DNA of 64,000 nucleotides, taken from contig JAISTB010000009.1 of NCBI GenBank assembly GCA_031272775.1, positions 62,001 through 126,000 of the forward strand. Reading direction: 5' to 3'. A model generated the notes under the pieces. The model did not search any database. It saw only the letters and a program-made list of their open reading frames with translations, and was not told the DNA's origin. Positions 1 to 64,000 of the stretch are shown in pieces. Both the position numbers and the translations under genes were made by a program. This DNA is from Fusobacteriaceae bacterium. Lineage in GTDB: Bacteria > Fusobacteriota > Fusobacteriia > Fusobacteriales > Fusobacteriaceae. How positions within the stretch are numbered: the stretch's first letter is position 1; the number at the start of each line of letters is the position of its first letter.

Positions 1-1045
1 AGAGGGCGTCTTCGGTGTGGGAATAGTCGACGACCACCGTGAAGCCGCATTTGGCACTGACGAGCTCAAAACGCCCCGGCGCGCCGTTCAGTTGTCCGAG
101 GGTCTCAAAGATCTTTTTGTCGTCCACGTCAAGGAGCTTGGCCGCCCCCACCACGCCCAGCATGTTGTAGAGGTTGTAGCGACCCGGAAGTTTCGTCGCG
201 AAGCGCGCCACGTCGCCGAAAACAGAGATTTCCACGTCCTGTCCGTCCCTTCGGATTTTCAGTATCCGGCCCGTGACGTCGCCCCCCGAGATCCCGTAGG
301 AAATCCCGGGATATTCCTCATAGAGACGGCTCCCGTAGGGATCGTCGATGTTGATCACGGCGTTTTTCTTTTTCTTCAACATGCCAAAGAGTTTTTTTTT
401 CGCTAAAAAATAGTCCTCCATATCTTTGTGAAAATCAAGATGGTCCTGCTTGAGGTTCGTAAATACGGCGACATCGAAGGAGAGCATGGACACCCGGCCC
501 AGAGCCAGCGCGTGGGAGCTCACTTCCATGACGAGCCAGGGAATATGCCGGTCCGCGGCCTTGCGACAGATCCGCACAATGTCCACCGATTCGGGCGTCG
601 TATTGTTGGCCTCTTCGATATCATTTCCGACCTTGTACTCAATGGTCCCGATCCGGGCCACATTCTCGGGACCCAAAATTTTCTCAAGAAAATACGTCGA
701 GGACGTCTTTCCCTTGGTTCCCGTAAAGCCGATAATCGTCAGCTCCCGCTGGGGCCAGCCGTAAAATCGCGACGCGATTTCCCCCAGGTTTTCCCGCAGG
801 TTTTCGACGTAAATCACCGGCGCGGGAACTTCGGCCGGAACCTCCCGGGAGACGAGGACGCAGACGGCCCCCCGGTCTATGGCGTCGGCGATAAAGTCGT
901 GGCCGTCGGAGACTTCGCCCGTCAGGGCCACGAATACGTCCCCGGGGCCGATCTTCCGCGAGTCATGGTGCATATGGCGGTAGGCGGCGGGGAAAGGGGC
1001 GGCGTTCAGATTTTTGTGGCGTATGCCCTGTAAATAAGCTTCCAT
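1..1045 (-). CDS. murE: UDP-N-acetylmuramoyl-tripeptide synthetase MurE (5' part, cut by window edge)
   Basis: Cytoplasmic Mur ligase that adds the third amino acid of the peptidoglycan stem peptide to UDP-MurNAc-dipeptide using ATP. About 348 codons are present; the family is usually near 490, so the C-terminal domain is missing. Visible are the ATP-binding loop GFTGTKGKTSS near residue 112, the substrate motif NNTTPES near residue 150 and the Mur-ligase segment FTNLKQDHLDFH. The ATG at 1045 follows an AAGGAG ribosome site. The motif that would tell diaminopimelate from lysine specificity lies outside the window. It follows comM in the same direction after 83 bases, so the two may be co-transcribed. 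Confidence 0.9.
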   Translation of the reverse strand, partial: MEAYLQGIRHKNLNAAPFPAAYRHMHHDSRKIGPGDVFVALTGEVSDGHDFIADAIDRGAVCVLVSREVPAEVPAPVIYVENLRENLGEIASRFYGWPQRELTIIGFTGTKGKTSSTYFLEKILGPENVARIGTIEYKVGNDIEEANNTTPESVDIVRICRKAADRHIPWLVMEVSSHALALGRVSMLSFDVAVFTNLKQDHLDFHKDMEDYFLAKKKLFGMLKKKKNAVINIDDPYGSRLYEEYPGISYGISGGDVTGRILKIRRDGQDVEISVFGDVARFATKLPGRYNLYNMLGVVGAAKLLDVDDKKIFETLGQLNGAPGRFELVSAKCGFTVVVDYSHTEDAL

Positions 1046-1128
1046 GAGGTCTCCTTGCTATTTTTGGGTCGTGATTTTTTGCGGGTCTGCATTTAGCGCG
1101 AGCCCAATGCCATCGGCCGCTTGGCGGG

Positions 1129-2631
1129 TTACCGCCTTCGAAACGATATGGCCTCCAATAAATGTTCTTTCCGGATGGATTCCGAGTCGGCAAGGTCGGC
1201 GATGGTCCTGGCGACCTTGAGGATTTTGTCGTAGCCCCGGGCCGAGATTTCCAGCATCTTGATCGCGCCCTTGAACCAGTCCCGATCCTCGGGCGGGATC
1301 CCGCAGTATTTTTTGACTTCTTTCTGACCGAGATAGGCGTTCAAGAGTCCCTCGCCGTTTCTGTTTTCCTGGATTTTCCGGGCCTTTTCAACTCTTTTGC
1401 GGATCTCGGCGGAGCTTTCCCCCATGGGCGCCTGGATCAGCTCTTCTTCGGGGAGCCTTCGCATCTCCAGATGGAGATCGATCCGGTCGAGGATAGGTCC
1501 CGAGAGCTTTTTCCGGTATTGGCTGACCTCGTGGGGCGAGCAGCGGCAACGGTCCCCTTCGTAGAGAAACCCGCATTTGCAGGGGTTGGCCGCCGCGATC
1601 AGCAAGAAACGGCTCGGGAATTCCACCCGGTACATGGCCCGGGTAATGGCCACGATGCCGTCTTCCAGCGGCTGTCTGAGGCTTTCGAGGAGCATCCGGG
1701 GAAATTCCGGAAACTCGTCGAGGAAGAGCACGCCGCCGCCCGAGGCGAGACTGATCTCCCCGGGCATGATCCTGGTCCCGCCGCCGATAATGGAAACGGG
1801 ACTGCTTGTGTGGTGGGGCGCCCGGAAGGGCCGGACGTTCACAACGGGACGTTTGCTGTTGAGAGCCCCCGCCACGCTGTGGATCTTCGTACACTCAATG
1901 ATCTCTTTTTCCGTCATAGGCGGCATAATCGTGATGATCCGCTTAGCCAGCATGGACTTGCCCGAGCCCGGGCTGCCGACCATCAGCACATTGTGTCCGC
2001 CCGCCGCCGCGATCTCAAGGCCGCGTTTGCCCTGCACCTGTCCCTTGACATCGGAAAAATCCACCTCAAAGGGCGGCGCGACATACTCCTCATGGACCGG
2101 CGCTTCCGGTACTTCCCTGTTCTTGAAAAAACGTTCGACATCATGCAATGTCCGGATGGGGATGATCTCCACACCCTTTATGATGCCCGCTTCCCGGTAA
2201 TTTTCCATGGGAAGCAGCACCCCTTTAAAGTTCTTTTCTTTGGCCAGAATCATGGTATTGACGGTGCCTTTGACGGCCTTGATCCTGCCGTCCAGCGACA
2301 ATTCCCCCATAATCAGGTAATTGTCCAAAATGTCGCCGTCATCCCGCAAAAAGCCCATGGTCAGCATAAGCCCCACGGCAATGGGCAGATCAAACTGCAC
2401 GCCCTCTTTCCGGATGCCCGCCGGGGAGAGGTTTACGACAACCCGCCTCGGGGACATGTCGTAACCGCAGTTGTTGAGCGCCGTCTTGATCCGGTACTTG
2501 CTCTCGTCAATGGCGGCGTCGCCGAGCCCTACGATGGCAAAGCTCGGCAGACTGGAGCTCACATCGACTTCCACCTCCACAAGATAAGGATCAATGCCGA
2601 TATAGCTCGCGCTGAGAACTCTGACATTCAT
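1129..2631 (-). CDS. comM: YifB/ComM family Mg-chelatase-like AAA+ ATPase
   Basis: Full-length (about 500 residues) ComM/YifB protein. In naturally transformable bacteria ComM is a hexameric helicase that extends branch migration of incoming DNA; in other species its role is less clear. Seen: an N-terminal Lon-like domain (residues 1-170), Walker A GSPGSGKSML near residue 220, Walker B VLFLDEF, the SLRQPLEDG segment, and a C-terminal Mg-chelatase domain with a cysteine cluster (NPCKCGF...DRCRC). Two adjacent ATG codons occur at 2634 and 2631. The second lies 5 bases after GGAGG and is preferred. A promoter is visible upstream. Confidence 0.92.
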   Translation of the reverse strand: MNVRVLSASYIGIDPYLVEVEVDVSSSLPSFAIVGLGDAAIDESKYRIKTALNNCGYDMSPRRVVVNLSPAGIRKEGVQFDLPIAVGLMLTMGFLRDDGDILDNYLIMGELSLDGRIKAVKGTVNTMILAKEKNFKGVLLPMENYREAGIIKGVEIIPIRTLHDVERFFKNREVPEAPVHEEYVAPPFEVDFSDVKGQVQGKRGLEIAAAGGHNVLMVGSPGSGKSMLAKRIITIMPPMTEKEIIECTKIHSVAGALNSKRPVVNVRPFRAPHHTSSPVSIIGGGTRIMPGEISLASGGGVLFLDEFPEFPRMLLESLRQPLEDGIVAITRAMYRVEFPSRFLLIAAANPCKCGFLYEGDRCRCSPHEVSQYRKKLSGPILDRIDLHLEMRRLPEEELIQAPMGESSAEIRKRVEKARKIQENRNGEGLLNAYLGQKEVKKYCGIPPEDRDWFKGAIKMLEISARGYDKILKVARTIADLADSESIRKEHLLEAISFRRR

Positions 2632-2698
2632 CATACCCTCCTTTGCTGCTTTCTTCTTGATTTATCCGCCGGAGCAGATTCCTCTCCGTCTGGCTTCT

Positions 2699-2727
2699 AT
2701 TATATAACTTTTTTCGCAAAAATCCAA
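2699..2727 (-). promoter_or_regulatory. Predicted sigma-70 promoter for comM
   Basis: On the minus strand, TTGGAT at 2722-2727 and TATAAT at 2699-2704 are separated by 17 bases, in an AT-rich gap just upstream of comM. Called from sequence alone. Confidence 0.55.
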
Positions 2728-2746
2728 CAATTTCTTCATTTTATCC

Positions 2747-2775
2747 TTTCTTTTTTTCCCGAAGAATGTTACAAT
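2747..2775 (+). promoter_or_regulatory. Possible promoter for the IclR-family gene
   Basis: TACAAT at 2770-2775 resembles a -10 box. A weak TTTCTT at 2747-2752 sits 17 bases upstream. The predicted transcription start (about 2782) falls directly before the palindrome at 2785-2800, which fits autorepression. The -35 box is poor. Confidence 0.35.
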
Positions 2776-2784
2776 GTTCATATC

Positions 2785-2800
2785 ATGGAATCTGTTCCAT
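2785..2800. promoter_or_regulatory. Putative IclR autoregulatory operator
   Basis: Perfect 6-base inverted repeat ATGGAA-TCTG-TTCCAT, 25 bases upstream of the regulator's start codon. It has the same half-sites and 4-base spacer as TGGAA-CGCA-TTTCA found at the three minus-strand promoters near 13.9, 19.2 and 22.2 kb. It also resembles the classical E. coli IclR box (TGGAA...TTCCA). Binding by the adjacent regulator is inferred. Confidence 0.6.
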
Positions 2801-2825
2801 TATCTTGCGCAAAAAGGAGGGACCA

Positions 2826-3578
2826 ATGATTCAAAGCCTCGTCCGGGCCATGGAGCTGCTGGAAGTCTTGAACGGCAGCAAATCCAGCTATTCCATCGCC
2901 TATCTGTCTTCGGCGCTCAATCTGCCGCCCAGCACCATTCACCGCCTCTTGCAGACGCTCTGCGGCACGAAATTTGTCGTCAAGGACGAAAAATCACACG
3001 ATTACAAGTTGGGACCGGCGCTGATCCCGCTGGGGATTACGGCCCGGAAGAATTTGCATCTGCAAAATGCCGCGACGCCTATATTGGAACGCCTTGTGAC
3101 CGTCACGACCGACGATTCCTATCTCGTGATCTCCACGGGCTACAAAGGCTTCGTGCTCGAGCATATCGACGGCCCCAGCCCCCTTAAAGTACTGGAGGAT
3201 TTCGGTTTCGAACTGGACCTCCACTGCGGCGCGATCCGGAAAACGCTTCTGGCCTACCAGCCCGAGGCCTTCATTGAGGAATACATCGAGACCGTGATCA
3301 AGACGCCCAACGCCTTCCCCAAGGTGGAGCCCGCGGTCCTTTTGGAAAACCTTGAGAAAATACGAAAAGAAGGAGTCGCTGTGTCCCATGGGGACTACAT
3401 CAGCAACTCCGTCGGCATCGGCGCGCCGGTTTTCAACAGCGAGGGGAAAATCATCGCGTCCATCGGAATCATTACCCCCGCCTCGAAAATCGCGGGCGAG
3501 AAAAAACTCAATGAATTGAAGCAAACCGTGAAAACATCAGCCCAGGAACTTTCCGAAATGATGGGCTTCTTCAAATAG
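2826..3578 (+). CDS. IclR-family transcriptional regulator
   Basis: A 250-residue IclR-family protein with an N-terminal winged helix-turn-helix (residues 4-65; LPPSTIHRLLQTL is the recognition region) and a C-terminal effector-binding domain (about 75-245). The start at 2826 follows AAGGAGG by 5 bases. Longer in-frame starts upstream would run through the operator and lack a ribosome site. It is convergent with the glutamate fermentation cluster and overlaps the end of hgdB by 8 bases. A palindrome upstream of it recurs in degenerate form at the promoters of that cluster and of two TAXI-TRAP transporters, so it is the best candidate regulator of all three. The effector is unknown; glutamate, 2-hydroxyglutarate or 5-oxoproline are guesses. 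Confidence 0.88.
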   Translation: MIQSLVRAMELLEVLNGSKSSYSIAYLSSALNLPPSTIHRLLQTLCGTKFVVKDEKSHDYKLGPALIPLGITARKNLHLQNAATPILERLVTVTTDDSYLVISTGYKGFVLEHIDGPSPLKVLEDFGFELDLHCGAIRKTLLAYQPEAFIEEYIETVIKTPNAFPKVEPAVLLENLEKIRKEGVAVSHGDYISNSVGIGAPVFNSEGKIIASIGIITPASKIAGEKKLNELKQTVKTSAQELSEMMGFFK

Positions 3579-4701
3579 TCTCGGCAAAGGCCTGCAGCTG
3601 CGTCCGGGCCTGGCCGAAGTCTTCCATTTGCTGGTCATAGCCCAGAATGATGTGGGGAATCCCCGCCTCCTCAAAGGCCTTCTTCAGCGAAGGATATTCG
3701 AGCTCTTCGGGATCGCAGAACGTCATGGCGAAGACCACCGCCCCCTGCGCCCCGGTGTCTTTGGCCTTTTTCACTACATGGGCCGGCCTCTTCACAATTT
3801 CGGGATCGTACAACAGGGGATCGTTGTCCTGGGCCGCGAAATGCAGCGCCAGAGCCCGCATGGGGTCCGTCTCGTTTTCGGGCGCGTCCACGTCGAAGGA
3901 TCGCGACTCGTGAGCCACGTCGTCAGCCACAATGGCGATTTTATTTTCGTCGAAGATCTTCAGCAGGGCCGGATTGTCCACGATGATCCCCGAGGTCAGG
4001 ACCTTGACGCCGCCCCACTTGGGAACAGGCAATTTTTCAAGTTCTTCGTTCAGCTCGTCCAGCAGCTTTGTATATTGACACTTGAGCTGATAGTATCCGC
4101 TTTTGAGGACGGCGCCCCTGTCCACGGCGGAAATCACGTCGGGATGAAGTCCCGCTAATTTTACAAATTTCCGCCGGGCCGCCCGGCTTTTGTTGTATAT
4201 TTTGATGGCGTTTTGCAATTTTTCGTCGGTGACGGGGCTTCCCGCGATCTCCTCCAGTTGTTTTTTTATCTTGCCGTACTGGGCCATCGTGAACGTGATC
4301 CCGTATTCAGGCCGCCGGTTTTGCGGATGGGCCAGGAACATAAAGGGAATCTGCGGCACGGCCACGCGAAAATTCTGACTCAAGGGCCGGAGCGTATCGC
4401 ACATGGTCGTGACAATCACGCCCGAAAGACCGTCCAGAGCGCCTGTCAGGCCCATTTCGAGGTTCATTTGGGCAATCGTGCAGTAAAAGCTCGCGAAGTA
4501 TTCCTTGGCTTTATTGATCGTCCCCTGGCGTCCCCAGACGCCGAAAGGAACCATACCGGCCGCGTAGACCAGTTCCTCGGGGGCGTAGTAGGGGAAAACG
4601 CCGACGGCTTTTTTGCCTTCGTCCTTATATTGATACAGCTGTTTGCCGGGATTCGCGGCCACGTCCCGGAATGTTTGCAATAATGCGCTTATTCTTTCCA
4701 T
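3571..4701 (-). CDS. hgdB: (R)-2-hydroxyglutaryl-CoA dehydratase, beta subunit
   Basis: Subunit of the oxygen-sensitive dehydratase (component D) that removes water from (R)-2-hydroxyglutaryl-CoA to give glutaconyl-CoA through a ketyl radical. The 376-residue length fits the family. Cysteines in FYCTIAQMN, TTMCDTLRP and MTFCDPEE are placed to hold a [4Fe-4S] cluster, as known for HgdB. It starts at an ATG with a purine-rich site (GGAGG) just upstream. It is the last gene of the gcd-gct-hgd cluster and its stop overlaps the convergent iclR stop, leaving no room for a separate terminator. Other members of the 2-hydroxyacyl-CoA dehydratase family act on lactyl- or phenyllactyl-CoA; the gct and gcd neighbours point to hydroxyglutaryl-CoA. 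Confidence 0.93.
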   Translation of the reverse strand: MERISALLQTFRDVAANPGKQLYQYKDEGKKAVGVFPYYAPEELVYAAGMVPFGVWGRQGTINKAKEYFASFYCTIAQMNLEMGLTGALDGLSGVIVTTMCDTLRPLSQNFRVAVPQIPFMFLAHPQNRRPEYGITFTMAQYGKIKKQLEEIAGSPVTDEKLQNAIKIYNKSRAARRKFVKLAGLHPDVISAVDRGAVLKSGYYQLKCQYTKLLDELNEELEKLPVPKWGGVKVLTSGIIVDNPALLKIFDENKIAIVADDVAHESRSFDVDAPENETDPMRALALHFAAQDNDPLLYDPEIVKRPAHVVKKAKDTGAQGAVVFAMTFCDPEELEYPSLKKAFEEAGIPHIILGYDQQMEDFGQARTQLQAFAETI

Positions 4702-4727
4702 TTTTCCTCCAAATGTGGATCGGCATT

Positions 4728-4753
4728 GCGGGCGGCAAAATGCCGCCCCTACG
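4728..4753. repeat. REP-like hairpin element, copy 1
   Basis: The stem GGGCGGCA / TGCCGCCC with a 3-base loop is followed by CTACG. It lies in the 106-base gap between hgdA and hgdB and has sister copies at 4773 and 29008. Confidence 0.65.
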
Positions 4754-4772
4754 CGGTGATTTTTCGATCATT

Positions 4773-4798
4773 GGCGGATGTGGACATCCGCCCCTACG
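4773..4798. repeat. REP-like hairpin element, copy 2
   Basis: The stem GGCGGATG / CATCCGCC with a 4-base loop is followed by CCTACG. It is arranged in direct orientation with copy 1, 20 bases away. The compensating changes in the two arms show that the hairpin, not the primary sequence, is kept. Confidence 0.65.
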
Positions 4799-4807
4799 GG
4801 ATGATCA

Positions 4808-6037
4808 TTAATTTTTACGCAAACGGGCGTTTTCCTCCATGATTTCGTATAATCCTTCGACCCGGGTTTTGTATTGTTCTTCCGAAAAATTGCGAGGATC
4901 CGCCTGATCGCCGTCAAAGCCTGCTACGGCCACGCCGAGGTCTTTGCGGAAACGCCGTTCCATCTCGGGCATGTAGCCGCTCCAGGGCTTGCAGGAACGG
5001 TTGTAGTGGACAAGGATGCCGTCGACGTTGTTTTCGCGGCAGATCCCTTCCCGCCAGTCTACGCCGGTCTCGAGGCAAACGGAATTGGGCGCCTTGTAGT
5101 AGGCTTTCATCAATTCGTCCATGTTGTTGTAGACGAAGCCGAAGGCGGGGGCGTACACGACGGCCGTGGTGTTGATGCCTTTTTCTTTCAGGGGCGCGAA
5201 CAGCTTCTGCAGTTCGGGCCAGCAGGGAATGCCCTCAAACATGATCCGGTGGTTTTCGGCGTATTTCCACGTCGATTTGCCGGTCTTGACGTTTTCTTCG
5301 AGCTCCGCGGCCAAAGCCTCGAAGGCCTCCGCCGATTCTTTTTTGCAGCGGGCCGTCACGACGTCGGCCATGTGGTTGAAGAGGTCGAAGCCGCTGAAGG
5401 GAGAAGGCGTATACTGGCAGTAGGAACAAACCTTGAGCCAGGCCTTGGCCGTCCGGTTGGCGTTGGCGCAGACTTCCTCAAAGCGCTTCTCGTCCCACTT
5501 CCTGCCCGAAATGGCCTCCAATTTCTTGATGGCGTCCTCGAACTGCCCCCGCACGTAGGCCACGTTTTCGTCGGCCACTTCGACGGTATTGTTGTAGGGG
5601 ATGTCTATCATAATAAGCGGGATGTTGTGCATCCGCGCGATGTTTTCATACCATTTGGTCATACAGTTGCAGATGTTGTTGCAGCAAAGGAGAAAATCCG
5701 GCTGGGGCATGGCCCGTTCGTCTGCTTCATAGCCCGCTGCGTAGGCGAGGCTGATCCGGGCGTAGCCGCAGATATCGTTGTGATAGCCCATGGCTTCGGC
5801 GTGCTCGCACATCCGCTGTCCGCCGTGTTTGGCTGAAATGGCCGCCGCCTGGTTTTCCGGGTAGCAGACCGCGAGGCCCAGCGTCTCGGCAATCTCCGCG
5901 GGGAACTTGGACGAGGACCAGCCCACGGGCTCTCCTCTCTTTTTGGCGTCCCAGGCGTTCTGATACACCATATCGACCACGGCCCTGAGCGCATCCTTGG
6001 CGCCGGGCTTCTTTTCCGTCTTTTGAATTTCTGACAT
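4808..6037 (-). CDS. hgdA: (R)-2-hydroxyglutaryl-CoA dehydratase, alpha subunit
   Basis: Partner of HgdB in component D of the dehydratase. It has 409 residues, somewhat shorter than the alpha subunit of Acidaminococcus as I remember it. Seen: a conserved N-terminal region ending GWSSSKFPAEI, the cysteine-rich stretch DFLLCCNNICNCMTKWYE (about residues 115-132) expected to bind a [4Fe-4S] cluster, and a C-terminal segment DGILVHYNRSCKPWSGY typical of the family. The ATG at 6037 follows AGGAGG. It sits between hgdC (18-base gap) and hgdB, the classical hgdCAB order. Confidence 0.93.
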   Translation of the reverse strand: MSEIQKTEKKPGAKDALRAVVDMVYQNAWDAKKRGEPVGWSSSKFPAEIAETLGLAVCYPENQAAAISAKHGGQRMCEHAEAMGYHNDICGYARISLAYAAGYEADERAMPQPDFLLCCNNICNCMTKWYENIARMHNIPLIMIDIPYNNTVEVADENVAYVRGQFEDAIKKLEAISGRKWDEKRFEEVCANANRTAKAWLKVCSYCQYTPSPFSGFDLFNHMADVVTARCKKESAEAFEALAAELEENVKTGKSTWKYAENHRIMFEGIPCWPELQKLFAPLKEKGINTTAVVYAPAFGFVYNNMDELMKAYYKAPNSVCLETGVDWREGICRENNVDGILVHYNRSCKPWSGYMPEMERRFRKDLGVAVAGFDGDQADPRNFSEEQYKTRVEGLYEIMEENARLRKN

Positions 6038-6055
6038 GTTTACCTCCTGTGTAAC

Positions 6056-6835
6056 CTATTTCGCCCGTTGAAAGGCGAACAGGGCCGCCCCCAAAGCCCC
6101 GTTGTATTGGGCCAGAGGCGATGTGTATACTTTGTGTCCAATTTCCTGTTCCATGGCCGTGACGACCCCGTGGTTCTGGGCGACGCCGCCGGTCATGACG
6201 ACTTCGTCCTCGATGCCGATCCGTTTGGCGAGTCCGCCGACTCTTCCGGCCACGGAGCGGTGAATGCCGCGAATAATATCCCGTTTGTCCGTCGCCTGGG
6301 CCAATTGGGAAATCACTTCCGACTCGGCGAAGACCGTGCAGGTGGAGCTGATGTTGACGACCTTGGTCGATTCCGCCGAAAGGCCCTCAAGTTCGTCGAT
6401 CCGCACTTCCAGCACGCGGGCCATCACGTCAAGAAAACGCCCCGTGCCGGCGGCGCATTTGTCGTTCATCACGAAGTTGTTCAAGAGCCCGTTGGGCGCG
6501 ATTTTCATGACCTTGGCGTCCTGTCCGCCGATGTCGATGACGGTCTTGACGCCGGGGAAGAGAAAAAAGGCCCCTTTGGCGTGGCAGCTGAGCTCGCTCA
6601 ACTGATTGGCGACGCCCTCGATGGAATAGCGGCCGTAGCCGGTGGCCAGCGTCAGTGCGATGTCTTCCATGGCGAGATTTCCCGCCTCCAGGACGGCGGC
6701 AATGGCCCGGGCCGGTCCCGAAGTCCCCGCGCCCACATCGATCAGGGATTTGGCCGCGATTTCGGTCCCGTTTTTCAAGATCACGCATTTTGAAGCCGTG
6801 GAGCCCACGTCAATGCCCAAGGTATAGATATCCAT
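6056..6835 (-). CDS. hgdC: Activator of 2-hydroxyglutaryl-CoA dehydratase (component A, ATPase)
   Basis: Homodimeric [4Fe-4S] ATPase of the ASKHA fold that injects one electron into HgdAB at the cost of ATP. Choosing the ATG at 6835 gives 259 residues, the family length. The phosphate-binding loop IDVGSTASK lies at residues 8-16 and [10 protein letters not shown] at 99-108. The two cluster ligands C127 (NDKCAAGTG) and C166 (SSTCTVFAE) fall at the same numbers as in the characterised Acidaminococcus protein. GGAGG lies upstream of this ATG. A longer reading to 6874 adds an arginine-rich leader and is not favoured. Confidence 0.94.
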
Positions 6836-6912
6836 GGTGTTCCTCCCGAAAAGCGGATCCCTCCGGCGGCGCAATCAAGCGGCCGCCGGAGCGTAATCCT
6901 GCGTCAGCCGGC

Positions 6913-8139
6913 TCAGCCGTTGGCCATTTTTGCCGCGACGTTGATAAAGTTGGTAATGATAATCGCGTTGGTGATATTGCTCAAGAATCCGCCGATGACC
7001 GGCACCACAAAGAAGGCCAGCTTGGAATAACGGTATTTTGTGCAGACCGCCTGCATGGTCGTCATGGATACGGGCACCGCGCCGAGGCCGAAGCCTGTGT
7101 GACCGACGGAAATAATGGCCGAATCGTAATTTCTTCCGCAGAGATTGAAGGTGATGAAGTAGGCGAAGAGGAGCATCAAAGCCACCTGCGCAAAGAGCAG
7201 CACGATCAGGGCCAGTCCCAGTCCTTCCAACTGCCAGAGCTTCATGGACACGATGGACATGGACACGAAAAGCGCCAGGGAGAAATCTCCGACGATGTCA
7301 ATGGCCTCATACTGGGAATCGTCCGTCGTTCCCTTCTTGTCGAGATACAGTCGGATCAGGATGCCGCCCAGCATGGCGCATACATGGATCGGGAAGCTGA
7401 CATTGAGTTTTTTCAGGATGATGAATACGGCCTGACCGATGCCCAGCGCGATACACATCATAAATACGGCGTTCAGCACATGGGGTTTCTTGACCGCGAC
7501 GCCCGCCGCCTTGGCCAGAGAAGCCACGTCGTCCTTGCCGTCCAGTTCGGGATCCTCAAAGTGGTTCTTCCGCACGAGGAAATTTCCGAAGGGTCCGCCG
7601 ACGATACAGCCGGAAATGAGTCCGAAGGTCGCCGCCGCGATGGCCACTTCCATGGCCGCGGGGGCCCCCGCCTTGACCGCCAGAGGCGCGAAAGACGCCG
7701 CGTTGCCGTGCCCGCCGGTCATGGGGATGGAACCCGTCATCAGGGCGATCAGGGGATTGATGCCCATGACCTTGCCGATACCGAGGGCCAGCACATTTTG
7801 GAGCGCCGCCAATACCGCCGCCAGGATCGCGAAGATGATCACAAGTTTTCCGCCTTTTTTCAAAAGAGCCAGACTGGCCGAAGCGCCGCTGGCCGCGAAG
7901 AAGATACATTAGAACAGGCTGTTGACCGTGGCGTAATCGTAATTGAGCTCGGCTACGCCCGCCTTGTACAGGATCAGCGACAGGATCGAAAAGATCGTCC
8001 CGCCCACGACGGAAGCTGGCAGGCAGTATTTTTTGAGAACAGGAAATTTTGCCCGCAGAAATTCGCCGAAGTAGATGGCGACCACAGAGATGCCTAACGT
8101 TTCAAACATACCGAGTTTGATCTTTAGAATTTCGTTCAT
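6913..8139 (-). pseudogene. gltS: Sodium/glutamate symporter GltS interrupted by one in-frame TAA
   Basis: Read through, this is a full-length GltS (about 408 codons) with two hydrophobic halves. Seen are the family segments LMTGSIPMTGGHGNAA and HTGFGLGAVPVSMT. The frame stays open except for one TAA at 7909-7911. It lies between ...YATVNSLF and CIFFAASGASASLALL, matching a region of GltS that is normally continuous. Nothing is deleted and the frame is unchanged, so this is a point nonsense change (or a sequence error). No good restart is visible after it: the next possible start is a TTG at 7863 without a ribosome site. The gene lies inside the glutamate fermentation operon between gcdA and hgdC. 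If truly broken, glutamate uptake would rest on other carriers. Confidence 0.85.
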
Positions 8140-8223
8140 GTAAAACCTCCTATAACCTAGATGTTGCTATGCTACCGTGTAAACCCTTGATTGGTGTTCC
8201 ATATCGGTATGCCTCATGTTGTC

Positions 8224-9981
8224 TTATTTCGTATACGTATTGAATTCCCGTATCACTCTGGGCGTCAGCATCTGATGAAAAGCGCAGATGGCTTTTTTGT
8301 TCTGGTACGCCGCTTCGGTAAAGGCTTCCATATAGGGCCGCAGCGACATCATGTCGACGATCTCGTCCACCATGCCCGTAAAAGCGCAGTATTTCGGTCT
8401 GGATTTCTCCGTGTACTCCCGGATGACCTGATTCATTTTATCGATGGTGCTCTGGATATCCTTGCCCTCTTTCTGGTCCTTAACGAGCCGCCGGGCGTAC
8501 ATGGCCGCGGCCGCCGTTTCGCCGTTCATCACATAGACTTCCGTCGCCGCCGTTCCCAGCGAGAAGGCGTTGTTGTTATTGGCCTGGGGGCCGCCCAGCA
8601 CATAATGCGCCGCCGCCGTCCCCTTCCGCAGCGTGATCTCCAGATGGGGGATATCCGATACTTCGATCGAATAGATCAGCGACTGTCCGAGACCCAACAA
8701 TTCGGCTTTTTCGGCGTCATCGCCGACGTCTATGCCCGTGGTGTCCTGCAGCCAGATCATGGGAATCTTGTCCCGGGCGCAGAGCGTCACGAATTCGTTC
8801 ATCTTGACGAGACCCTGGCGGTAGAGCTTGCCGCCGATCCCGATGGAATTTTCCTTGTATTCGGGATATTTCATCAACATGCCCTGCACATTGGCTACGA
8901 CCCCCACCAAAAGTCCGTTAATCTTCGCGAGACCCGTCGCCATTTCCGGCCCGTAGCCCTTTTTGTATTCAAAAAACTCGCTGTTGTCGAAGAGCCGCGC
9001 CATGACCTCATAGATGTCGTATTGCCGCTTCTGGTTGAAGGGAACGAGGGAATACAGATCCTCTTCGGGATAAGCGGGCAGCACGGGGTCGTCGACTCTG
9101 AAGAACTCGAGATTGTAGGCGGGCAGCATGGACATGTATTTTTTGATGCCCTCCAAAACCCCTTCCTCATCCTCGTAAACTTCCCGGAAGAATCCGGTCT
9201 CGTTGTAATGGATCGGAACCGATCCCGGCGGATTGGTCTTTTTCGCGTTGACCGTGGCGTCGATCAGCGCCTGGGCGCTCTCCTTGTCCACATAGCCCTT
9301 GGGATTCATGCCGCCGAGGATGCCCGCGCCGCCGACAGCCATATTGGCGTCCTTGTGGGCCACAAGTATCGTCGGGCTGATGGAATGGTAGCCGCCTCCG
9401 GCGGGGTTCGTACCGTAGATGCCGACAATCACGGGAATCCCCAATTTTTGAAGCTCGGCGTTCCTGAAGAAGGGCGTTCCGCCGCCGCGCCGGTTGGGAT
9501 AGACTTTTTCCTGTTCGTCAAATTTGACGCCGCTGCAATTCAGCACATAGACGAGGGGAATCCCCAAAATCTTGGCCGTATCGGAGCCCCGAATCAGGTT
9601 TTCGGCCTGGCCCGGCACCCAGGCGCCCGCTAATTTTTTATTGTCCGAAGCGATGACAACGGCCCATTTGCCGCAGATCTTGGCGAGACCTTTGATGATG
9701 CCCGTCGATCCGTTGTCGTTTCCTTCGGGATTAAAGAGACTGTTCAAGGGAAACCAGGTCCCTTCGTCGATAAGCTCGGCGAGTCGCTGAATGGCGGTCA
9801 TTTGCCCCGCCTCGTTGAGGGATTCGTCGCTTCGTCCCTGGGCCTGGGCCGTCTCGATCAGTTCCTCGATTTCGTTTTCCACCGCCAGCAGCTGGTTTTT
9901 GTTCTCCTCGTTGACGATACTGAGCGGCTTTCCGATTTTGGGCATGTTTTTGAAGTAAGCGCCCATGGAATAATAACTCAT
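8224..9981 (-). CDS. gcdA: Glutaconyl-CoA decarboxylase, carboxyltransferase alpha subunit
   Basis: Transfers the carboxyl group of glutaconyl-CoA to the biotin on GcdC, producing crotonyl-CoA. The ATG at 9981 gives 585 residues, the size of the Acidaminococcus enzyme, and follows AGGAGG. The protein has two crotonase-fold carboxyltransferase halves. Diagnostic stretches are SDNKKLAGAWVPGQAE, YPNRRGGGTPFFRNAEL, YGTNPAGGGYHSISP and LQDTTGIDVGDDAEKAELLG. These are nearly identical to what I recall of GcdA and separate it from methylmalonyl- or oxaloacetate-type subunits. It lies 10 bases after gctB in the same operon. Confidence 0.95.
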   Translation of the reverse strand: MSYYSMGAYFKNMPKIGKPLSIVNEENKNQLLAVENEIEELIETAQAQGRSDESLNEAGQMTAIQRLAELIDEGTWFPLNSLFNPEGNDNGSTGIIKGLAKICGKWAVVIASDNKKLAGAWVPGQAENLIRGSDTAKILGIPLVYVLNCSGVKFDEQEKVYPNRRGGGTPFFRNAELQKLGIPVIVGIYGTNPAGGGYHSISPTILVAHKDANMAVGGAGILGGMNPKGYVDKESAQALIDATVNAKKTNPPGSVPIHYNETGFFREVYEDEEGVLEGIKKYMSMLPAYNLEFFRVDDPVLPAYPEEDLYSLVPFNQKRQYDIYEVMARLFDNSEFFEYKKGYGPEMATGLAKINGLLVGVVANVQGMLMKYPEYKENSIGIGGKLYRQGLVKMNEFVTLCARDKIPMIWLQDTTGIDVGDDAEKAELLGLGQSLIYSIEVSDIPHLEITLRKGTAAAHYVLGGPQANNNNAFSLGTAATEVYVMNGETAAAAMYARRLVKDQKEGKDIQSTIDKMNQVIREYTEKSRPKYCAFTGMVDEIVDMMSLRPYMEAFTEAAYQNKKAICAFHQMLTPRVIREFNTYTK

Positions 9982-9991
9982 GCTGTTCCTC

Positions 9992-10783
9992 CTAAACTGG
10001 TACTTTGATAAAGGCCTGGCCCGGGTCGATTTCCTCCCGGATAATGCGGATAATCTCAGGCGTCGGCGCGTCGAGAGGCGCGGCCCTCGAGACATCGATG
10101 TCAAAGCCGGTGTTTTCCTTGACGTCTTCGGGCGAGGAGGTCGGGTAATAGCCGGCCAGATACATCCGTTTCGTCTTTTCGTCGAACTTCATGACGCCCC
10201 GGTCCGTGACGACCATGACCGGTCCGCGGTTTCCCGGAAGGCCCGCTTTTTCCCGGCCGCCCGGTCCGTCCATCCAGCCGGCGCTCGTCACGTAGTCCAC
10301 CTTGTCGATGAATCTCCGCTTTTCGTGCTGCATCATGATGACCGTGTTGGAATAGGTCGCTATGCCGTTGGCGCCTCCCGACCCCGTAAATCTTGTCTTC
10401 GGGTGGTGATAATCACCGATGGACGTCGAGTTCACGTTGCCGTAGGGGTCAATCTGGGCCCCGCCGATAAAGGCGATCAGTCTGTCGCTGTCGTGCTGCC
10501 ATTCGCAGGCCTCAAAGCCGATAAATCGGATATTTGGCCACTGCACCGCGCAATGGGCCATAAAACGGATATCGCCGACGCTTCTCGGCACTTCGATGGG
10601 ATCGCAGTCCATGAGACCGCTCTCGACGATGATGTTGCACTTGGGCGCGAAGATCCGCTTGGCCACGGAAGCCCCGATCAGAGGCAGTCCCGTGCCCACG
10701 ATGACCACCTGTCCGTCTTTGATCTGCTTCGCGATGGTGACCGCCTGCATTTCCTTGTTCGTCCAATTGGTATAATCAGCCAT
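9992..10783 (-). CDS. gctB: Glutaconate CoA-transferase, subunit B
   Basis: Catalytic subunit of the class I CoA-transferase that moves CoA from acetyl-CoA or glutaconyl-CoA to (R)-2-hydroxyglutarate. It has 263 residues. The active-site glutamate is E54 (IIVESGLMD), the same position as in the crystallised Acidaminococcus enzyme. Further family motifs are FIGGAQIDPYGNVNSTSIGD and GSGGANGIAT. Its ATG overlaps the end of gctA by 8 bases, so translation is probably coupled. Confidence 0.94.
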   Translation of the reverse strand: MADYTNWTNKEMQAVTIAKQIKDGQVVIVGTGLPLIGASVAKRIFAPKCNIIVESGLMDCDPIEVPRSVGDIRFMAHCAVQWPNIRFIGFEACEWQHDSDRLIAFIGGAQIDPYGNVNSTSIGDYHHPKTRFTGSGGANGIATYSNTVIMMQHEKRRFIDKVDYVTSAGWMDGPGGREKAGLPGNRGPVMVVTDRGVMKFDEKTKRMYLAGYYPTSSPEDVKENTGFDIDVSRAAPLDAPTPEIIRIIREEIDPGQAFIKVPV

Positions 10784-11747
10784 TCTTCTTCGCCTCCTTG
10801 GTCATGTCCTTGGCGTAGCCGAGTCCGGGCACCGACCGCAACTTCAAGAGCCGCGAGGCTCCCAGCTTGTCGAGGTAGGCGTCATGGTCGGGTACGTCAT
10901 AGACCCATTCTTTTACGAAGGCCGCAAAACTTTCCTCAGTCTTGCTCGCTCCGTCATACATCCGCAAAAACGGATTGTCATAGTCGTAATAGTTGTAGCA
11001 CTGGCTCGGATGCGCGCCGTAAGGCGCGTGCACGACGGCGTCGACACAGAATCCGGGCACGGAATTGGCCTCGGGATGTTTTCTGATCTCCTCGTCGCTG
11101 ACGAGTTCCTCGCAGGTCACGATGCACTTCCTGGACGCCACGGCGATGTCCACGTCGTGGAACTCATCGCCCTCGATGGCGCAGGTGCCGTCAAAGGACG
11201 CCTTTTGCGCGTGGATAATGGCGACGTCGATCTCGGGTACCGGCAGGGCCATGACGGTTTCCCCCTTCTTGAAGGGATTTTCCACATAGACGAATTTGTC
11301 TTCGGGCAGCTTCGGAATCGTCTTCCGGACTTCCTTGCTGATGCCCCATTTGTTGGCGATATCGGTCCCCAGCATCAGGCGCACCGGCAGGAAGGGCAGA
11401 CCCAAGGAGGCCGCGTGCAGCATCAGCATTATCGCGTCCTGGGAATAGTCCTCCATGTTGAGGGTCCCCTTCTCATAGGCTTCCCGGAAACGCCGGGATA
11501 CGTTGGTCACGCCGGAATTGGCCGTGTAGCAGTTCGTATAGGCCAAAACCCTGCCCTCTCCGATCAAAAGATCCCAGTCGCCGCCCGCAGGGCCGCCTTC
11601 TCCGACAAAATCCTTCAGGCCTTGCCGCAGGATTTCGTAAATGGCCGCGTAAGGCTTCCGGTTGGTCGTAAACCCGCCGAATACGATGTGATCGCCGTTT
11701 TTCACGTATTTCGTGATGGCTTCGGCCATCGTACAGACTTTACTCAT
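10776..11747 (-). CDS. gctA: Glutaconate CoA-transferase, subunit A
   Basis: Partner of GctB in the heterooctameric CoA-transferase. The ATG at 11747 (MSKVCTMAEAITKYV) gives 323 residues, matching the family, and has AAGGAGG 8 bases upstream. Typical segments are FGGFTTNRKPYAA, YTNCYTANSGVTNVSRRFRE, LGLPFLPVRLMLGTD and APYGAHPSQCYNYYDYDNPF. These tell it from other class I CoA-transferase A subunits. It follows gcdB after 72 bases. Confidence 0.94.
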   Translation of the reverse strand: MSKVCTMAEAITKYVKNGDHIVFGGFTTNRKPYAAIYEILRQGLKDFVGEGGPAGGDWDLLIGEGRVLAYTNCYTANSGVTNVSRRFREAYEKGTLNMEDYSQDAIMLMLHAASLGLPFLPVRLMLGTDIANKWGISKEVRKTIPKLPEDKFVYVENPFKKGETVMALPVPEIDVAIIHAQKASFDGTCAIEGDEFHDVDIAVASRKCIVTCEELVSDEEIRKHPEANSVPGFCVDAVVHAPYGAHPSQCYNYYDYDNPFLRMYDGASKTEESFAAFVKEWVYDVPDHDAYLDKLGASRLLKLRSVPGLGYAKDMTKEAKKNG

Positions 11748-11819
11748 GTCAAATACCTCCTTGTGTAATATTCCCCCGTACGCCTCTCCCCGCGTCAATA
11801 ACCGGCCCGGCCGGTTTTC

Positions 11820-12998
11820 TTACTTCGCTCCGAATACGGCCATAAAGAAGCCCGCCGCTACCGCCGAACCGATGACGCCGGCCACATTGGGACCCATGGC
11901 GTGCATCAGCAGGAAGTTGGAAGGATTGGCTTTGGAACCCACGGTCTGGGATACCCGGGCCGCCATAGGCACCGCCGATACGCCCGCCGATCCGATCAGC
12001 GGGTTGATTTTCCCGCCCGTCGCGTAATAAAGGATCTTTCCGAGACAGATGCCGCCCACGGTGGAAAAGGCAAAGGCGATGAGGCCCATGCAGATGATCG
12101 CGAGGGTCTTCGTCTGGAGGAACAATTCCGCGTTGGCCGTGGCCCCCACGGTCGTCCCGATAAAGATCGTAACGATGTTGCAAAGGGCGTTCTGGGCCGT
12201 GTCGGAGAGTCTTCCGGTCACGCCCGATTCCCGCAGCAGATTGCCGAACATCAGCATGCCCAAAAGGGGTGCCACCGATGGCAGGAGCAGCGAGCAAAAT
12301 AGGGTCACCACAATGGGGAAAGCAATTTTTTCAAATTTCGACACCTTCCGGAGCTGGGTCATTTTCGTCTTCCGCTCCTTTTCCGTCGTCAAAAGCTTCA
12401 TGATGGGCGGCTGAATCAACGGGATCAGCGCCATATAGGAATAAGCCGCTATGGCGATGGGCGCCACAAGATCCTTGGCCAGACCGTTGGCCACATAGAT
12501 GGCCGTGGGGCCGTCAGCTCCGCCGATAATGCCTATTGCCGCCGCTTCCCCCGCCGTAAAGAGCCCTGTGGCGTTGGCAAGCATAAAGGCCACGTAAATC
12601 CCGAACTGGGCCGCCGCCCCCAAAATCAGACTGATGGGGTTCGAAATCAGAGGGCCGAAATCCGTCATTGCGCCGATGCAGAGAAACATCAGACAGGGAA
12701 ACACGCTGCTCTTGACGCCGCCGTAAATGATCCGCAAAATCCCCGACGTATACCAGGGTTCGGCTTCTTTCATGAGTCCCGCCACCGGCAGATTGGCCAA
12801 CAGCACCCCGAAGGCGATGGGGAGCAGCAGCAGCGGCTCGAAGCCTTTATATACCGCGAGATAGATCAGCACCAGGGATATCGCCAGCATCACGCAATAT
12901 CGCCATCCGCCATCTACAAAGTTTTTTCCGTAATTCCCGATAATGGCGTAGAAACCCGATTCCTCCGCCAAACGGTACAACACTGCCAAAAAATTCAT
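11820..12998 (-). CDS. gcdB: Glutaconyl-CoA decarboxylase beta subunit (Na+-pumping carboxybiotin decarboxylase)
   Basis: Integral membrane protein of the OadB/MmdB/GcdB family (392 residues, about ten membrane segments). It decarboxylates carboxybiotin on GcdC and exports sodium ions. The conserved [14 protein letters not shown] segment carries the aspartate essential for Na+ movement in Oad[34 protein letters not shown] and [18 protein letters not shown] are further family blocks. It lies 18 bases after gcdC. From sequence alone it could serve oxaloacetate or methylmalonyl-CoA decarboxylase; adjacent gcdA and gctAB fix the assignment. Confidence 0.93.
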
Positions 12999-13016
12999 GA
13001 TACGCCTCCCCTTTCG

Positions 13017-13454
13017 TTATTTGAGGACAACCAGCGGCGCGTCGGTCTCCACAGCATCTCCTTTTTTCACGAGAACCGAAGCCACGACGCCGTCGGCGGG
13101 GGCGACAATCTCCGTTTCCATTTTCATGGCCTCAATGACGATCAATACCTGTCCGAATTTCACCGCTTCCCCGGCGCTCACTTTGACGTCGAAAACGCTG
13201 CCCGGCAGCGGGCTCACAACGGTATTGCCGCCGGATACCTCCACAGCCGCAGGTTCCGGGGCCGCTTCCTTCGCCGGAGCAGGCGCGGGAGCCGCTTCCT
13301 TGACCGGAGCCGGGGCCGGAGCGGCCGCAACGGGGGCAGGCGCCACAGGCGCGGGGGCCGCCGCCGATGAGCGCGTCAACAATTTCTTTCCGCCTTCTTC
13401 TCTTTCCACTTCGACTTCATATTTTTTGCCGTTTACCGTTACCGTATATTTCAT
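13017..13454 (-). CDS. gcdC: Glutaconyl-CoA decarboxylase biotin carrier subunit
   Basis: A 145-residue biotinyl protein that shuttles CO2 from GcdA to GcdB. Residues 1-30 form the start of the family (YTVTVNGKKYEVEVE). They are followed by a flexible Ala/Pro linker of about 45 residues built on an imperfect APAPAPxKEA unit, then a biotinyl domain with the attachment motif IEAMKMETEIV. The linker resembles that of known GcdC proteins and would let the biotin swing between the soluble and membrane subunits. Confidence 0.92.
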   Translation of the reverse strand: MKYTVTVNGKKYEVEVEREEGGKKLLTRSSAAAPAPVAPAPVAAAPAPAPVKEAAPAPAPAKEAAPEPAAVEVSGGNTVVSPLPGSVFDVKVSAGEAVKFGQVLIVIEAMKMETEIVAPADGVVASVLVKKGDAVETDAPLVVLK

Positions 13455-13529
13455 GTTTCACATCCTCCTGAAGCTAAGCAATCACATTTTTCAATAATCC
13501 GCGTACATCCGCGATCCGCTTCGGACCCG

Positions 13530-13823
13530 CTACCGGATCTCCCGGATCGAGGTCACCACAAGATTTTCCTTCCGCCGGTAGCCGTCTTCGGTCACAGCCG
13601 CGATAATGGCCGCCACGACGCCCAGATCTTCCTCTCCTCCGGCTGACGCGCCCGTCGTTGCGCCCGCGGGCGCCGCCGTTTCATCGAGACCGGTCTTTTT
13701 GGCGAATATCGAGAAGATAATGATCACAAGCGCCAGCATGGCCAGCGCCAGAAAGACCACAGACAGTCCGAGGCCGGAAATCAAAAGCGCTTCCCAGGGA
13801 CTGATCTTGATCAAAGAACCCAT
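13530..13823 (-). CDS. gcdD: Glutaconyl-CoA decarboxylase delta subunit (OadG-like, small membrane subunit)
   Basis: A 97-residue protein with one N-terminal membrane helix (ALLISGLGLSVVFLALAMLA), a small acidic linker, and a C-terminal segment AAIIAAVTEDGYRRKENLVV typical of OadG/GcdD. These subunits help assemble the decarboxylase. It is the first gene of the operon: its ATG follows AAGGAGGT, and a promoter and operator lie directly upstream. Confidence 0.88.
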   Translation of the reverse strand: MGSLIKISPWEALLISGLGLSVVFLALAMLALVIIIFSIFAKKTGLDETAAPAGATTGASAGGEEDLGVVAAIIAAVTEDGYRRKENLVVTSIREIR

Positions 13824-13846
13824 CTATGCACCTCCTTTAGGTTAAA

Positions 13847-13870
13847 TTCCATAATGTGGAACGCATTTCA
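13847..13870. promoter_or_regulatory. Putative IclR operator of the glutamate fermentation operon
   Basis: TTCCATAATGTGGAACGCAT followed by TTCA. Two overlapping dyads are visible: TTCCA-N5-TGGAA (13847-13861) and TGGAA-CGCA-TTTCA (13857-13870). The second has the same half-site spacing as the palindrome before iclR. It lies about 8-30 bases downstream of the predicted transcription start, a roadblock position. The first 20 bases recur exactly at 22161-22180. Confidence 0.65.
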
Positions 13871-13884
13871 TTTAAAGATACCCC

Positions 13885-13913
13885 ATCATACAACTTTTCT
13901 TTCAATAAGTCAA
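13885..13913 (-). promoter_or_regulatory. Predicted sigma-70 promoter of the gcd-gct-hgd operon
   Basis: Minus strand: TTGACT at 13908-13913 and TATGAT at 13885-13890 with a 17-base spacer. The expected start is near 13878, just upstream of the operator-like sequence. Confidence 0.7.
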
Positions 13914-13932
13914 TGACTATTTTATATTTTTC

Positions 13933-13955
13933 CGCGCGGGTTTTCTTCCCGCGCG
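13933..13955. other. GC-rich hairpin between pxpB and the gcd promoter
   Basis: Perfect 8-base stem CGCGCGGG / CCCGCGCG with a 7-base loop. No T-run follows on either strand, so it is not a standard terminator. It separates the pxpB terminator from the gcd promoter. Confidence 0.4.
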
Positions 13956-13973
13956 TCTATGCCGTAATTATGG

Positions 13974-14005
13974 AAAAAGAGAATGTCTGTCTTTTCATTC
14001 TCTTT
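13974..14005 (-). terminator. Probable intrinsic terminator after pxpB
   Basis: On the minus strand the 10-base stem AAAGAGAATG / CATTCTCTTT (14005-13996 with 13985-13976) runs into a short T-run, 20 bases after the pxpB stop. The stem is AT-rich, so termination may be partial. Confidence 0.5.
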
Positions 14006-14024
14006 CGCGCCTTCTGTCCTGTCC

Positions 14025-14741
14025 TTATGCTCTGTAGCGTGTTTCTTTGTATTTGCCCGTGTCAACGAGTTGGGCGATCCGCTCGTATTCTCCCTTGGCA
14101 ATGGGGACAAAGCGTATCGTATCCCCAGCTTCCAGCAAAAAATGCGGGTCGCTCTGAAGATTGAAGATCTTCAGCGGCGTGCGCCCCAAAAGCTGCCAGC
14201 CGCCAGGGCTGCTCAGGGGGTAAATGCCTGTCTGCTCGCCGGCGATCCCTACGGATCCGGCAGGGATGCGCTTTCTCGGCTCTTTCAGACGCGGCGTCGC
14301 GATTTTCTTCGACATGCCGCCGAGATAGGGAAAACCCGGCGTAAACCCGAGCATGTAGACGAGATAATCCCGGGACGCGTGGATTTGCACAACTTCGTCG
14401 GTCGTGAGCTTGTTGTGTTTCGCGATGGTCTCGATGTCGGGACCGTATTCCCCGCCGTAGAGCACGGGAATCTCCACGACCTGCTTGGGAACGTTCTCCA
14501 TGCTCTGGTAGCTCGTATCGCAATTGTCGCTGACGAGTTCCACCATCTCCTCATAGCTGATCTTTCGGGGGTCGTAATAGATAATGACCGACCGGTACGT
14601 CGGCAGCAGGTCCAGGATAAAATCGTTTTTCAGGGAATCGAGATACTCCGTGATTTTTCTGACTTTGGAATTGATCAGAGGGGAGATTTCGTTGCCCAGC
14701 TCTACAATGAGGGCGGAATCCCCCGCGTGTAAAAACCGCAT
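14025..14741 (-). CDS. pxpB: 5-oxoprolinase subunit B (PxpB/KipI family)
   Basis: A 238-residue allophanate-hydrolase-subunit-1-like protein. With PxpA and PxpC it forms the ATP-dependent prokaryotic 5-oxoprolinase, which opens 5-oxoproline to glutamate. Seen: the N-terminal RFLHAGDSALIVELG block and the core LGFTPGFPYLGGMSKKIATP and SPGGWQLLGRTPLKIF. The ATG at 14741 follows GGAGGAGG. It lies 23 bases after pxpA and ends the operon. No PxpC (KipA-like) gene follows; the next gene is gcdD. KipI itself is a kinase inhibitor in Bacillus, but the pxpA and transporter context favours oxoprolinase. Confidence 0.85.
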   Translation of the reverse strand: MRFLHAGDSALIVELGNEISPLINSKVRKITEYLDSLKNDFILDLLPTYRSVIIYYDPRKISYEEMVELVSDNCDTSYQSMENVPKQVVEIPVLYGGEYGPDIETIAKHNKLTTDEVVQIHASRDYLVYMLGFTPGFPYLGGMSKKIATPRLKEPRKRIPAGSVGIAGEQTGIYPLSSPGGWQLLGRTPLKIFNLQSDPHFLLEAGDTIRFVPIAKGEYERIAQLVDTGKYKETRYRA

Positions 14742-14764
14742 CTTTCCTCCTCCGCGTGTTCTCT

Positions 14765-15520
14765 TTACAAAAAGGCGCTGATCACAATACGCTCCGCCTC
14801 GAGGGCCTCCCGCAGGCCTCTGGCGAAGGCTACGGCCTCGGGATTGTCCCCGTGCACACAAACCGTTTCCGCCGTGATCGGGATGTCCTTTCCCGTGATA
14901 CTGCGGACGGTCTGCTCCTTCACCATGCGGATGACCCGGGCCACGGCGGCGTCCTTGTCGGTAATCAGGGCCCCGGGCAGTTTTCTTGCGACCAGCGTCC
15001 CGTCCTCGTTGTAGGCCCGGTCGGCGAAGACTTCGCTCTTGACCCGGATTCCCGCCGCCTTTCCGGCGAGAACGAGCATACTGCCCGAAAGCCCCACGAG
15101 GATCAGCTCGGGATCTGTCTCCCGGATGGCCTCGGCCACAGCGATGGCCAGTTTTTCATTGCTTACGGCCATGTTGTACATGGCGCCGTGGGGTTTCACG
15201 TGCTGCAGGCGAACGCCGGAAGACCGCGCAAAGGCGGCCAGCGCGCCGATCTGGTACTTGAGGTAGGCCTTGATCTCGGCCTCCGACACGTCCATGTTCC
15301 GCCGCCCGAAACCCAATAAATCCGGTAAAGAGGGGTGCGCGCCGACGGCGACGCCGCTTTTTACCGCCATGGTCACGGTTTTTTCCATAATGAGGGCGTC
15401 GCCCCCGTGCCAGCCGCAGGCCACGTTGGCCGACGTAATATACGGCAGGACCTCTTCGTCCATACCCATTTTCCACGCCCCGAAGCTCTCTCCGAGGTCG
15501 CTGTTCAAATCGATACTCAT
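14765..15520 (-). CDS. pxpA: 5-oxoprolinase subunit A (LamB/YcsF family)
   Basis: A 251-residue LamB/YcsF protein. It has the N-terminal signature IDLNSDLGESFGAWKMG, then the blocks ANVACGWHGGDALIM, GAHPSLPDLLGFGRR, VKPHGAMYNMA and CVHGDNPEAVAFA. This family is the A subunit of prokaryotic 5-oxoprolinase. It starts 6 bases after the TRAP membrane gene and is followed by pxpB, so transport and ring opening are probably coupled. 5-Oxoproline forms spontaneously from glutamine and by peptide breakdown, and yields glutamate for the neighbouring pathway. Confidence 0.9.
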   Translation of the reverse strand: MSIDLNSDLGESFGAWKMGMDEEVLPYITSANVACGWHGGDALIMEKTVTMAVKSGVAVGAHPSLPDLLGFGRRNMDVSEAEIKAYLKYQIGALAAFARSSGVRLQHVKPHGAMYNMAVSNEKLAIAVAEAIRETDPELILVGLSGSMLVLAGKAAGIRVKSEVFADRAYNEDGTLVARKLPGALITDKDAAVARVIRMVKEQTVRSITGKDIPITAETVCVHGDNPEAVAFARGLREALEAERIVISAFL

Positions 15521-15526
15521 GGTTGA

Positions 15527-17524
15527 TTACGCTCCGACAGCGGTTCCCGTGTCAGAAGGATTTTTCTTCGCCATGGCCTTCTGGAAGAGCACGACGACGA
15601 TCAAAATCGCAAAACCGATAATATCCGTCTTCAATCCCGGCACGATAAGCATCAGCGCGCCGACCAAAGACAGAGCCCGAACCGCCACATTGATATGGGT
15701 GTACATATAACCCTCGACGGCCGCCGACAGGAGAAATACTCCGATACAGGACGTCACCGCCGTCAGCAAGCCCTCAGACACCGTGGTATTCACGAGAAGC
15801 AGCTGGCTGTTGTAGATAAAGATATAGGGTAAAAGGAAACCCGCCAGCGCCAGTTTGACCGAAGCGACGCCGGTTTTGACCGTGTCGCCTCCGGAAATTC
15901 CCGCGGCGGCAAAGGCCGCGAGGGCCACCGGCGGCGTGATGTTGGCGAACATGGCGAAGTAGAAGCAGAAAAGATGCGCCGCCACGTCGGTTATACCGAG
16001 CTGGATCAGAGCCGGCACCGCGATCGTATAGGTGATGATATACGAGGGGATAGACGGCAGGCCCATGCCGAGAATCATGCAGGTCACCATGGTGAAGACC
16101 AGCGTCAACGGCAGGCTGGATTTTCCGAGACGGATGATGGCGCTCGCCATATTCGTCGTAAATCCGGTCTTTGTACAGGCTCCGATGATGATGCCCACGC
16201 AGGCGCAGGCCATCGCTACCGATACGGTCTGCTTGGCCGAGGAAATCAGGACCGAGCGGATGTCGTCAAGACTCATGCGGGATACTTTCCGCGTCTGGGC
16301 GATGATAACCGTGGCGATAATCGTGTAGAGCGCGCCCATAATCAGCGTCTTTCCGCTGAAAAACAGCATGTACATCAAGATCGCGATCGGAAAGGTCAGG
16401 TGCCAGTATTTCTTCATGGTGTCCTTGAAGGCCGGCAACTGGTCCTTGGGGAGACCCACAAGTTTGTCCTTGGAGGCCCGCATGTCGATCTGAAACAAAA
16501 TCCCCAGATAGTAAATGACCGCGGGTACCGCCGCGTACACGATAATCTGGCTGTACTGGATGCCCAGGGTCTCCGCCATAATAAAGGCGGCGGCGCCCAT
16601 TACGGGCGGCATCAGCTGGCCGCCTACGGAAGCCGTTGCCGAAACGGCGCCCGAAAATTCCTTACTGTAGCCGGATTTTTTCATCAGCGGAATCGTAAAG
16701 GATCCTGTCGTCACGACGTTGGCAATGGCCGAACCGTTGATCATGCCGAGAAGCCCCGCGGCCAGAACGGAAACCTTTGCGGGGCCGCCCTTGGTGCCTC
16801 CGGCCACACTGATCGCAAGGTCATTGAAAAAGGCCCCCATGCCGCATTTGTTCATGACTTCGCCGAAAACGATGAACAGGAAAATATAAGTCGACGACAC
16901 GTTTACGGACGTGCCGTAGATGCCTTCGGTGTTAATGAAAAGATGCCCGATCAGGCTGGGCCAGGCCGTGCCCCGGTGCATAAAGAGGCCCGGGAAATTG
17001 ATCTTGATCAAGCCCCCCTTGACTCCCATCAGGGCGTAAATCGTGAACAGCAGCCCGATAATCGGAAGGGCCAGTCCCGTAATCCGCCTTGAAGCCTCAA
17101 GAACCAAAAGGACGAGAATCGTCCCCATGACGACGTCCATGGTCGTCGGCGCGGCGGCCCGGTCTACTATGCTGAAATAATTGACCCACATATAGATCGG
17201 GATAGCGACGGACAGCGCCATGAGGATCCAGTCATACCACGCGATGTGTTTCCGGCTCGATTTCCGGAAGGCAGGGTACATGGCAAAGCCCAGCAGCAGG
17301 ATCGCGCCCACGTGGATGGATCTGTTCCGCAAAGTTTCCGGCATGTAAAAGCCGGAGGCATAAACCAGATGGTACAGCGTCACGAGGATGCAGGTCCACT
17401 CAAAGGCCTTCTTGACGAGAGGACTGACAAAATTCCGCGTTCGGCTTTCTTTTTCAAATTCTTCCAAAATCGCCTGTCCGTCTACTTGTTGTTCCTGAAC
17501 GATTTTGTCGATGGTGTTCTCCAT
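15527..17524 (-). CDS. TRAP transporter, fused 4TM/12TM membrane protein (TAXI type), system 2
   Basis: A 665-residue inner-membrane protein in which the small DctQ-like (about residues 40-190) and large DctM-like units are joined, as in TAXI-TRAP systems. Segments such as GGTKGGPAKVSVLAAGLLGMING, GQLMPPVMGAAAFIMAE and MVTCMILGMGLPSIPSYI (only parts are conserved) are typical. It would import an organic anion with sodium or protons, using the TAXI protein at 18150-19130. The gene lies between DUF1850 and pxpA, which suggests 5-oxoproline or a related glutamate derivative as substrate. This is inference from the neighbours. Confidence 0.88.
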   Translation of the reverse strand: MENTIDKIVQEQQVDGQAILEEFEKESRTRNFVSPLVKKAFEWTCILVTLYHLVYASGFYMPETLRNRSIHVGAILLLGFAMYPAFRKSSRKHIAWYDWILMALSVAIPIYMWVNYFSIVDRAAAPTTMDVVMGTILVLLVLEASRRITGLALPIIGLLFTIYALMGVKGGLIKINFPGLFMHRGTAWPSLIGHLFINTEGIYGTSVNVSSTYIFLFIVFGEVMNKCGMGAFFNDLAISVAGGTKGGPAKVSVLAAGLLGMINGSAIANVVTTGSFTIPLMKKSGYSKEFSGAVSATASVGGQLMPPVMGAAAFIMAETLGIQYSQIIVYAAVPAVIYYLGILFQIDMRASKDKLVGLPKDQLPAFKDTMKKYWHLTFPIAILMYMLFFSGKTLIMGALYTIIATVIIAQTRKVSRMSLDDIRSVLISSAKQTVSVAMACACVGIIIGACTKTGFTTNMASAIIRLGKSSLPLTLVFTMVTCMILGMGLPSIPSYIITYTIAVPALIQLGITDVAAHLFCFYFAMFANITPPVALAAFAAAGISGGDTVKTGVASVKLALAGFLLPYIFIYNSQLLLVNTTVSEGLLTAVTSCIGVFLLSAAVEGYMYTHINVAVRALSLVGALMLIVPGLKTDIIGFAILIVVVLFQKAMAKKNPSDTGTAVGA

Positions 17525-17540
17525 AGTATACTCCTTTGCG

Positions 17541-18032
17541 CTATCTCAAAGTCAACTTGATCCGCCCGTGCTCCGGCAGGTCCCGGCCCGTCAGGATCAC
17601 GCGATCATTGACCGAAATGTATTTCAACTGGGTCTGTGAATTGATCCAGTTGAATTCCGGGAATACGCTTCCCTTGATGTTCTCCATGTAAATCAGTCCG
17701 TCGGCGTAGCGGTACGTGCAATCCATTTCGGCGGGAATCCCCGCGCCGAATCCGCCCACGGCTATCGTGAAAAGAGTGAATCTCTTTTTTTCCACCCTGT
17801 AATACTCATCCCAGTCCACATGCTCAAACGAATGTATCCAGCCGAAAGACAAAACATCCTCTTCCCTGATTTTGCCTGTGTAGTAAACCTCTCCCGTCAA
17901 CTGGTGGGAGACCACGAGCGTGTGGTTTCGCCTGCCGCTCACAAAAGCCGCTGTGACCGCGACAAGCGCGATAAAAATGAAAAACCCGAAAAAAACGCTT
18001 CTTTTGATGTTACGCAATCCGCAAAACAGCAT
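17541..18032 (-). CDS. DUF1850 protein associated with TAXI-TRAP transporters
   Basis: A 163-residue protein with one N-terminal membrane anchor or signal (VFFGFFIFIALVAVTAAFV) and a DUF1850 domain recognised by FGWIHSFEHVDWDEYYRVE. DUF1850 genes typically sit between the TAXI receptor gene and the fused TRAP membrane gene, as here. Their function is unknown; an accessory role in the transporter is likely. Only the transporter copy at 15.5-19.1 kb has one; the other TAXI-TRAP system lacks it. Confidence 0.75.
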   Translation of the reverse strand: MLFCGLRNIKRSVFFGFFIFIALVAVTAAFVSGRRNHTLVVSHQLTGEVYYTGKIREEDVLSFGWIHSFEHVDWDEYYRVEKKRFTLFTIAVGGFGAGIPAEMDCTYRYADGLIYMENIKGSVFPEFNWINSQTQLKYISVNDRVILTGRDLPEHGRIKLTLR

Positions 18033-18149
18033 AAAATCTTCCCGTCAAAATTCTCCCGTTGCGATCTCCCCCCCGGGAACGGGGAGGAGACCCGGGATTC
18101 GGTTTTATGGTGTGTGTGGTATCAAACGCTTGCGCGTTCAATCAACAGA
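18033..18149. other. Intercistronic gap between TAXI gene and DUF1850
   Basis: A 117-base spacer with two foldable parts: AACGC-TTGC-GCGTT at 18125-18138, and a C-run facing a G-rich run (18065-18096) with CCCGGG repeated at its ends. Such hairpins after a binding-protein gene often hold the receptor message above that of the membrane part. No gene is seen. Confidence 0.3.
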
Positions 18150-19130
18150 TTAATTGAGCGGCGTTTTGTAGCCCGCTTCCTTCCAATATTTCGCCGCGCC
18201 GTCGTGCAGGGGAATCGTTACGTCCTCCACGCCGAAGGTAACGTCGATGTTCTTGTCGGCGGCGTTGTGGGAGGCCTTGATCGTGGCGATGTTCTCGAAG
18301 ATCACCTTCATCATGTCATAGACCACTTCGTCGGACAACTCTTTGCTGACGAGCATGATGTTGTACACGAATACGGACTGCACGTCTTCTTTATTGTTGT
18401 AGGTGCCCGCGGGAATCACGGTCTTGGCGAAGAAGGGATACTTGGATACGAGTCCGTCGCGGCCCGCGCCGTCGATGGGCACAATGACCATCTTGTACTG
18501 GGTGGCCAGTTCCATAACGGTGCCGTTGGGCAGTCCCGAGGTCACGAAGGCCGCGTCGCACTGGCCGTTTTTCATCTGGTCAATGGCTTCGCCGTAGGAC
18601 AGATAGTCCACTTTGCTGTCTTCATAAGTCAATCCATAAGCTTCATAAATCATCCGGGCGTTGAGTTCCACGCCGGAATTGGGAGCGCCAACGCCGACGC
18701 GCTTGCCTTTGAGGTCGGCGGGGCTTTTGATGCCCGTACCTTCGAGGGTGACGAGTTGCACATAATTGGGCCACAAGCGCATCATGGCGCGCAAATTCTT
18801 GTCCGCAGTCTTGTACGCGCCGTAGCCCTCATAAGCCTGCATTACGGAATCCTGCATGGCGATGGCGATTTCCGCCTCTCCCTTCTGGATCATCGTAATG
18901 TTCTGGGCCGAAGCGCCCGTAGACTGGGAACTGGTCTTGTAGCCGCCGGCCTTGAGGGCTTCCGCGAAGGCCGCGCCGATGGGGAAATAAATCCCGCTGG
19001 AAGGTCCCGTGGCCACGGTGATAAACTCGCTGCCGCGGTCTACGGCGGCTACCGCGGGTTTACCCGCCAGGGTCAACACAATTGCCATCAAGCTTACCAT
19101 GAACAGTGACGCTTTCAAAAATCTTTTCAT
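18150..19130 (-). CDS. TAXI-family TRAP transporter solute receptor, system 2
   Basis: A 326-residue secreted or periplasmic binding protein: an N-terminal signal peptide (FLKASLFMVSLMAIVLTLAG), then the TAXI domain opening with FITVATGPSSGIYFPIGAA and containing SAQNITMIQKGEAEIAIAMQD and KRVGVGAPNSGVELNARMI. It feeds the fused TRAP membrane protein downstream. TAXI proteins with known ligands bind glutamate, glutamine or related acids; here the oxoprolinase genes in the same unit suggest 5-oxoproline or glutamate. It has its own promoter and operator. Confidence 0.88.
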   Translation of the reverse strand: MKRFLKASLFMVSLMAIVLTLAGKPAVAAVDRGSEFITVATGPSSGIYFPIGAAFAEALKAGGYKTSSQSTGASAQNITMIQKGEAEIAIAMQDSVMQAYEGYGAYKTADKNLRAMMRLWPNYVQLVTLEGTGIKSPADLKGKRVGVGAPNSGVELNARMIYEAYGLTYEDSKVDYLSYGEAIDQMKNGQCDAAFVTSGLPNGTVMELATQYKMVIVPIDGAGRDGLVSKYPFFAKTVIPAGTYNNKEDVQSVFVYNIMLVSKELSDEVVYDMMKVIFENIATIKASHNAADKNIDVTFGVEDVTIPLHDGAAKYWKEAGYKTPLN

Positions 19131-19165
19131 TTTTTCCTCCTGATTTGGTCAAAAACAATATAAAT

Positions 19166-19188
19166 TTCACACTGTGGAACGCATTTCA
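19166..19188. promoter_or_regulatory. Putative IclR operator of the TAXI-TRAP 2 / pxpAB operon
   Basis: TTTCA-CACTG-TGGAA (19166-19179) overlapping TGGAA-CGCA-TTTCA (19175-19188). The latter 14 bases are identical to 13857-13870. It lies about 10 bases downstream of the predicted start and 35 bases before the receptor gene. Confidence 0.62.
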
Positions 19189-19204
19189 TTGGTAGTCTGA
19201 CTTC

Positions 19205-19233
19205 ATTGTACCCCATATTTCTATTTTTGTCAA
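19205..19233 (-). promoter_or_regulatory. Predicted strong sigma-70 promoter for the TAXI-TRAP 2 / pxpAB operon
   Basis: Minus strand: TTGACA at 19228-19233 and TACAAT at 19205-19210, 17 bases apart. The -35 box overlaps the stop codon of the upstream TRAP gene (19230-19232). It shares the words CCCCAT and CAATAAGTC with the gcd promoter region, hinting at common origin. Confidence 0.75.
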
Positions 19234-21080
19234 TAAGTCTGTGTATTTTTGGTAAATGCCAGCTGCCACACGAGAAATACCGCAAAACAGGCAATCCCGG
19301 CGATCGTCGAGATCTTCTCGGGGATAATCATCAAAAGGCCGATCAGGACGAGCAAAATCCGTATGAACACGCCGATTTTTGCCCGGAGGAAGCCGATCAT
19401 GCCGACGGCCACGGACCAGAGCCCGATAATGGCCGGAATGACGGCAAGAATGATGTCTTTGGCGGATCCGAGGCCCAGCAGGGCCGGATTGTACACAAAG
19501 ACATAGGGAATCAAAAATGTGATAAAACTGTATTTGAAGGCCTCGATTCCCGTATCCCAGAACGGCGTTTTCGCCACGCCCGCGGCCGTATAGGAGGCGA
19601 GGGCCACGGGAGGCGTGATCATCGAGAGATTGGCGAAATAAAAAATGTAGAAGTGGGCCACGATCAAGGGCACGCCGATCTTTTTCAAAGCCGGCGCCAA
19701 AAGCGTCGCCGACATGATGTAGGCCGCGCTTGTGGGCATGCCCATGCCCATAATGATCACGAGAACCATGGCGAGCACGAGGGCCAACCAAAGGCGGTTT
19801 CCGGCCATTTTGGAGATTTCCTGGCTGATCATGAGCCCGAGACTCGTATAACTGAGAATCCCGACGATGATCCCGGCCACCGCGCAGGGGATGGCTACGA
19901 CCACGGCGGAATTGGCCCCGTCGATCAGCGTGTTGATGAACTTGACCACGCCGAGCCGGGAGTCTTTCCGGGCCGAGGCGAGCACGACGAGAACGATCAG
20001 CGAGTAAGACGAGGCGAGCCGCACGGTCTTTCCGATCGCGATCAGATACACGAGCAGAATCAACGGGATCAGCAGGTAAAAATACCGGATGATCATCTTT
20101 TTCAGCGCGCCGGTGTCGACGGGCTTCGATTTGATGTTATATTTTTTCGCGTAATAATGCACGATGAAGACGAGAGACAGGATGTAGAGCGTCGCCGGTA
20201 TGATGGCGTAAAGAACGATCGTAAAATACGACATGCCCACATAGTCGGCCATCAAGAAGGCGGCGGCCCCCATGACCGGCGGAATGATCTGCCCGGCCGA
20301 TCCCGCGATGGCGAGGATGGCCGCCGTGAATTTGGGCTCAAAGCCCGAATCCACAACGGATTCGTAGGTCAGCGTCCCCACGGAGGCCACATTTGCCGCG
20401 GCGCTTCCGCTGATGGTCCCGAAGAGCCCGCAGGCCACGACCATGGATTTCGCTTCCCCGCCGACCATTTTGCTCGTGATGAACTTGGCCAGGGAAATGA
20501 AGAGCTTCCCCGCCGGCGTCGCCGAAAGGAAGGCCCCGAAGATCATAAAGTAAAATACCGTATCGGCGGAGACCCCTGTGGCTGTGCCGAGGATGCCGTT
20601 TGTGGAGACATACTGCAACTCGATCATGCTCGAAGCGTTCATGCCGCGATGGGTGAGCACGCCGGGCAGCATTTTCCCCGCAAAGCCGTAGACGATAAAG
20701 ACGAGGCAGACGATGGTCATGGAAAGACCGAGCATCCGGCGGCAGGACTCGATCAATAAAATCATGACGATCCCGCCGAGGATCAGTTCTATCGGCGTCA
20801 TATCGGTGATATAGAGCATCCGCGCCATGATCCGGGCCGAATCAAAATAGAGAAAAGCGCCGCAGATAATGGCGAGAATCGCGCAGAAGAAATCCACGGC
20901 CTTTCCGATCAGCGGGTCGCCGGCGAGGAAGGGTTTTGACAAAAAAACCATGGCGATCGCAAAACCGATGTGGATTCCCCGCAGACCGATCGTCGAGATC
21001 CCCGCCTTGAAGCAGGCGTAGATCTGGAAGGCCACCCAAATCAACGCGACAATATTCCGAAAAATCTTTCGTGCTCCCAC
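19230..21080 (-). CDS. TRAP transporter, fused 4TM/12TM membrane protein (TAXI type), system 1
   Basis: A 616-residue polytopic inner-membrane protein with fused DctQ- and DctM-like parts. Typical DctM blocks are CGLFGTISGSAAANVASVG, GSAGQIIPPVMGAAAFLMA and VIIMGMGMPTSAAYIM. It lies 12 bases after the TAXI receptor gene at 21093-22118, its obvious partner. The predicted start is a GTG at 21080 with only a weak ribosome site. The substrate is unknown; the shared operator with the glutamate operon suggests an acidic amino acid or a 2-oxo/2-hydroxy acid. The protein is clearly diverged from the second TRAP protein at 15.5-17.5 kb. Confidence 0.88.
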   Translation of the reverse strand: MGARKIFRNIVALIWVAFQIYACFKAGISTIGLRGIHIGFAIAMVFLSKPFLAGDPLIGKAVDFFCAILAIICGAFLYFDSARIMARMLYITDMTPIELILGGIVMILLIESCRRMLGLSMTIVCLVFIVYGFAGKMLPGVLTHRGMNASSMIELQYVSTNGILGTATGVSADTVFYFMIFGAFLSATPAGKLFISLAKFITSKMVGGEAKSMVVACGLFGTISGSAAANVASVGTLTYESVVDSGFEPKFTAAILAIAGSAGQIIPPVMGAAAFLMADYVGMSYFTIVLYAIIPATLYILSLVFIVHYYAKKYNIKSKPVDTGALKKMIIRYFYLLIPLILLVYLIAIGKTVRLASSYSLIVLVVLASARKDSRLGVVKFINTLIDGANSAVVVAIPCAVAGIIVGILSYTSLGLMISQEISKMAGNRLWLALVLAMVLVIIMGMGMPTSAAYIMSATLLAPALKKIGVPLIVAHFYIFYFANLSMITPPVALASYTAAGVAKTPFWDTGIEAFKYSFITFLIPYVFVYNPALLGLGSAKDIILAVIPAIIGLWSVAVGMIGFLRAKIGVFIRILLVLIGLLMIIPEKISTIAGIACFAVFLVWQLAFTKNTQTY

Positions 21081-21092
21081 CCTTTTTCCCCC

Positions 21093-22118
21093 TTATTTGA
21101 TCAAGCCGATCTCACGATAATATTTTTCCGCGCCCGGATGCAGGGGGAAACCGCCGTAGAGTTCAGGCGTAGCGCAGGCTTCGCGGTTGAAGTTGCCGAG
21201 TCCCGCGTGACCGGTTTTCAGTTCCTCGGGATTCTCGTAGATCTGTTTTACGATGCGATAGGCGATTTCGTCGGGCAGATCCGTCGTCGTCACAATATTG
21301 GTCGTGATGCCGGCGCAAATGACGTCTTTCGTCTGTTTGTTGAAGCTGTTGGCGGGCATGGTGGCGACGCTGTAGCCGTTCCCTTTCAGGTATTCAAGGG
21401 ACTGCTCGTCAAGCTCGCCCACGGTGACGTCGGCGGTCGTGCAGAGTTCCGTAAAAGCGGGATGACCAACGGATACGTGCTGCATGAAGAAGTCGCACTT
21501 GCCGTCCTGATAAGCGGCCACGATGCTGGCAAAATCCGTATGAGTCACGGAACCGCCCCATTTGATGATGTCTTCATAGGAACAGCCGATGGATTCCAGC
21601 ACGAGCCGGGTCGTATATTCGCTGGCGGAACCGGTTTCCGACGTGTAAACATTGATCGGCATTTTCTTTTCGGCGATGTCCCGGATGCGGGTAAAGCCCG
21701 CTCCGTTCCGGATCGCGATGCCGACATACATCTGGTCGATGGTCCCTACGAGTCCGCGCAGTTTGGGAATGGCGCCGCTTTCCTGAAAAGCCAGGATCCC
21801 TTTGTAGGCCCAGGCGTTTGTACAGTTGAAACCTAGACCGATATCGGCCTTTCCGGCTTTCAGCAAGAGCATATTGCCGACGCCGCCGGAATTGGGCATA
21901 ACGTCAATTTTGAGACCCGTATCATGCGAGGTCACCACATTGGCCACCGTCGCGCCGTACACGTACCAGGAACTGCCCACGGCAAGCGTCGCGAACTGGA
22001 CGGTTTTGTCGACCTTGTCGCCGGGATTGAACGTATACTTGGCGTGGCTCGTCGTAAAAGCGGTCAGGAATAACACAAGGGCAAACAGCACAGCAGTAAT
22101 TCTTTTCACTTTTCTCAT
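21093..22118 (-). CDS. TAXI-family TRAP transporter solute receptor, system 1
   Basis: A 341-residue exported binding protein. Its signal peptide ends near TTSHA-K, and the TAXI domain contains FATLAVGSSWYVYGATVAN, MPNSGGVGNMLLLKAGKAD and VYTSETGSASEYTTRLVL. The ATG at 22118 (MRKVKRITAV) follows AAGGAGG; the longer reading to 22166 would pass through the operator. It is the first gene of the TAXI-TRAP 1 unit, with a good promoter and operator upstream. Confidence 0.88.
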   Translation of the reverse strand: MRKVKRITAVLFALVLFLTAFTTSHAKYTFNPGDKVDKTVQFATLAVGSSWYVYGATVANVVTSHDTGLKIDVMPNSGGVGNMLLLKAGKADIGLGFNCTNAWAYKGILAFQESGAIPKLRGLVGTIDQMYVGIAIRNGAGFTRIRDIAEKKMPINVYTSETGSASEYTTRLVLESIGCSYEDIIKWGGSVTHTDFASIVAAYQDGKCDFFMQHVSVGHPAFTELCTTADVTVGELDEQSLEYLKGNGYSVATMPANSFNKQTKDVICAGITTNIVTTTDLPDEIAYRIVKQIYENPEELKTGHAGLGNFNREACATPELYGGFPLHPGAEKYYREIGLIK

Positions 22119-22160
22119 AAAAATATCCTCCTTTCGTTGTCCAAAATTTTGTGTTTGTCT

Positions 22161-22184
22161 TTCCATAATGTGGAACGCATACCG
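22161..22184. promoter_or_regulatory. Putative IclR operator of the TAXI-TRAP 1 unit
   Basis: TTCCATAATGTGGAACGCAT (22161-22180) is identical over 20 bases to 13847-13866. The dyad TTCCA-N5-TGGAA is perfect; the third half-site is degenerate (TACCG instead of TTTCA). It lies about 20-40 bases after the predicted transcription start. Confidence 0.62.
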
Positions 22185-22208
22185 CTGTTTCCGTGAAAAA
22201 TATAAAAA

Positions 22209-22238
22209 ATTATACTACAATTTTGTTTCCTTTGTCAA
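22209..22238 (-). promoter_or_regulatory. Predicted strong sigma-70 promoter for TAXI-TRAP 1
   Basis: Minus strand: consensus TTGACA at 22233-22238 and TATAAT at 22209-22214, 18 bases apart, in an AT-rich stretch between rnr and the receptor gene. Confidence 0.75.
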
Positions 22239-22304
22239 TAACAAAATACTGTTTTTTGACGTGGCGTTCGTATTGCCGCCGTTTTGTTCGAATTATGCTC
22301 ATGA

Positions 22305-24431
22305 TCATTCCGCGTTTTCCGGCAAAAGCGCGGTGGGAATGACCTCGATTTCGAGCTCGGCCAGGCTGGCCCGGACGACGGTAATCGGAAATTTGTCCCC
22401 GATATTGTACCAAAGTCCTTCGCTTTGATCTTCCATGGCGTAGCGCTCCTCGTCCAGCTCATAAAAATGATCGGCGGCCACAAGATCCCAATAACACTCG
22501 ATATTCTCTTCGGTAGCGAGGAAAATCTTCTTCCGGGAAAAGCCGACGATGGTTCCGGTAAATTCCTCCCCGACCCGTTCCCGCATGTATTCGACGACCT
22601 TGATCCGGACGCTCTGTTCTTCGGCCTTCATGGCGATCCGCTCCGTCCGCGAAATATGAAGGCAAATGCCCGGCAGCTCTCCGGCCAGTTTGGCGTTCTC
22701 CTCGGCGGAGGGATAGCGGGTCAGGCGGGACGCGAGAATCCGGTGCGCCATGAGGTCGGCGTAGCGGCGTATGGGCGAGGTAAAATGCGTGTAGCAGCGG
22801 GAGGCGAGACCGAAATGGCCGATATTTTCCACGGTATAGCGGGCCTGCTTCAGGGACATGAGGATCAGCTTGTGGATCAACTGGCTGACGCCCGTCTCTC
22901 GGGATTTGTCAATGATTTCCTGCAGTTCCTTGGGATGGAGGTCGTCATGGCGACTGACCCGGAAGCCGAAACGGTTCAAGACCGTATTGAGGGCCGTGAT
23001 CTTTTCGGGATCGGGCTTTTCGTGGGTTCGGTAGAGGGCGGGGAGTTCCGCGTAATAGAGTTCTTCGGCCACGGTTTCGTTGGCGGCCACCATAAAATCT
23101 TCGATGAGTTTTTCGGCTTCGCCCCTTTCCCGGGTTCCGACGCTCTCCACGAGGCCTTTTTCATTGAGTTTGACCTTGATCTCGGGCAGATCGAAGTCAA
23201 TATTGCCGTTGGCGCGCTTTTTCTTTCGCAGAATGTGCGAGAGCGCCAGCATGGTCGAGACCATGGGCGCGATATCCGCGTACTGCGTCAGCGCTTCCGC
23301 CTCCCCGGCGATGATCCGGTTGACGTCGGTATAAGTCATGCGGCGGGCGCTCCTGATGACGGAACGGAAAAGATCGTAGTTTTCCACTTCTCCCGCGGGG
23401 GTAATCTCCATGCGGCAGGTAAACGTGAGCTTTTCCTCGCCCTCGTTCAGCGAGCAGATGCCGTTGCTGAGTTCGGGCGGCAGCATGGGCAGCACCCTGT
23501 CCACTAGGTAGACCGAGTTGCCCCGGGCATAGGCCTCAACGTCCAGAGCCGAGCCTTCCCGCACGTACCAGGAGACGTCGGCTATGGAGACAAAGAGCCG
23601 GTAATTGCCGTTTATGAGTTTCTCCACGTAAACGGCGTCGTCCAAATCTTTGGCGTCCTCGCCGTCTATGGTAATAATCGGAAGCGTCGTGAGATCGACC
23701 CTTCCTTTGCGTTCTTCCCCGCGGATCCCCAGAGGGATCGCTTTCGCTTCTTCGACGACCTCCCGGGGAAAGGTCTCCGGCAGTCCCTCGTTGATGATCA
23801 GGGCCCGGATCATGTTTCCGGTATCCTGAGCGTCGCCGAGGATACGCAGGATCTGCCCCGACGGCTTTCTGGACTCGTCTCCCCAGTCGATAATTTCCAC
23901 GGTCACGAGCTCGTTGTCTTTGGCGTCGCGCATCATGTGGGCGGGAATATAAATGTCCCGGCCGAAGGAGCCTGTGGGGACCACAAAACCGAAATCGCCG
24001 TTTTTTTCAAAGACGCCGGTCACGGTATTCTTGCTGCGCTCGATAATCCTGACGACCTTGCCTTCCTGCTTCATCCCGTCCCGGGCGTCGGAAACGATCC
24101 TGACCCAGACCGTATCGCCATCCACGGCGCTTCCCAAATCGGGACCGGCCACAAAGACGCCGCCCTCGTCCTCGGTGTCCACAAAGCCGTAGCGGTCCGT
24201 CGTCATGGAGACGACGCCCTTGACGAGGCCCTTCATGTCGGGCAGGTTGTACTTGTTCTTGCGGTTCAACGTAATTTCGCCGATCCTGACCCATTCCCGC
24301 AGTTCGGCCTTGATCTCTTTCTTCGGCCGTTGCTGCCAGTGAAGCAGCTCCGTGATTTCCGTGTACTTGAGTCCTCTTCCCTCGCTCGCGAGAACGTCTT
24401 GCAGTTCCCGGAGCCCTTTTTCATTGGTCAT
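22305..24431 (-). CDS. rnr: Ribonuclease R
   Basis: 3'-5' exoribonuclease of the RNase II/RNB family (708 residues) that degrades structured RNA and defective messages in the cytoplasm. Domain order: N-terminal helix-turn-helix-like RNase B region, cold-shock domains (about 60-215), the RNB catalytic core with TIDGEDAKDLDDAVYVE (four metal-binding acidic residues), and a C-terminal S1 domain (about 615-700). The start overlaps the end of yqeK by 11 bases. Confidence 0.94.
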   Translation of the reverse strand: MTNEKGLRELQDVLASEGRGLKYTEITELLHWQQRPKKEIKAELREWVRIGEITLNRKNKYNLPDMKGLVKGVVSMTTDRYGFVDTEDEGGVFVAGPDLGSAVDGDTVWVRIVSDARDGMKQEGKVVRIIERSKNTVTGVFEKNGDFGFVVPTGSFGRDIYIPAHMMRDAKDNELVTVEIIDWGDESRKPSGQILRILGDAQDTGNMIRALIINEGLPETFPREVVEEAKAIPLGIRGEERKGRVDLTTLPIITIDGEDAKDLDDAVYVEKLINGNYRLFVSIADVSWYVREGSALDVEAYARGNSVYLVDRVLPMLPPELSNGICSLNEGEEKLTFTCRMEITPAGEVENYDLFRSVIRSARRMTYTDVNRIIAGEAEALTQYADIAPMVSTMLALSHILRKKKRANGNIDFDLPEIKVKLNEKGLVESVGTRERGEAEKLIEDFMVAANETVAEELYYAELPALYRTHEKPDPEKITALNTVLNRFGFRVSRHDDLHPKELQEIIDKSRETGVSQLIHKLILMSLKQARYTVENIGHFGLASRCYTHFTSPIRRYADLMAHRILASRLTRYPSAEENAKLAGELPGICLHISRTERIAMKAEEQSVRIKVVEYMRERVGEEFTGTIVGFSRKKIFLATEENIECYWDLVAADHFYELDEERYAMEDQSEGLWYNIGDKFPITVVRASLAELEIEVIPTALLPENAE

Positions 24432-25053
24432 GTTTTCCCCCGTTTCCGGGATCGCTCCCGTTTTGATCGGGCCTGCCCGCTTGCAGCCAGGCCAGCATTT
24501 TTTCCGTATTCGGATGGATATATTTTCCCGATTGCCTCAGATAGGCCGTCATGTGACGCAGAGCGTAGAGGATCCCGCCGTCCATATCGGCAAAGACCCG
24601 CCGACGGATCTCGGCCGCCTCGGGATAGGCGCGACCGGGCTCCACGGCGTCGGCGATGTAAATGACCCGGGCAAAGCGGGAAAGGCCTTCTTTCCCTACC
24701 GTGTGATACTTTATGGCCTCGAGGATTTCGGGATCGGCGATCCCGTACCCGTGTTCCGCCAGGGCCGCCCCCGCGAAGCCGTGCATGATCTCGGGACTTT
24801 CAAGGTCCTTTTCGCCCATTTCGCCGGGAAAATACTGACAGACCATCTTTCTCAGGTCTTCCGCAGACCACTCCTTGCAGATGTCATGCAAAAGGGCGGC
24901 CGTTTCGATCCGCCCGGGATCAAGGCCGAAAGGTTTTGCCAGGGCGAGGGCGGTTTCCACGACGCCCATGGTGTGGCGAAAACGGCGGGGGCTCAATTCG
25001 GCCTCCACGCTTTCCTTCAATAAAGTTGTCTTTTGTCGCGACGCTTCCCGCAT
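24421..25053 (-). CDS. yqeK: HD-domain hydrolase YqeK (probable symmetrical Ap4A hydrolase)
   Basis: A 210-residue HD-domain protein. The YqeK family symmetrically cleaves diadenosine tetraphosphate to two ADP. Motifs: SPRRFRHTMGVVETALALA, LLHDICKEW (the HD pair), IMHGFAGAAL, AIKYHTVG and VIYIADAVEPGR. The ATG at 25053 has GGAG upstream and is preferred to a start at 25119, inside the promoter. In many bacteria yqeK is next to nadD and rsfS; here it leads into rnr instead. Confidence 0.85.
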   Translation of the reverse strand: MREASRQKTTLLKESVEAELSPRRFRHTMGVVETALALAKPFGLDPGRIETAALLHDICKEWSAEDLRKMVCQYFPGEMGEKDLESPEIMHGFAGAALAEHGYGIADPEILEAIKYHTVGKEGLSRFARVIYIADAVEPGRAYPEAAEIRRRVFADMDGGILYALRHMTAYLRQSGKYIHPNTEKMLAWLQAGRPDQNGSDPGNGGKHDQ

Positions 25054-25090
25054 GGTGTCTCCGATCCTGTTTTTTCCGGTCTTTATGTAT

Positions 25091-25119
25091 ATTGTATCAC
25101 ATCGCGGCAATAAAGACAA
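25091..25119 (-). promoter_or_regulatory. Predicted sigma-70 promoter for yqeK-rnr
   Basis: Minus strand: TTGTCT at 25114-25119 and TACAAT at 25091-25096 with a 17-base spacer, directly after the terminator of the previous operon. Confidence 0.6.
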
Positions 25120-25123
25120 ACAA

Positions 25124-25151
25124 TAAAAAGGGAACGGAATTTCTCCGCTCC
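25124..25151 (-). terminator. Intrinsic terminator of the liv-redox operon
   Basis: Minus strand: GGAGCGGA paired with TCCGTTCC (one G-T pair), 5-base loop, then CTTTTTATT. It lies 9 bases after the aldo/keto reductase stop. Confidence 0.65.
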
Positions 25152-25159
25152 GGGGTGGG

Positions 25160-26173
25160 TTACGACTCCATGATTCCTTTTTCCCGCAAAAAGCCCTTGT
25201 ACCAGATGAGCTGCTCCTTCAGTAGCTCATAGGGCTTCAGGCCGTAGGGACAGCGGGTTTCGCAGGCCTTGCACGCGATGCAGTTTTCGATCCGGAACAT
25301 TTTCTCCCGGGCCTCTTTCGTCACCATGCCCTGATAGGGCGACCGCAGCATAAATTCCCGCATTCTGGCGGCCATGAAGATCTCGATATCCGCCGGACAG
25401 GGCAGGCAATAGCCGCAACCCCGACAGAATTTTCCGCCCAAGGCTTGTTTTTCTTCCGCGACCCGGGCCGCGTATTCTTCCGTAAAAGCGGGGTCCTTTT
25501 CCTCCAGTTCCAAGAATTGTTCGATTTCTTCAATTCTCTGAACGCCCCAGATGGGGACGGGCGTTTCCAGCGACCGGATAAAGGCGAAATTGGCCTCGAC
25601 GTTGCGGATCAGTCCGCCGGACATGGCCTTCATGCAGATAAAGCCCATGCCCGCGTCGGCGGTTTCCTTCACAAGAGCGACGTCCTTTTCCCCCGAAAGA
25701 CAGGAAAAAGGGAATTGCAGGGTCTCGAAGAGTCCGCTGCGGACCGCTTTGAAGGCTTCTTCGAGCTTGTGCTGCGTAATGCCCATATGGAGCACTTTTC
25801 CTTCGGCGATAAACTTGCGCATTTCCGCGATCTGCTCGTCGCCCGGCGTATGATTGTGAAATTGCAGCAAATCCACATGGTCGGTCTTCAGGTTCCGCAG
25901 CGTTGTCTCCAAATCGGCGCGCATTTTGGCCGGGTCCCTGCCCATGGTCTTTGAGGCGATGAAGATCCGGTCCCGTACGTCGGAGAGCGCGTACGCGATT
26001 TTTTCCTCGCTGTCCGAATAAGCCCTCGCCGTATCAAAAAAGTTGACGCCGCCGTCGTAAGCCCGCCGCAAAATCCCGGCGGCTTCCTCAAATGTACAAC
26101 GTTGAATCGGAAGCGCCCCGAAGGACGTCCGCGATACGTTCATTCCCGTTTTTCCCAAGGCCGTGTACTTCAT
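25160..26173 (-). CDS. Aldo/keto reductase with C-terminal [4Fe-4S] ferredoxin-like domain
   Basis: A 337-residue protein with an aldo/keto reductase barrel (residues 1-245). It shows the catalytic D-Y pair in FFDTARAYSDSEEKI, the lysine in FIASKTM and the histidine in LLQFHNH. The tail carries two cysteine clusters, CRGCGYCLPCP and CIACKACETRCPYG, which should bind Fe-S clusters. The family links NAD(P)H-dependent carbonyl reduction to electron transfer, but its substrates are mostly unknown. It is the last gene of the liv-redox run, 17 bases after the flavoprotein gene. The ATG at 26173 follows GGAGGAGG. Confidence 0.85.
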   Translation of the reverse strand: MKYTALGKTGMNVSRTSFGALPIQRCTFEEAAGILRRAYDGGVNFFDTARAYSDSEEKIAYALSDVRDRIFIASKTMGRDPAKMRADLETTLRNLKTDHVDLLQFHNHTPGDEQIAEMRKFIAEGKVLHMGITQHKLEEAFKAVRSGLFETLQFPFSCLSGEKDVALVKETADAGMGFICMKAMSGGLIRNVEANFAFIRSLETPVPIWGVQRIEEIEQFLELEEKDPAFTEEYAARVAEEKQALGGKFCRGCGYCLPCPADIEIFMAARMREFMLRSPYQGMVTKEAREKMFRIENCIACKACETRCPYGLKPYELLKEQLIWYKGFLREKGIMES

Positions 26174-26190
26174 TTCTTTCCTCCTCCGTT

Positions 26191-28176
26191 CTATAAGATA
26201 CTTCCGCTCTCGCGGAATTCCCGCCACACATTTTCAAAGAATTCATCCCGTACAGGAATCGGCCGTACGGGCCGCCACGCGACCCGGACTTCCGGAAGTT
26301 CCCCCGCGCTCACGGGTTCAAGCGAAACAATCTGGGTCACGCCGGTCTTTTGGCCTTCCTCTGTCGTATACGCAAAAGCGTCCGGAAGAAAATCATAAGG
26401 TTTTTGCCCCGCGGGATCCGTATAGAGGGCGCTGCCGCGGCTTTTTCCGCCGTTTTCCACGTAATCGGCCATGGCGGAGAGATACGCCAACTGGCACAAG
26501 AGCGTCTCCCGCAAGCGGAACACATGGCGCAAATCCACGGGTTTTGAAACTTTTGCCTCTTCTTTGAAGCGGGAAAGCCGTTCCCGGACCCGGGCAAGGG
26601 TTTCCCGGATCCTGTCCCCGTTTCGGATGGCGCCGCCCACGGCGCTCATGTTTTGCCTTGCTTCCCGCAACAGCGCTTTCACGGTATCGGCGCCGGATTC
26701 GAGGGCGGATTCCGCCAGATCCACAACTTGGCCGAGGGCCGCCGCCGACGCTTTTTCAAATGCCGCCGCCGAAAGGGGCGGGCCTTTTTCCTTCCGGGCG
26801 ATAAATTCCGCCGCCCTGGTCGCCCCCACCTGCCCCGCGTTGAGGGCGCTGCCGCCGGGCCGGTAGATCCCGTGGGTCCCCGCCGCTTCGCCCACGGCGA
26901 AAAAGCCTTCAACATTTGTCCGCCACCAGCGGTCCACGTCAAGGCCGCCGTTGTTGTGCTGGGCGCAAAGGGAGATTTCCAGCATGTCCCTGGTGAGGTC
27001 GACGCCTCTCTCCCGGTAAAAGGAGACCGCCGGGGCGTTCATATGAGAAAGCCGCTCAACGGGCGTCCCGAAACAAGCGCCTGCCTTTTGCAGATAGTCC
27101 CTCGCTTCCTCCGACAATTTTCCGAAATCGAGCGTCCCTTCCCCGGGATTTTCCCGGTAATCGAGAAAAACCCGTCGCCCTTTTTGAATTTCCAGCCAGA
27201 CGAGGATATCCACAAGGGAAGACCCGCCGGCTGCTTTTCGCACGTCAAAGGGCCATTGATAGCCTTTAAGGAATACCAGCGACAGCAGTTTGTAGCGGTC
27301 CTGAATATACGAAAAGAGAAATTCCCGCGGATCCTGTCCATTCGCGTCCGTCGACACAAAGCGCGGCAGAACCTGCATGTAGGTCCCCGAGACATTCCAT
27401 TTGGGCCGGATACTGGCAAGTCCCCACTGCCATTCCGTGAGATTTTTTCCCCGAGCCCCCGCCTCAAAGGCCAGACCCGACGCGCCGTAGTGTCCCTCGG
27501 GATAAACGGTATTTTCATAGATGCCGGCGGGGCCTCCCGTGGCGTATACGATATTTTTACAGTTGACGAGCACAAAGGGAGATCGGTCCCCCCCCTTTGC
27601 CGCCTGTTCCGTGTCGAGACAGACGAGCCCCCGGATCCGGGCGTCTTCGACGATGATTTTCACCACTTGCAAGTGATCGAAAATCGGGACGCCCTTTTGC
27701 CGGACAGCCGCCTCCAGGCATTCGGTCATCCGCCGGGACGTATAGGGACCGACGCTGGTGGCGCGGGTCCTTGGATCGTGGTCCGTCTTGTAGCCCGCGT
27801 ATTCGCCGTATTGGTTTTTGGGAAATTCCACCCCCAAGTTGACGAGATTCATAAAACACGGAACGCTCAACGCCGCTTCGCAAAGGGCGTGATCCCCGTC
27901 CACGGCCCCGCCCTCAAAAAGGGTCTCCGCCATTTCCCCCACGCTGTCGGGCGTATCCCCCGAGAGCGTGAGTTTGTAGTAGGTCTGCTTGTCGGAGCCT
28001 GTATTGCGGGAAGTCCCCGCCTTCACATGCTCCGTGACCACGCAGACGTCTTGATCTCCATAGCCCCAAAGCCTGTCCGCCGCGCAGAATCCGGCTGCGC
28101 CGGTTCCCACGACAACGGTTCCCGTATGAATTACGGGGATTTCCTTTCCTCTGAATTGAAACGCGGTTTTTTCCAT
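26191..28176 (-). CDS. FAD-dependent oxidoreductase, fumarate reductase/succinate dehydrogenase flavoprotein-like
   Basis: A 661-residue cytoplasmic flavoprotein. The N-terminal dinucleotide-binding motif VVVGTGAAGFCAADRL is at residues 22-37, a family loop GTSRNTGSDKQTYYK follows, and a second FAD contact GFFAVGEAAGTHGIYRPGG lies near residue 440. No signal peptide, heme site or Fe-S motif is present, so it is not a typical periplasmic fumarate reductase. The family includes fumarate, urocanate, acrylate and adenylylsulfate reductases; the substrate here is not predictable. It lies 25 bases after the SDR gene in a run with an OYE-type reductase and an ABC importer. Confidence 0.78.
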   Translation of the reverse strand: MEKTAFQFRGKEIPVIHTGTVVVGTGAAGFCAADRLWGYGDQDVCVVTEHVKAGTSRNTGSDKQTYYKLTLSGDTPDSVGEMAETLFEGGAVDGDHALCEAALSVPCFMNLVNLGVEFPKNQYGEYAGYKTDHDPRTRATSVGPYTSRRMTECLEAAVRQKGVPIFDHLQVVKIIVEDARIRGLVCLDTEQAAKGGDRSPFVLVNCKNIVYATGGPAGIYENTVYPEGHYGASGLAFEAGARGKNLTEWQWGLASIRPKWNVSGTYMQVLPRFVSTDANGQDPREFLFSYIQDRYKLLSLVFLKGYQWPFDVRKAAGGSSLVDILVWLEIQKGRRVFLDYRENPGEGTLDFGKLSEEARDYLQKAGACFGTPVERLSHMNAPAVSFYRERGVDLTRDMLEISLCAQHNNGGLDVDRWWRTNVEGFFAVGEAAGTHGIYRPGGSALNAGQVGATRAAEFIARKEKGPPLSAAAFEKASAAALGQVVDLAESALESGADTVKALLREARQNMSAVGGAIRNGDRIRETLARVRERLSRFKEEAKVSKPVDLRHVFRLRETLLCQLAYLSAMADYVENGGKSRGSALYTDPAGQKPYDFLPDAFAYTTEEGQKTGVTQIVSLEPVSAGELPEVRVAWRPVRPIPVRDEFFENVWREFRESGSIL

Positions 28177-28201
28177 GATAAACCCTCACAAGATCACGCT
28201 T

Positions 28202-28978
28202 TTACAATTGCTTCAAATGAAAGCCGCCGTCCACGTCGATGTAATTTCCGGTCGTGTAGAGAATATCATCCGACGCCAGGACCTTGACGACATTGGCCAC
28301 GTCTTCGGGCATACCCCAGCGCTTGACGGGGAAGAGGCCCCCGGCGATGAGACCGTCATATTTTTCCTTGACCTTTGCCGTCATGTCGGTGGCGATGACG
28401 CCCGGCCGCACCTCATGGACGAGAATGCCGTCTCCCGCAAGCCTTGCCGCAAAAAGTTTCGTCAGCATGGAAATCCCCGCCTTGGATACGCAGTATTCCC
28501 CGCGATTGACCGAAACCACCTCCGCGGAGCAGGAGGAGATATTGATGATGGTCCCCCGCTTTTTTCCTCTATATTCTTGACTGAGCATAACTTTTGCCAC
28601 GGCCTGGGTCAGGAAGAGATTGCCCTTGGTATTGATCCCCACGACCCGGTCAAAGCTCTCCTCGCTCATGTCCAGCAGATCCGCCCGTTCAAGAGGCGCG
28701 ACCCCCGCGTTATTGACGAGCGCATGGATTTCCCCGAAGCGCTCGAGCGCCTCCCGGACAAGGATTTTCCGGTCTTCGCTTTTTCCGACGTCCGATCGGA
28801 CATAAAGATATTCCGCCCCCGTTTCCGCGATGGCTTTCAAGGCCTCTTCGTTTTCGTCGGCGTCCCTGGTCCCCGAAAGAACAAGGTTGTAGCCCTCCGC
28901 CCCCAGGGTTTTGGCGATGGCAAAACCGATCCCCCGGGTCGCGCCGGTCACAATGGCTGTTTTTTTTAGGTTTGACAT
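28202..28978 (-). CDS. Short-chain dehydrogenase/reductase (SDR)
   Basis: A 258-residue classical SDR. The cofactor motif TGATRGIGFAIA is near residue 11, NNAG (VNNAGVAP) near 90, and the active site has S-S in NISSCSAE followed by YCVSK (Y-x-x-x-K). The C-terminal TTGNYIDVDGG is the family ending. It would oxidise or reduce an alcohol/ketone using NAD(P). The ATG at 28978 follows GGAGG. It shares the transcription unit with livKHMGF and three other redox enzymes. Confidence 0.87.
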   Translation of the reverse strand: MSNLKKTAIVTGATRGIGFAIAKTLGAEGYNLVLSGTRDADENEEALKAIAETGAEYLYVRSDVGKSEDRKILVREALERFGEIHALVNNAGVAPLERADLLDMSEESFDRVVGINTKGNLFLTQAVAKVMLSQEYRGKKRGTIINISSCSAEVVSVNRGEYCVSKAGISMLTKLFAARLAGDGILVHEVRPGVIATDMTAKVKEKYDGLIAGGLFPVKRWGMPEDVANVVKVLASDDILYTTGNYIDVDGGFHLKQL

Positions 28979-29007
28979 ACAAATTCCTCCGAATATTGTT
29001 TTTTGTT

Positions 29008-29033
29008 GCGGGCGGCAGGACGCCGCCCCTACG
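29008..29033. repeat. REP-like hairpin element, copy 3
   Basis: GGGCGGC / GCCGCCC stem with a 5-base loop, followed by CTACG, matching the elements at 4728 and 4773. Its CTA forms the stop codon of the minus-strand gene starting at 30405, so the element reaches into that gene's end. Confidence 0.62.
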
Positions 29034-30405
29034 AAATAATTGTTTCCCGCGCGATCGCCTCCGCCCGGTATTGTTGATAAAATTTGGCGTAGATTTCCGC
29101 GTCCCGGATGGCGCAGCCCGTACGCCCGTGATCCCGCATGATCTGCGTGCACTTGGAGCAGGCGATACAACATTTTTGCGGGTCCATGGCGCCTTTTTCC
29201 AAAATGTCCCGGGGCGCGTCGGGGTAGGCGAAACTGGATCTGCCGAATCCCACGAGGCTGCATCTTCCGTCCCGGAGGTTTGCCGCCCCGGCGTAGGGCG
29301 CGGCCCAGCGGAGCCAGGAATAGCCGTTTCCCACAACGGGAACACTTCCGGCGGCCTTCTGGACCGTTTCCGTAAAGGCGAAAAGACGGGCGGTACTTTC
29401 GAGGGGATGCTCGTTGGGCGTGGGGATCCCCGTCGACGACGTGTCAAAGGGACGCGTCACCTGCGGATAGATATAATAGGGATTTCCCGCGGAATTGCTC
29501 AAAAGCCCGACCCCTTCGGCGCAGAGACGCTTGACGAGTTCTACGGGTTCCGCGGGGTCAAATTTCCACAGATCGCTTTGATCCTCCCCGAAGCCGTAGG
29601 GCCAGGGATGAGCGTCAAAGACGTTGAAACGGCAGGCGATCACAAAATCCGGACCGGTAGCCTTTCGTACTTCTCTGACGATATCCAGAAGAAAGCGGCT
29701 GCGGTTTTCAAAATTGCCCCCGTATTTTCCGGGCCGGGTAAAGGAAGCCAACAGTTCGCTCACGAGATAGCGATGGCAGGCCTTGATATCCACCCCGTCA
29801 AAGCCCGCTTCCCGGGCAAGCAGGGCCGATTCCACATAGCGGGGAATCAGATCATCCAACCAGCCGTCGCTGACCACCGGGCTTTTTTCGTCAAGACCCA
29901 CCCGGGGATCGAGAATCGGATCGTGTTGCGGGATCAGCGGCGCCGCCTTGTGACCGACAGGCCGCGCGTATCTGCCCGAATGGGTCAGTTGGAGAATGTT
30001 GACGGGCTTACGGGAAGCCCCCAGTTTGTTCCGGGCGATTTCCGCGGTCTGTTTCATGAGCTTTTGAAACGCGCCGACGTTTTGCTTTGTCAGCATCATG
30101 GAAAGCTCGTTGGCCCTGCCGTCTTGGGTCACGGCGCAGGCCTCCCACCACAAAAGCCCCGCGCCTCCCGCGGCAAATCTGCCGTATCTGCGGGCCACAA
30201 GTTCGCCGGGCGAGCCGTCGGGTTCCGAATCGCAGCCTTCCATGGGAAGTACCGCCAAAGAATTGGGGGCCGTCACGGGGCCGATGGCCACAGGTTTTGC
30301 CAGAATATCCAGCGCTTCGCTCAGAGCCACAGGAATCCTTAGGGTTTTGATTTTTTCTTTTACTTCTTCGAGAGAATGAAAATTGAATTTTTCATGGCGC
30401 GCCAT
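29029..30405 (-). CDS. Old-yellow-enzyme-type flavin oxidoreductase with [4Fe-4S] site, short form
   Basis: A 458-residue NADH:flavin oxidoreductase of the OYE/2,4-dienoyl-CoA reductase family. The FMN barrel shows ILQLTHSGRYARP, GFDGVDIKACHRYLVSELL and ENRSRFLLDIV. A cysteine cluster CCIACSKCTQIM followed by GRTGC near residue 410 should hold a [4Fe-4S] cluster. Relatives such as enoate reductase and BaiCD are about 640 residues with an extra FAD/NAD(P)H domain, which is absent here; electrons may come from the separate flavoprotein. It starts 15 bases before livF ends the ABC block, so it is co-transcribed. Confidence 0.85.
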   Translation of the reverse strand: MARHEKFNFHSLEEVKEKIKTLRIPVALSEALDILAKPVAIGPVTAPNSLAVLPMEGCDSEPDGSPGELVARRYGRFAAGGAGLLWWEACAVTQDGRANELSMMLTKQNVGAFQKLMKQTAEIARNKLGASRKPVNILQLTHSGRYARPVGHKAAPLIPQHDPILDPRVGLDEKSPVVSDGWLDDLIPRYVESALLAREAGFDGVDIKACHRYLVSELLASFTRPGKYGGNFENRSRFLLDIVREVRKATGPDFVIACRFNVFDAHPWPYGFGEDQSDLWKFDPAEPVELVKRLCAEGVGLLSNSAGNPYYIYPQVTRPFDTSSTGIPTPNEHPLESTARLFAFTETVQKAAGSVPVVGNGYSWLRWAAPYAGAANLRDGRCSLVGFGRSSFAYPDAPRDILEKGAMDPQKCCIACSKCTQIMRDHGRTGCAIRDAEIYAKFYQQYRAEAIARETIIS

Positions 30406-30419
30406 GGATATCCGCTCCT

Positions 30420-31124
30420 TCAGGCGCCGAGATACGCCCGTTTGACTTCGTCGCTGGTCAAGAGTTCTCCTGCCTTTCCGCTCATGGTGATGACGCCGTT
30501 TTCAAGGACACAGGCCTTGTCGGCGACGGAAAGGGCTTTTTTCGCGTTTTGTTCCACCAAAAATATGGTAATGCCGCTTTCGCGGATCTTCAAAATCAAC
30601 TCATAGATCTGGTTTACAATGAGGGGCGCAAGCCCCAGGCTGGGTTCATCCAAAAGCATGAGTTCCGGTTTTCCCATGAGTCCGCGGGCGATGGCCAGCA
30701 TTTGCTGCTCGCCTCCCGAAAGGGTTCCCGCGTATTGATTGCGCCTTTCATAGAGGATCGGAAAGCGCTCGTATTGTTTTTGCAGGTCTTCGTCAAGGGT
30801 CTTGGAACGAAAGCGGTATCCGCCCACAAGAAGATTGTCCTCCACGGTCAGCCCCGAAAAGGTCTTGCGCCCTTCGGGCACGTGGATCACGCCCCTTTCC
30901 ACGACCTCATGAGGTTTATTCGTCAGGGGCTTTCCCAAAAATGTGATGGTCCCCGAAAGGGGTTTTACCAGTCCCGAGATGGTTCGCAGGAGCGATGTCT
31001 TCCCGGCCCCGTTTGAACCGATGATGCTGTAGATCTCCCCCGCTTCGGCCGAAACGCTGACGTTTTTTAAGGCCTCCACATGGCCGTAACTTACGCTCAG
31101 GTTGCTTATTTCCAGCATAGCCAT
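30420..31124 (-). CDS. livF: Branched-chain-type ABC transporter ATP-binding protein LivF
   Basis: A 234-residue ABC ATPase of the LivF type: Walker A IGSNGAGKTSLLRTI, signature LSGGEQQMLAIARGL, Walker B LMLLDEPSLGLAP and the late histidine/glutamine region FLVEQNAKKAL. It powers the importer with LivG and the LivHM membrane pair. Its ATG overlaps the livG stop by one base. Confidence 0.92.
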   Translation of the reverse strand: MAMLEISNLSVSYGHVEALKNVSVSAEAGEIYSIIGSNGAGKTSLLRTISGLVKPLSGTITFLGKPLTNKPHEVVERGVIHVPEGRKTFSGLTVEDNLLVGGYRFRSKTLDEDLQKQYERFPILYERRNQYAGTLSGGEQQMLAIARGLMGKPELMLLDEPSLGLAPLIVNQIYELILKIRESGITIFLVEQNAKKALSVADKACVLENGVITMSGKAGELLTSDEVKRAYLGA

Positions 31125-31894
31125 TATTCATCCCTCCCGAGGTAGGCCTCGATGACCTGGGGGTCGTTCCTAACGTCCCGGGGCGTCCCCACGGCAATGG
31201 TCTGCCCGAAATTCTGCACATGGATGAAGTTGGAGACGTTCATAACGAGCTCCAGCCGGTGCTCGATCAAGAGTATCGCGAAGGCCTCGTTTTCTGAAAG
31301 CCGCCGGATCAGATCCGTCAGATCCCGGACTTCCGTGGGGTTGAGTCCCGCCGCGGGTTCATCCAGCAGAAGGACCTTGGGTTCGCAGGTCAGGGCCCGG
31401 GCGATCTCCAGCCGTCGTTGCAGGCCGTAGGCCAAATTTTCCGGCCGCTCGTGGAGATAATCCCCGAGACCTGTCATCCGGAGATATTCGCGGCACAAGG
31501 CCGCGCCCCGCTTTTCTTCCCGCAATCGGGCAGGCGTCGGAAAAAGCCCGCCCATGACCGTATAGCGGCTGCGGGGATCAAAGGCGCAAAGGACGTTTTC
31601 CAATACCGTGAGCCCCTTGAAAAGTCTTATATTCTGAAAGGTGCGGCCCATCCCGAGTCGTGTGATTTCATGTTGCCGGAGTTTCGTGATATCCCTGCCG
31701 TCCAGCTCCACGGTTCCCGCGTCGGCCGTATAGATACCCGAAATTACATTAAAAATCGTCGTTTTGCCGGCTCCGTTGGGTCCGATGATCCCGTGGATTT
31801 CCCCCTTTTCCGCGGTAATCGAAAAATCCTGCACCGCTTTTACGCCGCCGAAACTTTTGCTGACGCGCTTTACCTTGAGTACGGCCATGGTCAT
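31124..31894 (-). CDS. livG: Branched-chain-type ABC transporter ATP-binding protein LivG
   Basis: A 256-residue ABC ATPase: Walker A IGPNGAGKTTIFNVISG, the LivG-typical insert GRTFQNIRLFKGLTVLENV, Walker B VLLLDEPAAGLNP and switch IEHRLELVMN. The signature motif reads LAYGLQRRLEIARAL, as usual for LivG. It overlaps livM by 4 bases (ATGA). Confidence 0.92.
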   Translation of the reverse strand: MTMAVLKVKRVSKSFGGVKAVQDFSITAEKGEIHGIIGPNGAGKTTIFNVISGIYTADAGTVELDGRDITKLRQHEITRLGMGRTFQNIRLFKGLTVLENVLCAFDPRSRYTVMGGLFPTPARLREEKRGAALCREYLRMTGLGDYLHERPENLAYGLQRRLEIARALTCEPKVLLLDEPAAGLNPTEVRDLTDLIRRLSENEAFAILLIEHRLELVMNVSNFIHVQNFGQTIAVGTPRDVRNDPQVIEAYLGRDE

Positions 31895-32751
31895 TCACCC
31901 CCGGTATCCGGACGCCGCAGGACTTTCCCGAAAGGCAGTTCCCATTCGCCCAAAAGGCCCCCCGGCCGGAAATTGATGATCAAAAGTACCAAAATCGCGT
32001 AAATTACGTTCCGGTATTCGCCGAGGAAACGCAAAAATTCAGGAAGGCCCCCCAACACCACCGTGGAGAGCACGCTTCCCGTCAGGGAGTTGACGCCGCC
32101 GAAAAAAACGATAATGACCCATTCGGCACTTTTTTTCCAGCCGAAGAGCGTCGGGTCCACATAGGTCGTATAAAAGGCGTAGAGACAGCCGCTGTAGGCC
32201 GTCACCGCAACGGACAGCAAAAAGGCCGTCATTTTGATCCGGGGGGCGTTGACCCCCATGGCCTTGGCCGCCAAATCGTCTGACTTGACGGCGATACACT
32301 GCCTGCCGTATTTGGAGGTCTTGAAAAGACCCACGGCCGCAACCACAATTAGGGCCGATACAAGAGCCAATCCGAGATCGGTCTTTTTGGGAATTCCCGT
32401 AAGCCCAGAAGCGCCGCCAGTGATCGGCGTAAAATAATTGAGGATCCCGGTAATGGCCTCGCCGAAGCCCAAAGTCACCAGAGAAATATAGTCCCTGCGC
32501 AGCCGGACCGTGGGAAATCCCACGACAAAGCCCACGGCAACGGCGACCGCCACCGCCGCGGCGCAGGCCGGCAAAAAGGGAAAGGCCGCCTTTGTCACCA
32601 AAAGCCCCGAGACATAGGCGCCGATGGCCATAAAGGCCGCCTGCCCCAGGGAAAACATGCCGGTCATACCCGTCAGCACATAGATCCCGGCGACGCAGAT
32701 CACATTGATCAAAATCTGCGTCAGGATGTTCGTCAGTAATACGCTGCTCAT
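31891..32751 (-). CDS. livM: Branched-chain-type ABC transporter permease LivM
   Basis: A 286-residue membrane protein with about nine hydrophobic segments and the family motif GMFSLGQAAFMAIGAY, plus GFPTVRLRRDYISLVTLGFGE (shown in part) and SAEWVIIVFFGGVNSLTGS. The ATG at 32751 follows GGAGG; an upstream extension to 32835 overlaps livH and is not favoured. It pairs with LivH to form the channel. Confidence 0.9.
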   Translation of the reverse strand: MSSVLLTNILTQILINVICVAGIYVLTGMTGMFSLGQAAFMAIGAYVSGLLVTKAAFPFLPACAAAVAVAVAVGFVVGFPTVRLRRDYISLVTLGFGEAITGILNYFTPITGGASGLTGIPKKTDLGLALVSALIVVAAVGLFKTSKYGRQCIAVKSDDLAAKAMGVNAPRIKMTAFLLSVAVTAYSGCLYAFYTTYVDPTLFGWKKSAEWVIIVFFGGVNSLTGSVLSTVVLGGLPEFLRFLGEYRNVIYAILVLLIINFRPGGLLGEWELPFGKVLRRPDTGGE

Positions 32752-32761
32752 GGCGCCTCCT

Positions 32762-33634
32762 TCAAGCCTTTTCCTGGATATTGGACCCGGCGATTCCCCT
32801 GGGCCGCAGCAGCAGAAAGACCAGCATGATGACAAAGGTCAAAACCGGCGTCAGGGTGGACCCTACCAGATTCACAAGCTGCGTTTCCGCGAGGCCCAAA
32901 AGCACCGCTCCGATCAAAGCCCCGGCGATGCTCCCGAGCCCTCCGATCACCGAAGCGATAAAGCCCTTGACCACAAGGGAGCCCAGCGTCGGATAGAGCG
33001 TATAATTGATCCCGAGGAAAACCCCCGCGAGACCCGCCAGCATCCCCGAAAGCAAAAAGGCAAACTGAATCGTCCGGATCACGTTGATCCCCATGAGCCC
33101 CGCCGTGTCCCGGTCAAAGCTCACGGCCCGCAGGCCTCTGCCGAGCCGGGTCTTGCGAATGACCCAGACGAGGATCAAAAGCGCCGCCGCGCTGCAACAG
33201 AACATGATGACGTCCGAGGTTGAGATCACAAGGCCATGAAATTTCATGATCCGTTTTTTAAAAAACAGAGGGTAATTGTAAAAATTCGCCCCGGCCTTGA
33301 TGGTCACAAGGCCTTCCAGGAGCGTTCCCAATGTGATGGAGGAAACAAAGTAATAGATCGGAGACGCGTTCCGGACCGTGATGCTCCGGAAGGCGACAAA
33401 TTCTCCGCAAAGGGCCACAAGCCCCCCTGTCGCCACAGCCACCGCAATGGTGGGGACAAGTCCCATTTTATTGGCCGCCGCCACAAAATACCCGGCGAAG
33501 GCGCAAAAGGCCATGGTCGCCCCATGGGCGAAATTGGAGAATTTCAGGATGTTGAAAATCAGGGAAAAGCCCGTGGCGATGAGCGCGTAGACGGAGCCCA
33601 GGGCCAGGCCGTTCAGGATGATCTGGAGTTGCAT
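32762..33634 (-). CDS. livH: Branched-chain-type ABC transporter permease LivH
   Basis: A 290-residue membrane protein of the LivH type, with about eight membrane segments. It opens with NGLALGSVYALIATGFSLIFN and FSNFAHGATMAFCAF, and has the ABC-contact loop RGLRAVSFDRDTAGLMGIN and the late GGLGSIAGALIGAVLLG block. It follows livK after 111 bases and precedes livM by 10 bases. Confidence 0.9.
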   Translation of the reverse strand: MQLQIILNGLALGSVYALIATGFSLIFNILKFSNFAHGATMAFCAFAGYFVAAANKMGLVPTIAVAVATGGLVALCGEFVAFRSITVRNASPIYYFVSSITLGTLLEGLVTIKAGANFYNYPLFFKKRIMKFHGLVISTSDVIMFCCSAAALLILVWVIRKTRLGRGLRAVSFDRDTAGLMGINVIRTIQFAFLLSGMLAGLAGVFLGINYTLYPTLGSLVVKGFIASVIGGLGSIAGALIGAVLLGLAETQLVNLVGSTLTPVLTFVIMLVFLLLRPRGIAGSNIQEKA

Positions 33635-33745
33635 GACACGTCCTCCCGTGAAAATGTGTCCAATATAACTTTTCCTGCAAGGTTCCTTCCCTGCAGGAAA
33701 AGCGGTTTTTCTTTATTCCATGCGTTTTTTTGATCTCGTATTCGC

Positions 33746-34876
33746 TTATTTGGCCGAATAGCGTTCAAGCATTACGGGCGTTGTCCCTTTGTACGTGAAC
33801 ATAACCATCTCGAGGCCTGTAGGCATATGGTTGGCGGGATCTATGGTAATTTTTCCCGTGAGTCCGTCATAGTCCTTGACTTTCAGCATGGCGTCGTGGA
33901 TTTTGTCGGGATCGGGCCCTGTTTCCGCCAGCACCTGATTGAGGATTCCGGCGATGTCATAGCCCAGGAAGAATTTGTTCGTCGCGTCAATGCCGGCCTT
34001 TTCCTTGACGGCTTTGATCATGTCTTTCAGTTTCGGTTCGGTGTCGTCGACATTATTGATGTAGTAAATTTTGTCGCAATCTTCGCCGAGCATGGTATTG
34101 AACGGAGGTCCGGCGTCCAATCCGGCGATCAGGGCGCCTTCGTAGCCAAGGCCTCTGGCCTGCTGGGTGATCAGGATCAGGTCCTGGGTATAATTGGGCA
34201 TGTAGATGGCGTCCACTTTGGCGGATACCAGCGGAGAGAGAAGCGTCTTGTAGTCCTTGTCGTTGGCGGTATAGGCCACTTCTTTGACTACGGTCCCGCC
34301 AGCCGCCGTCACGGCCTTGGTAAAGGGCTCCAGCAGCGATACGGCATAGGCGTTGCTCTGGTTGTACATTACGCCGAAGGTCTTAAATCCGTTTTTGATC
34401 GCGTATTGTCCCATGATGGCGCCCATTTGCAGGTTGTTGGGCTGCATGCCGAAGGTATTCTTGTAGGTGGTTCCGTCATCTTTGATTTCGGAGCGGATAT
34501 CCACCGCCAGATGCAGGATCGGTACATTGTATTGCTCGGAAATAGGGGCGATGGCCAGCACGATGTTGGCAATCGGAGGGCCGATAATCGCGCATACCTT
34601 GTCGGAGGTGATGGCCCGGGTCAGGGCGTTGATGGCCTCGTTGACGTCGGCCTTTGTGTCGTAGGTGATCATTTTGATTTTGGCGCCGTTGACGCCGCCC
34701 TTTGCGTTGATTTCATCAATATGCCATTTTGCGCCCGCCTCAACCATTTTGCCGAGGGAAGAAGTCGGACCGGAAATGTCCTGCAGACAGCCGATCACGA
34801 TTTCCTTGCCCGCGCCGAAAAGCGAAGCGGTGAACAGGGTCACAGTGGTAAAAAGAATTGCAACGATTCGTTTCAT
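33746..34876 (-). CDS. Branched-chain-type ABC transporter substrate-binding protein LivK-like
   Basis: A 376-residue periplasmic binding protein (type 1 fold). The signal peptide MKRIVAILFTTVTLFTASLFGA is cleaved before GKEIVIG. The mature part has GCLQDISGPTSSLGKMVEAG and INAKGGVNGAKIKMITYD, typical of the family. The ATG at 34876 follows AGGAGGAAG; the longer reading is within the promoter. Ligands of this family range from amino acids to amides and aromatic acids. The four redox genes in the operon suggest something other than leucine, perhaps an unsaturated or aromatic acid; this is inference. Confidence 0.87.
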   Translation of the reverse strand: MKRIVAILFTTVTLFTASLFGAGKEIVIGCLQDISGPTSSLGKMVEAGAKWHIDEINAKGGVNGAKIKMITYDTKADVNEAINALTRAITSDKVCAIIGPPIANIVLAIAPISEQYNVPILHLAVDIRSEIKDDGTTYKNTFGMQPNNLQMGAIMGQYAIKNGFKTFGVMYNQSNAYAVSLLEPFTKAVTAAGGTVVKEVAYTANDKDYKTLLSPLVSAKVDAIYMPNYTQDLILITQQARGLGYEGALIAGLDAGPPFNTMLGEDCDKIYYINNVDDTEPKLKDMIKAVKEKAGIDATNKFFLGYDIAGILNQVLAETGPDPDKIHDAMLKVKDYDGLTGKITIDPANHMPTGLEMVMFTYKGTTPVMLERYSAK

Positions 34877-34935
34877 TTCCTTCCTCCTGATGAAAAAATA
34901 ATGTAATTTTTGTATCAAAATGACGCTGATAATAA

Positions 34936-34964
34936 AGTATACCGGTAAATACTTCAAAAATCAA
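34936..34964 (-). promoter_or_regulatory. Predicted sigma-70 promoter of the liv-redox operon
   Basis: Minus strand: TTGATT at 34959-34964 and TATACT at 34936-34941, 17 bases apart. The leader to livK is about 55 bases. No copy of the IclR operator is seen here. Confidence 0.68.
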
Positions 34965-35002
34965 GGGGGGTATGAAAAAAAGTTGGGGCGGGGGCTTTCC
35001 GC

Positions 35003-35031
35003 TTGACAATACTACAAATTTGTTTTATAGT
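35003..35031 (+). promoter_or_regulatory. Predicted strong sigma-70 promoter for the XRE-family gene
   Basis: TTGACA at 35003-35008 and TATAGT at 35026-35031 with a 17-base spacer. A palindrome lies inside the spacer. It is divergent from the livK promoter. Confidence 0.75.
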
Positions 35032-35057
35032 GTTGGATAAAATCAAGACAAATTTAT
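35014..35057. promoter_or_regulatory. Two putative operator boxes for XRE autoregulation
   Basis: Perfect palindrome ACAAATTTGT at 35014-35023 between the -35 and -10 boxes, and a near copy ACAAATTTAT at 35048-35057, 34 bases further on. The arrangement suits binding of a dimeric HTH protein to shut off its own gene. Binding is inferred. Confidence 0.45.
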
Positions 35058-35077
35058 TTTGACATAAGGAGGCGTTC

Positions 35078-35620
35078 ATGTCCAGATATTGGAGTGAAAT
35101 CAGAGATGAAGCATATAAAAAAGATCCGGAATTGAAGAAAGAAGTACAGGTAATCCAGATGAAAATGGATCTGATCAGCGCGCTCATTGAATACCGCGCG
35201 GCAAATTCCTTGACACAGAAAGATTTCGCCGAACTCATCGGTGCAAAGCAGCAAGCAATTTCTCGCTTTGAAAAAGGAGAAATTGATCCACGCCTCAGTT
35301 TTATCAGAAAAGTGATTCTGGAAATCCTTGGAGACCGGAAAATTGAATTTTCAAAGCCGAATATTCCGGATGTTCCCATGAAACGTGTAACCGCAAATGG
35401 GGATCGTCGTCTCGCGGCGGGAGCTTCTGCCGGATGGTCGGCGGGATTCCTCTCCGTGTTTCAAAATTTGCCGAAGCCGCAGATGAGACCTTTGTTGAGC
35501 CTGAGGACATACCGGCTGAATATGACGCCAAAAGAGCTGATTTTGAATGAGGTGTTTTATTTGAAAAACCCCCTATTTTTGGCATTTTCCGCAAGAGAAA
35601 ATCACGTTTTTGAACATTAG
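35078..35620 (+). CDS. XRE/HigA-like helix-turn-helix regulator with a doubtful C-terminal tail
   Basis: The first about 105 residues form an antitoxin-like XRE protein: a helical lead (YKKDPELKKEVQVIQMKMD), then the helix-turn-helix TQKDFAELIGAKQQAISRFE. The next about 75 residues resemble no domain I know. From about 35390 another frame reads a plausible acidic tail (VSKFAEAADETFVEPEDIP...) ending at TGA, so a frameshift may have changed the original end. No toxin gene lies beside it. The segment is AT-richer than its neighbours, which hints at acquisition. AAGGAGG precedes the ATG; promoter, paired boxes and terminator show that it is an independent unit. Confidence 0.65.
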   Translation: MSRYWSEIRDEAYKKDPELKKEVQVIQMKMDLISALIEYRAANSLTQKDFAELIGAKQQAISRFEKGEIDPRLSFIRKVILEILGDRKIEFSKPNIPDVPMKRVTANGDRRLAAGASAGWSAGFLSVFQNLPKPQMRPLLSLRTYRLNMTPKELILNEVFYLKNPLFLAFSARENHVFEH

Positions 35621-35691
35621 AAAAGGCAAATTTCTCACGTTTTTGCGCCTTAAAGCGCCCAGTAATTAACCACAACTCTGTGGAGATGATT

Positions 35692-35725
35692 AAAGCCGGA
35701 AATTAGTTCCGGCTTTATTTTTGTT
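35692..35725 (+). terminator. Intrinsic terminator after the XRE gene
   Basis: The 10-base stem AAAGCCGGAA / TTCCGGCTTT with a 5-base loop is followed by ATTTTTG on the plus strand. Confidence 0.75.
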
Positions 35726-35751
35726 GCTTATTAATTGCTCATAATCAGCGG

Positions 35752-36693
35752 TTATTTTCTTGCCGGTATCCGAATTTTCAAGTAGCGCCCCTCGCCCCGG
35801 ACCTCGTAAGGCCCGCTTCCGGCTTCCACAAAAAAGCAGTCCCCCATCCGGAATGGCAGCGTTTCAGCTCCCTGGCGCATCTCGCCCGCTCCTTCGTAAA
35901 ACAAGAGCGCGTGAAAAGACGAGCCGTCGGCGTAATCGCTTTTCGCCCCAGCCACGCTCAGTCCGTCGACTACAAAATAATCGCATTTTCCCAGATGCCC
36001 GCCGAAATCGGCCTGCGGCCCTTCGGCTGCGAGTTTCAGCACATCGAGGGCTTTTTCGATATGGAGCTCCCTGGGTTTCCCGTCTTTACCAAGACGCCCG
36101 AAATCGTATACGCGATAGGTCACATCGGAGGACTGCTGGATTTCGGCGATCAAAATTCCCGCCCCGATGGCGTGGATCGTTCCCGGCGCGATGAAAAATA
36201 CGTCCCCCTTTTTGACCTCCACGCGGTTCAGGATCTCCGTCAGCCGGTTTTCCCGAATGCGCCGAGCCAGCTCTTCCCGGGTGACGTCCCGTGAAAAGCC
36301 GAAATACAGGAACGACCCGGGTTCACAATCCATCACAACCCACATCTCGGTCTTTCCGTTTTGGCCCTCATGGGTCCGGGCGTAGGCGTTATCGGGATGG
36401 ACCTGCACCGAAAGGGAGCCGGCCGCGTCGATGAATTTCACAAGGATGGGAAAATCCAGGAAGCGGCGGCAATTTTCCCCGAGAATGGCCCGTCCTCTGA
36501 TCCGGATCAGCTCCGGAAGCGTCAATCCCGCGTATTCTCCGCAGGCGACGACGCTCATTCCCGCCGGATGGCAGGACAATTCCCACGTCTCTGCGACAAT
36601 GTCGTCGGGGCTCTGTTTCCCGTAGCGGGTTTTGAGTTTTTGCCCGCCCCAGATATAATTTTTGCAGGCTGGCGCCAATTTGAAAATTGACAT
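35752..36693 (-). CDS. manA: Mannose-6-phosphate isomerase, class I
   Basis: Zinc enzyme (313 residues) converting mannose 6-phosphate and fructose 6-phosphate. Metal-binding motifs of the cupin barrel: LSVQVHPDNAYA, KTEMWVVMD and IAPGTIHAIG. The N-terminal YIWGGQKLK and C-terminal cupin half are normal for the short bacterial class I form. GGAGG precedes the ATG. It stands alone between the XRE gene and acyl-CoA dehydrogenase; no sugar genes are nearby. Confidence 0.9.
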   Translation of the reverse strand: MSIFKLAPACKNYIWGGQKLKTRYGKQSPDDIVAETWELSCHPAGMSVVACGEYAGLTLPELIRIRGRAILGENCRRFLDFPILVKFIDAAGSLSVQVHPDNAYARTHEGQNGKTEMWVVMDCEPGSFLYFGFSRDVTREELARRIRENRLTEILNRVEVKKGDVFFIAPGTIHAIGAGILIAEIQQSSDVTYRVYDFGRLGKDGKPRELHIEKALDVLKLAAEGPQADFGGHLGKCDYFVVDGLSVAGAKSDYADGSSFHALLFYEGAGEMRQGAETLPFRMGDCFFVEAGSGPYEVRGEGRYLKIRIPARK

Positions 36694-36789
36694 AAAACCT
36701 CCGGGTTTTTGATTTTTCCATTATTTATTCAAATTATATCAAAAAACAATCCAAAGCGCTATATTTTTTCTTCGCACCCTCATCTCTTT

Positions 36790-36818
36790 TTGACAAACGG
36801 GCCGTGATCGTTTATAAT
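36790..36818 (+). promoter_or_regulatory. Consensus sigma-70 promoter for acyl-CoA dehydrogenase
   Basis: TTGACA at 36790-36795 and TATAAT at 36813-36818, exactly 17 bases apart: a full consensus match, implying high expression. The leader is about 35 bases. Confidence 0.85.
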
Positions 36819-36858
36819 ATGAACATAAACAAACATCAGAAAGAGGAGGGATACAAAA

Positions 36859-37998
36859 ATGGCGTATTTTATTCAATCGGAAGAAGGAAAGGACCTTCTG
36901 GCTGAAGTCAGGCGGTTTTGCGGGAAAGAAATCCGCGAGCAATGCAAGGAATGGGACAGGACGGGAGAATACCCCGCGGAACTCTATCAGAAGGTCATGG
37001 ATATGCAGCTCCACATTCTGGAGCTCCCCGAAGCCTATGGCGGACCGGGCCTGGACCGGATCACGGCCGCTGCCCTGCTGGAACAACTGGCCATGGCCGA
37101 CGCGGGTATCGCCACAGCCGTATCGGCCAGCGGGCTCGCGCTGAAATGCGTCCTCATGGCCGGAACGGAAGCCCAGAAGCGGCGCGTGGCGCAATTGATG
37201 CTGGAAGGCAGCCTTGGCGCCTTCTGTCTGACGGAGCCGGCGGCCGGATCCGACGCCGCGTCCACAAAAACGACCGCTGTCCGGGACGGGGACCACTATG
37301 TCTTGAACGGCAGAAAGACCTTTATCACAAACGGTTCCACGGCCTCATACTATACGGTGACTGCCAAAACCGACAAGAGCGCGGGCACGAGAGGGATTTC
37401 CATGTTTCTCGTGGAAAAGGGGACGCCGGGCCTGTCGGCGGGCAACCACGAAGACAAACTGGGCGTCCGAACCTCGGAGACTTGCGATGTCGTCTTTGAA
37501 GATTGCCGTATCCCCGTAACGGCGCTGTTGGGAGAAGAAGGCAGGGGCTTTTCCCTCGCCATGAAGGGACTCGATCAAGCCAGATCCTGGATCGGCTGTA
37601 TAGCCGTCGGCATCGCCCAGCGGGCATTGGAGGAAGCCATAGCCTACGGCAGAACCCGCGTGCAGTTCGGAAAACCCATTATCGAAAATCAAGCCATCCG
37701 CTTCAAGATTGCCGAAATGGCTATGAAAACGGAATCGGCCCGGCAGATGGTCGCCCACGCGCTGACCCTCATGGAAAACAAGCTTCCCTGCGGAACGGAA
37801 TCGGCCATCGCCAAGGCCTGCGCCGGAGACGCCGCCATGGACGTCACAACGGAAGCGATCCAGATCTTCGGAGGTTACGGCTACAGCAGAGAGTATCCCG
37901 TCGAAAAGCTCCTCCGGGATGCCAAGATTTTCCAGATCTTCGAAGGGACCAACGAAATCCAGAAGATCGTAATCGCGTCAAATCTCCTCGGCAAATAA
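36859..37998 (+). CDS. Acyl-CoA dehydrogenase, probably butyryl-CoA dehydrogenase
   Basis: FAD enzyme of 379 residues. Motifs: FCLTEPAAGSDAASTKT and KTFITNGSTASYYTV for flavin binding, and the catalytic base glutamate in FEGTNEIQK near residue 365, the position of short-chain enzymes. In a glutamate fermenter it would reduce crotonyl-CoA to butyryl-CoA with EtfAB, possibly bifurcating electrons to ferredoxin. etfB and etfA lie 0.7-2.5 kb away on the opposite strand. The consensus promoter and strong AGGAGG point to an abundant protein. Other short-chain acyl-CoAs remain possible substrates. Confidence 0.85.
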   Translation: MAYFIQSEEGKDLLAEVRRFCGKEIREQCKEWDRTGEYPAELYQKVMDMQLHILELPEAYGGPGLDRITAAALLEQLAMADAGIATAVSASGLALKCVLMAGTEAQKRRVAQLMLEGSLGAFCLTEPAAGSDAASTKTTAVRDGDHYVLNGRKTFITNGSTASYYTVTAKTDKSAGTRGISMFLVEKGTPGLSAGNHEDKLGVRTSETCDVVFEDCRIPVTALLGEEGRGFSLAMKGLDQARSWIGCIAVGIAQRALEEAIAYGRTRVQFGKPIIENQAIRFKIAEMAMKTESARQMVAHALTLMENKLPCGTESAIAKACAGDAAMDVTTEAIQIFGGYGYSREYPVEKLLRDAKIFQIFEGTNEIQKIVIASNLLGK

Positions 37999-38002
37999 AA
38001 AT

Positions 38003-38029
38003 ACACCCGCCTGGGCGGGTGCTTTTTTA
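38003..38029. terminator. Bidirectional intrinsic terminator
   Basis: Stem CACCCGC / GCGGGTG with tetraloop CTGG. A T-run (CTTTTTTATTTT) follows on the plus strand and TATTTTTATTTG on the minus strand. It serves the convergent acyl-CoA dehydrogenase and the gene at 38036-38494. Confidence 0.85.
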
Positions 38030-38035
38030 TTTTGC

Positions 38036-38494
38036 CTACTGAACTTCCGGCGTAGGAGGCACGGGCGCTTCCGGACCCGGCGCCGTCGCTGGAGCGGGGG
38101 GCGCGTATTCCTTCAGCACGTCGTTCAGTTTGTATTGTTCAATAAAGCCGTTGATAATCTTGACTTTGGCTTCTCCGAGTTTCTGGTTGAACAGGGCCTG
38201 CCGCAGCTGCGGGAAGACTTCCACCATGTTCTTGTCCTTGAGCGCCTCGGCGTTATCCTGGTACACTTTCAGGATCTCATGATCCTCGATTTTAATATCT
38301 TTCTGAGCCAGAATGTTGAGGAAAAACTCGATTTCCAAATTCTTTTTCATGATTTCCAGCTGTGCGATCTCCTCGGGTGTAAACTGCCGGTTGGTCATTT
38401 CGGATAGAATCGCCTTTGTAACCAACATTTGCGCCATTACATTGGGATTCCCTTTTGCTTGTTCCAATTCCTGGGGGCTTAATTTGATTTCCAC
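38036..38494 (-). CDS. Small helical protein with Pro/Ala-rich tail, SurA-N-like, function unknown
   Basis: A 152-residue protein predicted to be almost all helix up to residue 130, ending in a tail rich in proline and alanine. The pattern (LVTKAILSEMTNRQFTPEEIAQ...) resembles the N-terminal chaperone region of SurA/PpiC-type foldases, but no signal peptide and no PPIase domain are visible, so a cytoplasmic holdase-like role is only a guess. It starts at GTG after AGGAGG. A good promoter is visible and the gene is a single unit between etfA and the convergent acyl-CoA dehydrogenase. Confidence 0.6.
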   Translation of the reverse strand: MEIKLSPQELEQAKGNPNVMAQMLVTKAILSEMTNRQFTPEEIAQLEIMKKNLEIEFFLNILAQKDIKIEDHEILKVYQDNAEALKDKNMVEVFPQLRQALFNQKLGEAKVKIINGFIEQYKLNDVLKEYAPPAPATAPGPEAPVPPTPEVQ

Positions 38495-38577
38495 TTTATT
38501 CCTCCTATTTTTACGGATTTTATATTGATAAAACCCAGTTGTCTACAACGGATGGCACTCATCCCCTACATAGTTCT

Positions 38578-38605
38578 ATTATACACCAAATTTTCGCAAT
38601 GTCAA
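38578..38605 (-). promoter_or_regulatory. Predicted strong sigma-70 promoter for the 152-residue protein gene
   Basis: Minus strand: TTGACA at 38600-38605 and TATAAT at 38578-38583 with a 16-base spacer. The leader of about 75 bases includes small inverted repeats (GGATG...CATCC, GTTGT..ACAAC) of unknown meaning. Confidence 0.7.
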
Positions 38606-38651
38606 CTTTTTTCATGAAATCGGTTCATAAAATTGCCAACAATAACCGATA

Positions 38652-39683
38652 TTATTGTTTTTGATTCCGGACTTCGGCCGTAATGGCCGGCACAATTTCC
38701 CGCAGGTCGCCGATGAGTCCGTAGTCGCAGATCTGAAAGATCGGCGCGTAGGGATCCGTATTGATGGCAACGATATATCGGGATTCGTGCATACCCGCCT
38801 GATGCTGGACAGCCCCCGATATGCCACAGGCGATATAGACGTTGGGACGGACCGTGATCCCGGTCTGCCCCACCTGATGGGAGGGATCGATCCAACCGGC
38901 GTCCACCGCCGCCCGGGAAGCGCCCACTTCTCCGCCCAGGGCGTCCGCCAGATCTTCGATCAACTTGAAATTCTCCGCTTTTTTAAGGCCCCGCCCGCCT
39001 GAAACGATGATTTTTGCGCCGGTCAGGTTCACAATCCGCTTCCCGATGGGGTTCATGGCCACAAGGGTCGTGCGGATGTCTCTTTTTTCCAGTTTCGGGA
39101 GAAATTCCTCAACGATCCCGCCGGCCGCGTCACGCCTTTCGGCCCTTTCGAGAACGCCGGGCCGGACCGTAGCCATCTGAGGCCTGTGTTTGGGGCACAC
39201 GATGGTAATCAACAATTTTCCGTCGAGGGCGGGTTTCACTTGCAGGAGCTTTTTGTCCTCGGAATCGATCGAGAGTTTTGTGCAGTCGGCCGTGATCCCG
39301 GTTCCGATCTTGGCCGCGATCCTCGGCGCGATGTCTCTGCCGAGAGAGGTCGCCCCGATCAGGACAATCTCCGGTTTTTTTTCTTTGATGGCCCGGGCCG
39401 CCGCCAGCGCGTATCCTTCGGTGGAAAAATCCGCCAGCAGCGGATCCTTGATCCAGAGGATTTCGTCAGCGCCGTAAAATCTCAATTCTTCCACGGTCTT
39501 GGCAATATCCGCGCCCATGACGACCGCCACAAGCTTTTGGCCCAGATCGTTGGCCAGTTTGCGGCCCTCGCCCAGCAGTTCCAGCGTGATCGGATTCAAT
39601 TTTCCCCGGGTTTGCTCCCCGATGACCCAGACATTCCGGCAATCTTTCAGTACGGCGTTTTTGTATTCTTCTGTTTGCGTCAT
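38652..39683 (-). CDS. etfA: Electron transfer flavoprotein alpha subunit
   Basis: A 343-residue EtfA. Its C-terminal FAD domain has the signatures KIIVSGGRGL, HQVGQTGITVRPNVYIACG and SRYIVAINTDPYAPIF. Together with EtfB it passes electrons between acyl-CoA dehydrogenase and NADH, ferredoxin or a quinone. Length and motifs fit the anaerobe type found with butyryl-CoA dehydrogenase. It follows etfB after 11 bases. Confidence 0.92.
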   Translation of the reverse strand: MTQTEEYKNAVLKDCRNVWVIGEQTRGKLNPITLELLGEGRKLANDLGQKLVAVVMGADIAKTVEELRFYGADEILWIKDPLLADFSTEGYALAAARAIKEKKPEIVLIGATSLGRDIAPRIAAKIGTGITADCTKLSIDSEDKKLLQVKPALDGKLLITIVCPKHRPQMATVRPGVLERAERRDAAGGIVEEFLPKLEKRDIRTTLVAMNPIGKRIVNLTGAKIIVSGGRGLKKAENFKLIEDLADALGGEVGASRAAVDAGWIDPSHQVGQTGITVRPNVYIACGISGAVQHQAGMHESRYIVAINTDPYAPIFQICDYGLIGDLREIVPAITAEVRNQKQ

Positions 39684-39694
39684 TTCTCCCCCTG

Positions 39695-40483
39695 TCAGAG
39701 CATGTTGACTTCTTTGAGTTTTTTCAGTAGATTTCCGGCCTTGTCCCGGACAGACTCCCCTTCGATGATCTCCCCGCGCTTTTCCCGGAAGACCGGGGTC
39801 GTACCGGCAATCTGAGTCGGCGATCCTCCGAAGCCCACGAGGTCCAGGTCCACGGGAATGTCCGCCGCGTGGAGCTCCCGGACAACCCCTTGGCCGAAGG
39901 CCGCGAAGAATCTGTCCAGCGAAGATTGCCTGGGCGTGTTCAGTTCCTGGATCGCCGTCAGCAAAAGGGGCGCGCTGACGTCAATCACAAAATCCACCCC
40001 GTCGGTAATTCGCGTAATCCGGAATCCTTCCCCGTTCCGCTCGATTCTTTTGGCGTAGGTCACCTGGGGAATATTGAGAAATTCGGCGATTTCGGGCCCC
40101 ACATTGGCCGTCTCGCCGTCTATGGATTGTCTGCCGCAAAAAATCAGATCAAAGGGGCCCAAATGCCGGACGGCTGCGGCCAGGATCAGCGCCGTGGCCC
40201 TGCTGTCGGAACCCGCGAAGGCTTCGTCCGTCACAAGCCAGGCCTCGTCGGCCCCCATCCCGTAAGCTTCCCTGAGTACGGCCTTCGCCTGGGACGGGCC
40301 CATGGAAATGGCGCTCACGGTTCCCCCGTACTGATCCTTGATTTGCAGCGCCGCCTCCAGGGCGTTCCTGTCGTCGGGATTCATGACCGCCGGGACCCCT
40401 TCCCGGATCAGCGCGCCGCTTTTGGGATCAATCTTGATTTTGCTCGTCTCCGGCGTCTGCTTGATGCACACAATACTGCGCAT
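39695..40483 (-). CDS. etfB: Electron transfer flavoprotein beta subunit
   Basis: A 262-residue EtfB opening with the family start IVCIKQTPETSKIKID. It contains MNPDDRNALEAALQIKD and the loop FCGRQSIDGETANVGPEIAE. Bifurcating EtfB proteins carry an extra FAD in this half; deciding this needs alignment. It lies 39 bases downstream of htpG in the same direction and may be partly read from the htpG promoter, which would tie it to heat shock. Confidence 0.92.
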   Translation of the reverse strand: MRSIVCIKQTPETSKIKIDPKSGALIREGVPAVMNPDDRNALEAALQIKDQYGGTVSAISMGPSQAKAVLREAYGMGADEAWLVTDEAFAGSDSRATALILAAAVRHLGPFDLIFCGRQSIDGETANVGPEIAEFLNIPQVTYAKRIERNGEGFRITRITDGVDFVIDVSAPLLLTAIQELNTPRQSSLDRFFAAFGQGVVRELHAADIPVDLDLVGFGGSPTQIAGTTPVFREKRGEIIEGESVRDKAGNLLKKLKEVNML

Positions 40484-40522
40484 GTGTCCTCCTTAGTTTT
40501 TGTCATCTCAGCCTGACGCGGG

Positions 40523-42346
40523 TCAGAGCAGCTGGTTCAGTTTTTTCACAAATTCCGCCGGATTTTCCAGGGGAAATCCTTCCATCAGCAGCGATTCCGT
40601 ATAGAGGACATCCACAAGGTCGACGAAGGCGGGCTTGCCCTCTTCCTGTTTCAATCTCGAGAAAAGCGGATGCTCCGGATTGATCGCGAGAATTTTTTCG
40701 GCCTTGACGCCTTGATTTCCGGGCATGGACGAGAGGACCCGCTCCATTTCCAGCGAAATCTCCCCCTTGGCCAAAAGCGACGCGGCGGCTGATTTTCCGA
40801 TATCGGCCGACAGTCTGACTTCCGCGACTTTTTCCCCCAAAGCTTCCTTGACTTTCTCCAGAATACTCTTGTTGTCTTCGGAGAGCTTCTTGATCTCCTC
40901 TTCCTTTTCCTTGCTTTCGTCGAGTTTGAAATCGGAATCGTTGATGGATTTAAACTGTTTTCCCGCGAATTCCCTGAGCGTTTTCAGGGAAAATTCGTCG
41001 ATTTTATCGGTCAAATAGAGAATTTCAATGTTCTTTTCCTTGAGGGCCTCGATTTTCGGCAGCGATTTGATGGAGGCAAGGTCGTCGCCGGTGGCGTAGA
41101 GGATTTCCTTCCGTTCGCCCATGCGGTCCACATATTCTTGCAGCGTGCAGTAGCTGTCGTCAAGAGAGGTCCGGAAAATCAGGAGATTTTGCAGCTTGTC
41201 GCGATTGAGGCCAAACATGTCCTGAATCCCGAATTTGATGTTCCGGCCGAATTCTTCCCAGAATTCCACATATTTTGGCTTGTCTTCTTTGAGCAATTTT
41301 TCAAATTCACCGATGATCTTCTTTTCGAGGCTCTTGGAAATGTCGGCGAGCTCTTTGTCCTGCTGCAAAATTTCCCGGGAAATGTTCAGGGACAGCGTGT
41401 CGCAATCGACGAGCCCCCTGAGGAAGCTGAAGTATTCGGGAACCAGCTCGTCGCATTTGTCCATGATAAAGATATTTTTCGTATAGAGTTGCAAGCCCCG
41501 CTTATAGTCTTTCGTGTAAAAATCCATCGGCGCCTTTTTCGGAACGAACAAAAGGGCCGTATATTCCACGGTGCCCTGCACTTTTATGGGGAAGCGCAGC
41601 AGCGGGTCCGTCCAGTCATGGAACGCCGACTTGTAAAATTCGTTGTAGTCCTCGTCCTTCAGCTCATTTTTGTCCTTTTTCCAGATGGGCTTTGTAGAAT
41701 TGATCACTTCGTCTTTGAAATAAATCGGATAGCGGATGTAATCGGAGTATTTCTTGACGATTTCCTTGATTTTCCATTCTTCCAGATATTTGTCGTATTC
41801 CTCGCCGGTCTTGATCGTGAGGACGATGGTCGTCCCCCGCTTATCCAGATCGATTTCCTCCAGCTCGTAGGAACCGTCTCCCTTGGATTCCCAGCGCACG
41901 CCCTTTTCCGCGTGGGGAGATTTTGTCGTGAACATGATGTCCGCGGCCACCATAAAGCCCGAATAAAAGCCCACGCCGAACTGTCCGATGATGTCTACGG
42001 CGTCATTGCCGGCCTTGTCGGCAAGGGAAGCTTTGAAAGCCTTGGATCCTGATTTGGCGATCGTGCCGATATTTTCCTGGACCTCTTCGTAAGTCATGCC
42101 GACGCCGTTGTCAGCGATGGTCAGCTGCCGCTTGTCCTTGTCGACAGCAAGCGTAATCTTGAATGTCGTGTCGTCTCCCAACAGGGCGCTGTCTGTCAGT
42201 GATTGGAATTTCAGCTTGTCAATGGCGTCGCTGCCGTTTGAGATCAGCTCCCTCAGGAAAATGTCCCGGTTCGTGTAAATGGAATGGACCATCAGGTCCA
42301 GCAGTTCTTTGGCTTCGGCCTGAAAGGCCATGGTTTCTTTTCGCAT
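40523..42346 (-). CDS. htpG: Molecular chaperone HtpG (Hsp90)
   Basis: A 607-residue Hsp90 homologue with the N-terminal GHKL ATPase domain (LISNGSDAIDKLKF, IADNGVGMTYEE, IGQFGVGFYSGFMVA). The middle domain contains LNISREILQQDKEL and the C-terminal dimerisation part follows. The ATG at 42346 sits 4 bases after AGGAGG. Upstream are a good promoter and a CIRCE-like element, so control by the HrcA heat-shock repressor is likely. Confidence 0.94.
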   Translation of the reverse strand: MRKETMAFQAEAKELLDLMVHSIYTNRDIFLRELISNGSDAIDKLKFQSLTDSALLGDDTTFKITLAVDKDKRQLTIADNGVGMTYEEVQENIGTIAKSGSKAFKASLADKAGNDAVDIIGQFGVGFYSGFMVAADIMFTTKSPHAEKGVRWESKGDGSYELEEIDLDKRGTTIVLTIKTGEEYDKYLEEWKIKEIVKKYSDYIRYPIYFKDEVINSTKPIWKKDKNELKDEDYNEFYKSAFHDWTDPLLRFPIKVQGTVEYTALLFVPKKAPMDFYTKDYKRGLQLYTKNIFIMDKCDELVPEYFSFLRGLVDCDTLSLNISREILQQDKELADISKSLEKKIIGEFEKLLKEDKPKYVEFWEEFGRNIKFGIQDMFGLNRDKLQNLLIFRTSLDDSYCTLQEYVDRMGERKEILYATGDDLASIKSLPKIEALKEKNIEILYLTDKIDEFSLKTLREFAGKQFKSINDSDFKLDESKEKEEEIKKLSEDNKSILEKVKEALGEKVAEVRLSADIGKSAAASLLAKGEISLEMERVLSSMPGNQGVKAEKILAINPEHPLFSRLKQEEGKPAFVDLVDVLYTESLLMEGFPLENPAEFVKKLNQLL

Positions 42347-42388
42347 AATTCCTCCTGTTTCTCTATATTCTTCTGATTTCTAACTGTT

Positions 42389-42415
42389 TTAGCACTCTAT
42401 GCGAATAGTGGCTAA
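42389..42415. promoter_or_regulatory. CIRCE-like element (HrcA operator) upstream of htpG
   Basis: In the htpG direction one arm is TTAGCCACT and the other a perfect GAGTGCTAA, about 9 bases apart; the CIRCE consensus is TTAGCACTC-N9-GAGTGCTAA. It lies at the predicted transcription start, the usual place for HrcA repression. One inserted C shifts the first arm, so binding may be weaker. Confidence 0.65.
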
Positions 42416-42419
42416 TAAT

Positions 42420-42448
42420 CTTATAACATAATTTCTTTGCCTTGTCAA
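42420..42448 (-). promoter_or_regulatory. Predicted sigma-70 promoter for htpG
   Basis: Minus strand: TTGACA at 42443-42448 and TATAAG at 42420-42425, 17 bases apart, immediately upstream of the CIRCE-like element. Confidence 0.72.
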
Positions 42449-42477
42449 TGGATTTTTTCTGAATTTTATGATATAAT
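42449..42477 (+). promoter_or_regulatory. Possible promoter for trkA-trkH
   Basis: TATAAT at 42472-42477 is a perfect -10 box; TGGATT at 42449-42454 is a weak -35 at 17 bases. It lies back to back with the htpG promoter. Confidence 0.4.
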
Positions 42478-42530
42478 AGACCCAAGTTCCATTTATACCA
42501 AAACCAACACCGCTTGGAGAGAGGTCGCCT

Positions 42531-43892
42531 ATGAAAATCATCATTTCGGGTTCGGGGAAAGTCGGCGAATTTTTGTGCAAAGAGCTGTCCACGGAAGGAA
42601 ACGACATCACCCTGATCGAAAAGGATCCCAAAGTACTGGAAAAAGTACTTTCCATGGCCGATATCCGCGGGATCGTCGGAAACGGCGCCGATCCGGATAT
42701 CCTCGCGGAGGCCGAAGTGGCCGATACCGACATCTATATGGGCGTCACCCACTCCGACGAGATCAATCTGATCTCCTGCGTCATCGCGAAAAAAATGGGG
42801 GCCCGGCATACGATCGCCCGCGTCCGGAATCCAGAATATACCTCCCAGATGAACTTTATGCGGGAGATTTTGTCCATAGAAAAAATCATTGTGCCCGAGC
42901 ACGAAGCGGCGCTTTTTATCGTAAAAAATCTCGAATTCCCCAACGCCCTGAGCGTGGAGAGCTTCGCCGACGGCCAGGTCAGCCTGGTCAAGTACCAGGT
43001 CCCCGCCGATACCTATCTCGATCATCTGAAGCTCTCGGATTTCAAGGCCAATTATTTTCCCCATATCCTCGTCTGTATCGTGGAAAGGGGCGAAAGCGTC
43101 TATATCCCCACGGGAAATTTCATCCTCGCGGCCGGCGATCTGATCTATGTGACCGGCTCGCGGAACGACGTCACCGAGTTCTACAAGTCCCTCAGCGACA
43201 AAAAAGTCGAGCCCGTCAAGACGATTTTTATCAATGGCGGCGGCGGACTGACCCATTATCTTGTGGAACGCCTGCTGGCGCGACGTTTCCGGATCAAGAT
43301 CCTCGAAAACGATTTTCATACGGCCAAAACGCTCTCCAACGCCTACGGCGACGCCATCGAGGTCATCCTCGGCAGCGGCTCCGACAAAAACCTTCTGGAC
43401 GCGGAGAGTTTTGAAAAGCATGACGCCTGCATCTGTCTCGCCGATGACGACGACGAGAACGTCATTTTGTCCATGTACGCCAATAAGCTGGGCATCAGGA
43501 AAATCATTACGAAAGTCGACGAAACGTCTCTTTTGGGGATTTTGGGCCTCTCGGGCTTCCAGTCCATCGTGACGCCGAAAAAGATCATCGCCGACACCAT
43601 CGTCAAGATCGCCCGCTCCATGATCGGCGCCCAGGGCGGCAACATCGAGACGCTGTACCGGCTTTCGGAAAACCGCGTCGAAGCCATCGAGTTCAAGCTC
43701 AACGAGACGAGTAGCGTCGTCGGCGTCCCGCTGCGGGATCTGCGGCTCAAGGAAAATCTCCTGATCGCCTATATCGTCCGGAACGGGGAGATCCTCTTCC
43801 CCGACGGCAACACGGCCATGCGACCCGACGACAGGGTTATCGTCATTACGACGCAGAAATTTCTCGACGATATCGATAAAATTTTGGAATAG
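42531..43892 (+). CDS. trkA: Trk potassium uptake protein TrkA
   Basis: Cytoplasmic regulatory subunit of the Trk K+ uptake system, 453 residues: two RCK/KTN NAD-binding domains (IIISGSGKVGEFLCKEL at 1-20, and a second starting near residue 232 with FINGGGGLTHYLVERLL), each followed by a TrkA-C domain. GTHSDEINLISC-like and CLADDDDENVILSMYA segments are family typical. It precedes trkH by 34 bases. Confidence 0.92.
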   Translation: MKIIISGSGKVGEFLCKELSTEGNDITLIEKDPKVLEKVLSMADIRGIVGNGADPDILAEAEVADTDIYMGVTHSDEINLISCVIAKKMGARHTIARVRNPEYTSQMNFMREILSIEKIIVPEHEAALFIVKNLEFPNALSVESFADGQVSLVKYQVPADTYLDHLKLSDFKANYFPHILVCIVERGESVYIPTGNFILAAGDLIYVTGSRNDVTEFYKSLSDKKVEPVKTIFINGGGGLTHYLVERLLARRFRIKILENDFHTAKTLSNAYGDAIEVILGSGSDKNLLDAESFEKHDACICLADDDDENVILSMYANKLGIRKIITKVDETSLLGILGLSGFQSIVTPKKIIADTIVKIARSMIGAQGGNIETLYRLSENRVEAIEFKLNETSSVVGVPLRDLRLKENLLIAYIVRNGEILFPDGNTAMRPDDRVIVITTQKFLDDIDKILE

Positions 43893-43926
43893 CGATCGTC
43901 CGGTCGCGTAAAAAAGTGGTGAGTCT

Positions 43927-45414
43927 ATGAATTTCGGCATTATTCGGTATGTCATCGCGCGGATTTTGAGGTTGGAGGTCATCTTCATCCTGTTTCCGCT
44001 GGGCGTAAGTTTTATTTACGGCGAGCCCTTCGCGCTCAAACGCGCCTACGGCGTAACGATCCTGCTCTTATTCGGCGCGGCTTTTCTCCTGTCCAGAAAA
44101 GCGCCGGAAAATATGAAGCTTCACTCCAAGGAAAGTTTCGTGATCGTTTCCTTGACCTGGATCCTCATGTCGCTTTTCGCCTGCCTTCCCTTCTATCTGA
44201 GCCGCCATATTCCGTCCTTTGTGGACGCCCTCTTTGAAGTGGTCAGCGGCTTTACCACGACGGGGGCGACGATCCTGACCAACGTCGAAGCCCTGCCCAA
44301 ATCCCTGCTCTTCCTGCGCGGGTTCACGCATTTCGTGGGGGGAATGGGAGTTCTCGTCCTGGCCATGGCCATCCTGTACAAAAATAACGACGAGTCCCTC
44401 TACCTGATGAAGGCCGAAGTACCCGGTCCCACCTTCGGCAAGCTCGTCGCGAAAATGTCTTACAATTCACGTATTTTGTATATCATTTACATTACAATGA
44501 CCTTGATTCTGATCGTGTTGCTCTACGCGGGCGGCATGCCCCTTTTCGACGCCGTCGTTCACGCCTTCGGGACCGCGGGTACCGGCGGTTTTTCCGTTAA
44601 AAACGGCAATATCGGCGCTTACGGCAGCGCCTACCTCGAGTACGTGATCGCCGTGGCCATGCTGATGTTCGGTCTCAATTTCAACCTGTTCTACGCCCTC
44701 CTGTTGAAAAATTTTCGGCAGGTCTACAAAAATGAAGAAATGCATTGGTATTTAAAAATCGCGCTCTGCGCGACGATTCTGATCTGCTTCGACATCTATC
44801 CCCGATACGGCTCAAACCTCGCCAAATGCATCCGGGACACCTTTTTTACGGTCTCGTCGATTATGACGACCACGGGCTACGCCGTCGTTGATTTCGATAC
44901 CTGGCCGGTCTTTTCCAAAGCCGTCCTCTTCGCGCTGATGTTTGTCGGCGGCTGCGCCGGCTCCACCGCGGGGGGGCTCAAGGTCTCGAGGATCATGATC
45001 CTCGTCAAATACATCAAGTCCATGGTTCGCCGGGAAGTGGACCCCAACCGCGTGACGACGGTCCGCGTGGACGGAAAGCCCCTTGAAAAGGAGCTGTTTC
45101 ATCGGGTGACCGGCTACCTGGCGCTCATGGTCTTTCTCTTCATGCTGTTCATCCTCTTTATCGCCAAGGACACGCCCGATTTTCAGTCGGCCTTCGGCGC
45201 CGTGGCCAATACCATCAACAATGTGGGTCTCGGTTTCGGCAAAGTGGGACCTTCGCTGAACAACGCCTTCTTTTCCGCCCACAACAAGCTGATTCTGATT
45301 CTTTGCATGCTTTTCGGGCGTCTGGAAATCTTCCCGATGTTGATTCTCTTTTCTCCGAGCTTTTACAAGGACATGTTTTTCAAGGTCAAGATCAAAGGCA
45401 TGGACGAGTATTAA
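43927..45414 (+). CDS. trkH: Trk potassium uptake protein TrkH
   Basis: Membrane channel subunit of the Trk system, 495 residues, with four repeated M-P-M units. Selectivity loops: VSGFTTTGATIL, FGTAGTGGFSVKN, SSIMTTTGYAVVD and AVANTINNVGLGFG. It works with TrkA. Its last 4 bases overlap the convergent deacetylase gene. Confidence 0.92.
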   Translation: MNFGIIRYVIARILRLEVIFILFPLGVSFIYGEPFALKRAYGVTILLLFGAAFLLSRKAPENMKLHSKESFVIVSLTWILMSLFACLPFYLSRHIPSFVDALFEVVSGFTTTGATILTNVEALPKSLLFLRGFTHFVGGMGVLVLAMAILYKNNDESLYLMKAEVPGPTFGKLVAKMSYNSRILYIIYITMTLILIVLLYAGGMPLFDAVVHAFGTAGTGGFSVKNGNIGAYGSAYLEYVIAVAMLMFGLNFNLFYALLLKNFRQVYKNEEMHWYLKIALCATILICFDIYPRYGSNLAKCIRDTFFTVSSIMTTTGYAVVDFDTWPVFSKAVLFALMFVGGCAGSTAGGLKVSRIMILVKYIKSMVRREVDPNRVTTVRVDGKPLEKELFHRVTGYLALMVFLFMLFILFIAKDTPDFQSAFGAVANTINNVGLGFGKVGPSLNNAFFSAHNKLILILCMLFGRLEIFPMLILFSPSFYKDMFFKVKIKGMDEY

Positions 45415-46361
45415 GACAGCAGGCCGTATATCTTCCCGAGGGCCAGATTCCGGCACAAAAAGAGATTCAGAGCGAATTTTTCCCTGGTAAATTTGCGCAA
45501 TTCCACCCGCCGGATGCAATCGGGATCCGGCTTTCTGCTGTTCGTCCCTTTTTTTGTGCTGACAAAGGCCCGGACGCCCATTTTTTTCAGCAGTTCCCGG
45601 GCGAATTTGCCGCCGTGTCCCCAGGGCCAGCAAAAAATGTCCGCTTTTTTGCCGAGATGTTTTTCGATTTCCGCCTGATTTTCCCTGAGATCCGCCGTAA
45701 TCCGCTCCGTCCATTCCGCTTCGCTGACCGCGTGAAAATACGTCTTTCCGTGAATATCGACCCAGCGCTGCGCCGAACGCAAAGCCTCTTCTTTACTTTT
45801 CCCCGCCGATTCATTCGCGAAAAAAGCCCCGAAGCGTTCGTAAAAAACCGGATCCACCGTAAATCCCGCCGCCGAATAGGCGCCGCGCTCGGGAAAGAGC
45901 GGCCTGTCCCCGTCGAGTTCCTTGATCCGGTCAGACACGATGACGCTGCCGTGCCGATGGGAATGGAGTTCGAAGGAAAAACGCCCGCTGGCATCCATTT
46001 CCTGAATTTGCGCCCAGTCCAGATAGCGGGGATCCCTGCCCGCAAAGGCCGTGTTCAGAAAGACCGTGGCCCTCATGTTGTATTTTTCGAGCAGCGGAAA
46101 AACGCTCCGGTAATAGCCTGCGTAGCCGTCATCAAGCGTGATCAGGACAGGCTTTCGCCTGATCCGCCCGTCCAGGAGATCGGAAACGAAAACCGTCTCC
46201 AGATCGTTTTGCCGGATCAGTCGCAGATGCTCCTCAAAGAGCGCCGGCGTCACGGGCTCGTCTTCGGCGATCTCGTGATAGAGAAAAGCCGGAACCCCTT
46301 TGCCCCGGAAGGCCAACACGGTCGCCGCCGCCATGAAGCCCAGACCCAGCATCGGTCCCAT
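45411..46361 (-). CDS. Polysaccharide deacetylase family protein (NodB domain)
   Basis: A 316-residue protein with an N-terminal hydrophobic anchor (GPMLGLGFMAAATVLA) and a NodB-homology domain: AFLYHEI, the metal-binding LITLDDGYAGYY and the SFELHSHRHG zinc motif (H-x3-H). It probably removes acetyl groups from a cell-envelope polysaccharide; the substrate is not predictable. Its ATG lies one base after the tgt stop, so translation is coupled and it ends the long 58.8-45.4 kb run. Confidence 0.82.
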   Translation of the reverse strand: MGPMLGLGFMAAATVLAFRGKGVPAFLYHEIAEDEPVTPALFEEHLRLIRQNDLETVFVSDLLDGRIRRKPVLITLDDGYAGYYRSVFPLLEKYNMRATVFLNTAFAGRDPRYLDWAQIQEMDASGRFSFELHSHRHGSVIVSDRIKELDGDRPLFPERGAYSAAGFTVDPVFYERFGAFFANESAGKSKEEALRSAQRWVDIHGKTYFHAVSEAEWTERITADLRENQAEIEKHLGKKADIFCWPWGHGGKFARELLKKMGVRAFVSTKKGTNSRKPDPDCIRRVELRKFTREKFALNLFLCRNLALGKIYGLLS

Positions 46362-46362
46362 A

Positions 46363-49720
<3,358 letters not shown>

Positions 49721-49757
49721 ATTCCCCGCCCGCTTTCCCTGAAGTTTATTTTTGTCT

Positions 49758-50342
49758 TTATTTCAGCAACGCGCCGATTTCCGCATAGTCGGCCGTATTT
49801 TTCGCGCTCTCCGGAATAAGCCGGTAGCTGTCCCCCGCCTTTTCGCGCTCGCCGGTCTCCAAATAGAGCCGCGTCAACAGCATGTAACGAAGACCGTCGT
49901 CTCCGCCGTCGTCCGCTTCCCTCAGGAGCTTTTCAATGGCTTCCCGGGGGCCGTTGGGGATCTGCCGGATCTGCTCCATGGCCCGCTTGCCGTCGCCTTT
50001 GCGGTAATAGAGATAGGCGAGGTTTTCCCGGACATTTCTGTCCCGTTTGTCCAGTTTTTCCGCTTTTTGAAAAAATTCCAGCGCTTTGTCGTAATCGCCG
50101 GATTCTCCGTACAAGAGCCCGATCTCCTTGACGAGAACGGGGTTTCTCGGCGTCTTTTCGTACGCGCGCAAATAGACGTCCAGCGCTTCCCGTTTTTGGC
50201 CCTTCTGGTACAAATTCATGCCGCGGATAAACGTATATTCTCCGCTGTCCAGGTCTTTGGAGCGGTTTCCCCCCGTATGGGCGCAGGCGGTCAATAAAAT
50301 CGCCATTCCGCACAAAATCGCTTTTCTCCCCCTCACGTTCAC
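49758..50342 (-). CDS. TPR-repeat lipoprotein
   Basis: A 194-residue protein with a lipoprotein signal (KAILCGMAILLTAC, the lipobox cysteine near residue 20), so it is likely membrane-anchored. About three to four tetratricopeptide repeats follow (for example PVLVKEIGLLYGESGDYDKAL and NVRENLAYLYYRKGDGKRAM), suited to protein-protein contacts. The start is GTG, overlapping the corC stop by 4 bases (GTGA). The partner is unknown. The position upstream of rel in the same unit is noted without functional meaning. Confidence 0.78.
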   Translation of the reverse strand: MNVRGRKAILCGMAILLTACAHTGGNRSKDLDSGEYTFIRGMNLYQKGQKREALDVYLRAYEKTPRNPVLVKEIGLLYGESGDYDKALEFFQKAEKLDKRDRNVRENLAYLYYRKGDGKRAMEQIRQIPNGPREAIEKLLREADDGGDDGLRYMLLTRLYLETGEREKAGDSYRLIPESAKNTADYAEIGALLK

Positions 50343-51673
50343 GCCTCCGTTTCTTCCTGTTTCTTTTCTTCGCTTTCCTTTTCTCCCGTTTCCGGGGAAA
50401 TTTTTTCCAGCATCACCCGGGACACACGCATCTTGTCGAGACTGATGACCTTGATCCGAGCCCCGTCGATAGCGATCTCGTCGCCGACGCTGGCCACCTT
50501 TCCCAATTCCGCCAGGATCAGCCCCCCGAGACTCTCATAGTTGTCGGATTCGGGCAGTGACAGATCCAGTTCCTCATTGAGGGACTCAATATCGATCATG
50601 GCGTCCACGCGCCATTGATTTTCCCCCATCTTCTCGATGGCTTCCTCTTCTTCCGTATCGTATTCGTCCCGGATCTCGCCGACGATTTCCTCCAGCAGGT
50701 CCTCGATCGTGACGATCCCCACAATGCCGCCGTATTCATCGACAACCATGGCGATATGCACATGCTGCTGCCGGAATTCTTTGAGGATCTCGATGATGGA
50801 CTTGGTCTCGGGAATAAAGTAGGCCGGCCGGATGTAATTTTTCACGGGATCCGAAGTTTTCCCCTCCTTGACGGACTTCATGATGTCCTTGACATAGAGC
50901 ACGCCGACGACGTCGTCGATGGTGTCTTCATAGACGGGCATCCGGGAAAATCCGTTCTCGAGAATGTCCCCCCAGATTTCGTCGACGGTCTTGCTGGCCT
51001 CGAAGGCCAGAACCGACGTCCGGGGCGTCATGACTTCCTTGGCTGTGATCTCGCCGAAACCCACGATGGAGTGGATCATCTCCTTTTCCTCTTCCTCGAT
51101 GACGCCCTCTTCCTCGCCCACATTGACAAAGGAAATGATGTCCTCCTCGGTCATCAGCATGGACGAGTCCTTGAGCTCAAGGCCGCACAGACGGCCCAGC
51201 ATCTTCGAGATAAACATGAAAACGGCCACAACGGGTTTAAATATTATACTGAATACATATACAATTCCGATCACGTGTTTCGCTATGCTGAGCGTGTAGT
51301 TCTTCGCGATGATTTTGGGCGTAATTTCCCCGAAAATGAGGATCACGGCGGTCATGGCCAGCGTGGAGATCACGATGGAGCGCCCGGAACTGACGCCGAA
51401 GACGCTGGCGGTCAGGACGGTCGCGATGGAAGAGGACAGAATATTCACGATATTGTTCCCGACCAGAATACTCGTGAGCATCTCATTGGGGCTTTTGAGC
51501 CATTTGCGCAGCAAGCGGGCCTCGCGCTCCATGTGCTCGTTCTCGAGCTTTTCCAGATACAGGCTCCGGAAGGAGGTCAGAGCGGTTTCTGCGGCCGAAA
51601 AAAAGCCCGACAGGATTACCAGTACGGCCAACACCACGATTAGGATACTACGATACGTGTCCAATGAAAACAT
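50339..51673 (-). CDS. HlyC/CorC-type CNNM-CBS transporter-like protein
   Basis: A 444-residue membrane protein: CNNM/DUF21 domain with about four membrane segments (about 1-190; contains [18 protein letters not shown] and [11 protein letters not shown]), two CBS domains (about 210-330; [30 protein letters not shown]) and a C-terminal CorC/HlyC transporter-associated domain. The family takes part in Mg2+/Co2+ efflux or homeostasis. It lies 26 bases after accB. Confidence 0.88.
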
Positions 51674-51699
51674 ACACCTTCCTTGACTAAATCACTGGG

Positions 51700-52149
51700 T
51701 TATTTCACGGCGAAGAGTTGATCGCCCTTGCGGACAATCTGACCGTCTTCGGCCAGAACTTTGACGATCTTGCAATTCTTCGGCGCTTTGACTTCGTTCA
51801 TGAGCTTCATGGCCTCAAGTATGCAAAGGGCCGCGCCGGCCAACACCTCGTCCCCTTCGCGGACAAAGGGCTCGCCGCCCGGGGCGGGGGAGCGGTAAAA
51901 GGTCCCCACCATGGGCGCGTCGATGGTTTCAAAGGCGCTCTCTTTCTTTTTCTCCGCGGCCTCTGCCGGCGTTCTGTCGGCCCGCGCCGGCTGATCAGGC
52001 GCGCCGTATTTCACCGCTTCCGCCGGAACACCCGGTTTTTCCTTTTTCATGACGACCCTGACGCCGCCCGTTTCCACGGCCACTTCGCTGAGTCCGTATT
52101 TTTCTATATTTTCCGCTAAATTACGGATGCTTTCCAAATCCAGTTTCAT
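51700..52149 (-). CDS. accB: Acetyl-CoA carboxylase biotin carboxyl carrier protein
   Basis: A 149-residue AccB: an N-terminal dimerisation region (KLDLESIRNLAENIEKYGLS), a charged Ala/Pro-rich linker, and a C-terminal biotinyl domain with APMVGTFYRSPAPGGEPFV and the biotin site CILEAMKLMNEV. The thumb-like insertion typical of AccB is present, separating it from GcdC. accC and the carboxyltransferase genes are not adjacent. The ATG at 52149 follows GAGG. Confidence 0.9.
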   Translation of the reverse strand: MKLDLESIRNLAENIEKYGLSEVAVETGGVRVVMKKEKPGVPAEAVKYGAPDQPARADRTPAEAAEKKKESAFETIDAPMVGTFYRSPAPGGEPFVREGDEVLAGAALCILEAMKLMNEVKAPKNCKIVKVLAEDGQIVRKGDQLFAVK

Positions 52150-52169
52150 GCGCTTCCTCTCTGTTTCTC

Positions 52170-52619
52170 TCAATCGCTGCCTACGATACGCAGGTTCTTC
52201 ACGCCCTCAAGCTCGGAGATCTTCTCAAGGACTCCCTCGATCTTGCGCAGAACGTTTTCGCTGGTCTGCACGGAAATCGTCGCCGTGGCCGTCCCGTCGA
52301 TCGGAATATTCTGAATGATCGTCAGGATATTCATGCTCTCCCGGGCCAGCAGTTCCAGCACCTTTGAGAGTACGCCGGGCTTGTCGTACAGCGTCACGTA
52401 GATGCTGAAGACCTTGTCTTTCCCCCCTTCAAAGAAGGGTTTGATATACTCTTTGTACTTGTAGTAAGTACTCCGGCTGATGCCGATTTTCTTGATCGCG
52501 TCATATTTGGTCATCTTGCTGTTTTCCACAAGATCATTGACTTTGATGACGCTCTTGATGGAATTGGGTAAAATGCGCTTGTCTACGATGTAGTACTCCC
52601 GTTTCTCCGCTTTTTTCAT
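52170..52619 (-). CDS. pheB: ACT domain protein, UPF0735/PheB family
   Basis: A 149-residue protein: N-terminal YYIVDKRILPNSIKSVIKV, a helix-turn-helix-like segment ISRSTYYKYKEYIKPFF, and a C-terminal ACT domain (SIYVTLYDKPGVLSKVLELL). The family is called PheB from an old Bacillus phenylalanine phenotype, but its true role is unsettled; amino-acid-sensing regulation is likely. The ATG at 52619 follows GGAGGAGG. Confidence 0.83.
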   Translation of the reverse strand: MKKAEKREYYIVDKRILPNSIKSVIKVNDLVENSKMTKYDAIKKIGISRSTYYKYKEYIKPFFEGGKDKVFSIYVTLYDKPGVLSKVLELLARESMNILTIIQNIPIDGTATATISVQTSENVLRKIEGVLEKISELEGVKNLRIVGSD

Positions 52620-52665
52620 CTCTTTTCCTCCTCCTGAGAAATCGTTCCCGGGCTTTTCCCGGCCG

Positions 52666-53532
52666 CTAATCAATTGATTTTCCGGTTTTTTTATTCATTT
52701 TGAACGCGCTCAGCGTGTTTTTCAAGAGCATGGCCACCGTCATGGGGCCCACGCCCCCCGGTACCGGCGTAATGGCCGCCGTCTTCGGCGCCACTTCCGC
52801 GAAATCCACGTCGCCGCACAGCCCGTCGGGTTCCCGGTTCATGCCGACGTCAATGACGACCGCGCCTTCCTTGACCATGGGGCCCTTGATGTATTTGGCC
52901 TTCCCCATGGCCGCGATCAGAATATCCGCTTGGGCCGTGACGCTGCCGAGGTCCTTCGTATGGCTGTTGCAAACAGTGACCGTGGCGCTTTCGGTAATCA
53001 AAAGGCCCGCCATGGGCTTTCCGACAATATTGCTCCGGCCCACGATGACCGCTTTTTTTCCCGCGATCGGAATGTCATAGCGTTTCAAGAGCTCCAGTAT
53101 TCCGGCCGGCGTGCAGGACTTCAGCGAATTTTTGTCGCCCAGGAACAAAAGCCCCAAACTCTCGGGCTTGAACCCGTCGACGTCCTTGGCGAGCGCGATG
53201 GCGTCGATGACCTTTTTTTCATCGATATGCGACGGCAGCGGCAATTGCACGAGGATGCCGTCAATGTCCTCCCGGGCGTTATAGGCCGCGATCCGCTCCA
53301 ACAGCTTTTCTTCGGAAACGTCCGCCGGAAGCGCCTCGTTTACGCCGTAAATTCCCACTTCCTCACAGCTTTTGACCTTGGCCCCCACGTAAATCTTTGA
53401 GGCGGGATTTTCCCCCACAATGAGGATGGCCAGTCCCGGAACCCTGCCGGTTTTCACCTTGAGCGCCGCCACTTCGTTTTTGACCTCGAGCCGGATGTCC
53501 GCGGCGGTCTTTTTTCCGTCCAATATTCGCAT
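52666..53532 (-). CDS. folD: Bifunctional methylene-THF dehydrogenase / methenyl-THF cyclohydrolase
   Basis: A 288-residue FolD of one-carbon metabolism. Motifs: the folate-site lysine region KIYVGAKVKSCEEVGI, GILVQLPLPSHIDEKKVI, the NADP loop VIVGRSNIVGKPMAGLL and PVPGGVGPMTVAMLL. It lies next to fmt, which uses a folate product of the same pathway. Confidence 0.94.
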   Translation of the reverse strand: MRILDGKKTAADIRLEVKNEVAALKVKTGRVPGLAILIVGENPASKIYVGAKVKSCEEVGIYGVNEALPADVSEEKLLERIAAYNAREDIDGILVQLPLPSHIDEKKVIDAIALAKDVDGFKPESLGLLFLGDKNSLKSCTPAGILELLKRYDIPIAGKKAVIVGRSNIVGKPMAGLLITESATVTVCNSHTKDLGSVTAQADILIAAMGKAKYIKGPMVKEGAVVIDVGMNREPDGLCGDVDFAEVAPKTAAITPVPGGVGPMTVAMLLKNTLSAFKMNKKTGKSID

Positions 53533-53553
53533 AAAAACTCCTTTTTCTGTTCT

Positions 53554-54486
53554 TTATCGGAGCAGATCGCCCTGTTTCAGGAATCTGCCGTTGACCAGGT
53601 CAGCCCCCGTCATTTTTTTCTTGTTTTCCGGTCCGGCCGCCGTAATGAGTACGGCGCCGTTTCCGCATCTGACCACGGGCCCGGCCTTTTTCACGACGCC
53701 CGTGACTTCGCCGGGAACGCCGCCCGCCGTCTGTCCCTCGTATTCCCGGACGGCGGCGATTTTGAGAATCTTGCCGTTTACGGTGGCAAAGGCCCCCGGC
53801 TGGGGATCCATGCCTCTGACGAAGTTGAAGATCTCCCGCGCGCCTTTGTTCCAGTCGATCCGCAGATCTTCCTTCCCGTAGGGCTTCACATACGTGGCGA
53901 GGGCCTCGTCCTGCTTTACGACCCGGACTTCCCCCTTTGCGATCTGATCCACGGCCCGGATCAGGGTCTGAGCCCCGAGTATCGCCAGTTTATCATGAAG
54001 GGAGGCGTAATTGTCGCTTTCCTCAATGGGGATTTTCTCCTGCAGGATCATGTCGCCCGCGTCAAGACGCTCGGCGATATACATAATCGTCACGCCCGTC
54101 TCGCTTTCCCCCGCGACGAGGGCCCCGTGTATGGGCGCGGCCCCTCTCAGTTTCGGCAGCAGCGATGAGTGGACGTTGACCGTCCCCAGCGGCGGGATCG
54201 TGAAGAGTTCCGGCGGCAGCAATTTTCCGTAGGCCACGACTACCATGAGGTCGGGCTTGAGCTCCCGGACTTTTTCGATCAATGTCGGATCTTTGAGCTT
54301 TTCAGGCTGGAGAACCGGGATGCCCCGTTCTTCGGCGTAGATCTTGACGGGTCCCGGTATGATTTTACCGCCCCGGCTGTTGGGTTTATCGACTTTCGTA
54401 AATACCGCCGCCACGTCATGGAGCGCGTCCAGCGCCCGCAGGGACTGCAACGCGAATTCCGGCGTCCCCATAAAGAGTATTCTCAT
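53554..54486 (-). CDS. fmt: Methionyl-tRNA formyltransferase
   Basis: Formylates initiator Met-tRNA with 10-formyl-THF; 310 residues. Motifs: RILFMGTPEFAL, VVAYGKLLPPELF, the catalytic and folate-binding VNVHSSLLPKLRGAAPI, and the C-terminal OB-like domain. The ATG at 54486 has AGGTG 3-4 bases upstream; a GTG at 54492 overlaps that site and is not favoured. def, the usual neighbour, is absent. Confidence 0.92.
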   Translation of the reverse strand: MRILFMGTPEFALQSLRALDALHDVAAVFTKVDKPNSRGGKIIPGPVKIYAEERGIPVLQPEKLKDPTLIEKVRELKPDLMVVVAYGKLLPPELFTIPPLGTVNVHSSLLPKLRGAAPIHGALVAGESETGVTIMYIAERLDAGDMILQEKIPIEESDNYASLHDKLAILGAQTLIRAVDQIAKGEVRVVKQDEALATYVKPYGKEDLRIDWNKGAREIFNFVRGMDPQPGAFATVNGKILKIAAVREYEGQTAGGVPGEVTGVVKKAGPVVRCGNGAVLITAAGPENKKKMTGADLVNGRFLKQGDLLR

Positions 54487-54501
54487 ATTCACCTGCTTTT
54501 T

Positions 54502-54978
54502 TTATTTTCTCCGGATCTTTTTGTCGTTCCGTTCCGCTTCCTCGATGACTTCCACAAAGGACTGCACATCGTTGAATTCTTTGTACACGGAGGCGAAACG
54601 CACGTAGGCGACCAGATCCAGTTTCTTCAAGCGCTCCAGCACCATTTCCCCCACTTCCTTCGTGGAAATTTCCGTCCGGAGCGAATTTTGTATGGTTTTT
54701 TCGACGTCATTGACCAGAAGTTCCAGCGTCTCCCGGCTGATGTTGCGTTTGACCGTGGCGGTCATCAGACCCCTCAAAATCTTCCCGCTGTCAAATTTAT
54801 CCCGCCGTTTGTCTTTTTTCACGACATAGACGGCGTTGTCTTCGTCAACCTTTTCATAGGTTGTGAATCGTTTACCGCAAGCGACGCACTCTCTGCGCCT
54901 TTTGATGCTGAATCCTTCCATAAATGCTCTGCTGTCGATGACTTTCGTATCCTCGGCGCCGCAGTTGGGGCATTTCAT
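54502..54978 (-). CDS. nrdR: Transcriptional repressor NrdR
   Basis: A 158-residue repressor of ribonucleotide reductase genes: N-terminal zinc ribbon (MKCPNCG...ECVACGKRFTTYE) and an ATP-cone domain (VVKKDKRRDKFDSGKILRGL) that senses ATP/dATP. It binds NrdR boxes upstream of nrd operons, none of which lie in this window. It begins 27 bases after the PTS IIA-like gene. Confidence 0.94.
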   Translation of the reverse strand: MKCPNCGAEDTKVIDSRAFMEGFSIKRRRECVACGKRFTTYEKVDEDNAVYVVKKDKRRDKFDSGKILRGLMTATVKRNISRETLELLVNDVEKTIQNSLRTEISTKEVGEMVLERLKKLDLVAYVRFASVYKEFNDVQSFVEVIEEAERNDKKIRRK

Positions 54979-55005
54979 CCGATCACCTCCTCAGATCATC
55001 GGCGT

Positions 55006-55479
55006 TTACGCGGACTCCCTTTTTCCGATACAGGCAATGACTTCCGCCGCCGTTTTGCAGGCCAGCAGCTCCTTGCGGAACGTAACTTCACGGATCAGGC
55101 GCGAAATCCGCGCGAGGACCTTGAGGTACGTCTGGCTGTCCCTGGTCGGGGAGGCAAAGACGAAGAAAATGTTGACGTCTTCGTTGTCAATGGATTTGAA
55201 ATTGATCTTGCTGTCGCTGATTCCGAAGGCAATCGTCAGTCCTTTGATCACATCGGTTTTCGCGTGGGGCACCGCGACGCCCTTGCCGATCCCGGTGCTG
55301 CCCAATTTTTCCCGGTAGACGAGGGCCTTGTGCACGACGTTCCGGTTGTCTCCGATATTGTCGGACTTGGCCAGCAGATCCGACAGTTCCTCCAATACCT
55401 GGGCTTTGTCCGTGGATTTCAAGTGCAGGTCGATCAAATCCTCCGTCAGGTAATCTGTTATTTTCACAATGTCAATCAT
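55006..55479 (-). CDS. PTS IIA domain protein, PtsN/fructose type
   Basis: A 157-residue stand-alone EIIA domain. The phosphorylated histidine is in GVAVPHAKTD near residue 69, after YREKLGSTGIGKG, and the end is typical (KVLARISRLIREVTFRKEL). No EIIB or EIIC gene is adjacent, so a regulatory PtsN-like role is more likely than sugar uptake. Its start overlaps the recO end by 8 bases. Confidence 0.85.
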   Translation of the reverse strand: MIDIVKITDYLTEDLIDLHLKSTDKAQVLEELSDLLAKSDNIGDNRNVVHKALVYREKLGSTGIGKGVAVPHAKTDVIKGLTIAFGISDSKINFKSIDNEDVNIFFVFASPTRDSQTYLKVLARISRLIREVTFRKELLACKTAAEVIACIGKRESA

Positions 55480-56197
55480 ATTGTCCCCCTATCAAATAAT
55501 TTTGAAACTGTAAGTTGATCCCCAGATGATAGTTGATGTATTTTTCATAAAGACCGATGACTTCCCCGATATCTTTTATTTCCGTTTTCGCTTCGTCCGA
55601 GACCAGTTCCTTTGTCCGGCCTCCATTCAGTTTATCCAATATTTGCCTCGCGCCCGCGCCTGTAAATATACAACTTTCATCACTTTTTTCCTTTGTGAAG
55701 GCCGAACGGGCCAGGGAAAGGTAGTCCCCTTTTTTCTCCGTATCCACACGGAAGCCCTCTTCTCCGATGACCCTATGGAGATACCAGAGCAGGAGCAAAC
55801 GCTCCAGTCTTCTGTCGCTCTCTGTCTTCAGACGATCCAGCGTCTTGCGCGTCAAGTCGTAGAGTCTGTGGTTTTTTTCTCCGGTAAGGGGAAACCTGTT
55901 GAGGATGGCCAGCAGGCAAAGGGCTGTTTCAAAGCTGTCGCTCCGCTCACGGATCGCCCCGTAGGAGTCGATCAGCGTAAATCGCAGCAGACCGAAGCCC
56001 CCGGCTTTTTTCCGGAGGGCAAATTCCGAACGGCTGAGCATGTCGGCGGCCGGTAAATCCCGCTTCCGGCTCTTCCGTATTCCCGGGACCGTCAAGGTCA
56101 GTTTTCCGTATTCTCCGGTAAAGACGTCAAGAATCCGGTCCGCTTCCCCGAAATCCCTTTTGTTAATTACGATGCCCTCGCACAGCGTCTCGATCAT
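55472..56197 (-). CDS. recO: DNA repair protein RecO
   Basis: A 241-residue RecO that loads RecA with RecR and anneals DNA. The N-terminal OB fold is clear (EGIVINKRDFGEADRILDVFTGEYGKLTLTVPG, shown by its positions 7-39), as is the helical part. The four-cysteine zinc finger found in many RecO proteins is absent; only isolated cysteines remain. Its start overlaps the lolA-like stop by 4 bases. Confidence 0.86.
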   Translation of the reverse strand: MIETLCEGIVINKRDFGEADRILDVFTGEYGKLTLTVPGIRKSRKRDLPAADMLSRSEFALRKKAGGFGLLRFTLIDSYGAIRERSDSFETALCLLAILNRFPLTGEKNHRLYDLTRKTLDRLKTESDRRLERLLLLWYLHRVIGEEGFRVDTEKKGDYLSLARSAFTKEKSDESCIFTGAGARQILDKLNGGRTKELVSDEAKTEIKDIGEVIGLYEKYINYHLGINLQFQNYLIGGQYD

Positions 56198-56886
56198 TCT
56201 TCGGTCGAAAACTCCTTTTCGTCAAATTTCGGATCCGTCTTTACGCTGGTGATTTTGATTTCTCCGACGGTCGCGGTCTTTTCCAGCACCGTGAAGCGCA
56301 AGGGGAAAAGATAGCCGTCGCAGAGCGTGTAGCCGGAAAATTGAATCGTCGTTTTCTCTCCCAACTTTACGCCCTTCAGCTTGCCCGCGTAATATTCCTT
56401 CCGAAACGCGGCGTCTTCCTTCTCCATCCGGAAGATGTAGCGCAGAATGTCGATGATCTTGTCCTCGCCCTCGGGGATGGTTTCGACCTTTTTCTGCTTG
56501 AAAAGCGGAAGCCAGGTAAGTTTTTTTCCTTTGCTGTAGACGTAGAGCTCTCCCTTGTTGAGTTCGGGCGTCAGCATTTCCTTACGGACGCTGTCGGGAA
56601 GCTTGTATTTGATCACATAGGTCGAAGTGTTTTCGCTTTTGTTGGTCCGGATCGTCTCGCTGACCTGGAGTTCGAGGGTCTTGATGGCGGAGATCCGTTT
56701 GGCAGGCTCTCCCTGTGTTTCGGCCCCTCTCACGGCAAGCCCTTCCGCCAGGAGACAGAGGAACAAAAGACAAAGGGTAAGCCATTTAACGCCGCGTCGC
56801 GGGTCTTGTCCGGTTTGCGGGTCTTGCGGGAGCCGGTTGGGCCGGTCTTTGCTCGGCCGGTCGGGCTTCGGGCGGTTTCGCTTCAT
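56194..56886 (-). CDS. LolA-like outer-membrane lipoprotein-sorting family protein, overlapping mreC
   Basis: A 230-residue protein with an unusual N-terminus: about 32 basic, proline-rich residues, then a hydrophobic signal (WLTLCLLFLCLLAEGLA) and a LolA/LolB-like beta domain (TYVIKYKLPDSVRKEMLTP, GELYVYSKGKKLTWLPLF). It probably acts in the periplasm on lipoproteins or lipids. The chosen ATG at 56886 has GAGGAGG 9 bases upstream and lies inside mreC, so 101 bases are read in two frames. A TTG at 56913 is possible but itself overlaps the ribosome site. Confidence 0.72.
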   Translation of the reverse strand: MKRNRPKPDRPSKDRPNRLPQDPQTGQDPRRGVKWLTLCLLFLCLLAEGLAVRGAETQGEPAKRISAIKTLELQVSETIRTNKSENTSTYVIKYKLPDSVRKEMLTPELNKGELYVYSKGKKLTWLPLFKQKKVETIPEGEDKIIDILRYIFRMEKEDAAFRKEYYAGKLKGVKLGEKTTIQFSGYTLCDGYLFPLRFTVLEKTATVGEIKITSVKTDPKFDEKEFSTEE

Positions 56887-57709
56887 CCTGTGGCGCCTCC
56901 TCTTTTTCTTCAAGGATCATGATCAGAACCTCGTTCAGGTTGACAAGGTCAATGTCCGATTTGACCTTGATGCTGCGGAAGATTTCATTCTCGTTTTCGT
57001 TGATTTCCGTGACGGTCCCCACGTAAAGTCCCTTGGGGTAAATGTCGCTGATTCCCGAGGTATAGACTTTCTCGCCGACGGCGATGGCGTCCTGAAACGT
57101 GTTGGGCTCAAAATAGAGGTTGCCGTTTTCCTCGTCGCTGCCCCGGAGGATGCCGAGACTGCCGTTTTCGGTGCGGACGCTGATGCTGTATTTCTCGCCG
57201 GTCAGCATATCGACGACGCCGTAATCGGCGTAGACTTCCCGAATTTTTCCGATGACGCTCGTGTCGGCAAAGACGATCATGTCCTTGCGGATGCCGGCTT
57301 TTTCTCCGAGATCGATGAAAAAGCGCTCGTAGAGATTGTTGGGGCTGCGAAAATTGACCTTGGCCACCTTAAATATTCGATTTTCCGCGGGTCTCATTTG
57401 CAGCAGCCGCTTGAGTCGCTCATTTTCCTGGAGCAACTCCCGGTTGAACTCCGTCATCATGGCGATCTTGGCGTTTTCGGTCCTGAGCGCGCTGTTTTCC
57501 TTGACGATCTCCTTGTAGTTCAGGATGGAGCGGGCCGTCTCTTTGATGAAGACGCCGCCCTCATAGATGACTTTCTGGATCGGGAAAAAGAAATTGCTGA
57601 GGTTGCCGGTCACATAGAGAAAAGCGCCCCGGAACAGGAACAAAAGCAGGAGAATCCCGATGATAATCAATGAGGATTTCTGGGTTTTCGCCCTTTCCCG
57701 GATAATCAT
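56786..57709 (-). CDS. mreC: Rod shape-determining protein MreC
   Basis: A 307-residue cell-shape protein linking the MreB cytoskeleton to wall synthesis: one N-terminal membrane helix (SLIIIGILLLLFLFRGAF), a coiled coil (about 65-105), and the periplasmic beta domains (FFIDLGEKAGIRKDMIVF, VYTSGISDIYPKGLYVGTV). The C-terminal 40 residues are rich in Pro, Ala and Arg; the DNA encoding them also holds the start of the next gene. mreB and mreD are not in the window. Confidence 0.9.
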   Translation of the reverse strand: MIIRERAKTQKSSLIIIGILLLLFLFRGAFLYVTGNLSNFFFPIQKVIYEGGVFIKETARSILNYKEIVKENSALRTENAKIAMMTEFNRELLQENERLKRLLQMRPAENRIFKVAKVNFRSPNNLYERFFIDLGEKAGIRKDMIVFADTSVIGKIREVYADYGVVDMLTGEKYSISVRTENGSLGILRGSDEENGNLYFEPNTFQDAIAVGEKVYTSGISDIYPKGLYVGTVTEINENENEIFRSIKVKSDIDLVNLNEVLIMILEEKEEAPQDEAKPPEARPAEQRPAQPAPARPANRTRPATRR

Positions 57710-58818
57710 CCCGCCAGTCCCCGGATCATTTCCAGAATCAGACGCGCCGTGTCGACGATGTCCTTTTGCTCGATATATTCCTCCGTCGTATGGACCTTGC
57801 TCATGCCCGTCGACAGATTGATGGCGGAAAAGCCTTTACCGTTGTAAATATTGGCGTCGCTCCCGCCCCCGCCCGCTTCGACGACGCAGGGGATCCCGAG
57901 ATTGGCGCAGGCCTCCCGGACGGGTTTCAGAATTTCGGCGTCGGCCGGAAAATCAAAGCCCGCATAGCTTTTGACGACGTCGTTTTCAAAAATGGCGCCG
58001 TATTTTTCCGCGGTCCGCCGGAAAATTTCCCCGGTCTCCGCGAGAAGCGCGTCCAGCTTTTCGGCCGAAAAACTCCTGGCCTCGTATTTCATGCTGACTT
58101 CGGGCATAACGATGTTTGCCGCCTCGCCGCCCCGTACGATTCCGATGTTGGCCGTCGTGTCGGCGTCGATACGCCCGAGTTTGATCTGCGTGATCGCGTG
58201 GGCGGCCACGGTCAGGGCGTTGATCCCCGTTTCGGGGGCCAGCCCCGCGTGGGCGGCCTTTCCGATGATCCTGATCCAGCCGTTGGCGGAATTGGGCGCT
58301 TTCGTCACAGCGACGCCGGGTTTCCCCGCCGAATCCAGCACATAGACAAATTCCGGCGCGTATTTTTCTATCGCGAAGTGTTTCGCGCCCAAAAGACCGA
58401 TCTCTTCGCCGATGGAAAAGGCCAGCACAATGTCCGGGCGCTCGAGTTCATTCTCGAGAAGGACCTGCGCCGTTTCCAGCATGGCCGCGATCCCCGACTT
58501 GTCGTCTCCGCCCAGGATGGACGTCCCGTCTGTCCGGATCACGCCCGCTTCCTCCACGGGCATAATCGTCTCACAGGGAACGACCGTATCCATATGGGCC
58601 GTAAACATCACCGCCCTCTTGCCGTTTCCGGGGATGAAGGCCGTGATGTTGCCGCAGTCGCCGCCTTCGGCGACGCCCGCCTCGTCTTCAGTTACCGTAA
58701 CGCCCATTTCCTGCAATGTCTCTATCAAATACTCCCCGACGCGCCGTTCGTGCAATGAGGGGGAGGGGATCTTCACGAGGTCCAGAAATCGCCCGATCAA
58801 TCTTTTTTCGTTTACCAT
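57706..58818 (-). CDS. M20-family metallopeptidase, PepT/tripeptidase-like
   Basis: A 370-residue dizinc peptidase: metal motifs MFTAHMDTVVP, ILGGDDKSGIAAML and the catalytic FSIGEEIGLLGAKHF; GKAAHAGLAPETGINA belongs to the dimerisation lid, and GGGGSDANIYNGKG carries a further ligand. It probably hydrolyses small peptides, fitting an amino-acid fermenter. It is the first gene of the long run ending at 45411; its stop overlaps the mreC start by 4 bases. Confidence 0.88.
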   Translation of the reverse strand: MVNEKRLIGRFLDLVKIPSPSLHERRVGEYLIETLQEMGVTVTEDEAGVAEGGDCGNITAFIPGNGKRAVMFTAHMDTVVPCETIMPVEEAGVIRTDGTSILGGDDKSGIAAMLETAQVLLENELERPDIVLAFSIGEEIGLLGAKHFAIEKYAPEFVYVLDSAGKPGVAVTKAPNSANGWIRIIGKAAHAGLAPETGINALTVAAHAITQIKLGRIDADTTANIGIVRGGEAANIVMPEVSMKYEARSFSAEKLDALLAETGEIFRRTAEKYGAIFENDVVKSYAGFDFPADAEILKPVREACANLGIPCVVEAGGGGSDANIYNGKGFSAINLSTGMSKVHTTEEYIEQKDIVDTARLILEMIRGLAG

Positions 58819-58901
58819 TTCCGCTCCTTATGCTTGTTTCCGTTGATTCAGTATCAAAATTTTACTATGTTTCCGAAAAAAAATGTTTCCTGTCTGTACT
58901 T

Positions 58902-58930
58902 ATTATACTACCTTTTTGGATTTTCTGCAA
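58902..58930 (-). promoter_or_regulatory. Predicted sigma-70 promoter of the pepT-like/mreC long operon
   Basis: Minus strand: TTGCAG at 58925-58930 and TATAAT at 58902-58907, 17 bases apart. The leader is about 75 bases. Confidence 0.65.
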
Positions 58931-58981
58931 TAAACAATATACAAAAACTGTTTTCCGGATATGTCCGGCAGGGATAAGGAT

Positions 58982-59019
58982 AAAAATTCAGGAATATTTT
59001 GAAAATATTCCTGAATTTT
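58982..59019 (-). terminator. Long AT-rich terminator hairpin after fba
   Basis: Perfect inverted repeat: 18-base arms at 58983-59000 and 59002-59019 around a single G. On the minus strand the arm runs into TTTTTATCC, 27 bases after the fba stop. Confidence 0.65.
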
Positions 59020-59045
59020 CGTTATTTTTTATCATTTTACTCTGT

Positions 59046-60026
59046 TTATTTCGTCGCTTTCGTATAAGCCCCTTCGGACCCGAAGATGTTCGCGATTTTT
59101 TCCTTGTAATAGGCCTTCATCTCTTCCCTGGCGGGGCCGAGATATTTCCGGGGGTCGAATTCCTTGGGATCCGTCGCGAAGACTTTCCGGATCATGGCCG
59201 TAAAGCAGAGTCTGCCGTCGGTGTCGACGTTGATCTTGGCCACGGCCGATTTTGTCGCGAGACGCAGCTGCTCATCGGGAATGCCGATGGCGTCTTTGAT
59301 CTGACCGCCGTATGCTTTGATCATCTCCGTATATTTTGCGGGAACAGCCGAAGAGCCGTGCAAGACGATCGGGAAGCCCGGGATCTTCTTTTCCACTTCG
59401 GCGAGGATGTCGAGCCGGAGTTTGGGATCTTCGCCCGGTTTGAATTTGTGCGCGCCGTGGGAGGTCCCGATGGCGATGGCCAGGGAATCCACGTTTGTCC
59501 GTTTCACGAATTCCTCCACTTCCTCGGGCTTCGTATAAGTGGATTTTTCCGCCTTCACATTGTCCTCTATGCCCGCGAGAACGCCCAATTCCCCTTCGAC
59601 GACGACGCCTCTGCCGTGGGCGTAGGCCACGACCTCAGCCGTCAGCTTGGCGTTGGTATCAAAATCGTGGTGGGACCCGTCGATCATGACCGAGGAAAAT
59701 CCCGCGTCGATACAGGTCTTGATGACCTCAAGGCTTTCGCCGTGATCGAGGTGCAGCGCGATGGGAATGTCCGAGCCCTTGGCCCGGGCGATATCCACGG
59801 CGGCCTTGCCCAACAGGGGCACAACCTCTTTGCCCATATACTTCAAAGCGCCCTCGGAGCATTGCAGAATGACCGGCGATCCCATTTCCGCGCAGGCGCC
59901 CGTAATGGCCTGCATCATCTCCATATCGTTGAAATTGAAAGCCGGTACCGCAAAGCCGTTCTTGTTTGCCCGTTCAAACATCTCTTTTGTCGTAGAAAGT
60001 CCAAGTTCCTGATAGGTATAAGCCAT
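59046..60026 (-). CDS. fba: Fructose-bisphosphate aldolase, class II
   Basis: Zinc-dependent glycolytic aldolase of 326 residues. Metal and substrate motifs: IALHLDHGESLEVIK, VMIDGSHHDFDTNAKL, GVVVEGELGVLAG, LAIAIGTSHGAHKF and FPIVLHGSSAVPAKY. The ATG at 60026 follows AGGAGG by 5 bases. It belongs to the GatY/KbaY-like class II branch common in anaerobes. It lies after the small membrane-protein gene. Confidence 0.92.
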   Translation of the reverse strand: MAYTYQELGLSTTKEMFERANKNGFAVPAFNFNDMEMMQAITGACAEMGSPVILQCSEGALKYMGKEVVPLLGKAAVDIARAKGSDIPIALHLDHGESLEVIKTCIDAGFSSVMIDGSHHDFDTNAKLTAEVVAYAHGRGVVVEGELGVLAGIEDNVKAEKSTYTKPEEVEEFVKRTNVDSLAIAIGTSHGAHKFKPGEDPKLRLDILAEVEKKIPGFPIVLHGSSAVPAKYTEMIKAYGGQIKDAIGIPDEQLRLATKSAVAKINVDTDGRLCFTAMIRKVFATDPKEFDPRKYLGPAREEMKAYYKEKIANIFGSEGAYTKATK

Positions 60027-60062
60027 CACAACCTCCTTCGTTTCCTTTTAAAATAAAAATAT

Positions 60063-60554
60063 TTATTCCGCGCTGAATTTGCGCTTTGTTTCGCTCAGAA
60101 TATACCGCATAAAGGCTTTGAGCCGCATCCGACGCCGGATCAGCGTCAAGGCCTCAGGCAGCATTTCCATGACCGTCGTGATCAGCGTCAGGGTTTTTCC
60201 CCGCCTGCCTCCGAACCAGCTGGCCGTGGCAGCCGCCCAGGAAAGGGCGACGCAGGAGACCAGACGCAGGAAAAGCGACGCGCCCCGCAGGAGACCTTCC
60301 CAAGTAACGAACCAATTGCCGGGGAAAGGAAGCGTCGCCGCCACTTTTCCTTCCCGGACCATGAGCACGTTTATGGCGCAGGCGACGCCGTACACGAGGA
60401 AAAACATCCGCGTCCGCCGAAAATTCTCTTTGAGTTTCCGGTTCCGGAAAATATTCAGCAAAAGCGCCGCCGCGAAGATGCCCGCGAGGATACGCAGGTC
60501 GCCGGTCAACGCGTTTGCGAGAAAAAGAATCACAACGCTACTTTTGAATAACAT
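60063..60554 (-). CDS. Small polytopic membrane protein, EcfT-like
   Basis: A 163-residue protein with about three to four hydrophobic segments and an arginine-rich C-terminus (TLIRRRMRLKAFMRYI, KRKFSAE). The segment LLRGASLFLRLVSCVALSWA recalls the T component of ECF transporters, but the protein is shorter and lacks clear paired Ala-Arg-Gly coupling motifs, so the match is weak. The ATG at 60554 overlaps the serS end by 17 bases. Function unknown. Confidence 0.55.
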   Translation of the reverse strand: MLFKSSVVILFLANALTGDLRILAGIFAAALLLNIFRNRKLKENFRRTRMFFLVYGVACAINVLMVREGKVAATLPFPGNWFVTWEGLLRGASLFLRLVSCVALSWAAATASWFGGRRGKTLTLITTVMEMLPEALTLIRRRMRLKAFMRYILSETKRKFSAE

Positions 60555-61815
60555 CAATGCCGCCCATATAGGGGACGAGGGCCTTGGGGATTTCGACGGA
60601 CCCGTCTTCCCGCTGATAGTTTTCAAGGATCGCCACAAGCGTCCGTCCCACGGCGATGCCGGAGCCGTTCAGCGTATGGCAGAATTCGCTTTTGCCGCCG
60701 CCCGCGGCGGGCCGGTATTTGAGGCCCATGCGCCGGGCCTGGAAGTCCGTGCAGTCGGAGCAGGAGGAAATCTCCCGGTATTTGTCCTGGGAAGGCAGCC
60801 AGACTTCAAGGTCATAGGTCTTGGCCGAACTGAAGCCCATGTCGCCCGAGGACAGCTGGATCACGCGATAGGGAAGTTCCAGCCGCTGCAACACGTCTTC
60901 GGCGTTTTGCACCATTTTTTCCAGTTCGTCGTAAGAAGTTTCGGGCGTCGTGATCTTGACCATCTCCACTTTGTTGAACTGGTGAACCCGGATCATGCCC
61001 TTGACGTCCTTGCCGTAGGAGCCCGCCTCCCGCCGGAAGCAGGGGGAATAGGCCGTGTAGTATTTCGGCAGGTCTTTTTCCTGAAGGATCTCCTCCCGGT
61101 GGATGTTGGTCATGGTGATTTCCGAGGTCGAGATCAGGAACATGTCGTCTTCGGTCGTCTTGTACATGTCCTCTTCAAATTTCGGCAGTTGACCCGTCCC
61201 CTCGCAGACTTCGCGCCGGACCATAAAGGGCGTCAATTGCTCCGTATAGCCGTGTTCCGTCGTGTGCATGTCGAGCATAAAGCTCACCAGAGCCCGTTCG
61301 AGCCTCGCGCCAAGACCGGTATTCAGCACAAAACGCGCTCCCGAAAGTTTCGCGCCCCGCTCAAAGTCCAGAATTCCCAAGGCCTCGCCGATATCCCAGT
61401 GGGCTTTGGGCGTAAAGGTAAAGCTCCGGGGCGTGCCCCAGCGTCGGATTTCCACGTTGCTTTCCTCGTCGGGTCCGATGGGCGTCGATTCATGATAAAA
61501 ATTCGGGATGATCATCAGCAAATATTTTTGTTTTTCATCCACTTCGGCCAGTTTTTTGTCCAATTCTTTGATTTTTTCGGCGATGACGCCCATGGCTTTG
61601 ATCTTTTCATCGGCGTTCTGTCCGGCCTTCTTCAGTTTGGCCACTTCCTGGGATTCCACGTTGCGCGTCTGCTTCAGCGCCTCCACTTCGCCGAGGATTC
61701 CCCGCCTTTCTTCGTCCAGTTTCAGCAGTTCGTCGAGATCAAAGTTGGAATTTCTGTTTTTCAGCATCTCCCGAACCGCTTCCGTGTTTTCTCTGATGAA
61801 TTTCAATTCTAACAT
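60538..61815 (-). CDS. serS: Seryl-tRNA synthetase
   Basis: Class II synthetase of 425 residues: an N-terminal antiparallel coiled-coil arm (about 25-105) that grips the long arm of tRNA-Ser, and a catalytic core with motif 2 (YTAYSPCFRREAGSYGKD) and motif 3 (LNGSGIAVGRTLVAILEN). The ATG at 61815 follows GGAGG. It has its own promoter. No T-box or other leader structure fits in the short upstream region. Confidence 0.95.
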   Translation of the reverse strand: MLELKFIRENTEAVREMLKNRNSNFDLDELLKLDEERRGILGEVEALKQTRNVESQEVAKLKKAGQNADEKIKAMGVIAEKIKELDKKLAEVDEKQKYLLMIIPNFYHESTPIGPDEESNVEIRRWGTPRSFTFTPKAHWDIGEALGILDFERGAKLSGARFVLNTGLGARLERALVSFMLDMHTTEHGYTEQLTPFMVRREVCEGTGQLPKFEEDMYKTTEDDMFLISTSEITMTNIHREEILQEKDLPKYYTAYSPCFRREAGSYGKDVKGMIRVHQFNKVEMVKITTPETSYDELEKMVQNAEDVLQRLELPYRVIQLSSGDMGFSSAKTYDLEVWLPSQDKYREISSCSDCTDFQARRMGLKYRPAAGGGKSEFCHTLNGSGIAVGRTLVAILENYQREDGSVEIPKALVPYMGGIDVIQK

Positions 61816-61863
61816 ATTGTCCTCCAATTTCTTCCAGTCGCTTTGTTGTTCCGCTTACTCTAA

Positions 61864-61892
61864 ATAGTATCACCCGGAAAAAGCTGTGTCAA
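61864..61892 (-). promoter_or_regulatory. Predicted strong sigma-70 promoter for serS
   Basis: Minus strand: TTGACA at 61887-61892 and TACTAT at 61864-61869, 17 bases apart, only 14 bases after the lpxD stop. This separates serS from the envelope genes. Confidence 0.72.
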
Positions 61893-61905
61893 CAAGTTTT
61901 TCGTG

Positions 61906-62910
61906 TTATTTGATGGCTTTTTCCAATTCCTTGATGGTTTTCATGAGGTCGGGCAGCTTTTTCATGGCGGCCCGGATCTTGATATCTTCCCGCACAGGCA
62001 CAAGGGGATAGCCCGTCAGGATCTGCCCGTCGGGAATATTGCCCGAAACGCCGCCCCGGGCGCCGATTACGACATTGGATCCGATTTTGATGTGGCCGGC
62101 CACGCCGGTCTGCCCGGCCAGGGTCGTGTTGCTGCCGACTTCCGTACTGCCCGAGATCCCGACCTGGGCCACGATCAGACAGTTTTCGCCGATGATGTCG
62201 TTGTGGGCGATCATCACGAGATTGTCGATCTTCGTGTGCCGTTTGACGACGGTATCGCCGATGGCGCCCCGGTCCACGGTGGTATTGGCCCCGATCTCCA
62301 CATCGTCTTCGATGACGACCGCGCCGATTTGGTCGATTTTCGTATTGACGCCGTCGATCTTCACAAAGCCGAAGCCGTCTCCGCCGATGACGCAACCGGG
62401 TTGAAGCACGCAATTTTTCCCTATTTTACAGAATTCCCGTATCGTGACGCCGGGATAGATCACTGTATTTTCCCCGATCTCGACGCCCTCGCAGATGGTC
62501 ACGTTGGGGTAAACGGTCACGCGGGGACCCAGCACGACATCGTGGCCGATATAGGCCGTAGGCGCCACAACGGCAGTTTCGTCGATTTTTGCCGAACGTT
62601 CGATCCGCTCGGCGAAGGGTTTCGTCTCCCTCTTGAAAAAGGCCAGGAGTTTCGGCATCAGCGTCCGGGGGTTCTCTCCCGAGACAAGGTAGGTCTTTCC
62701 GGGGATATCCGGCAGCGGAATGTCGGGGACAAGGATCACTTTCGCCTTAGTCTCCCCCAGTTTTTTCAAGAATTTTTCCTCCGCCGCAAAGGTCACCGAG
62801 TCTTCCCGGGCTTGAAAAAAGGGGGCCAATCCCGATGTTTCACCGGGATCCGCCTCCCCCTTGACTTTGCAGTTGAGGACGGTAACGAGATCCGCTATTT
62901 GATAACGCAT
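61906..62910 (-). CDS. lpxD: UDP-3-O-acylglucosamine N-acyltransferase LpxD
   Basis: Third enzyme of lipid A synthesis; 334 residues. An N-terminal uridine-binding domain (about 1-105) is followed by a left-handed beta helix of hexapeptide repeats ([15 protein letters not shown] and similar). The catalytic histidine is in [15 protein letters not shown], and a C-terminal helix follows. It shows that the organism makes lipopolysaccharide. fabZ, lpxA and lpxB, its frequent followers, are absent here; serS follows instead. Confidence 0.92.
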
Positions 62911-62940
62911 AATTACCCTCCCTTTGCTTTTCGCTGTGAG

Positions 62941-63465
62941 CTATTTTTTCTTTGCGGGTTGCGCCGCCGCAGGCGCCGCTGCCGACGCGGGCGCTTTGTT
63001 GATCTCTTTCACGACGTCTTCGGTGATGTCCTTCGTATTTTCACTGTACATCACGGCGTTGAATTCCAGCACGAGATCGAATTTTCCGGCCTTGGCCACG
63101 GCTGAGACGGCGTTGTTGATCTTCAGTTGGATTTCCTGCATCATCTTTGTCTCTTCTCCGGCCAATTCCTGCTGCTTGGTCTGGATTTTCTTCTGGAAAG
63201 CCTGTACTTTATCGTTATAGGCCTTTTTCTGGGCATCGGTGGGGCTCTGCGTCGAGTTCAGCTCCAACTGCAGTTTCTGGATCTCCACTTCGTCTTTGCC
63301 CAACTCCGTTTCGATGAGTTTTCTCTTATTGTCAAGGGCCGTATAGATGGATTTTGTCTGATTGAACTTCTCCATGACGATTCTGGCGTTTACGATGCCG
63401 ATGTTCTGCGCCAGAGCGCTGATGGACACGCCCAATACCGCCAGCATGACCGCGAATTTTTTCAT
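62941..63465 (-). CDS. skp: Periplasmic OmpH/Skp-family chaperone
   Basis: A 174-residue exported protein: signal peptide MKKFAVMLAVLGVSISALA, then IGIVNARIVMEKFNQTK and a long helical hairpin (about 45-115) as in Skp, which carries unfolded outer-membrane proteins. An Ala/Pro tail ending in three lysines is added. The ATG at 63465 lies 10 bases after GGAGG; one at 63474 is only 2 bases away and less likely. It lies between bamA and lpxD, the classical order. Confidence 0.87.
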   Translation of the reverse strand: MKKFAVMLAVLGVSISALAQNIGIVNARIVMEKFNQTKSIYTALDNKRKLIETELGKDEVEIQKLQLELNSTQSPTDAQKKAYNDKVQAFQKKIQTKQQELAGEETKMMQEIQLKINNAVSAVAKAGKFDLVLEFNAVMYSENTKDITEDVVKEINKAPASAAAPAAAQPAKKK

Positions 63466-63517
63466 TTTTACCATTACCTCCGTTTTTTACCTTTGTTTAT
63501 TCTCTATCCGACGTATA

Positions 63518-63547
63518 AATTGTTCCCGAATCGCTTCGGGAACAATT
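63518..63547. terminator. Perfect 13-base hairpin between bamA and skp
   Basis: Arms AATTGTTCCCGAA and TTCGGGAACAATT around loop TCGC, 47 bases after the bamA stop. On the minus strand only ATTTATA follows, so termination is probably partial; it may set the bamA to skp ratio or stabilise the bamA message. Confidence 0.45.
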
Positions 63548-63594
63548 CAAGGGGATTTTTACAAATTGATCTGTCGCTTTCCGGACAGTTGCGC

Positions 63595-64000
63595 TTAGAA
63601 CGAGTGTCCCATATTGAAGTAGAATTCCATGCCGCCGTCGTTCATCCGGTTGCCCACGGGCCATCCGAAGTCGAAGCGCAGCGGACCCACGGGCGTGTTG
63701 AGCCGCAAGCCCACGCCTGCCGTCGTTCCCCAATTGTGCGGGAATTTTTCGTCTCTCTGGTAATCCTCGTCCCGGCCGTTGTTCTTCCAGGCCCGACCGG
63801 CGTCAAAGAACGCCACAAAGCCCAAAACGTCGTTGATCTGCGTCCGGTTCTCGATCGTAGCCGTCACTTTTTGCGTTCCTCTGAAGAAACCGCCGTCATA
63901 CCCTCTGAGGGAGTTGCCGCCGCCGACCCAGAAACGCTGCGTTTCTTTGGTGGTGTCGGTGGCCAGTCCGCCGATTACGCGATAGGCGAAGGTGTTCTTC
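63595..64000 (-). CDS. bamA: Outer-membrane assembly factor BamA (3' end, cut by window edge)
   Basis: About 134 C-terminal residues of an Omp85 protein. The motif FWVGGGNSLRGYDGG matches the conserved loop-6 (R-G-Y/F) motif of BamA, followed by final barrel strands (GFVAFFDAGRAWKN, TAGVGLRLNTPVGPLRFDFG) and a terminal phenylalanine (MGHSF) as required for barrel insertion. The POTRA domains lie outside the window. It leads into skp and lpxD. Confidence 0.9.
   Translation of the reverse strand, partial: KNTFAYRVIGGLATDTTKETQRFWVGGGNSLRGYDGGFFRGTQKVTATIENRTQINDVLGFVAFFDAGRAWKNNGRDEDYQRDEKFPHNWGTTAGVGLRLNTPVGPLRFDFGWPVGNRMNDGGMEFYFNMGHSF

Follow-up and report, generated by a model that had tools for sequence, protein, structure and literature searches.

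The window analysed here, 64,000 nucleotides long, comprises bases 62001-126000 of contig 9 in the 2.09-Mb genome (99% complete) of a gut Fusobacteriaceae bacterium. Near one end lies iclR (2826..3578, plus strand), identified by its PF01614 match and its orthologs as the gene for an IclR-family regulator of 250 aa. It is convergent with hgdB, the last gene of a minus-strand operon with the order gcdD-gcdC-gcdB-gctA-gctB-gcdA-(gltS)-hgdC-hgdA-hgdB. Based on family-level matches, gcdD and gcdC (13017..13824) encode the small membrane subunit and the biotin carrier of a sodium-pumping glutaconyl-CoA decarboxylase, and the remainder of the operon (3571..12998) consists of gcdB (11820-12998), gctA (10776-11747), gctB (9992-10783), gcdA (8224-9984), gltS (6913 to about 8133), hgdC (6056-6835), hgdA (4808-6037) and hgdB (3571-4701). 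gltS, for a sodium/glutamate symporter, is interrupted at 7909-7911, where a TAA stop stands in frame. At the family level, the operon thus provides the CoA transferase, the activase, two dehydratase subunits and four decarboxylase subunits of a 2-hydroxyglutarate pathway, with the subunit names following gene order. Neither dehydratase subunit reaches its hydroxyisocaproyl-CoA equivalog cut-off; given the neighbouring gct and gcd genes, we infer that the substrate of the dehydratase is a hydroxyglutaryl compound.

Two more minus-strand operons lie at higher coordinates. The TAXI1-pxpAB operon (14025..19130) contains TAXI1 (18150-19130), a gene at 17541-18032 whose product we take to be DUF1850-like (it had no NCBIfam match), a gene for a fused TRAP permease (15527-17524), pxpA (14765-15520) and pxpB (14025-14744). 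The TAXI2 operon (19230..22121) contains TAXI2 (21093-22121) and a second fused permease gene (19230-21080). Both are of the TAXI-TRAP type: TAXI1 and TAXI2 score 322 and 181 bits to the binding-protein family TIGR02122 (cut-off 84 bits), and the permeases 686 and 536 bits to TIGR02123 (cut-off 321 bits). TAXI1 matches 1us4 (3.1e-54) and 8s4j (3.4e-41), and TAXI2 matches 8s4j (1.7e-24). They are related to the glutamate-binding TAXI proteins VcGluP (PMC11574862) and Thermus TtGluBP (1US4/1US5), whereas the substrates of TAXI1 and TAXI2 are putative; for TAXI1, co-transcription with pxpAB points to pyroglutamate. The TAXI1-pxpAB and gcd/hgd operons are probably separated by a terminator, an inverted repeat (AAAGAGAATG...CATTCTCTTT) with T residues after it, located at window ~13970-14005 between pxpB and the promoter of gcdD.

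An earlier note on this DNA had described an IclR-type dyad recurring at the promoters of the region, and the observation was confirmed. TGGAACGCATTTCA (TGGAA-CGCA-TTTCA) is present in the same letters at 13857-13870 and 19175-19188, the 20-base block at 22161-22180 is identical to 13847-13866, and the palindrome ATGGAATCTGTTCCAT precedes iclR at 2785-2800. The boxes are real, but the TGGAA/TTCCA dyad proposed as the site is only part of it. The fuller unit is 24 bp long with three boxes, TGRAAYGCRTTCCAYAWTRTGGAA (TGRAA-N4-TTCCA-N5-TGGAA), and its third box, which had gone unnamed, forms with the central box a TTCCA-N5-TGGAA pair. In the copy read as half-kept at 22171-22184, the pair retained is TTCCA-N5-TGGAA, at 22161-22184. 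On the transcribed strand, the operator consensus is TGRAA-YGCR-TTCCA-YAWTR-TGGAA.

Suvorova and Gelfand (2021) distinguished two types of IclR motif, group 1 (WTTYCRYW3RYGRAAW) and group 2 (TGRAACAN1-2TGTTYCA), and predicted three-box sites combining both in 32 orthologous groups (PMC8222616). The last two boxes of our unit (TTCCAYAWTRTGGAA in the gcdD sites) conform to group 1, minor variants aside, and the first two are similar to group 2, the spacing between TGRAA and TTYCA being 4 as against the published 5-6. Like the operators of PcaU and the 32 predicted groups, the unit consists of three alternating boxes; in contrast to them, the genes concerned here are those of hydroxyglutarate fermentation (PMC8222616). 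Three-box IclR sites have thus been described before (PMC8222616).

All four predicted operators were placed on the minus strand. Those of gcdD (TGAAATGCGTTCCACATTATGGAA, 13847..13870, 0 mismatches to the consensus), TAXI1 (TGAAATGCGTTCCACAGTGTGAAA, 19165..19188, from pattern scans) and TAXI2 (CGGTATGCGTTCCACATTATGGAA, 22161..22184, from pattern scans and a weight matrix) each lie just downstream of a good sigma-70 promoter, as had been noted. In the TAXI2 operator the outer box has decayed and the group 1 pair is intact. A promoter scan located the promoters, also on the minus strand, at 13885..13913 (TTGACT-17-TATGAT, gcd/hgd operon), 19205..19233 (TTGACA-17-TACAAT, TAXI1 operon) and 22209..22238 (TTGACA-18-TATAAT, TAXI2 operon). 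No other sequence in 2500-22400 matches sigma-70 as well as these three (12/12, 11/12 and 10/12, ending at 22209, 19205 and 13885), and the operators start 14 nt (gcdD), 16 nt (TAXI1) and 24 nt (TAXI2) after the -10 hexamer. At the iclR promoter, the operator (TGGAACAGATTCCATGATATGAAC, 2776..2799) contains most of the palindrome 2785-2800 and begins directly after the -10 hexamer TACAAT at 2770-2775; here the group 2-like pair is kept as a perfect palindrome and the third box is weaker.

The unit is significant only in its long form. The short dyad TGGAA-N4-TTYCA, with 1 mismatch allowed, gave 13 matches in the window against 10.9 expected, which is not significant. When the 24-base form TTYCANNNTGTGGAACGCATTTCA was searched with up to 3 mismatches, it gave 3 matches in the whole 2.09-Mb genome, all of them the copies in the window, and its reversed control gave 0. 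Patterns were run on whole genomes and the weight matrix on loci only. Trained only on sites of G002 and of the genus g8 (see below), with those of the window genome (G000) and its close relative G001 left out, the matrix ranked the four window sites at the top (34.8, 28.7, 23.9 and, for iclR, 18.2 bits), and the best unrelated match in the window reached 5.8 bits.

The window IclR scores 99.5 bits to IclR_C (PF01614; curated cut-off 24 bits), and it is the one protein of this family found in its genome; G001 likewise has one. The predicted structure, of middling confidence (pLDDT 78), shows an N-terminal winged helix and a C-terminal domain over ~250 aa, the fold of IclR proteins. Its top-ranking PDB matches all belong to the IclR family (1mkm at E 1.2e-17), with a TM score of 0.57 over both domains together and 0.75 against the effector domain of AllR. 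The protein falls far below the NCBIfam equivalog cut-offs of BhcR (112 against 350 bits), KdgR (78 against 275), AllR (78 against 406) and E. coli IclR (62 against 380). Local palindromic operators, acid catabolism and, in the model, the fold are shared with E. coli IclR, KdgR and AllR, but the target pathways differ.

Employing a set of 61 Fusobacteriaceae genomes, in which G000, G001 and G002 belong to one genus (g1), we identified orthologs of iclR in G001 (89% identity), G002 (70%) and six genomes of another genus, g8 (49-54%); none of the remaining genomes encoded an IclR relative above 45% identity. Both of the named loci that carry a close relative of iclR come from Fusobacteriaceae MAGs. 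Among the nine orthologs, the recognition helix (PPST[IV]HR[LI]L[QK]TLC) varies only conservatively. Linkage of the gene to the gcd/hgd operon holds in every one of the nine genomes: in g1 it converges on hgdB, and in g8 it stands directly before gcdD. A scan of the 61 genomes with TGRAAYGCRTTCCAYANTRTGGAA, allowing up to 2 mismatches, found sites in exactly the nine that carry the ortholog (at least 49% identity). hgdA is present in 16 of the 61 genomes, and the 7 of these that lack a close ortholog, in three genera, lack the site as well; G009, a g8 genome, is without hgdA, ortholog and site alike. The nine operator-bearing genomes are drafts from two genera and are not independent of each other.

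Recurrence in related genomes, on which the proposal had been staked, was found: the operator precedes gcdD in one sister species as well as in six species belonging to the other genus, at a position equivalent to that in the window. Together with the window genome, 8 of the 9 genomes have it there, at 28-31% and 55% G+C. Conserved non-coding DNA is easy to spot in this comparison because the G+C content differs, being 55% in the window (53-55% in the window and G001) and 25-31% in the regions read from G002 and g8. A G+C content of 31% in G002 is an unusual spread within one Fusobacteriaceae genus. The window gcdD operator is 75-92% identical to the other gcdD sites, compared with 43-54% for the best-shifted upstream flanks. 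G001 is the exception, with its operator before TAXI1 and only a degenerate pair, TTCCG-N5-TGGAA, retained at gcdD. The iclR palindrome is kept in all three g1 genomes; it reads TGGAATATATTCCA in G002 and CGGAATCGATTCCG in G001, where the changes fall on both sides, so that symmetry is kept. In the g8 genomes neither iclR nor gltS showed a site, and autoregulation may therefore be limited to g1.

Several other patterns were set aside. The boxes alone (TGRAA-N4-TTYCA-N5-TGRAA) gave 59 matches across the family, mostly scattered and many repeated among close relatives, and it was those at the gcd and TAXI1 loci that had the YGCR core spacer or near variants of it. A looser group 1 pattern with 3 mismatches gave many matches in the genus against a poorly matched control and was not used. 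Four other 2-mismatch group 1 matches in G000 lie inside open frames of at least 800 nt, a weak G001 site (L037 16100) lies within an adenine deaminase-like frame, and 3-mismatch sites in G005, G007, G022, G030, G031, G036 and G070 are coding-like with no adjoining regulon gene. Separately, two more distant IclR proteins (~44% identical to that of the window) are encoded at L045 9224-14827 (G035:C9), where, judging from the translations, they flank genes for a D-2-hydroxyacid dehydrogenase-like protein and a GltS-like symporter; these neighbours would agree with a glutamate-derived ligand without proving it. At L068 15161-15193 (G002:C79), a variant overlapping three-box pair (TGAAA-N4-TTTCA-N5-TGAAA on both strands) precedes a TRAP operon (DctP-DctQ-DctM) that includes a gene for an alpha-hydroxyacid oxidase-like protein. 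This pair may be bound by one of the three further IclR proteins of G002.

We consider it likely that the 24-bp block is the operator of the nearby IclR, acting as a local repressor of glutamate/pyroglutamate uptake, 2-hydroxyglutarate fermentation and its own gene. Since the switch is kept beside the same IclR gene in a second genus, the block very probably does serve as a binding site for a repressor; as read from the DNA, the IclR regulon is real, and iclR is probably autorepressed. When inducer is absent, IclR would occupy the alternating boxes TGRAA-N4-TTCCA-N5-TGGAA, probably as a dimer of dimers, the form taken by other proteins of the family. The boxes start just after the predicted transcription start (at iclR, directly after the -10), and bound IclR would block initiation or clearance. 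A metabolite derived from glutamate, perhaps 2-oxoglutarate, 2-hydroxyglutarate, glutaconate, glutamate or pyroglutamate, would then release it.

Because binding downstream of the -10 would hinder transcription, repression is the likeliest sign. BhcR (NF045644), the regulator of the beta-hydroxyaspartate cycle, is likewise an IclR-family protein beside an acid-catabolic operon; it activates that operon in response to glyoxylate from a proposed site upstream of the -35 (PMC11323563). As BhcR is the best-scoring NCBIfam relative (112 bits, cut-off 350), the window IclR could bind its sites to activate transcription, or to act in both directions as has been suggested for BhcR, with the effector-bound form switching the pathway on. 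The predicted window operators, unlike the proposed BhcR site, lie downstream of the -10, where a bound activator would block polymerase at promoters with near-consensus hexamers, and we regard activation as improbable.

A repressor site also accounts for the block better than an RNA element, a hairpin or leader acting after initiation in the 5' untranslated region, would. The block does fall within what is predicted to be the untranslated leader, and TTCCA could pair with TGGAA, but the window has no Rfam match, three alternating boxes suit a protein site better than one stem, the box sequence is conserved beyond pairing alone, and the block accompanies an IclR gene; an RNA element is very unlikely. 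Equally unlikely is binding by another transcription factor with iclR as a bystander: the link between IclR and the sites is drawn from sequence, but the boxes fit the IclR-family consensus, iclR encodes the sole IclR protein in G000 and G001, and every genome with the site also has the gene. That the three copies arose by recent duplication of a single promoter segment and are devoid of regulatory meaning is the least plausible reading, for even though the 20-base block is identical at two window promoters, the sequences flanking the copies agree at only the 30-45% typical of unrelated DNA, and the block also precedes gcdD in another genus.

Repression by IclR would not extend to the same genes in every genome. 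The proposal of one regulon joining the gcd/hgd operon, both TAXI-TRAP importers and pxpAB was supported in the window, but the regulon is not uniform, as seen from the degenerate gcdD pair in G001 and the site-free TAXI1 and TAXI2 promoters in G002, and is partly lineage-specific. The site at TAXI1-pxpAB occurs in two of the three g1 genomes, G000 and G001 (TGAAATGCGTTCCGCATTGTGGAA); the matrix detected no operator at the TAXI1 promoter of G002. The TAXI2 site was found in the window genome only: the TAXI2 ortholog of G002, which is unlinked, has no operator, and G001 has no close TAXI2. By this distribution, the gcd/hgd operon is the old core of the proposed regulon, and the lineage-specific TAXI1-pxpAB and TAXI2 sites are its young part.

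Apart from the TAA at 7909-7911, the window gltS is an open frame, and it shares 79% identity with its intact counterpart in G002; the gene is missing from its operon position in G001. A broken or missing gltS together with operators at the TAXI promoters would fit replacement of the symporter under one repressor. It is conceivable, if still somewhat doubtful, that in the high-G+C lineage the repressor captured substitute TAXI-TRAP importers as gltS was lost, a reading that rests on three genomes and on a gltS stop that may have arisen as an error of assembly.

Among anaerobic gut bacteria, the 2-hydroxyglutarate route is a principal means of fermenting glutamate. Our literature search, mainly of freely accessible main texts, found no described dedicated or IclR-type regulator of this pathway. 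The analysis puts forward a candidate regulator together with its exact 24-bp target, whose conservation is sufficient for testing in another genus of Fusobacteriaceae. The predicted regulon would also be an example of an old core, the fermentation operon, to which importers were recently added.

What the first reader, a model, noticed from the sequence alone, without database searches (positions are those of the whole stretch)
7864..7950. Single in-frame TAA splits an otherwise intact gltS
The frame continues without shift on both sides of the TAA at 7909-7911, and both halves match GltS. The surrounding operon is intact, so loss of this carrier may be recent, tolerated because two TAXI-TRAP systems are present, or it may be a sequence error. 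TAA excludes selenocysteine or pyrrolysine recoding.
Basis: seen in the sequence. Interest (0 to 1): 0.58.

Follow-up and report, generated by a model that had tools for sequence, protein, structure and literature searches.

The report
Freshly broken glutamate transporter gene
In a relative of Fusobacterium, a glutamate transporter gene inside a glutamate-fermentation operon carries one premature stop codon in an otherwise pristine sequence, most likely a very recent gene loss (or a sequence error) of an ordinary kind.

Summary
gltS lies on the minus strand (8139-6913); codon 77 is TAA (7911-7909), the frame is open on both sides, and both parts match Glt_symporter. All 68 non-own tblastn rows covering the site have a sense codon; the 33 rows of at least 58% identity all have tyrosine. 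It is the only GltS-family gene found in this genome. Apart from the stop, it departs from none of 126 columns invariant in 28 relatives, so any loss is very recent. gcdA-gltS-hgdC is an old gene order. The sister G001 lacks gltS cleanly at this place, though it carries other GltS-family genes. Nothing supports recoding: no UUA-anticodon tRNA was seen and TAA is an ordinary terminator here. Two TAXI-TRAP systems are present, but G002 has orthologues of both beside an intact gltS, so they do not explain the loss. A consensus error cannot be excluded without reads. Recent nonsense mutation about 0.68; sequence error or minority variant about 0.26. Low interest.

The parts
6913..8139 (-). gltS (sodium/glutamate symporter, ESS family), interrupted
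   Evidence: PF03616 309.9 bits read through, 1 TAA inside; translation
7909..7911 (-). premature TAA at codon 77, where all 33 close rows have tyrosine; within the third long helix in a model of the G002 orthologue (helix 64-80, site = residue 71 of that model)
7912..8139 (-). 76-codon truncated N-terminal ORF
   Evidence: PF03616 40.7 bits
6913..7863 (-). C-terminal remainder (316 aa counted from a TTG; no evident ribosome-binding site read upstream)
   Evidence: PF03616 246.3 bits; sequence
8224..9981 (-). gcdA-like carboxyl transferase (glutaconyl-CoA decarboxylase alpha), directly upstream of gltS
   Evidence: PF01039 381.8 bits; extent from alignment to G001
6056..6836 (-). hgdC-like activator ATPase, directly downstream
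   Evidence: PF01869 226.9 bits for the ORF 6056-6874; ATG at 6836 read from the sequence
3571..6037 (-). two 2-hydroxyglutaryl-CoA dehydratase D-component genes (hgdA 4808-6037, hgdB 3571-4701)
   Evidence: PF06050
9992..13823 (-). two CoA-transferase subunits, Na+-decarboxylase beta subunit, biotin carrier and gamma chain: rest of the pathway cluster
   Evidence: PF01144 twice; PF03977, PF00364, PF04277
15527..22166 (-). two TAXI-TRAP systems (DctM 15527-17524 with TAXI protein 18150-19130; DctM 19230-21080 with TAXI protein 21093-22166)
   Evidence: PF06808, PF16868; TIGR02122 over cut-off for both TAXI proteins

Best explanation
gltS is the sodium/glutamate importer gene of an old glutamate-fermentation (2-hydroxyglutarate pathway) operon. 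In this genome a recent single-base change turned a conserved tyrosine codon inside the third membrane helix into TAA. Translation should stop after 76 residues, leaving about two and a half membrane helices and no working transporter; the downstream hgdC has its own start signal and the operon is otherwise whole. The gene has not yet decayed further. Shown: the stop, the conserved tyrosine in relatives, the intact remainder, no second GltS-family gene found in this genome, and the clean absence of gltS from the same operon position in sister G001. Inferred: that the change is real in the living population, that no carrier is made, and that glutamate enters by another route.
For: Sense codon in 68 of 68 non-own rows that cover the site, Tyr (TAT/TAC) in the 33 rows of 58% identity or more (at least two of these repeat a contig: L032=L003, L070=L007). 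Only GltS match in this genome. Of 126 columns invariant in 28 relatives, G000 departs at one, the stop; a neutral simulation gives P=0.06 at 0.01 and 0.011 at 0.015 substitutions per site since loss, far less than the 13-31% DNA difference from G001 in the main flanking matches. gcdA-gltS-hgdC order in 9 further loci from separate records (L003, L004, L005, L006, L007, L034, L044, L051, L058), so gltS is ancestral there; in G001 gcdA and hgdC are about a dozen bases apart and the gltS region has no DNA match in G001. No other broken gene in 51,767 aligned bases, so this is not a generally error-ridden stretch. The change is a substitution outside a homopolymer.
Against: No relaxed selection is visible, which is equally what a base-calling or consensus error would look like. 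G001 carries two other GltS-family genes, so its loss is no strict precedent for a genome left with none. No reads, and no second genome of the same species, were available.
Confidence: 0.68

Rival explanations
1. The TAA is a consensus or assembly error, or a minority strain variant taken up in the consensus; the population has an intact gltS.
For: Gene otherwise pristine. Cooley and Wright 2024 (PMC11017572; abstract and search passages seen) show that many internal-stop pseudogenes in assemblies are errors. The genome is a draft of 41 contigs, and no tRNA-Ala or tRNA-Ile appeared among the tRNAs found.
Against: Only one internal stop in 51,767 aligned bases; a substitution, not an indel, and not in a homopolymer; the gene has been lost in the sister.
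Confidence: 0.26
2. The TAA is read through or suppressed, giving some full-length GltS.
For: Full conservation of the invariant columns on both sides of the stop.
Against: None of the tRNAs found (43 Rfam matches, read by ARAGORN on 40 loci) has anticodon UUA (Ala and Ile tRNAs were not seen, so the set is incomplete). TAA ends 28 of 57 genes of my hand-picked window list. No relative has a stop here.
Confidence: 0.03
3. Translation restarts after the stop and the two pieces together form a split carrier.
For: The C-terminal part is a 316-codon open frame from a TTG 45 bases after the stop.
Against: No evident ribosome-binding site before the TTG in the sequence read; the break lies inside a helix, residue 71 of helix 64-80 in the model; no relative examined has a stop at this site.
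Confidence: 0.03

Closest known systems
GltS, glutamate:Na+ symporter (ESS family, PF03616, TIGR00210)
   Same: Both parts match PF03616 in order; read through it scores 309.9 bits. The intact G002 orthologue is a full-length member.
   Different: One in-frame TAA at codon 77. The G002 orthologue scores 307.8 against TIGR00210's cut-off of 310.75, so this subfamily sits just under that named equivalog model.
Glutamate fermentation by the 2-hydroxyglutarate pathway (operons of Acidaminococcus and Fusobacterium; pathway name recalled)
   Same: CoA transferase, Na+-decarboxylase subunits, two dehydratase subunits and activator together; gcdA-gltS-hgdC order as in Fusobacteriaceae relatives and Treponema vincentii.
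   Different: The carrier gene is broken here and absent from this place in sister G001.
TAXI-GltS systems (Jaques et al. 2025, PMC12344293; abstract and section 17 seen)
   Same: GltS and TAXI binding proteins occur in one neighbourhood.
   Different: Here each TAXI gene lies with its own DctM permease gene, about 10 kb from gltS, so they look like ordinary TAXI-TRAPs.

Membership tests
GltS / ESS family (PF03616) | Match over the Pfam cut-off (26 bits) | tested here: met
   40.7 and 246.3 bits for the parts, 309.9 read through
GltS / ESS family (PF03616) | Sodium-dependent glutamate transport | not testable with these tools
   needs a transport assay
GltS equivalog (TIGR00210) | Score over 310.75 bits | tested here: not met
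   Parts 249.5 and 33.0; intact G002 orthologue 307.8, narrowly below
Recent nonsense pseudogene | Premature stop where relatives have a sense codon | tested here: met
   68 of 68 non-own covering rows
Recent nonsense pseudogene | Little or no further decay | tested here: met
   0 of the other 125 invariant columns changed, no other stop
Recent nonsense pseudogene | Mutation present in the population (reads) | not testable with these tools
   no reads held
Stop-codon recoding | Suppressor tRNA with anticodon UUA | tested here: not met
   none among the tRNAs found; Ala and Ile tRNAs not seen, so the set is incomplete
Stop-codon recoding | Stop conserved among relatives | tested here: not met
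   0 of 68 non-own covering rows

The most novel reading that the evidence does not exclude
The TAA in this gltS is partly read through, so that the cell still makes a little full-length carrier, which would explain why nothing else in the gene has changed.
Probability: 0.03. Interest if true: 0.6.

Novelty: new member of a known kind. Interest (0 to 1): 0.15.

Why it matters
If real, it catches carrier loss at its first step in a glutamate-fermenting operon and, with the clean absence in G001, suggests that the carrier of this operon has been lost more than once within one genus. It also warns against reading this genome as having a working GltS. As a single stop codon it is otherwise ordinary.

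Tried and rejected
TAXI-TRAP redundancy as the reason: rejected as unsupported, because G002 has orthologues of both TRAPs and an intact gltS. One ancestral stop followed by deletion in G001: disfavoured, because constraint on this gltS lasted well past the split. A stop at the same place in another relative: G021 was listed with '1 TAA', but its alignment shows Tyr at the site and no stop inside. Recoding: no suppressor tRNA seen. Literature: Fusobacteriaceae + termite gut + metagenome-assembled genomes gave 0 papers; Fusobacteriaceae + termite gave 22, none on this gene judging by the 8 titles and abstract starts listed; gltS + glutaconyl-CoA decarboxylase + hydroxyglutarate (two of three) gave 21, 15 listed; a readthrough search gave 7, 6 listed, none evidently on such a case. 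No solved structure matched the intact orthologue by sequence.

Full report
Observation. On the minus strand, 8139-6913 encodes GltS in one frame with a single internal TAA at 7911-7909. Both parts match PF03616 in the right order. In an AlphaFold model of the intact G002 orthologue (mean pLDDT 84.5) the site, residue 71 of that model, lies within helix 64-80, the third long helix, so a 76-residue product would lack nearly all of the carrier. The mapping of codon 77 to model residue 71 follows from the alignments.

Relatives. Of the tblastn rows that cover the site, the two from this genome have TAA and the other 68 have a sense codon: Tyr in the 33 with at least 58% identity, Met in 34 and Gln in one among the more distant. 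At least two of the 33 rows repeat a contig. Three further rows did not cover the site.

Age. I aligned G000 with 28 relatives; left out were own copies, two repeats, one minus-strand locus (L005), hits under 58% identity and short hits. Identity to outgroups is similar for G000 and for intact G002: 71.4 against 71.2% (L056), 69.7 against 68.4% (L004); the largest gaps against G000 are 63.4 against 67.4% (L046) and 61.7 against 65.4% (L042). 126 columns are invariant in the 28 others; G000 departs only at the stop. A neutral simulation makes more than about 1% substitution per site since the loss unlikely (P=0.06 at 1%, 0.011 at 1.5%; simple model, transitions half of all changes, indels ignored). 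Amino-acid difference from G002 is 11 of 70 aligned codons before and 73 of 328 after the stop; this slightly higher figure after the stop is not decay by itself. The loss is either very young or not real.

Neighbourhood and history. The operon holds CoA-transferase, sodium-decarboxylase, dehydratase and activator genes of the 2-hydroxyglutarate route (pathway name recalled). gcdA followed by gltS and hgdC is seen in 9 further loci from separate records (L003, L004, L005, L006, L007, L034, L044, L051, L058; L032, L070 and L121 repeat some of them), while many other loci show gltS without these neighbours, so the order is old but not universal. Only three genomes of the genus are held. G002 (its contig of 17,010 bases has the length of JAITPM010000122.1, a Fusobacteriaceae MAG titled Pq454_bin26) keeps gltS intact. 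G001, 82-87% identical over this operon, has none: gcdA's stop and hgdC's start are about a dozen bases apart on one contig, and the gltS region gave no DNA match in G001. G001 instead carries, between hgdB and iclR, a 2-hydroxyacid-dehydrogenase-like gene and a divergent GltS-family gene (L206:5245-6318 and 6380-7768), and elsewhere another GltS-family gene. So the carrier of this operon has been lost and perhaps replaced once already in the genus; because constraint lasted in G000, a real stop here would be a second, independent event.

Control for errors. Protein segments of G001 and G002 cover 51,767 of the window's 64,000 bases; apart from gltS no stop falls inside a gene, and the one secondary-frame match lies at the gctB/gcdA overlap. 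The assembly is therefore not generally error-ridden here; the remaining 12 kb was not tested. But Cooley and Wright 2024 (PMC11017572; abstract and search passages read) show that internal stops in assemblies are often errors, and a pristine gene with one stop is what an error looks like. I give 0.26 to that.

Recoding. The 43 tRNA matches of Rfam, read by ARAGORN on 40 loci that cover them, include no UUA anticodon; tRNA-Ala and tRNA-Ile were not seen, so the set is incomplete. TAA ends 28 of 57 genes in a list that I picked by hand. No relative shares the stop. Read-through remains only formally open.

Tolerance. Two TAXI-TRAP systems are confirmed. G002 has orthologues of both and an intact gltS; G001, without gltS, gave an orthologue of the first only. 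All three genomes have at least four TAXI-family genes over cut-off and at least one SDF-family transporter. Which of these, if any, brings in glutamate is unknown.

Verdict. A correct observation of an ordinary kind: most likely a very recent nonsense mutation in the only GltS-family gene found in the genome, with a clean loss of the orthologue in a sister. Interest 0.15.

Noticed in passing
L206:5245-7768 (G001 contig C96): Sister genome G001, which lacks gltS in the operon, carries between hgdB and iclR a 2-hydroxyacid-dehydrogenase-like gene and a divergent 462-aa GltS-family permease (PF03616 73.6 bits, far under the gltS equivalog cut-off); neither lies at that place in G000 or G002. Possibly a swap of the operon's carrier.
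   Followed up: partly
window 6861-6891: A strong hairpin between gltS and hgdC; the surrounding 76 bases fold at -40.2 kcal/mol, z -3.2 against shuffles. Only copy in the window at up to 3 mismatches.
   Followed up: partly
window 9857-9992: At the gctB/gcdA overlap the G001 gctB segment runs on in another frame past the place where this genome's gctB ends; perhaps a length difference of the gctB end.
   Followed up: no
whole genome G000 (41 contigs): No tRNA-Ala or tRNA-Ile among the tRNAs found in a genome rated 99% complete; perhaps missing with the rRNA operons of a draft assembly.
   Followed up: no
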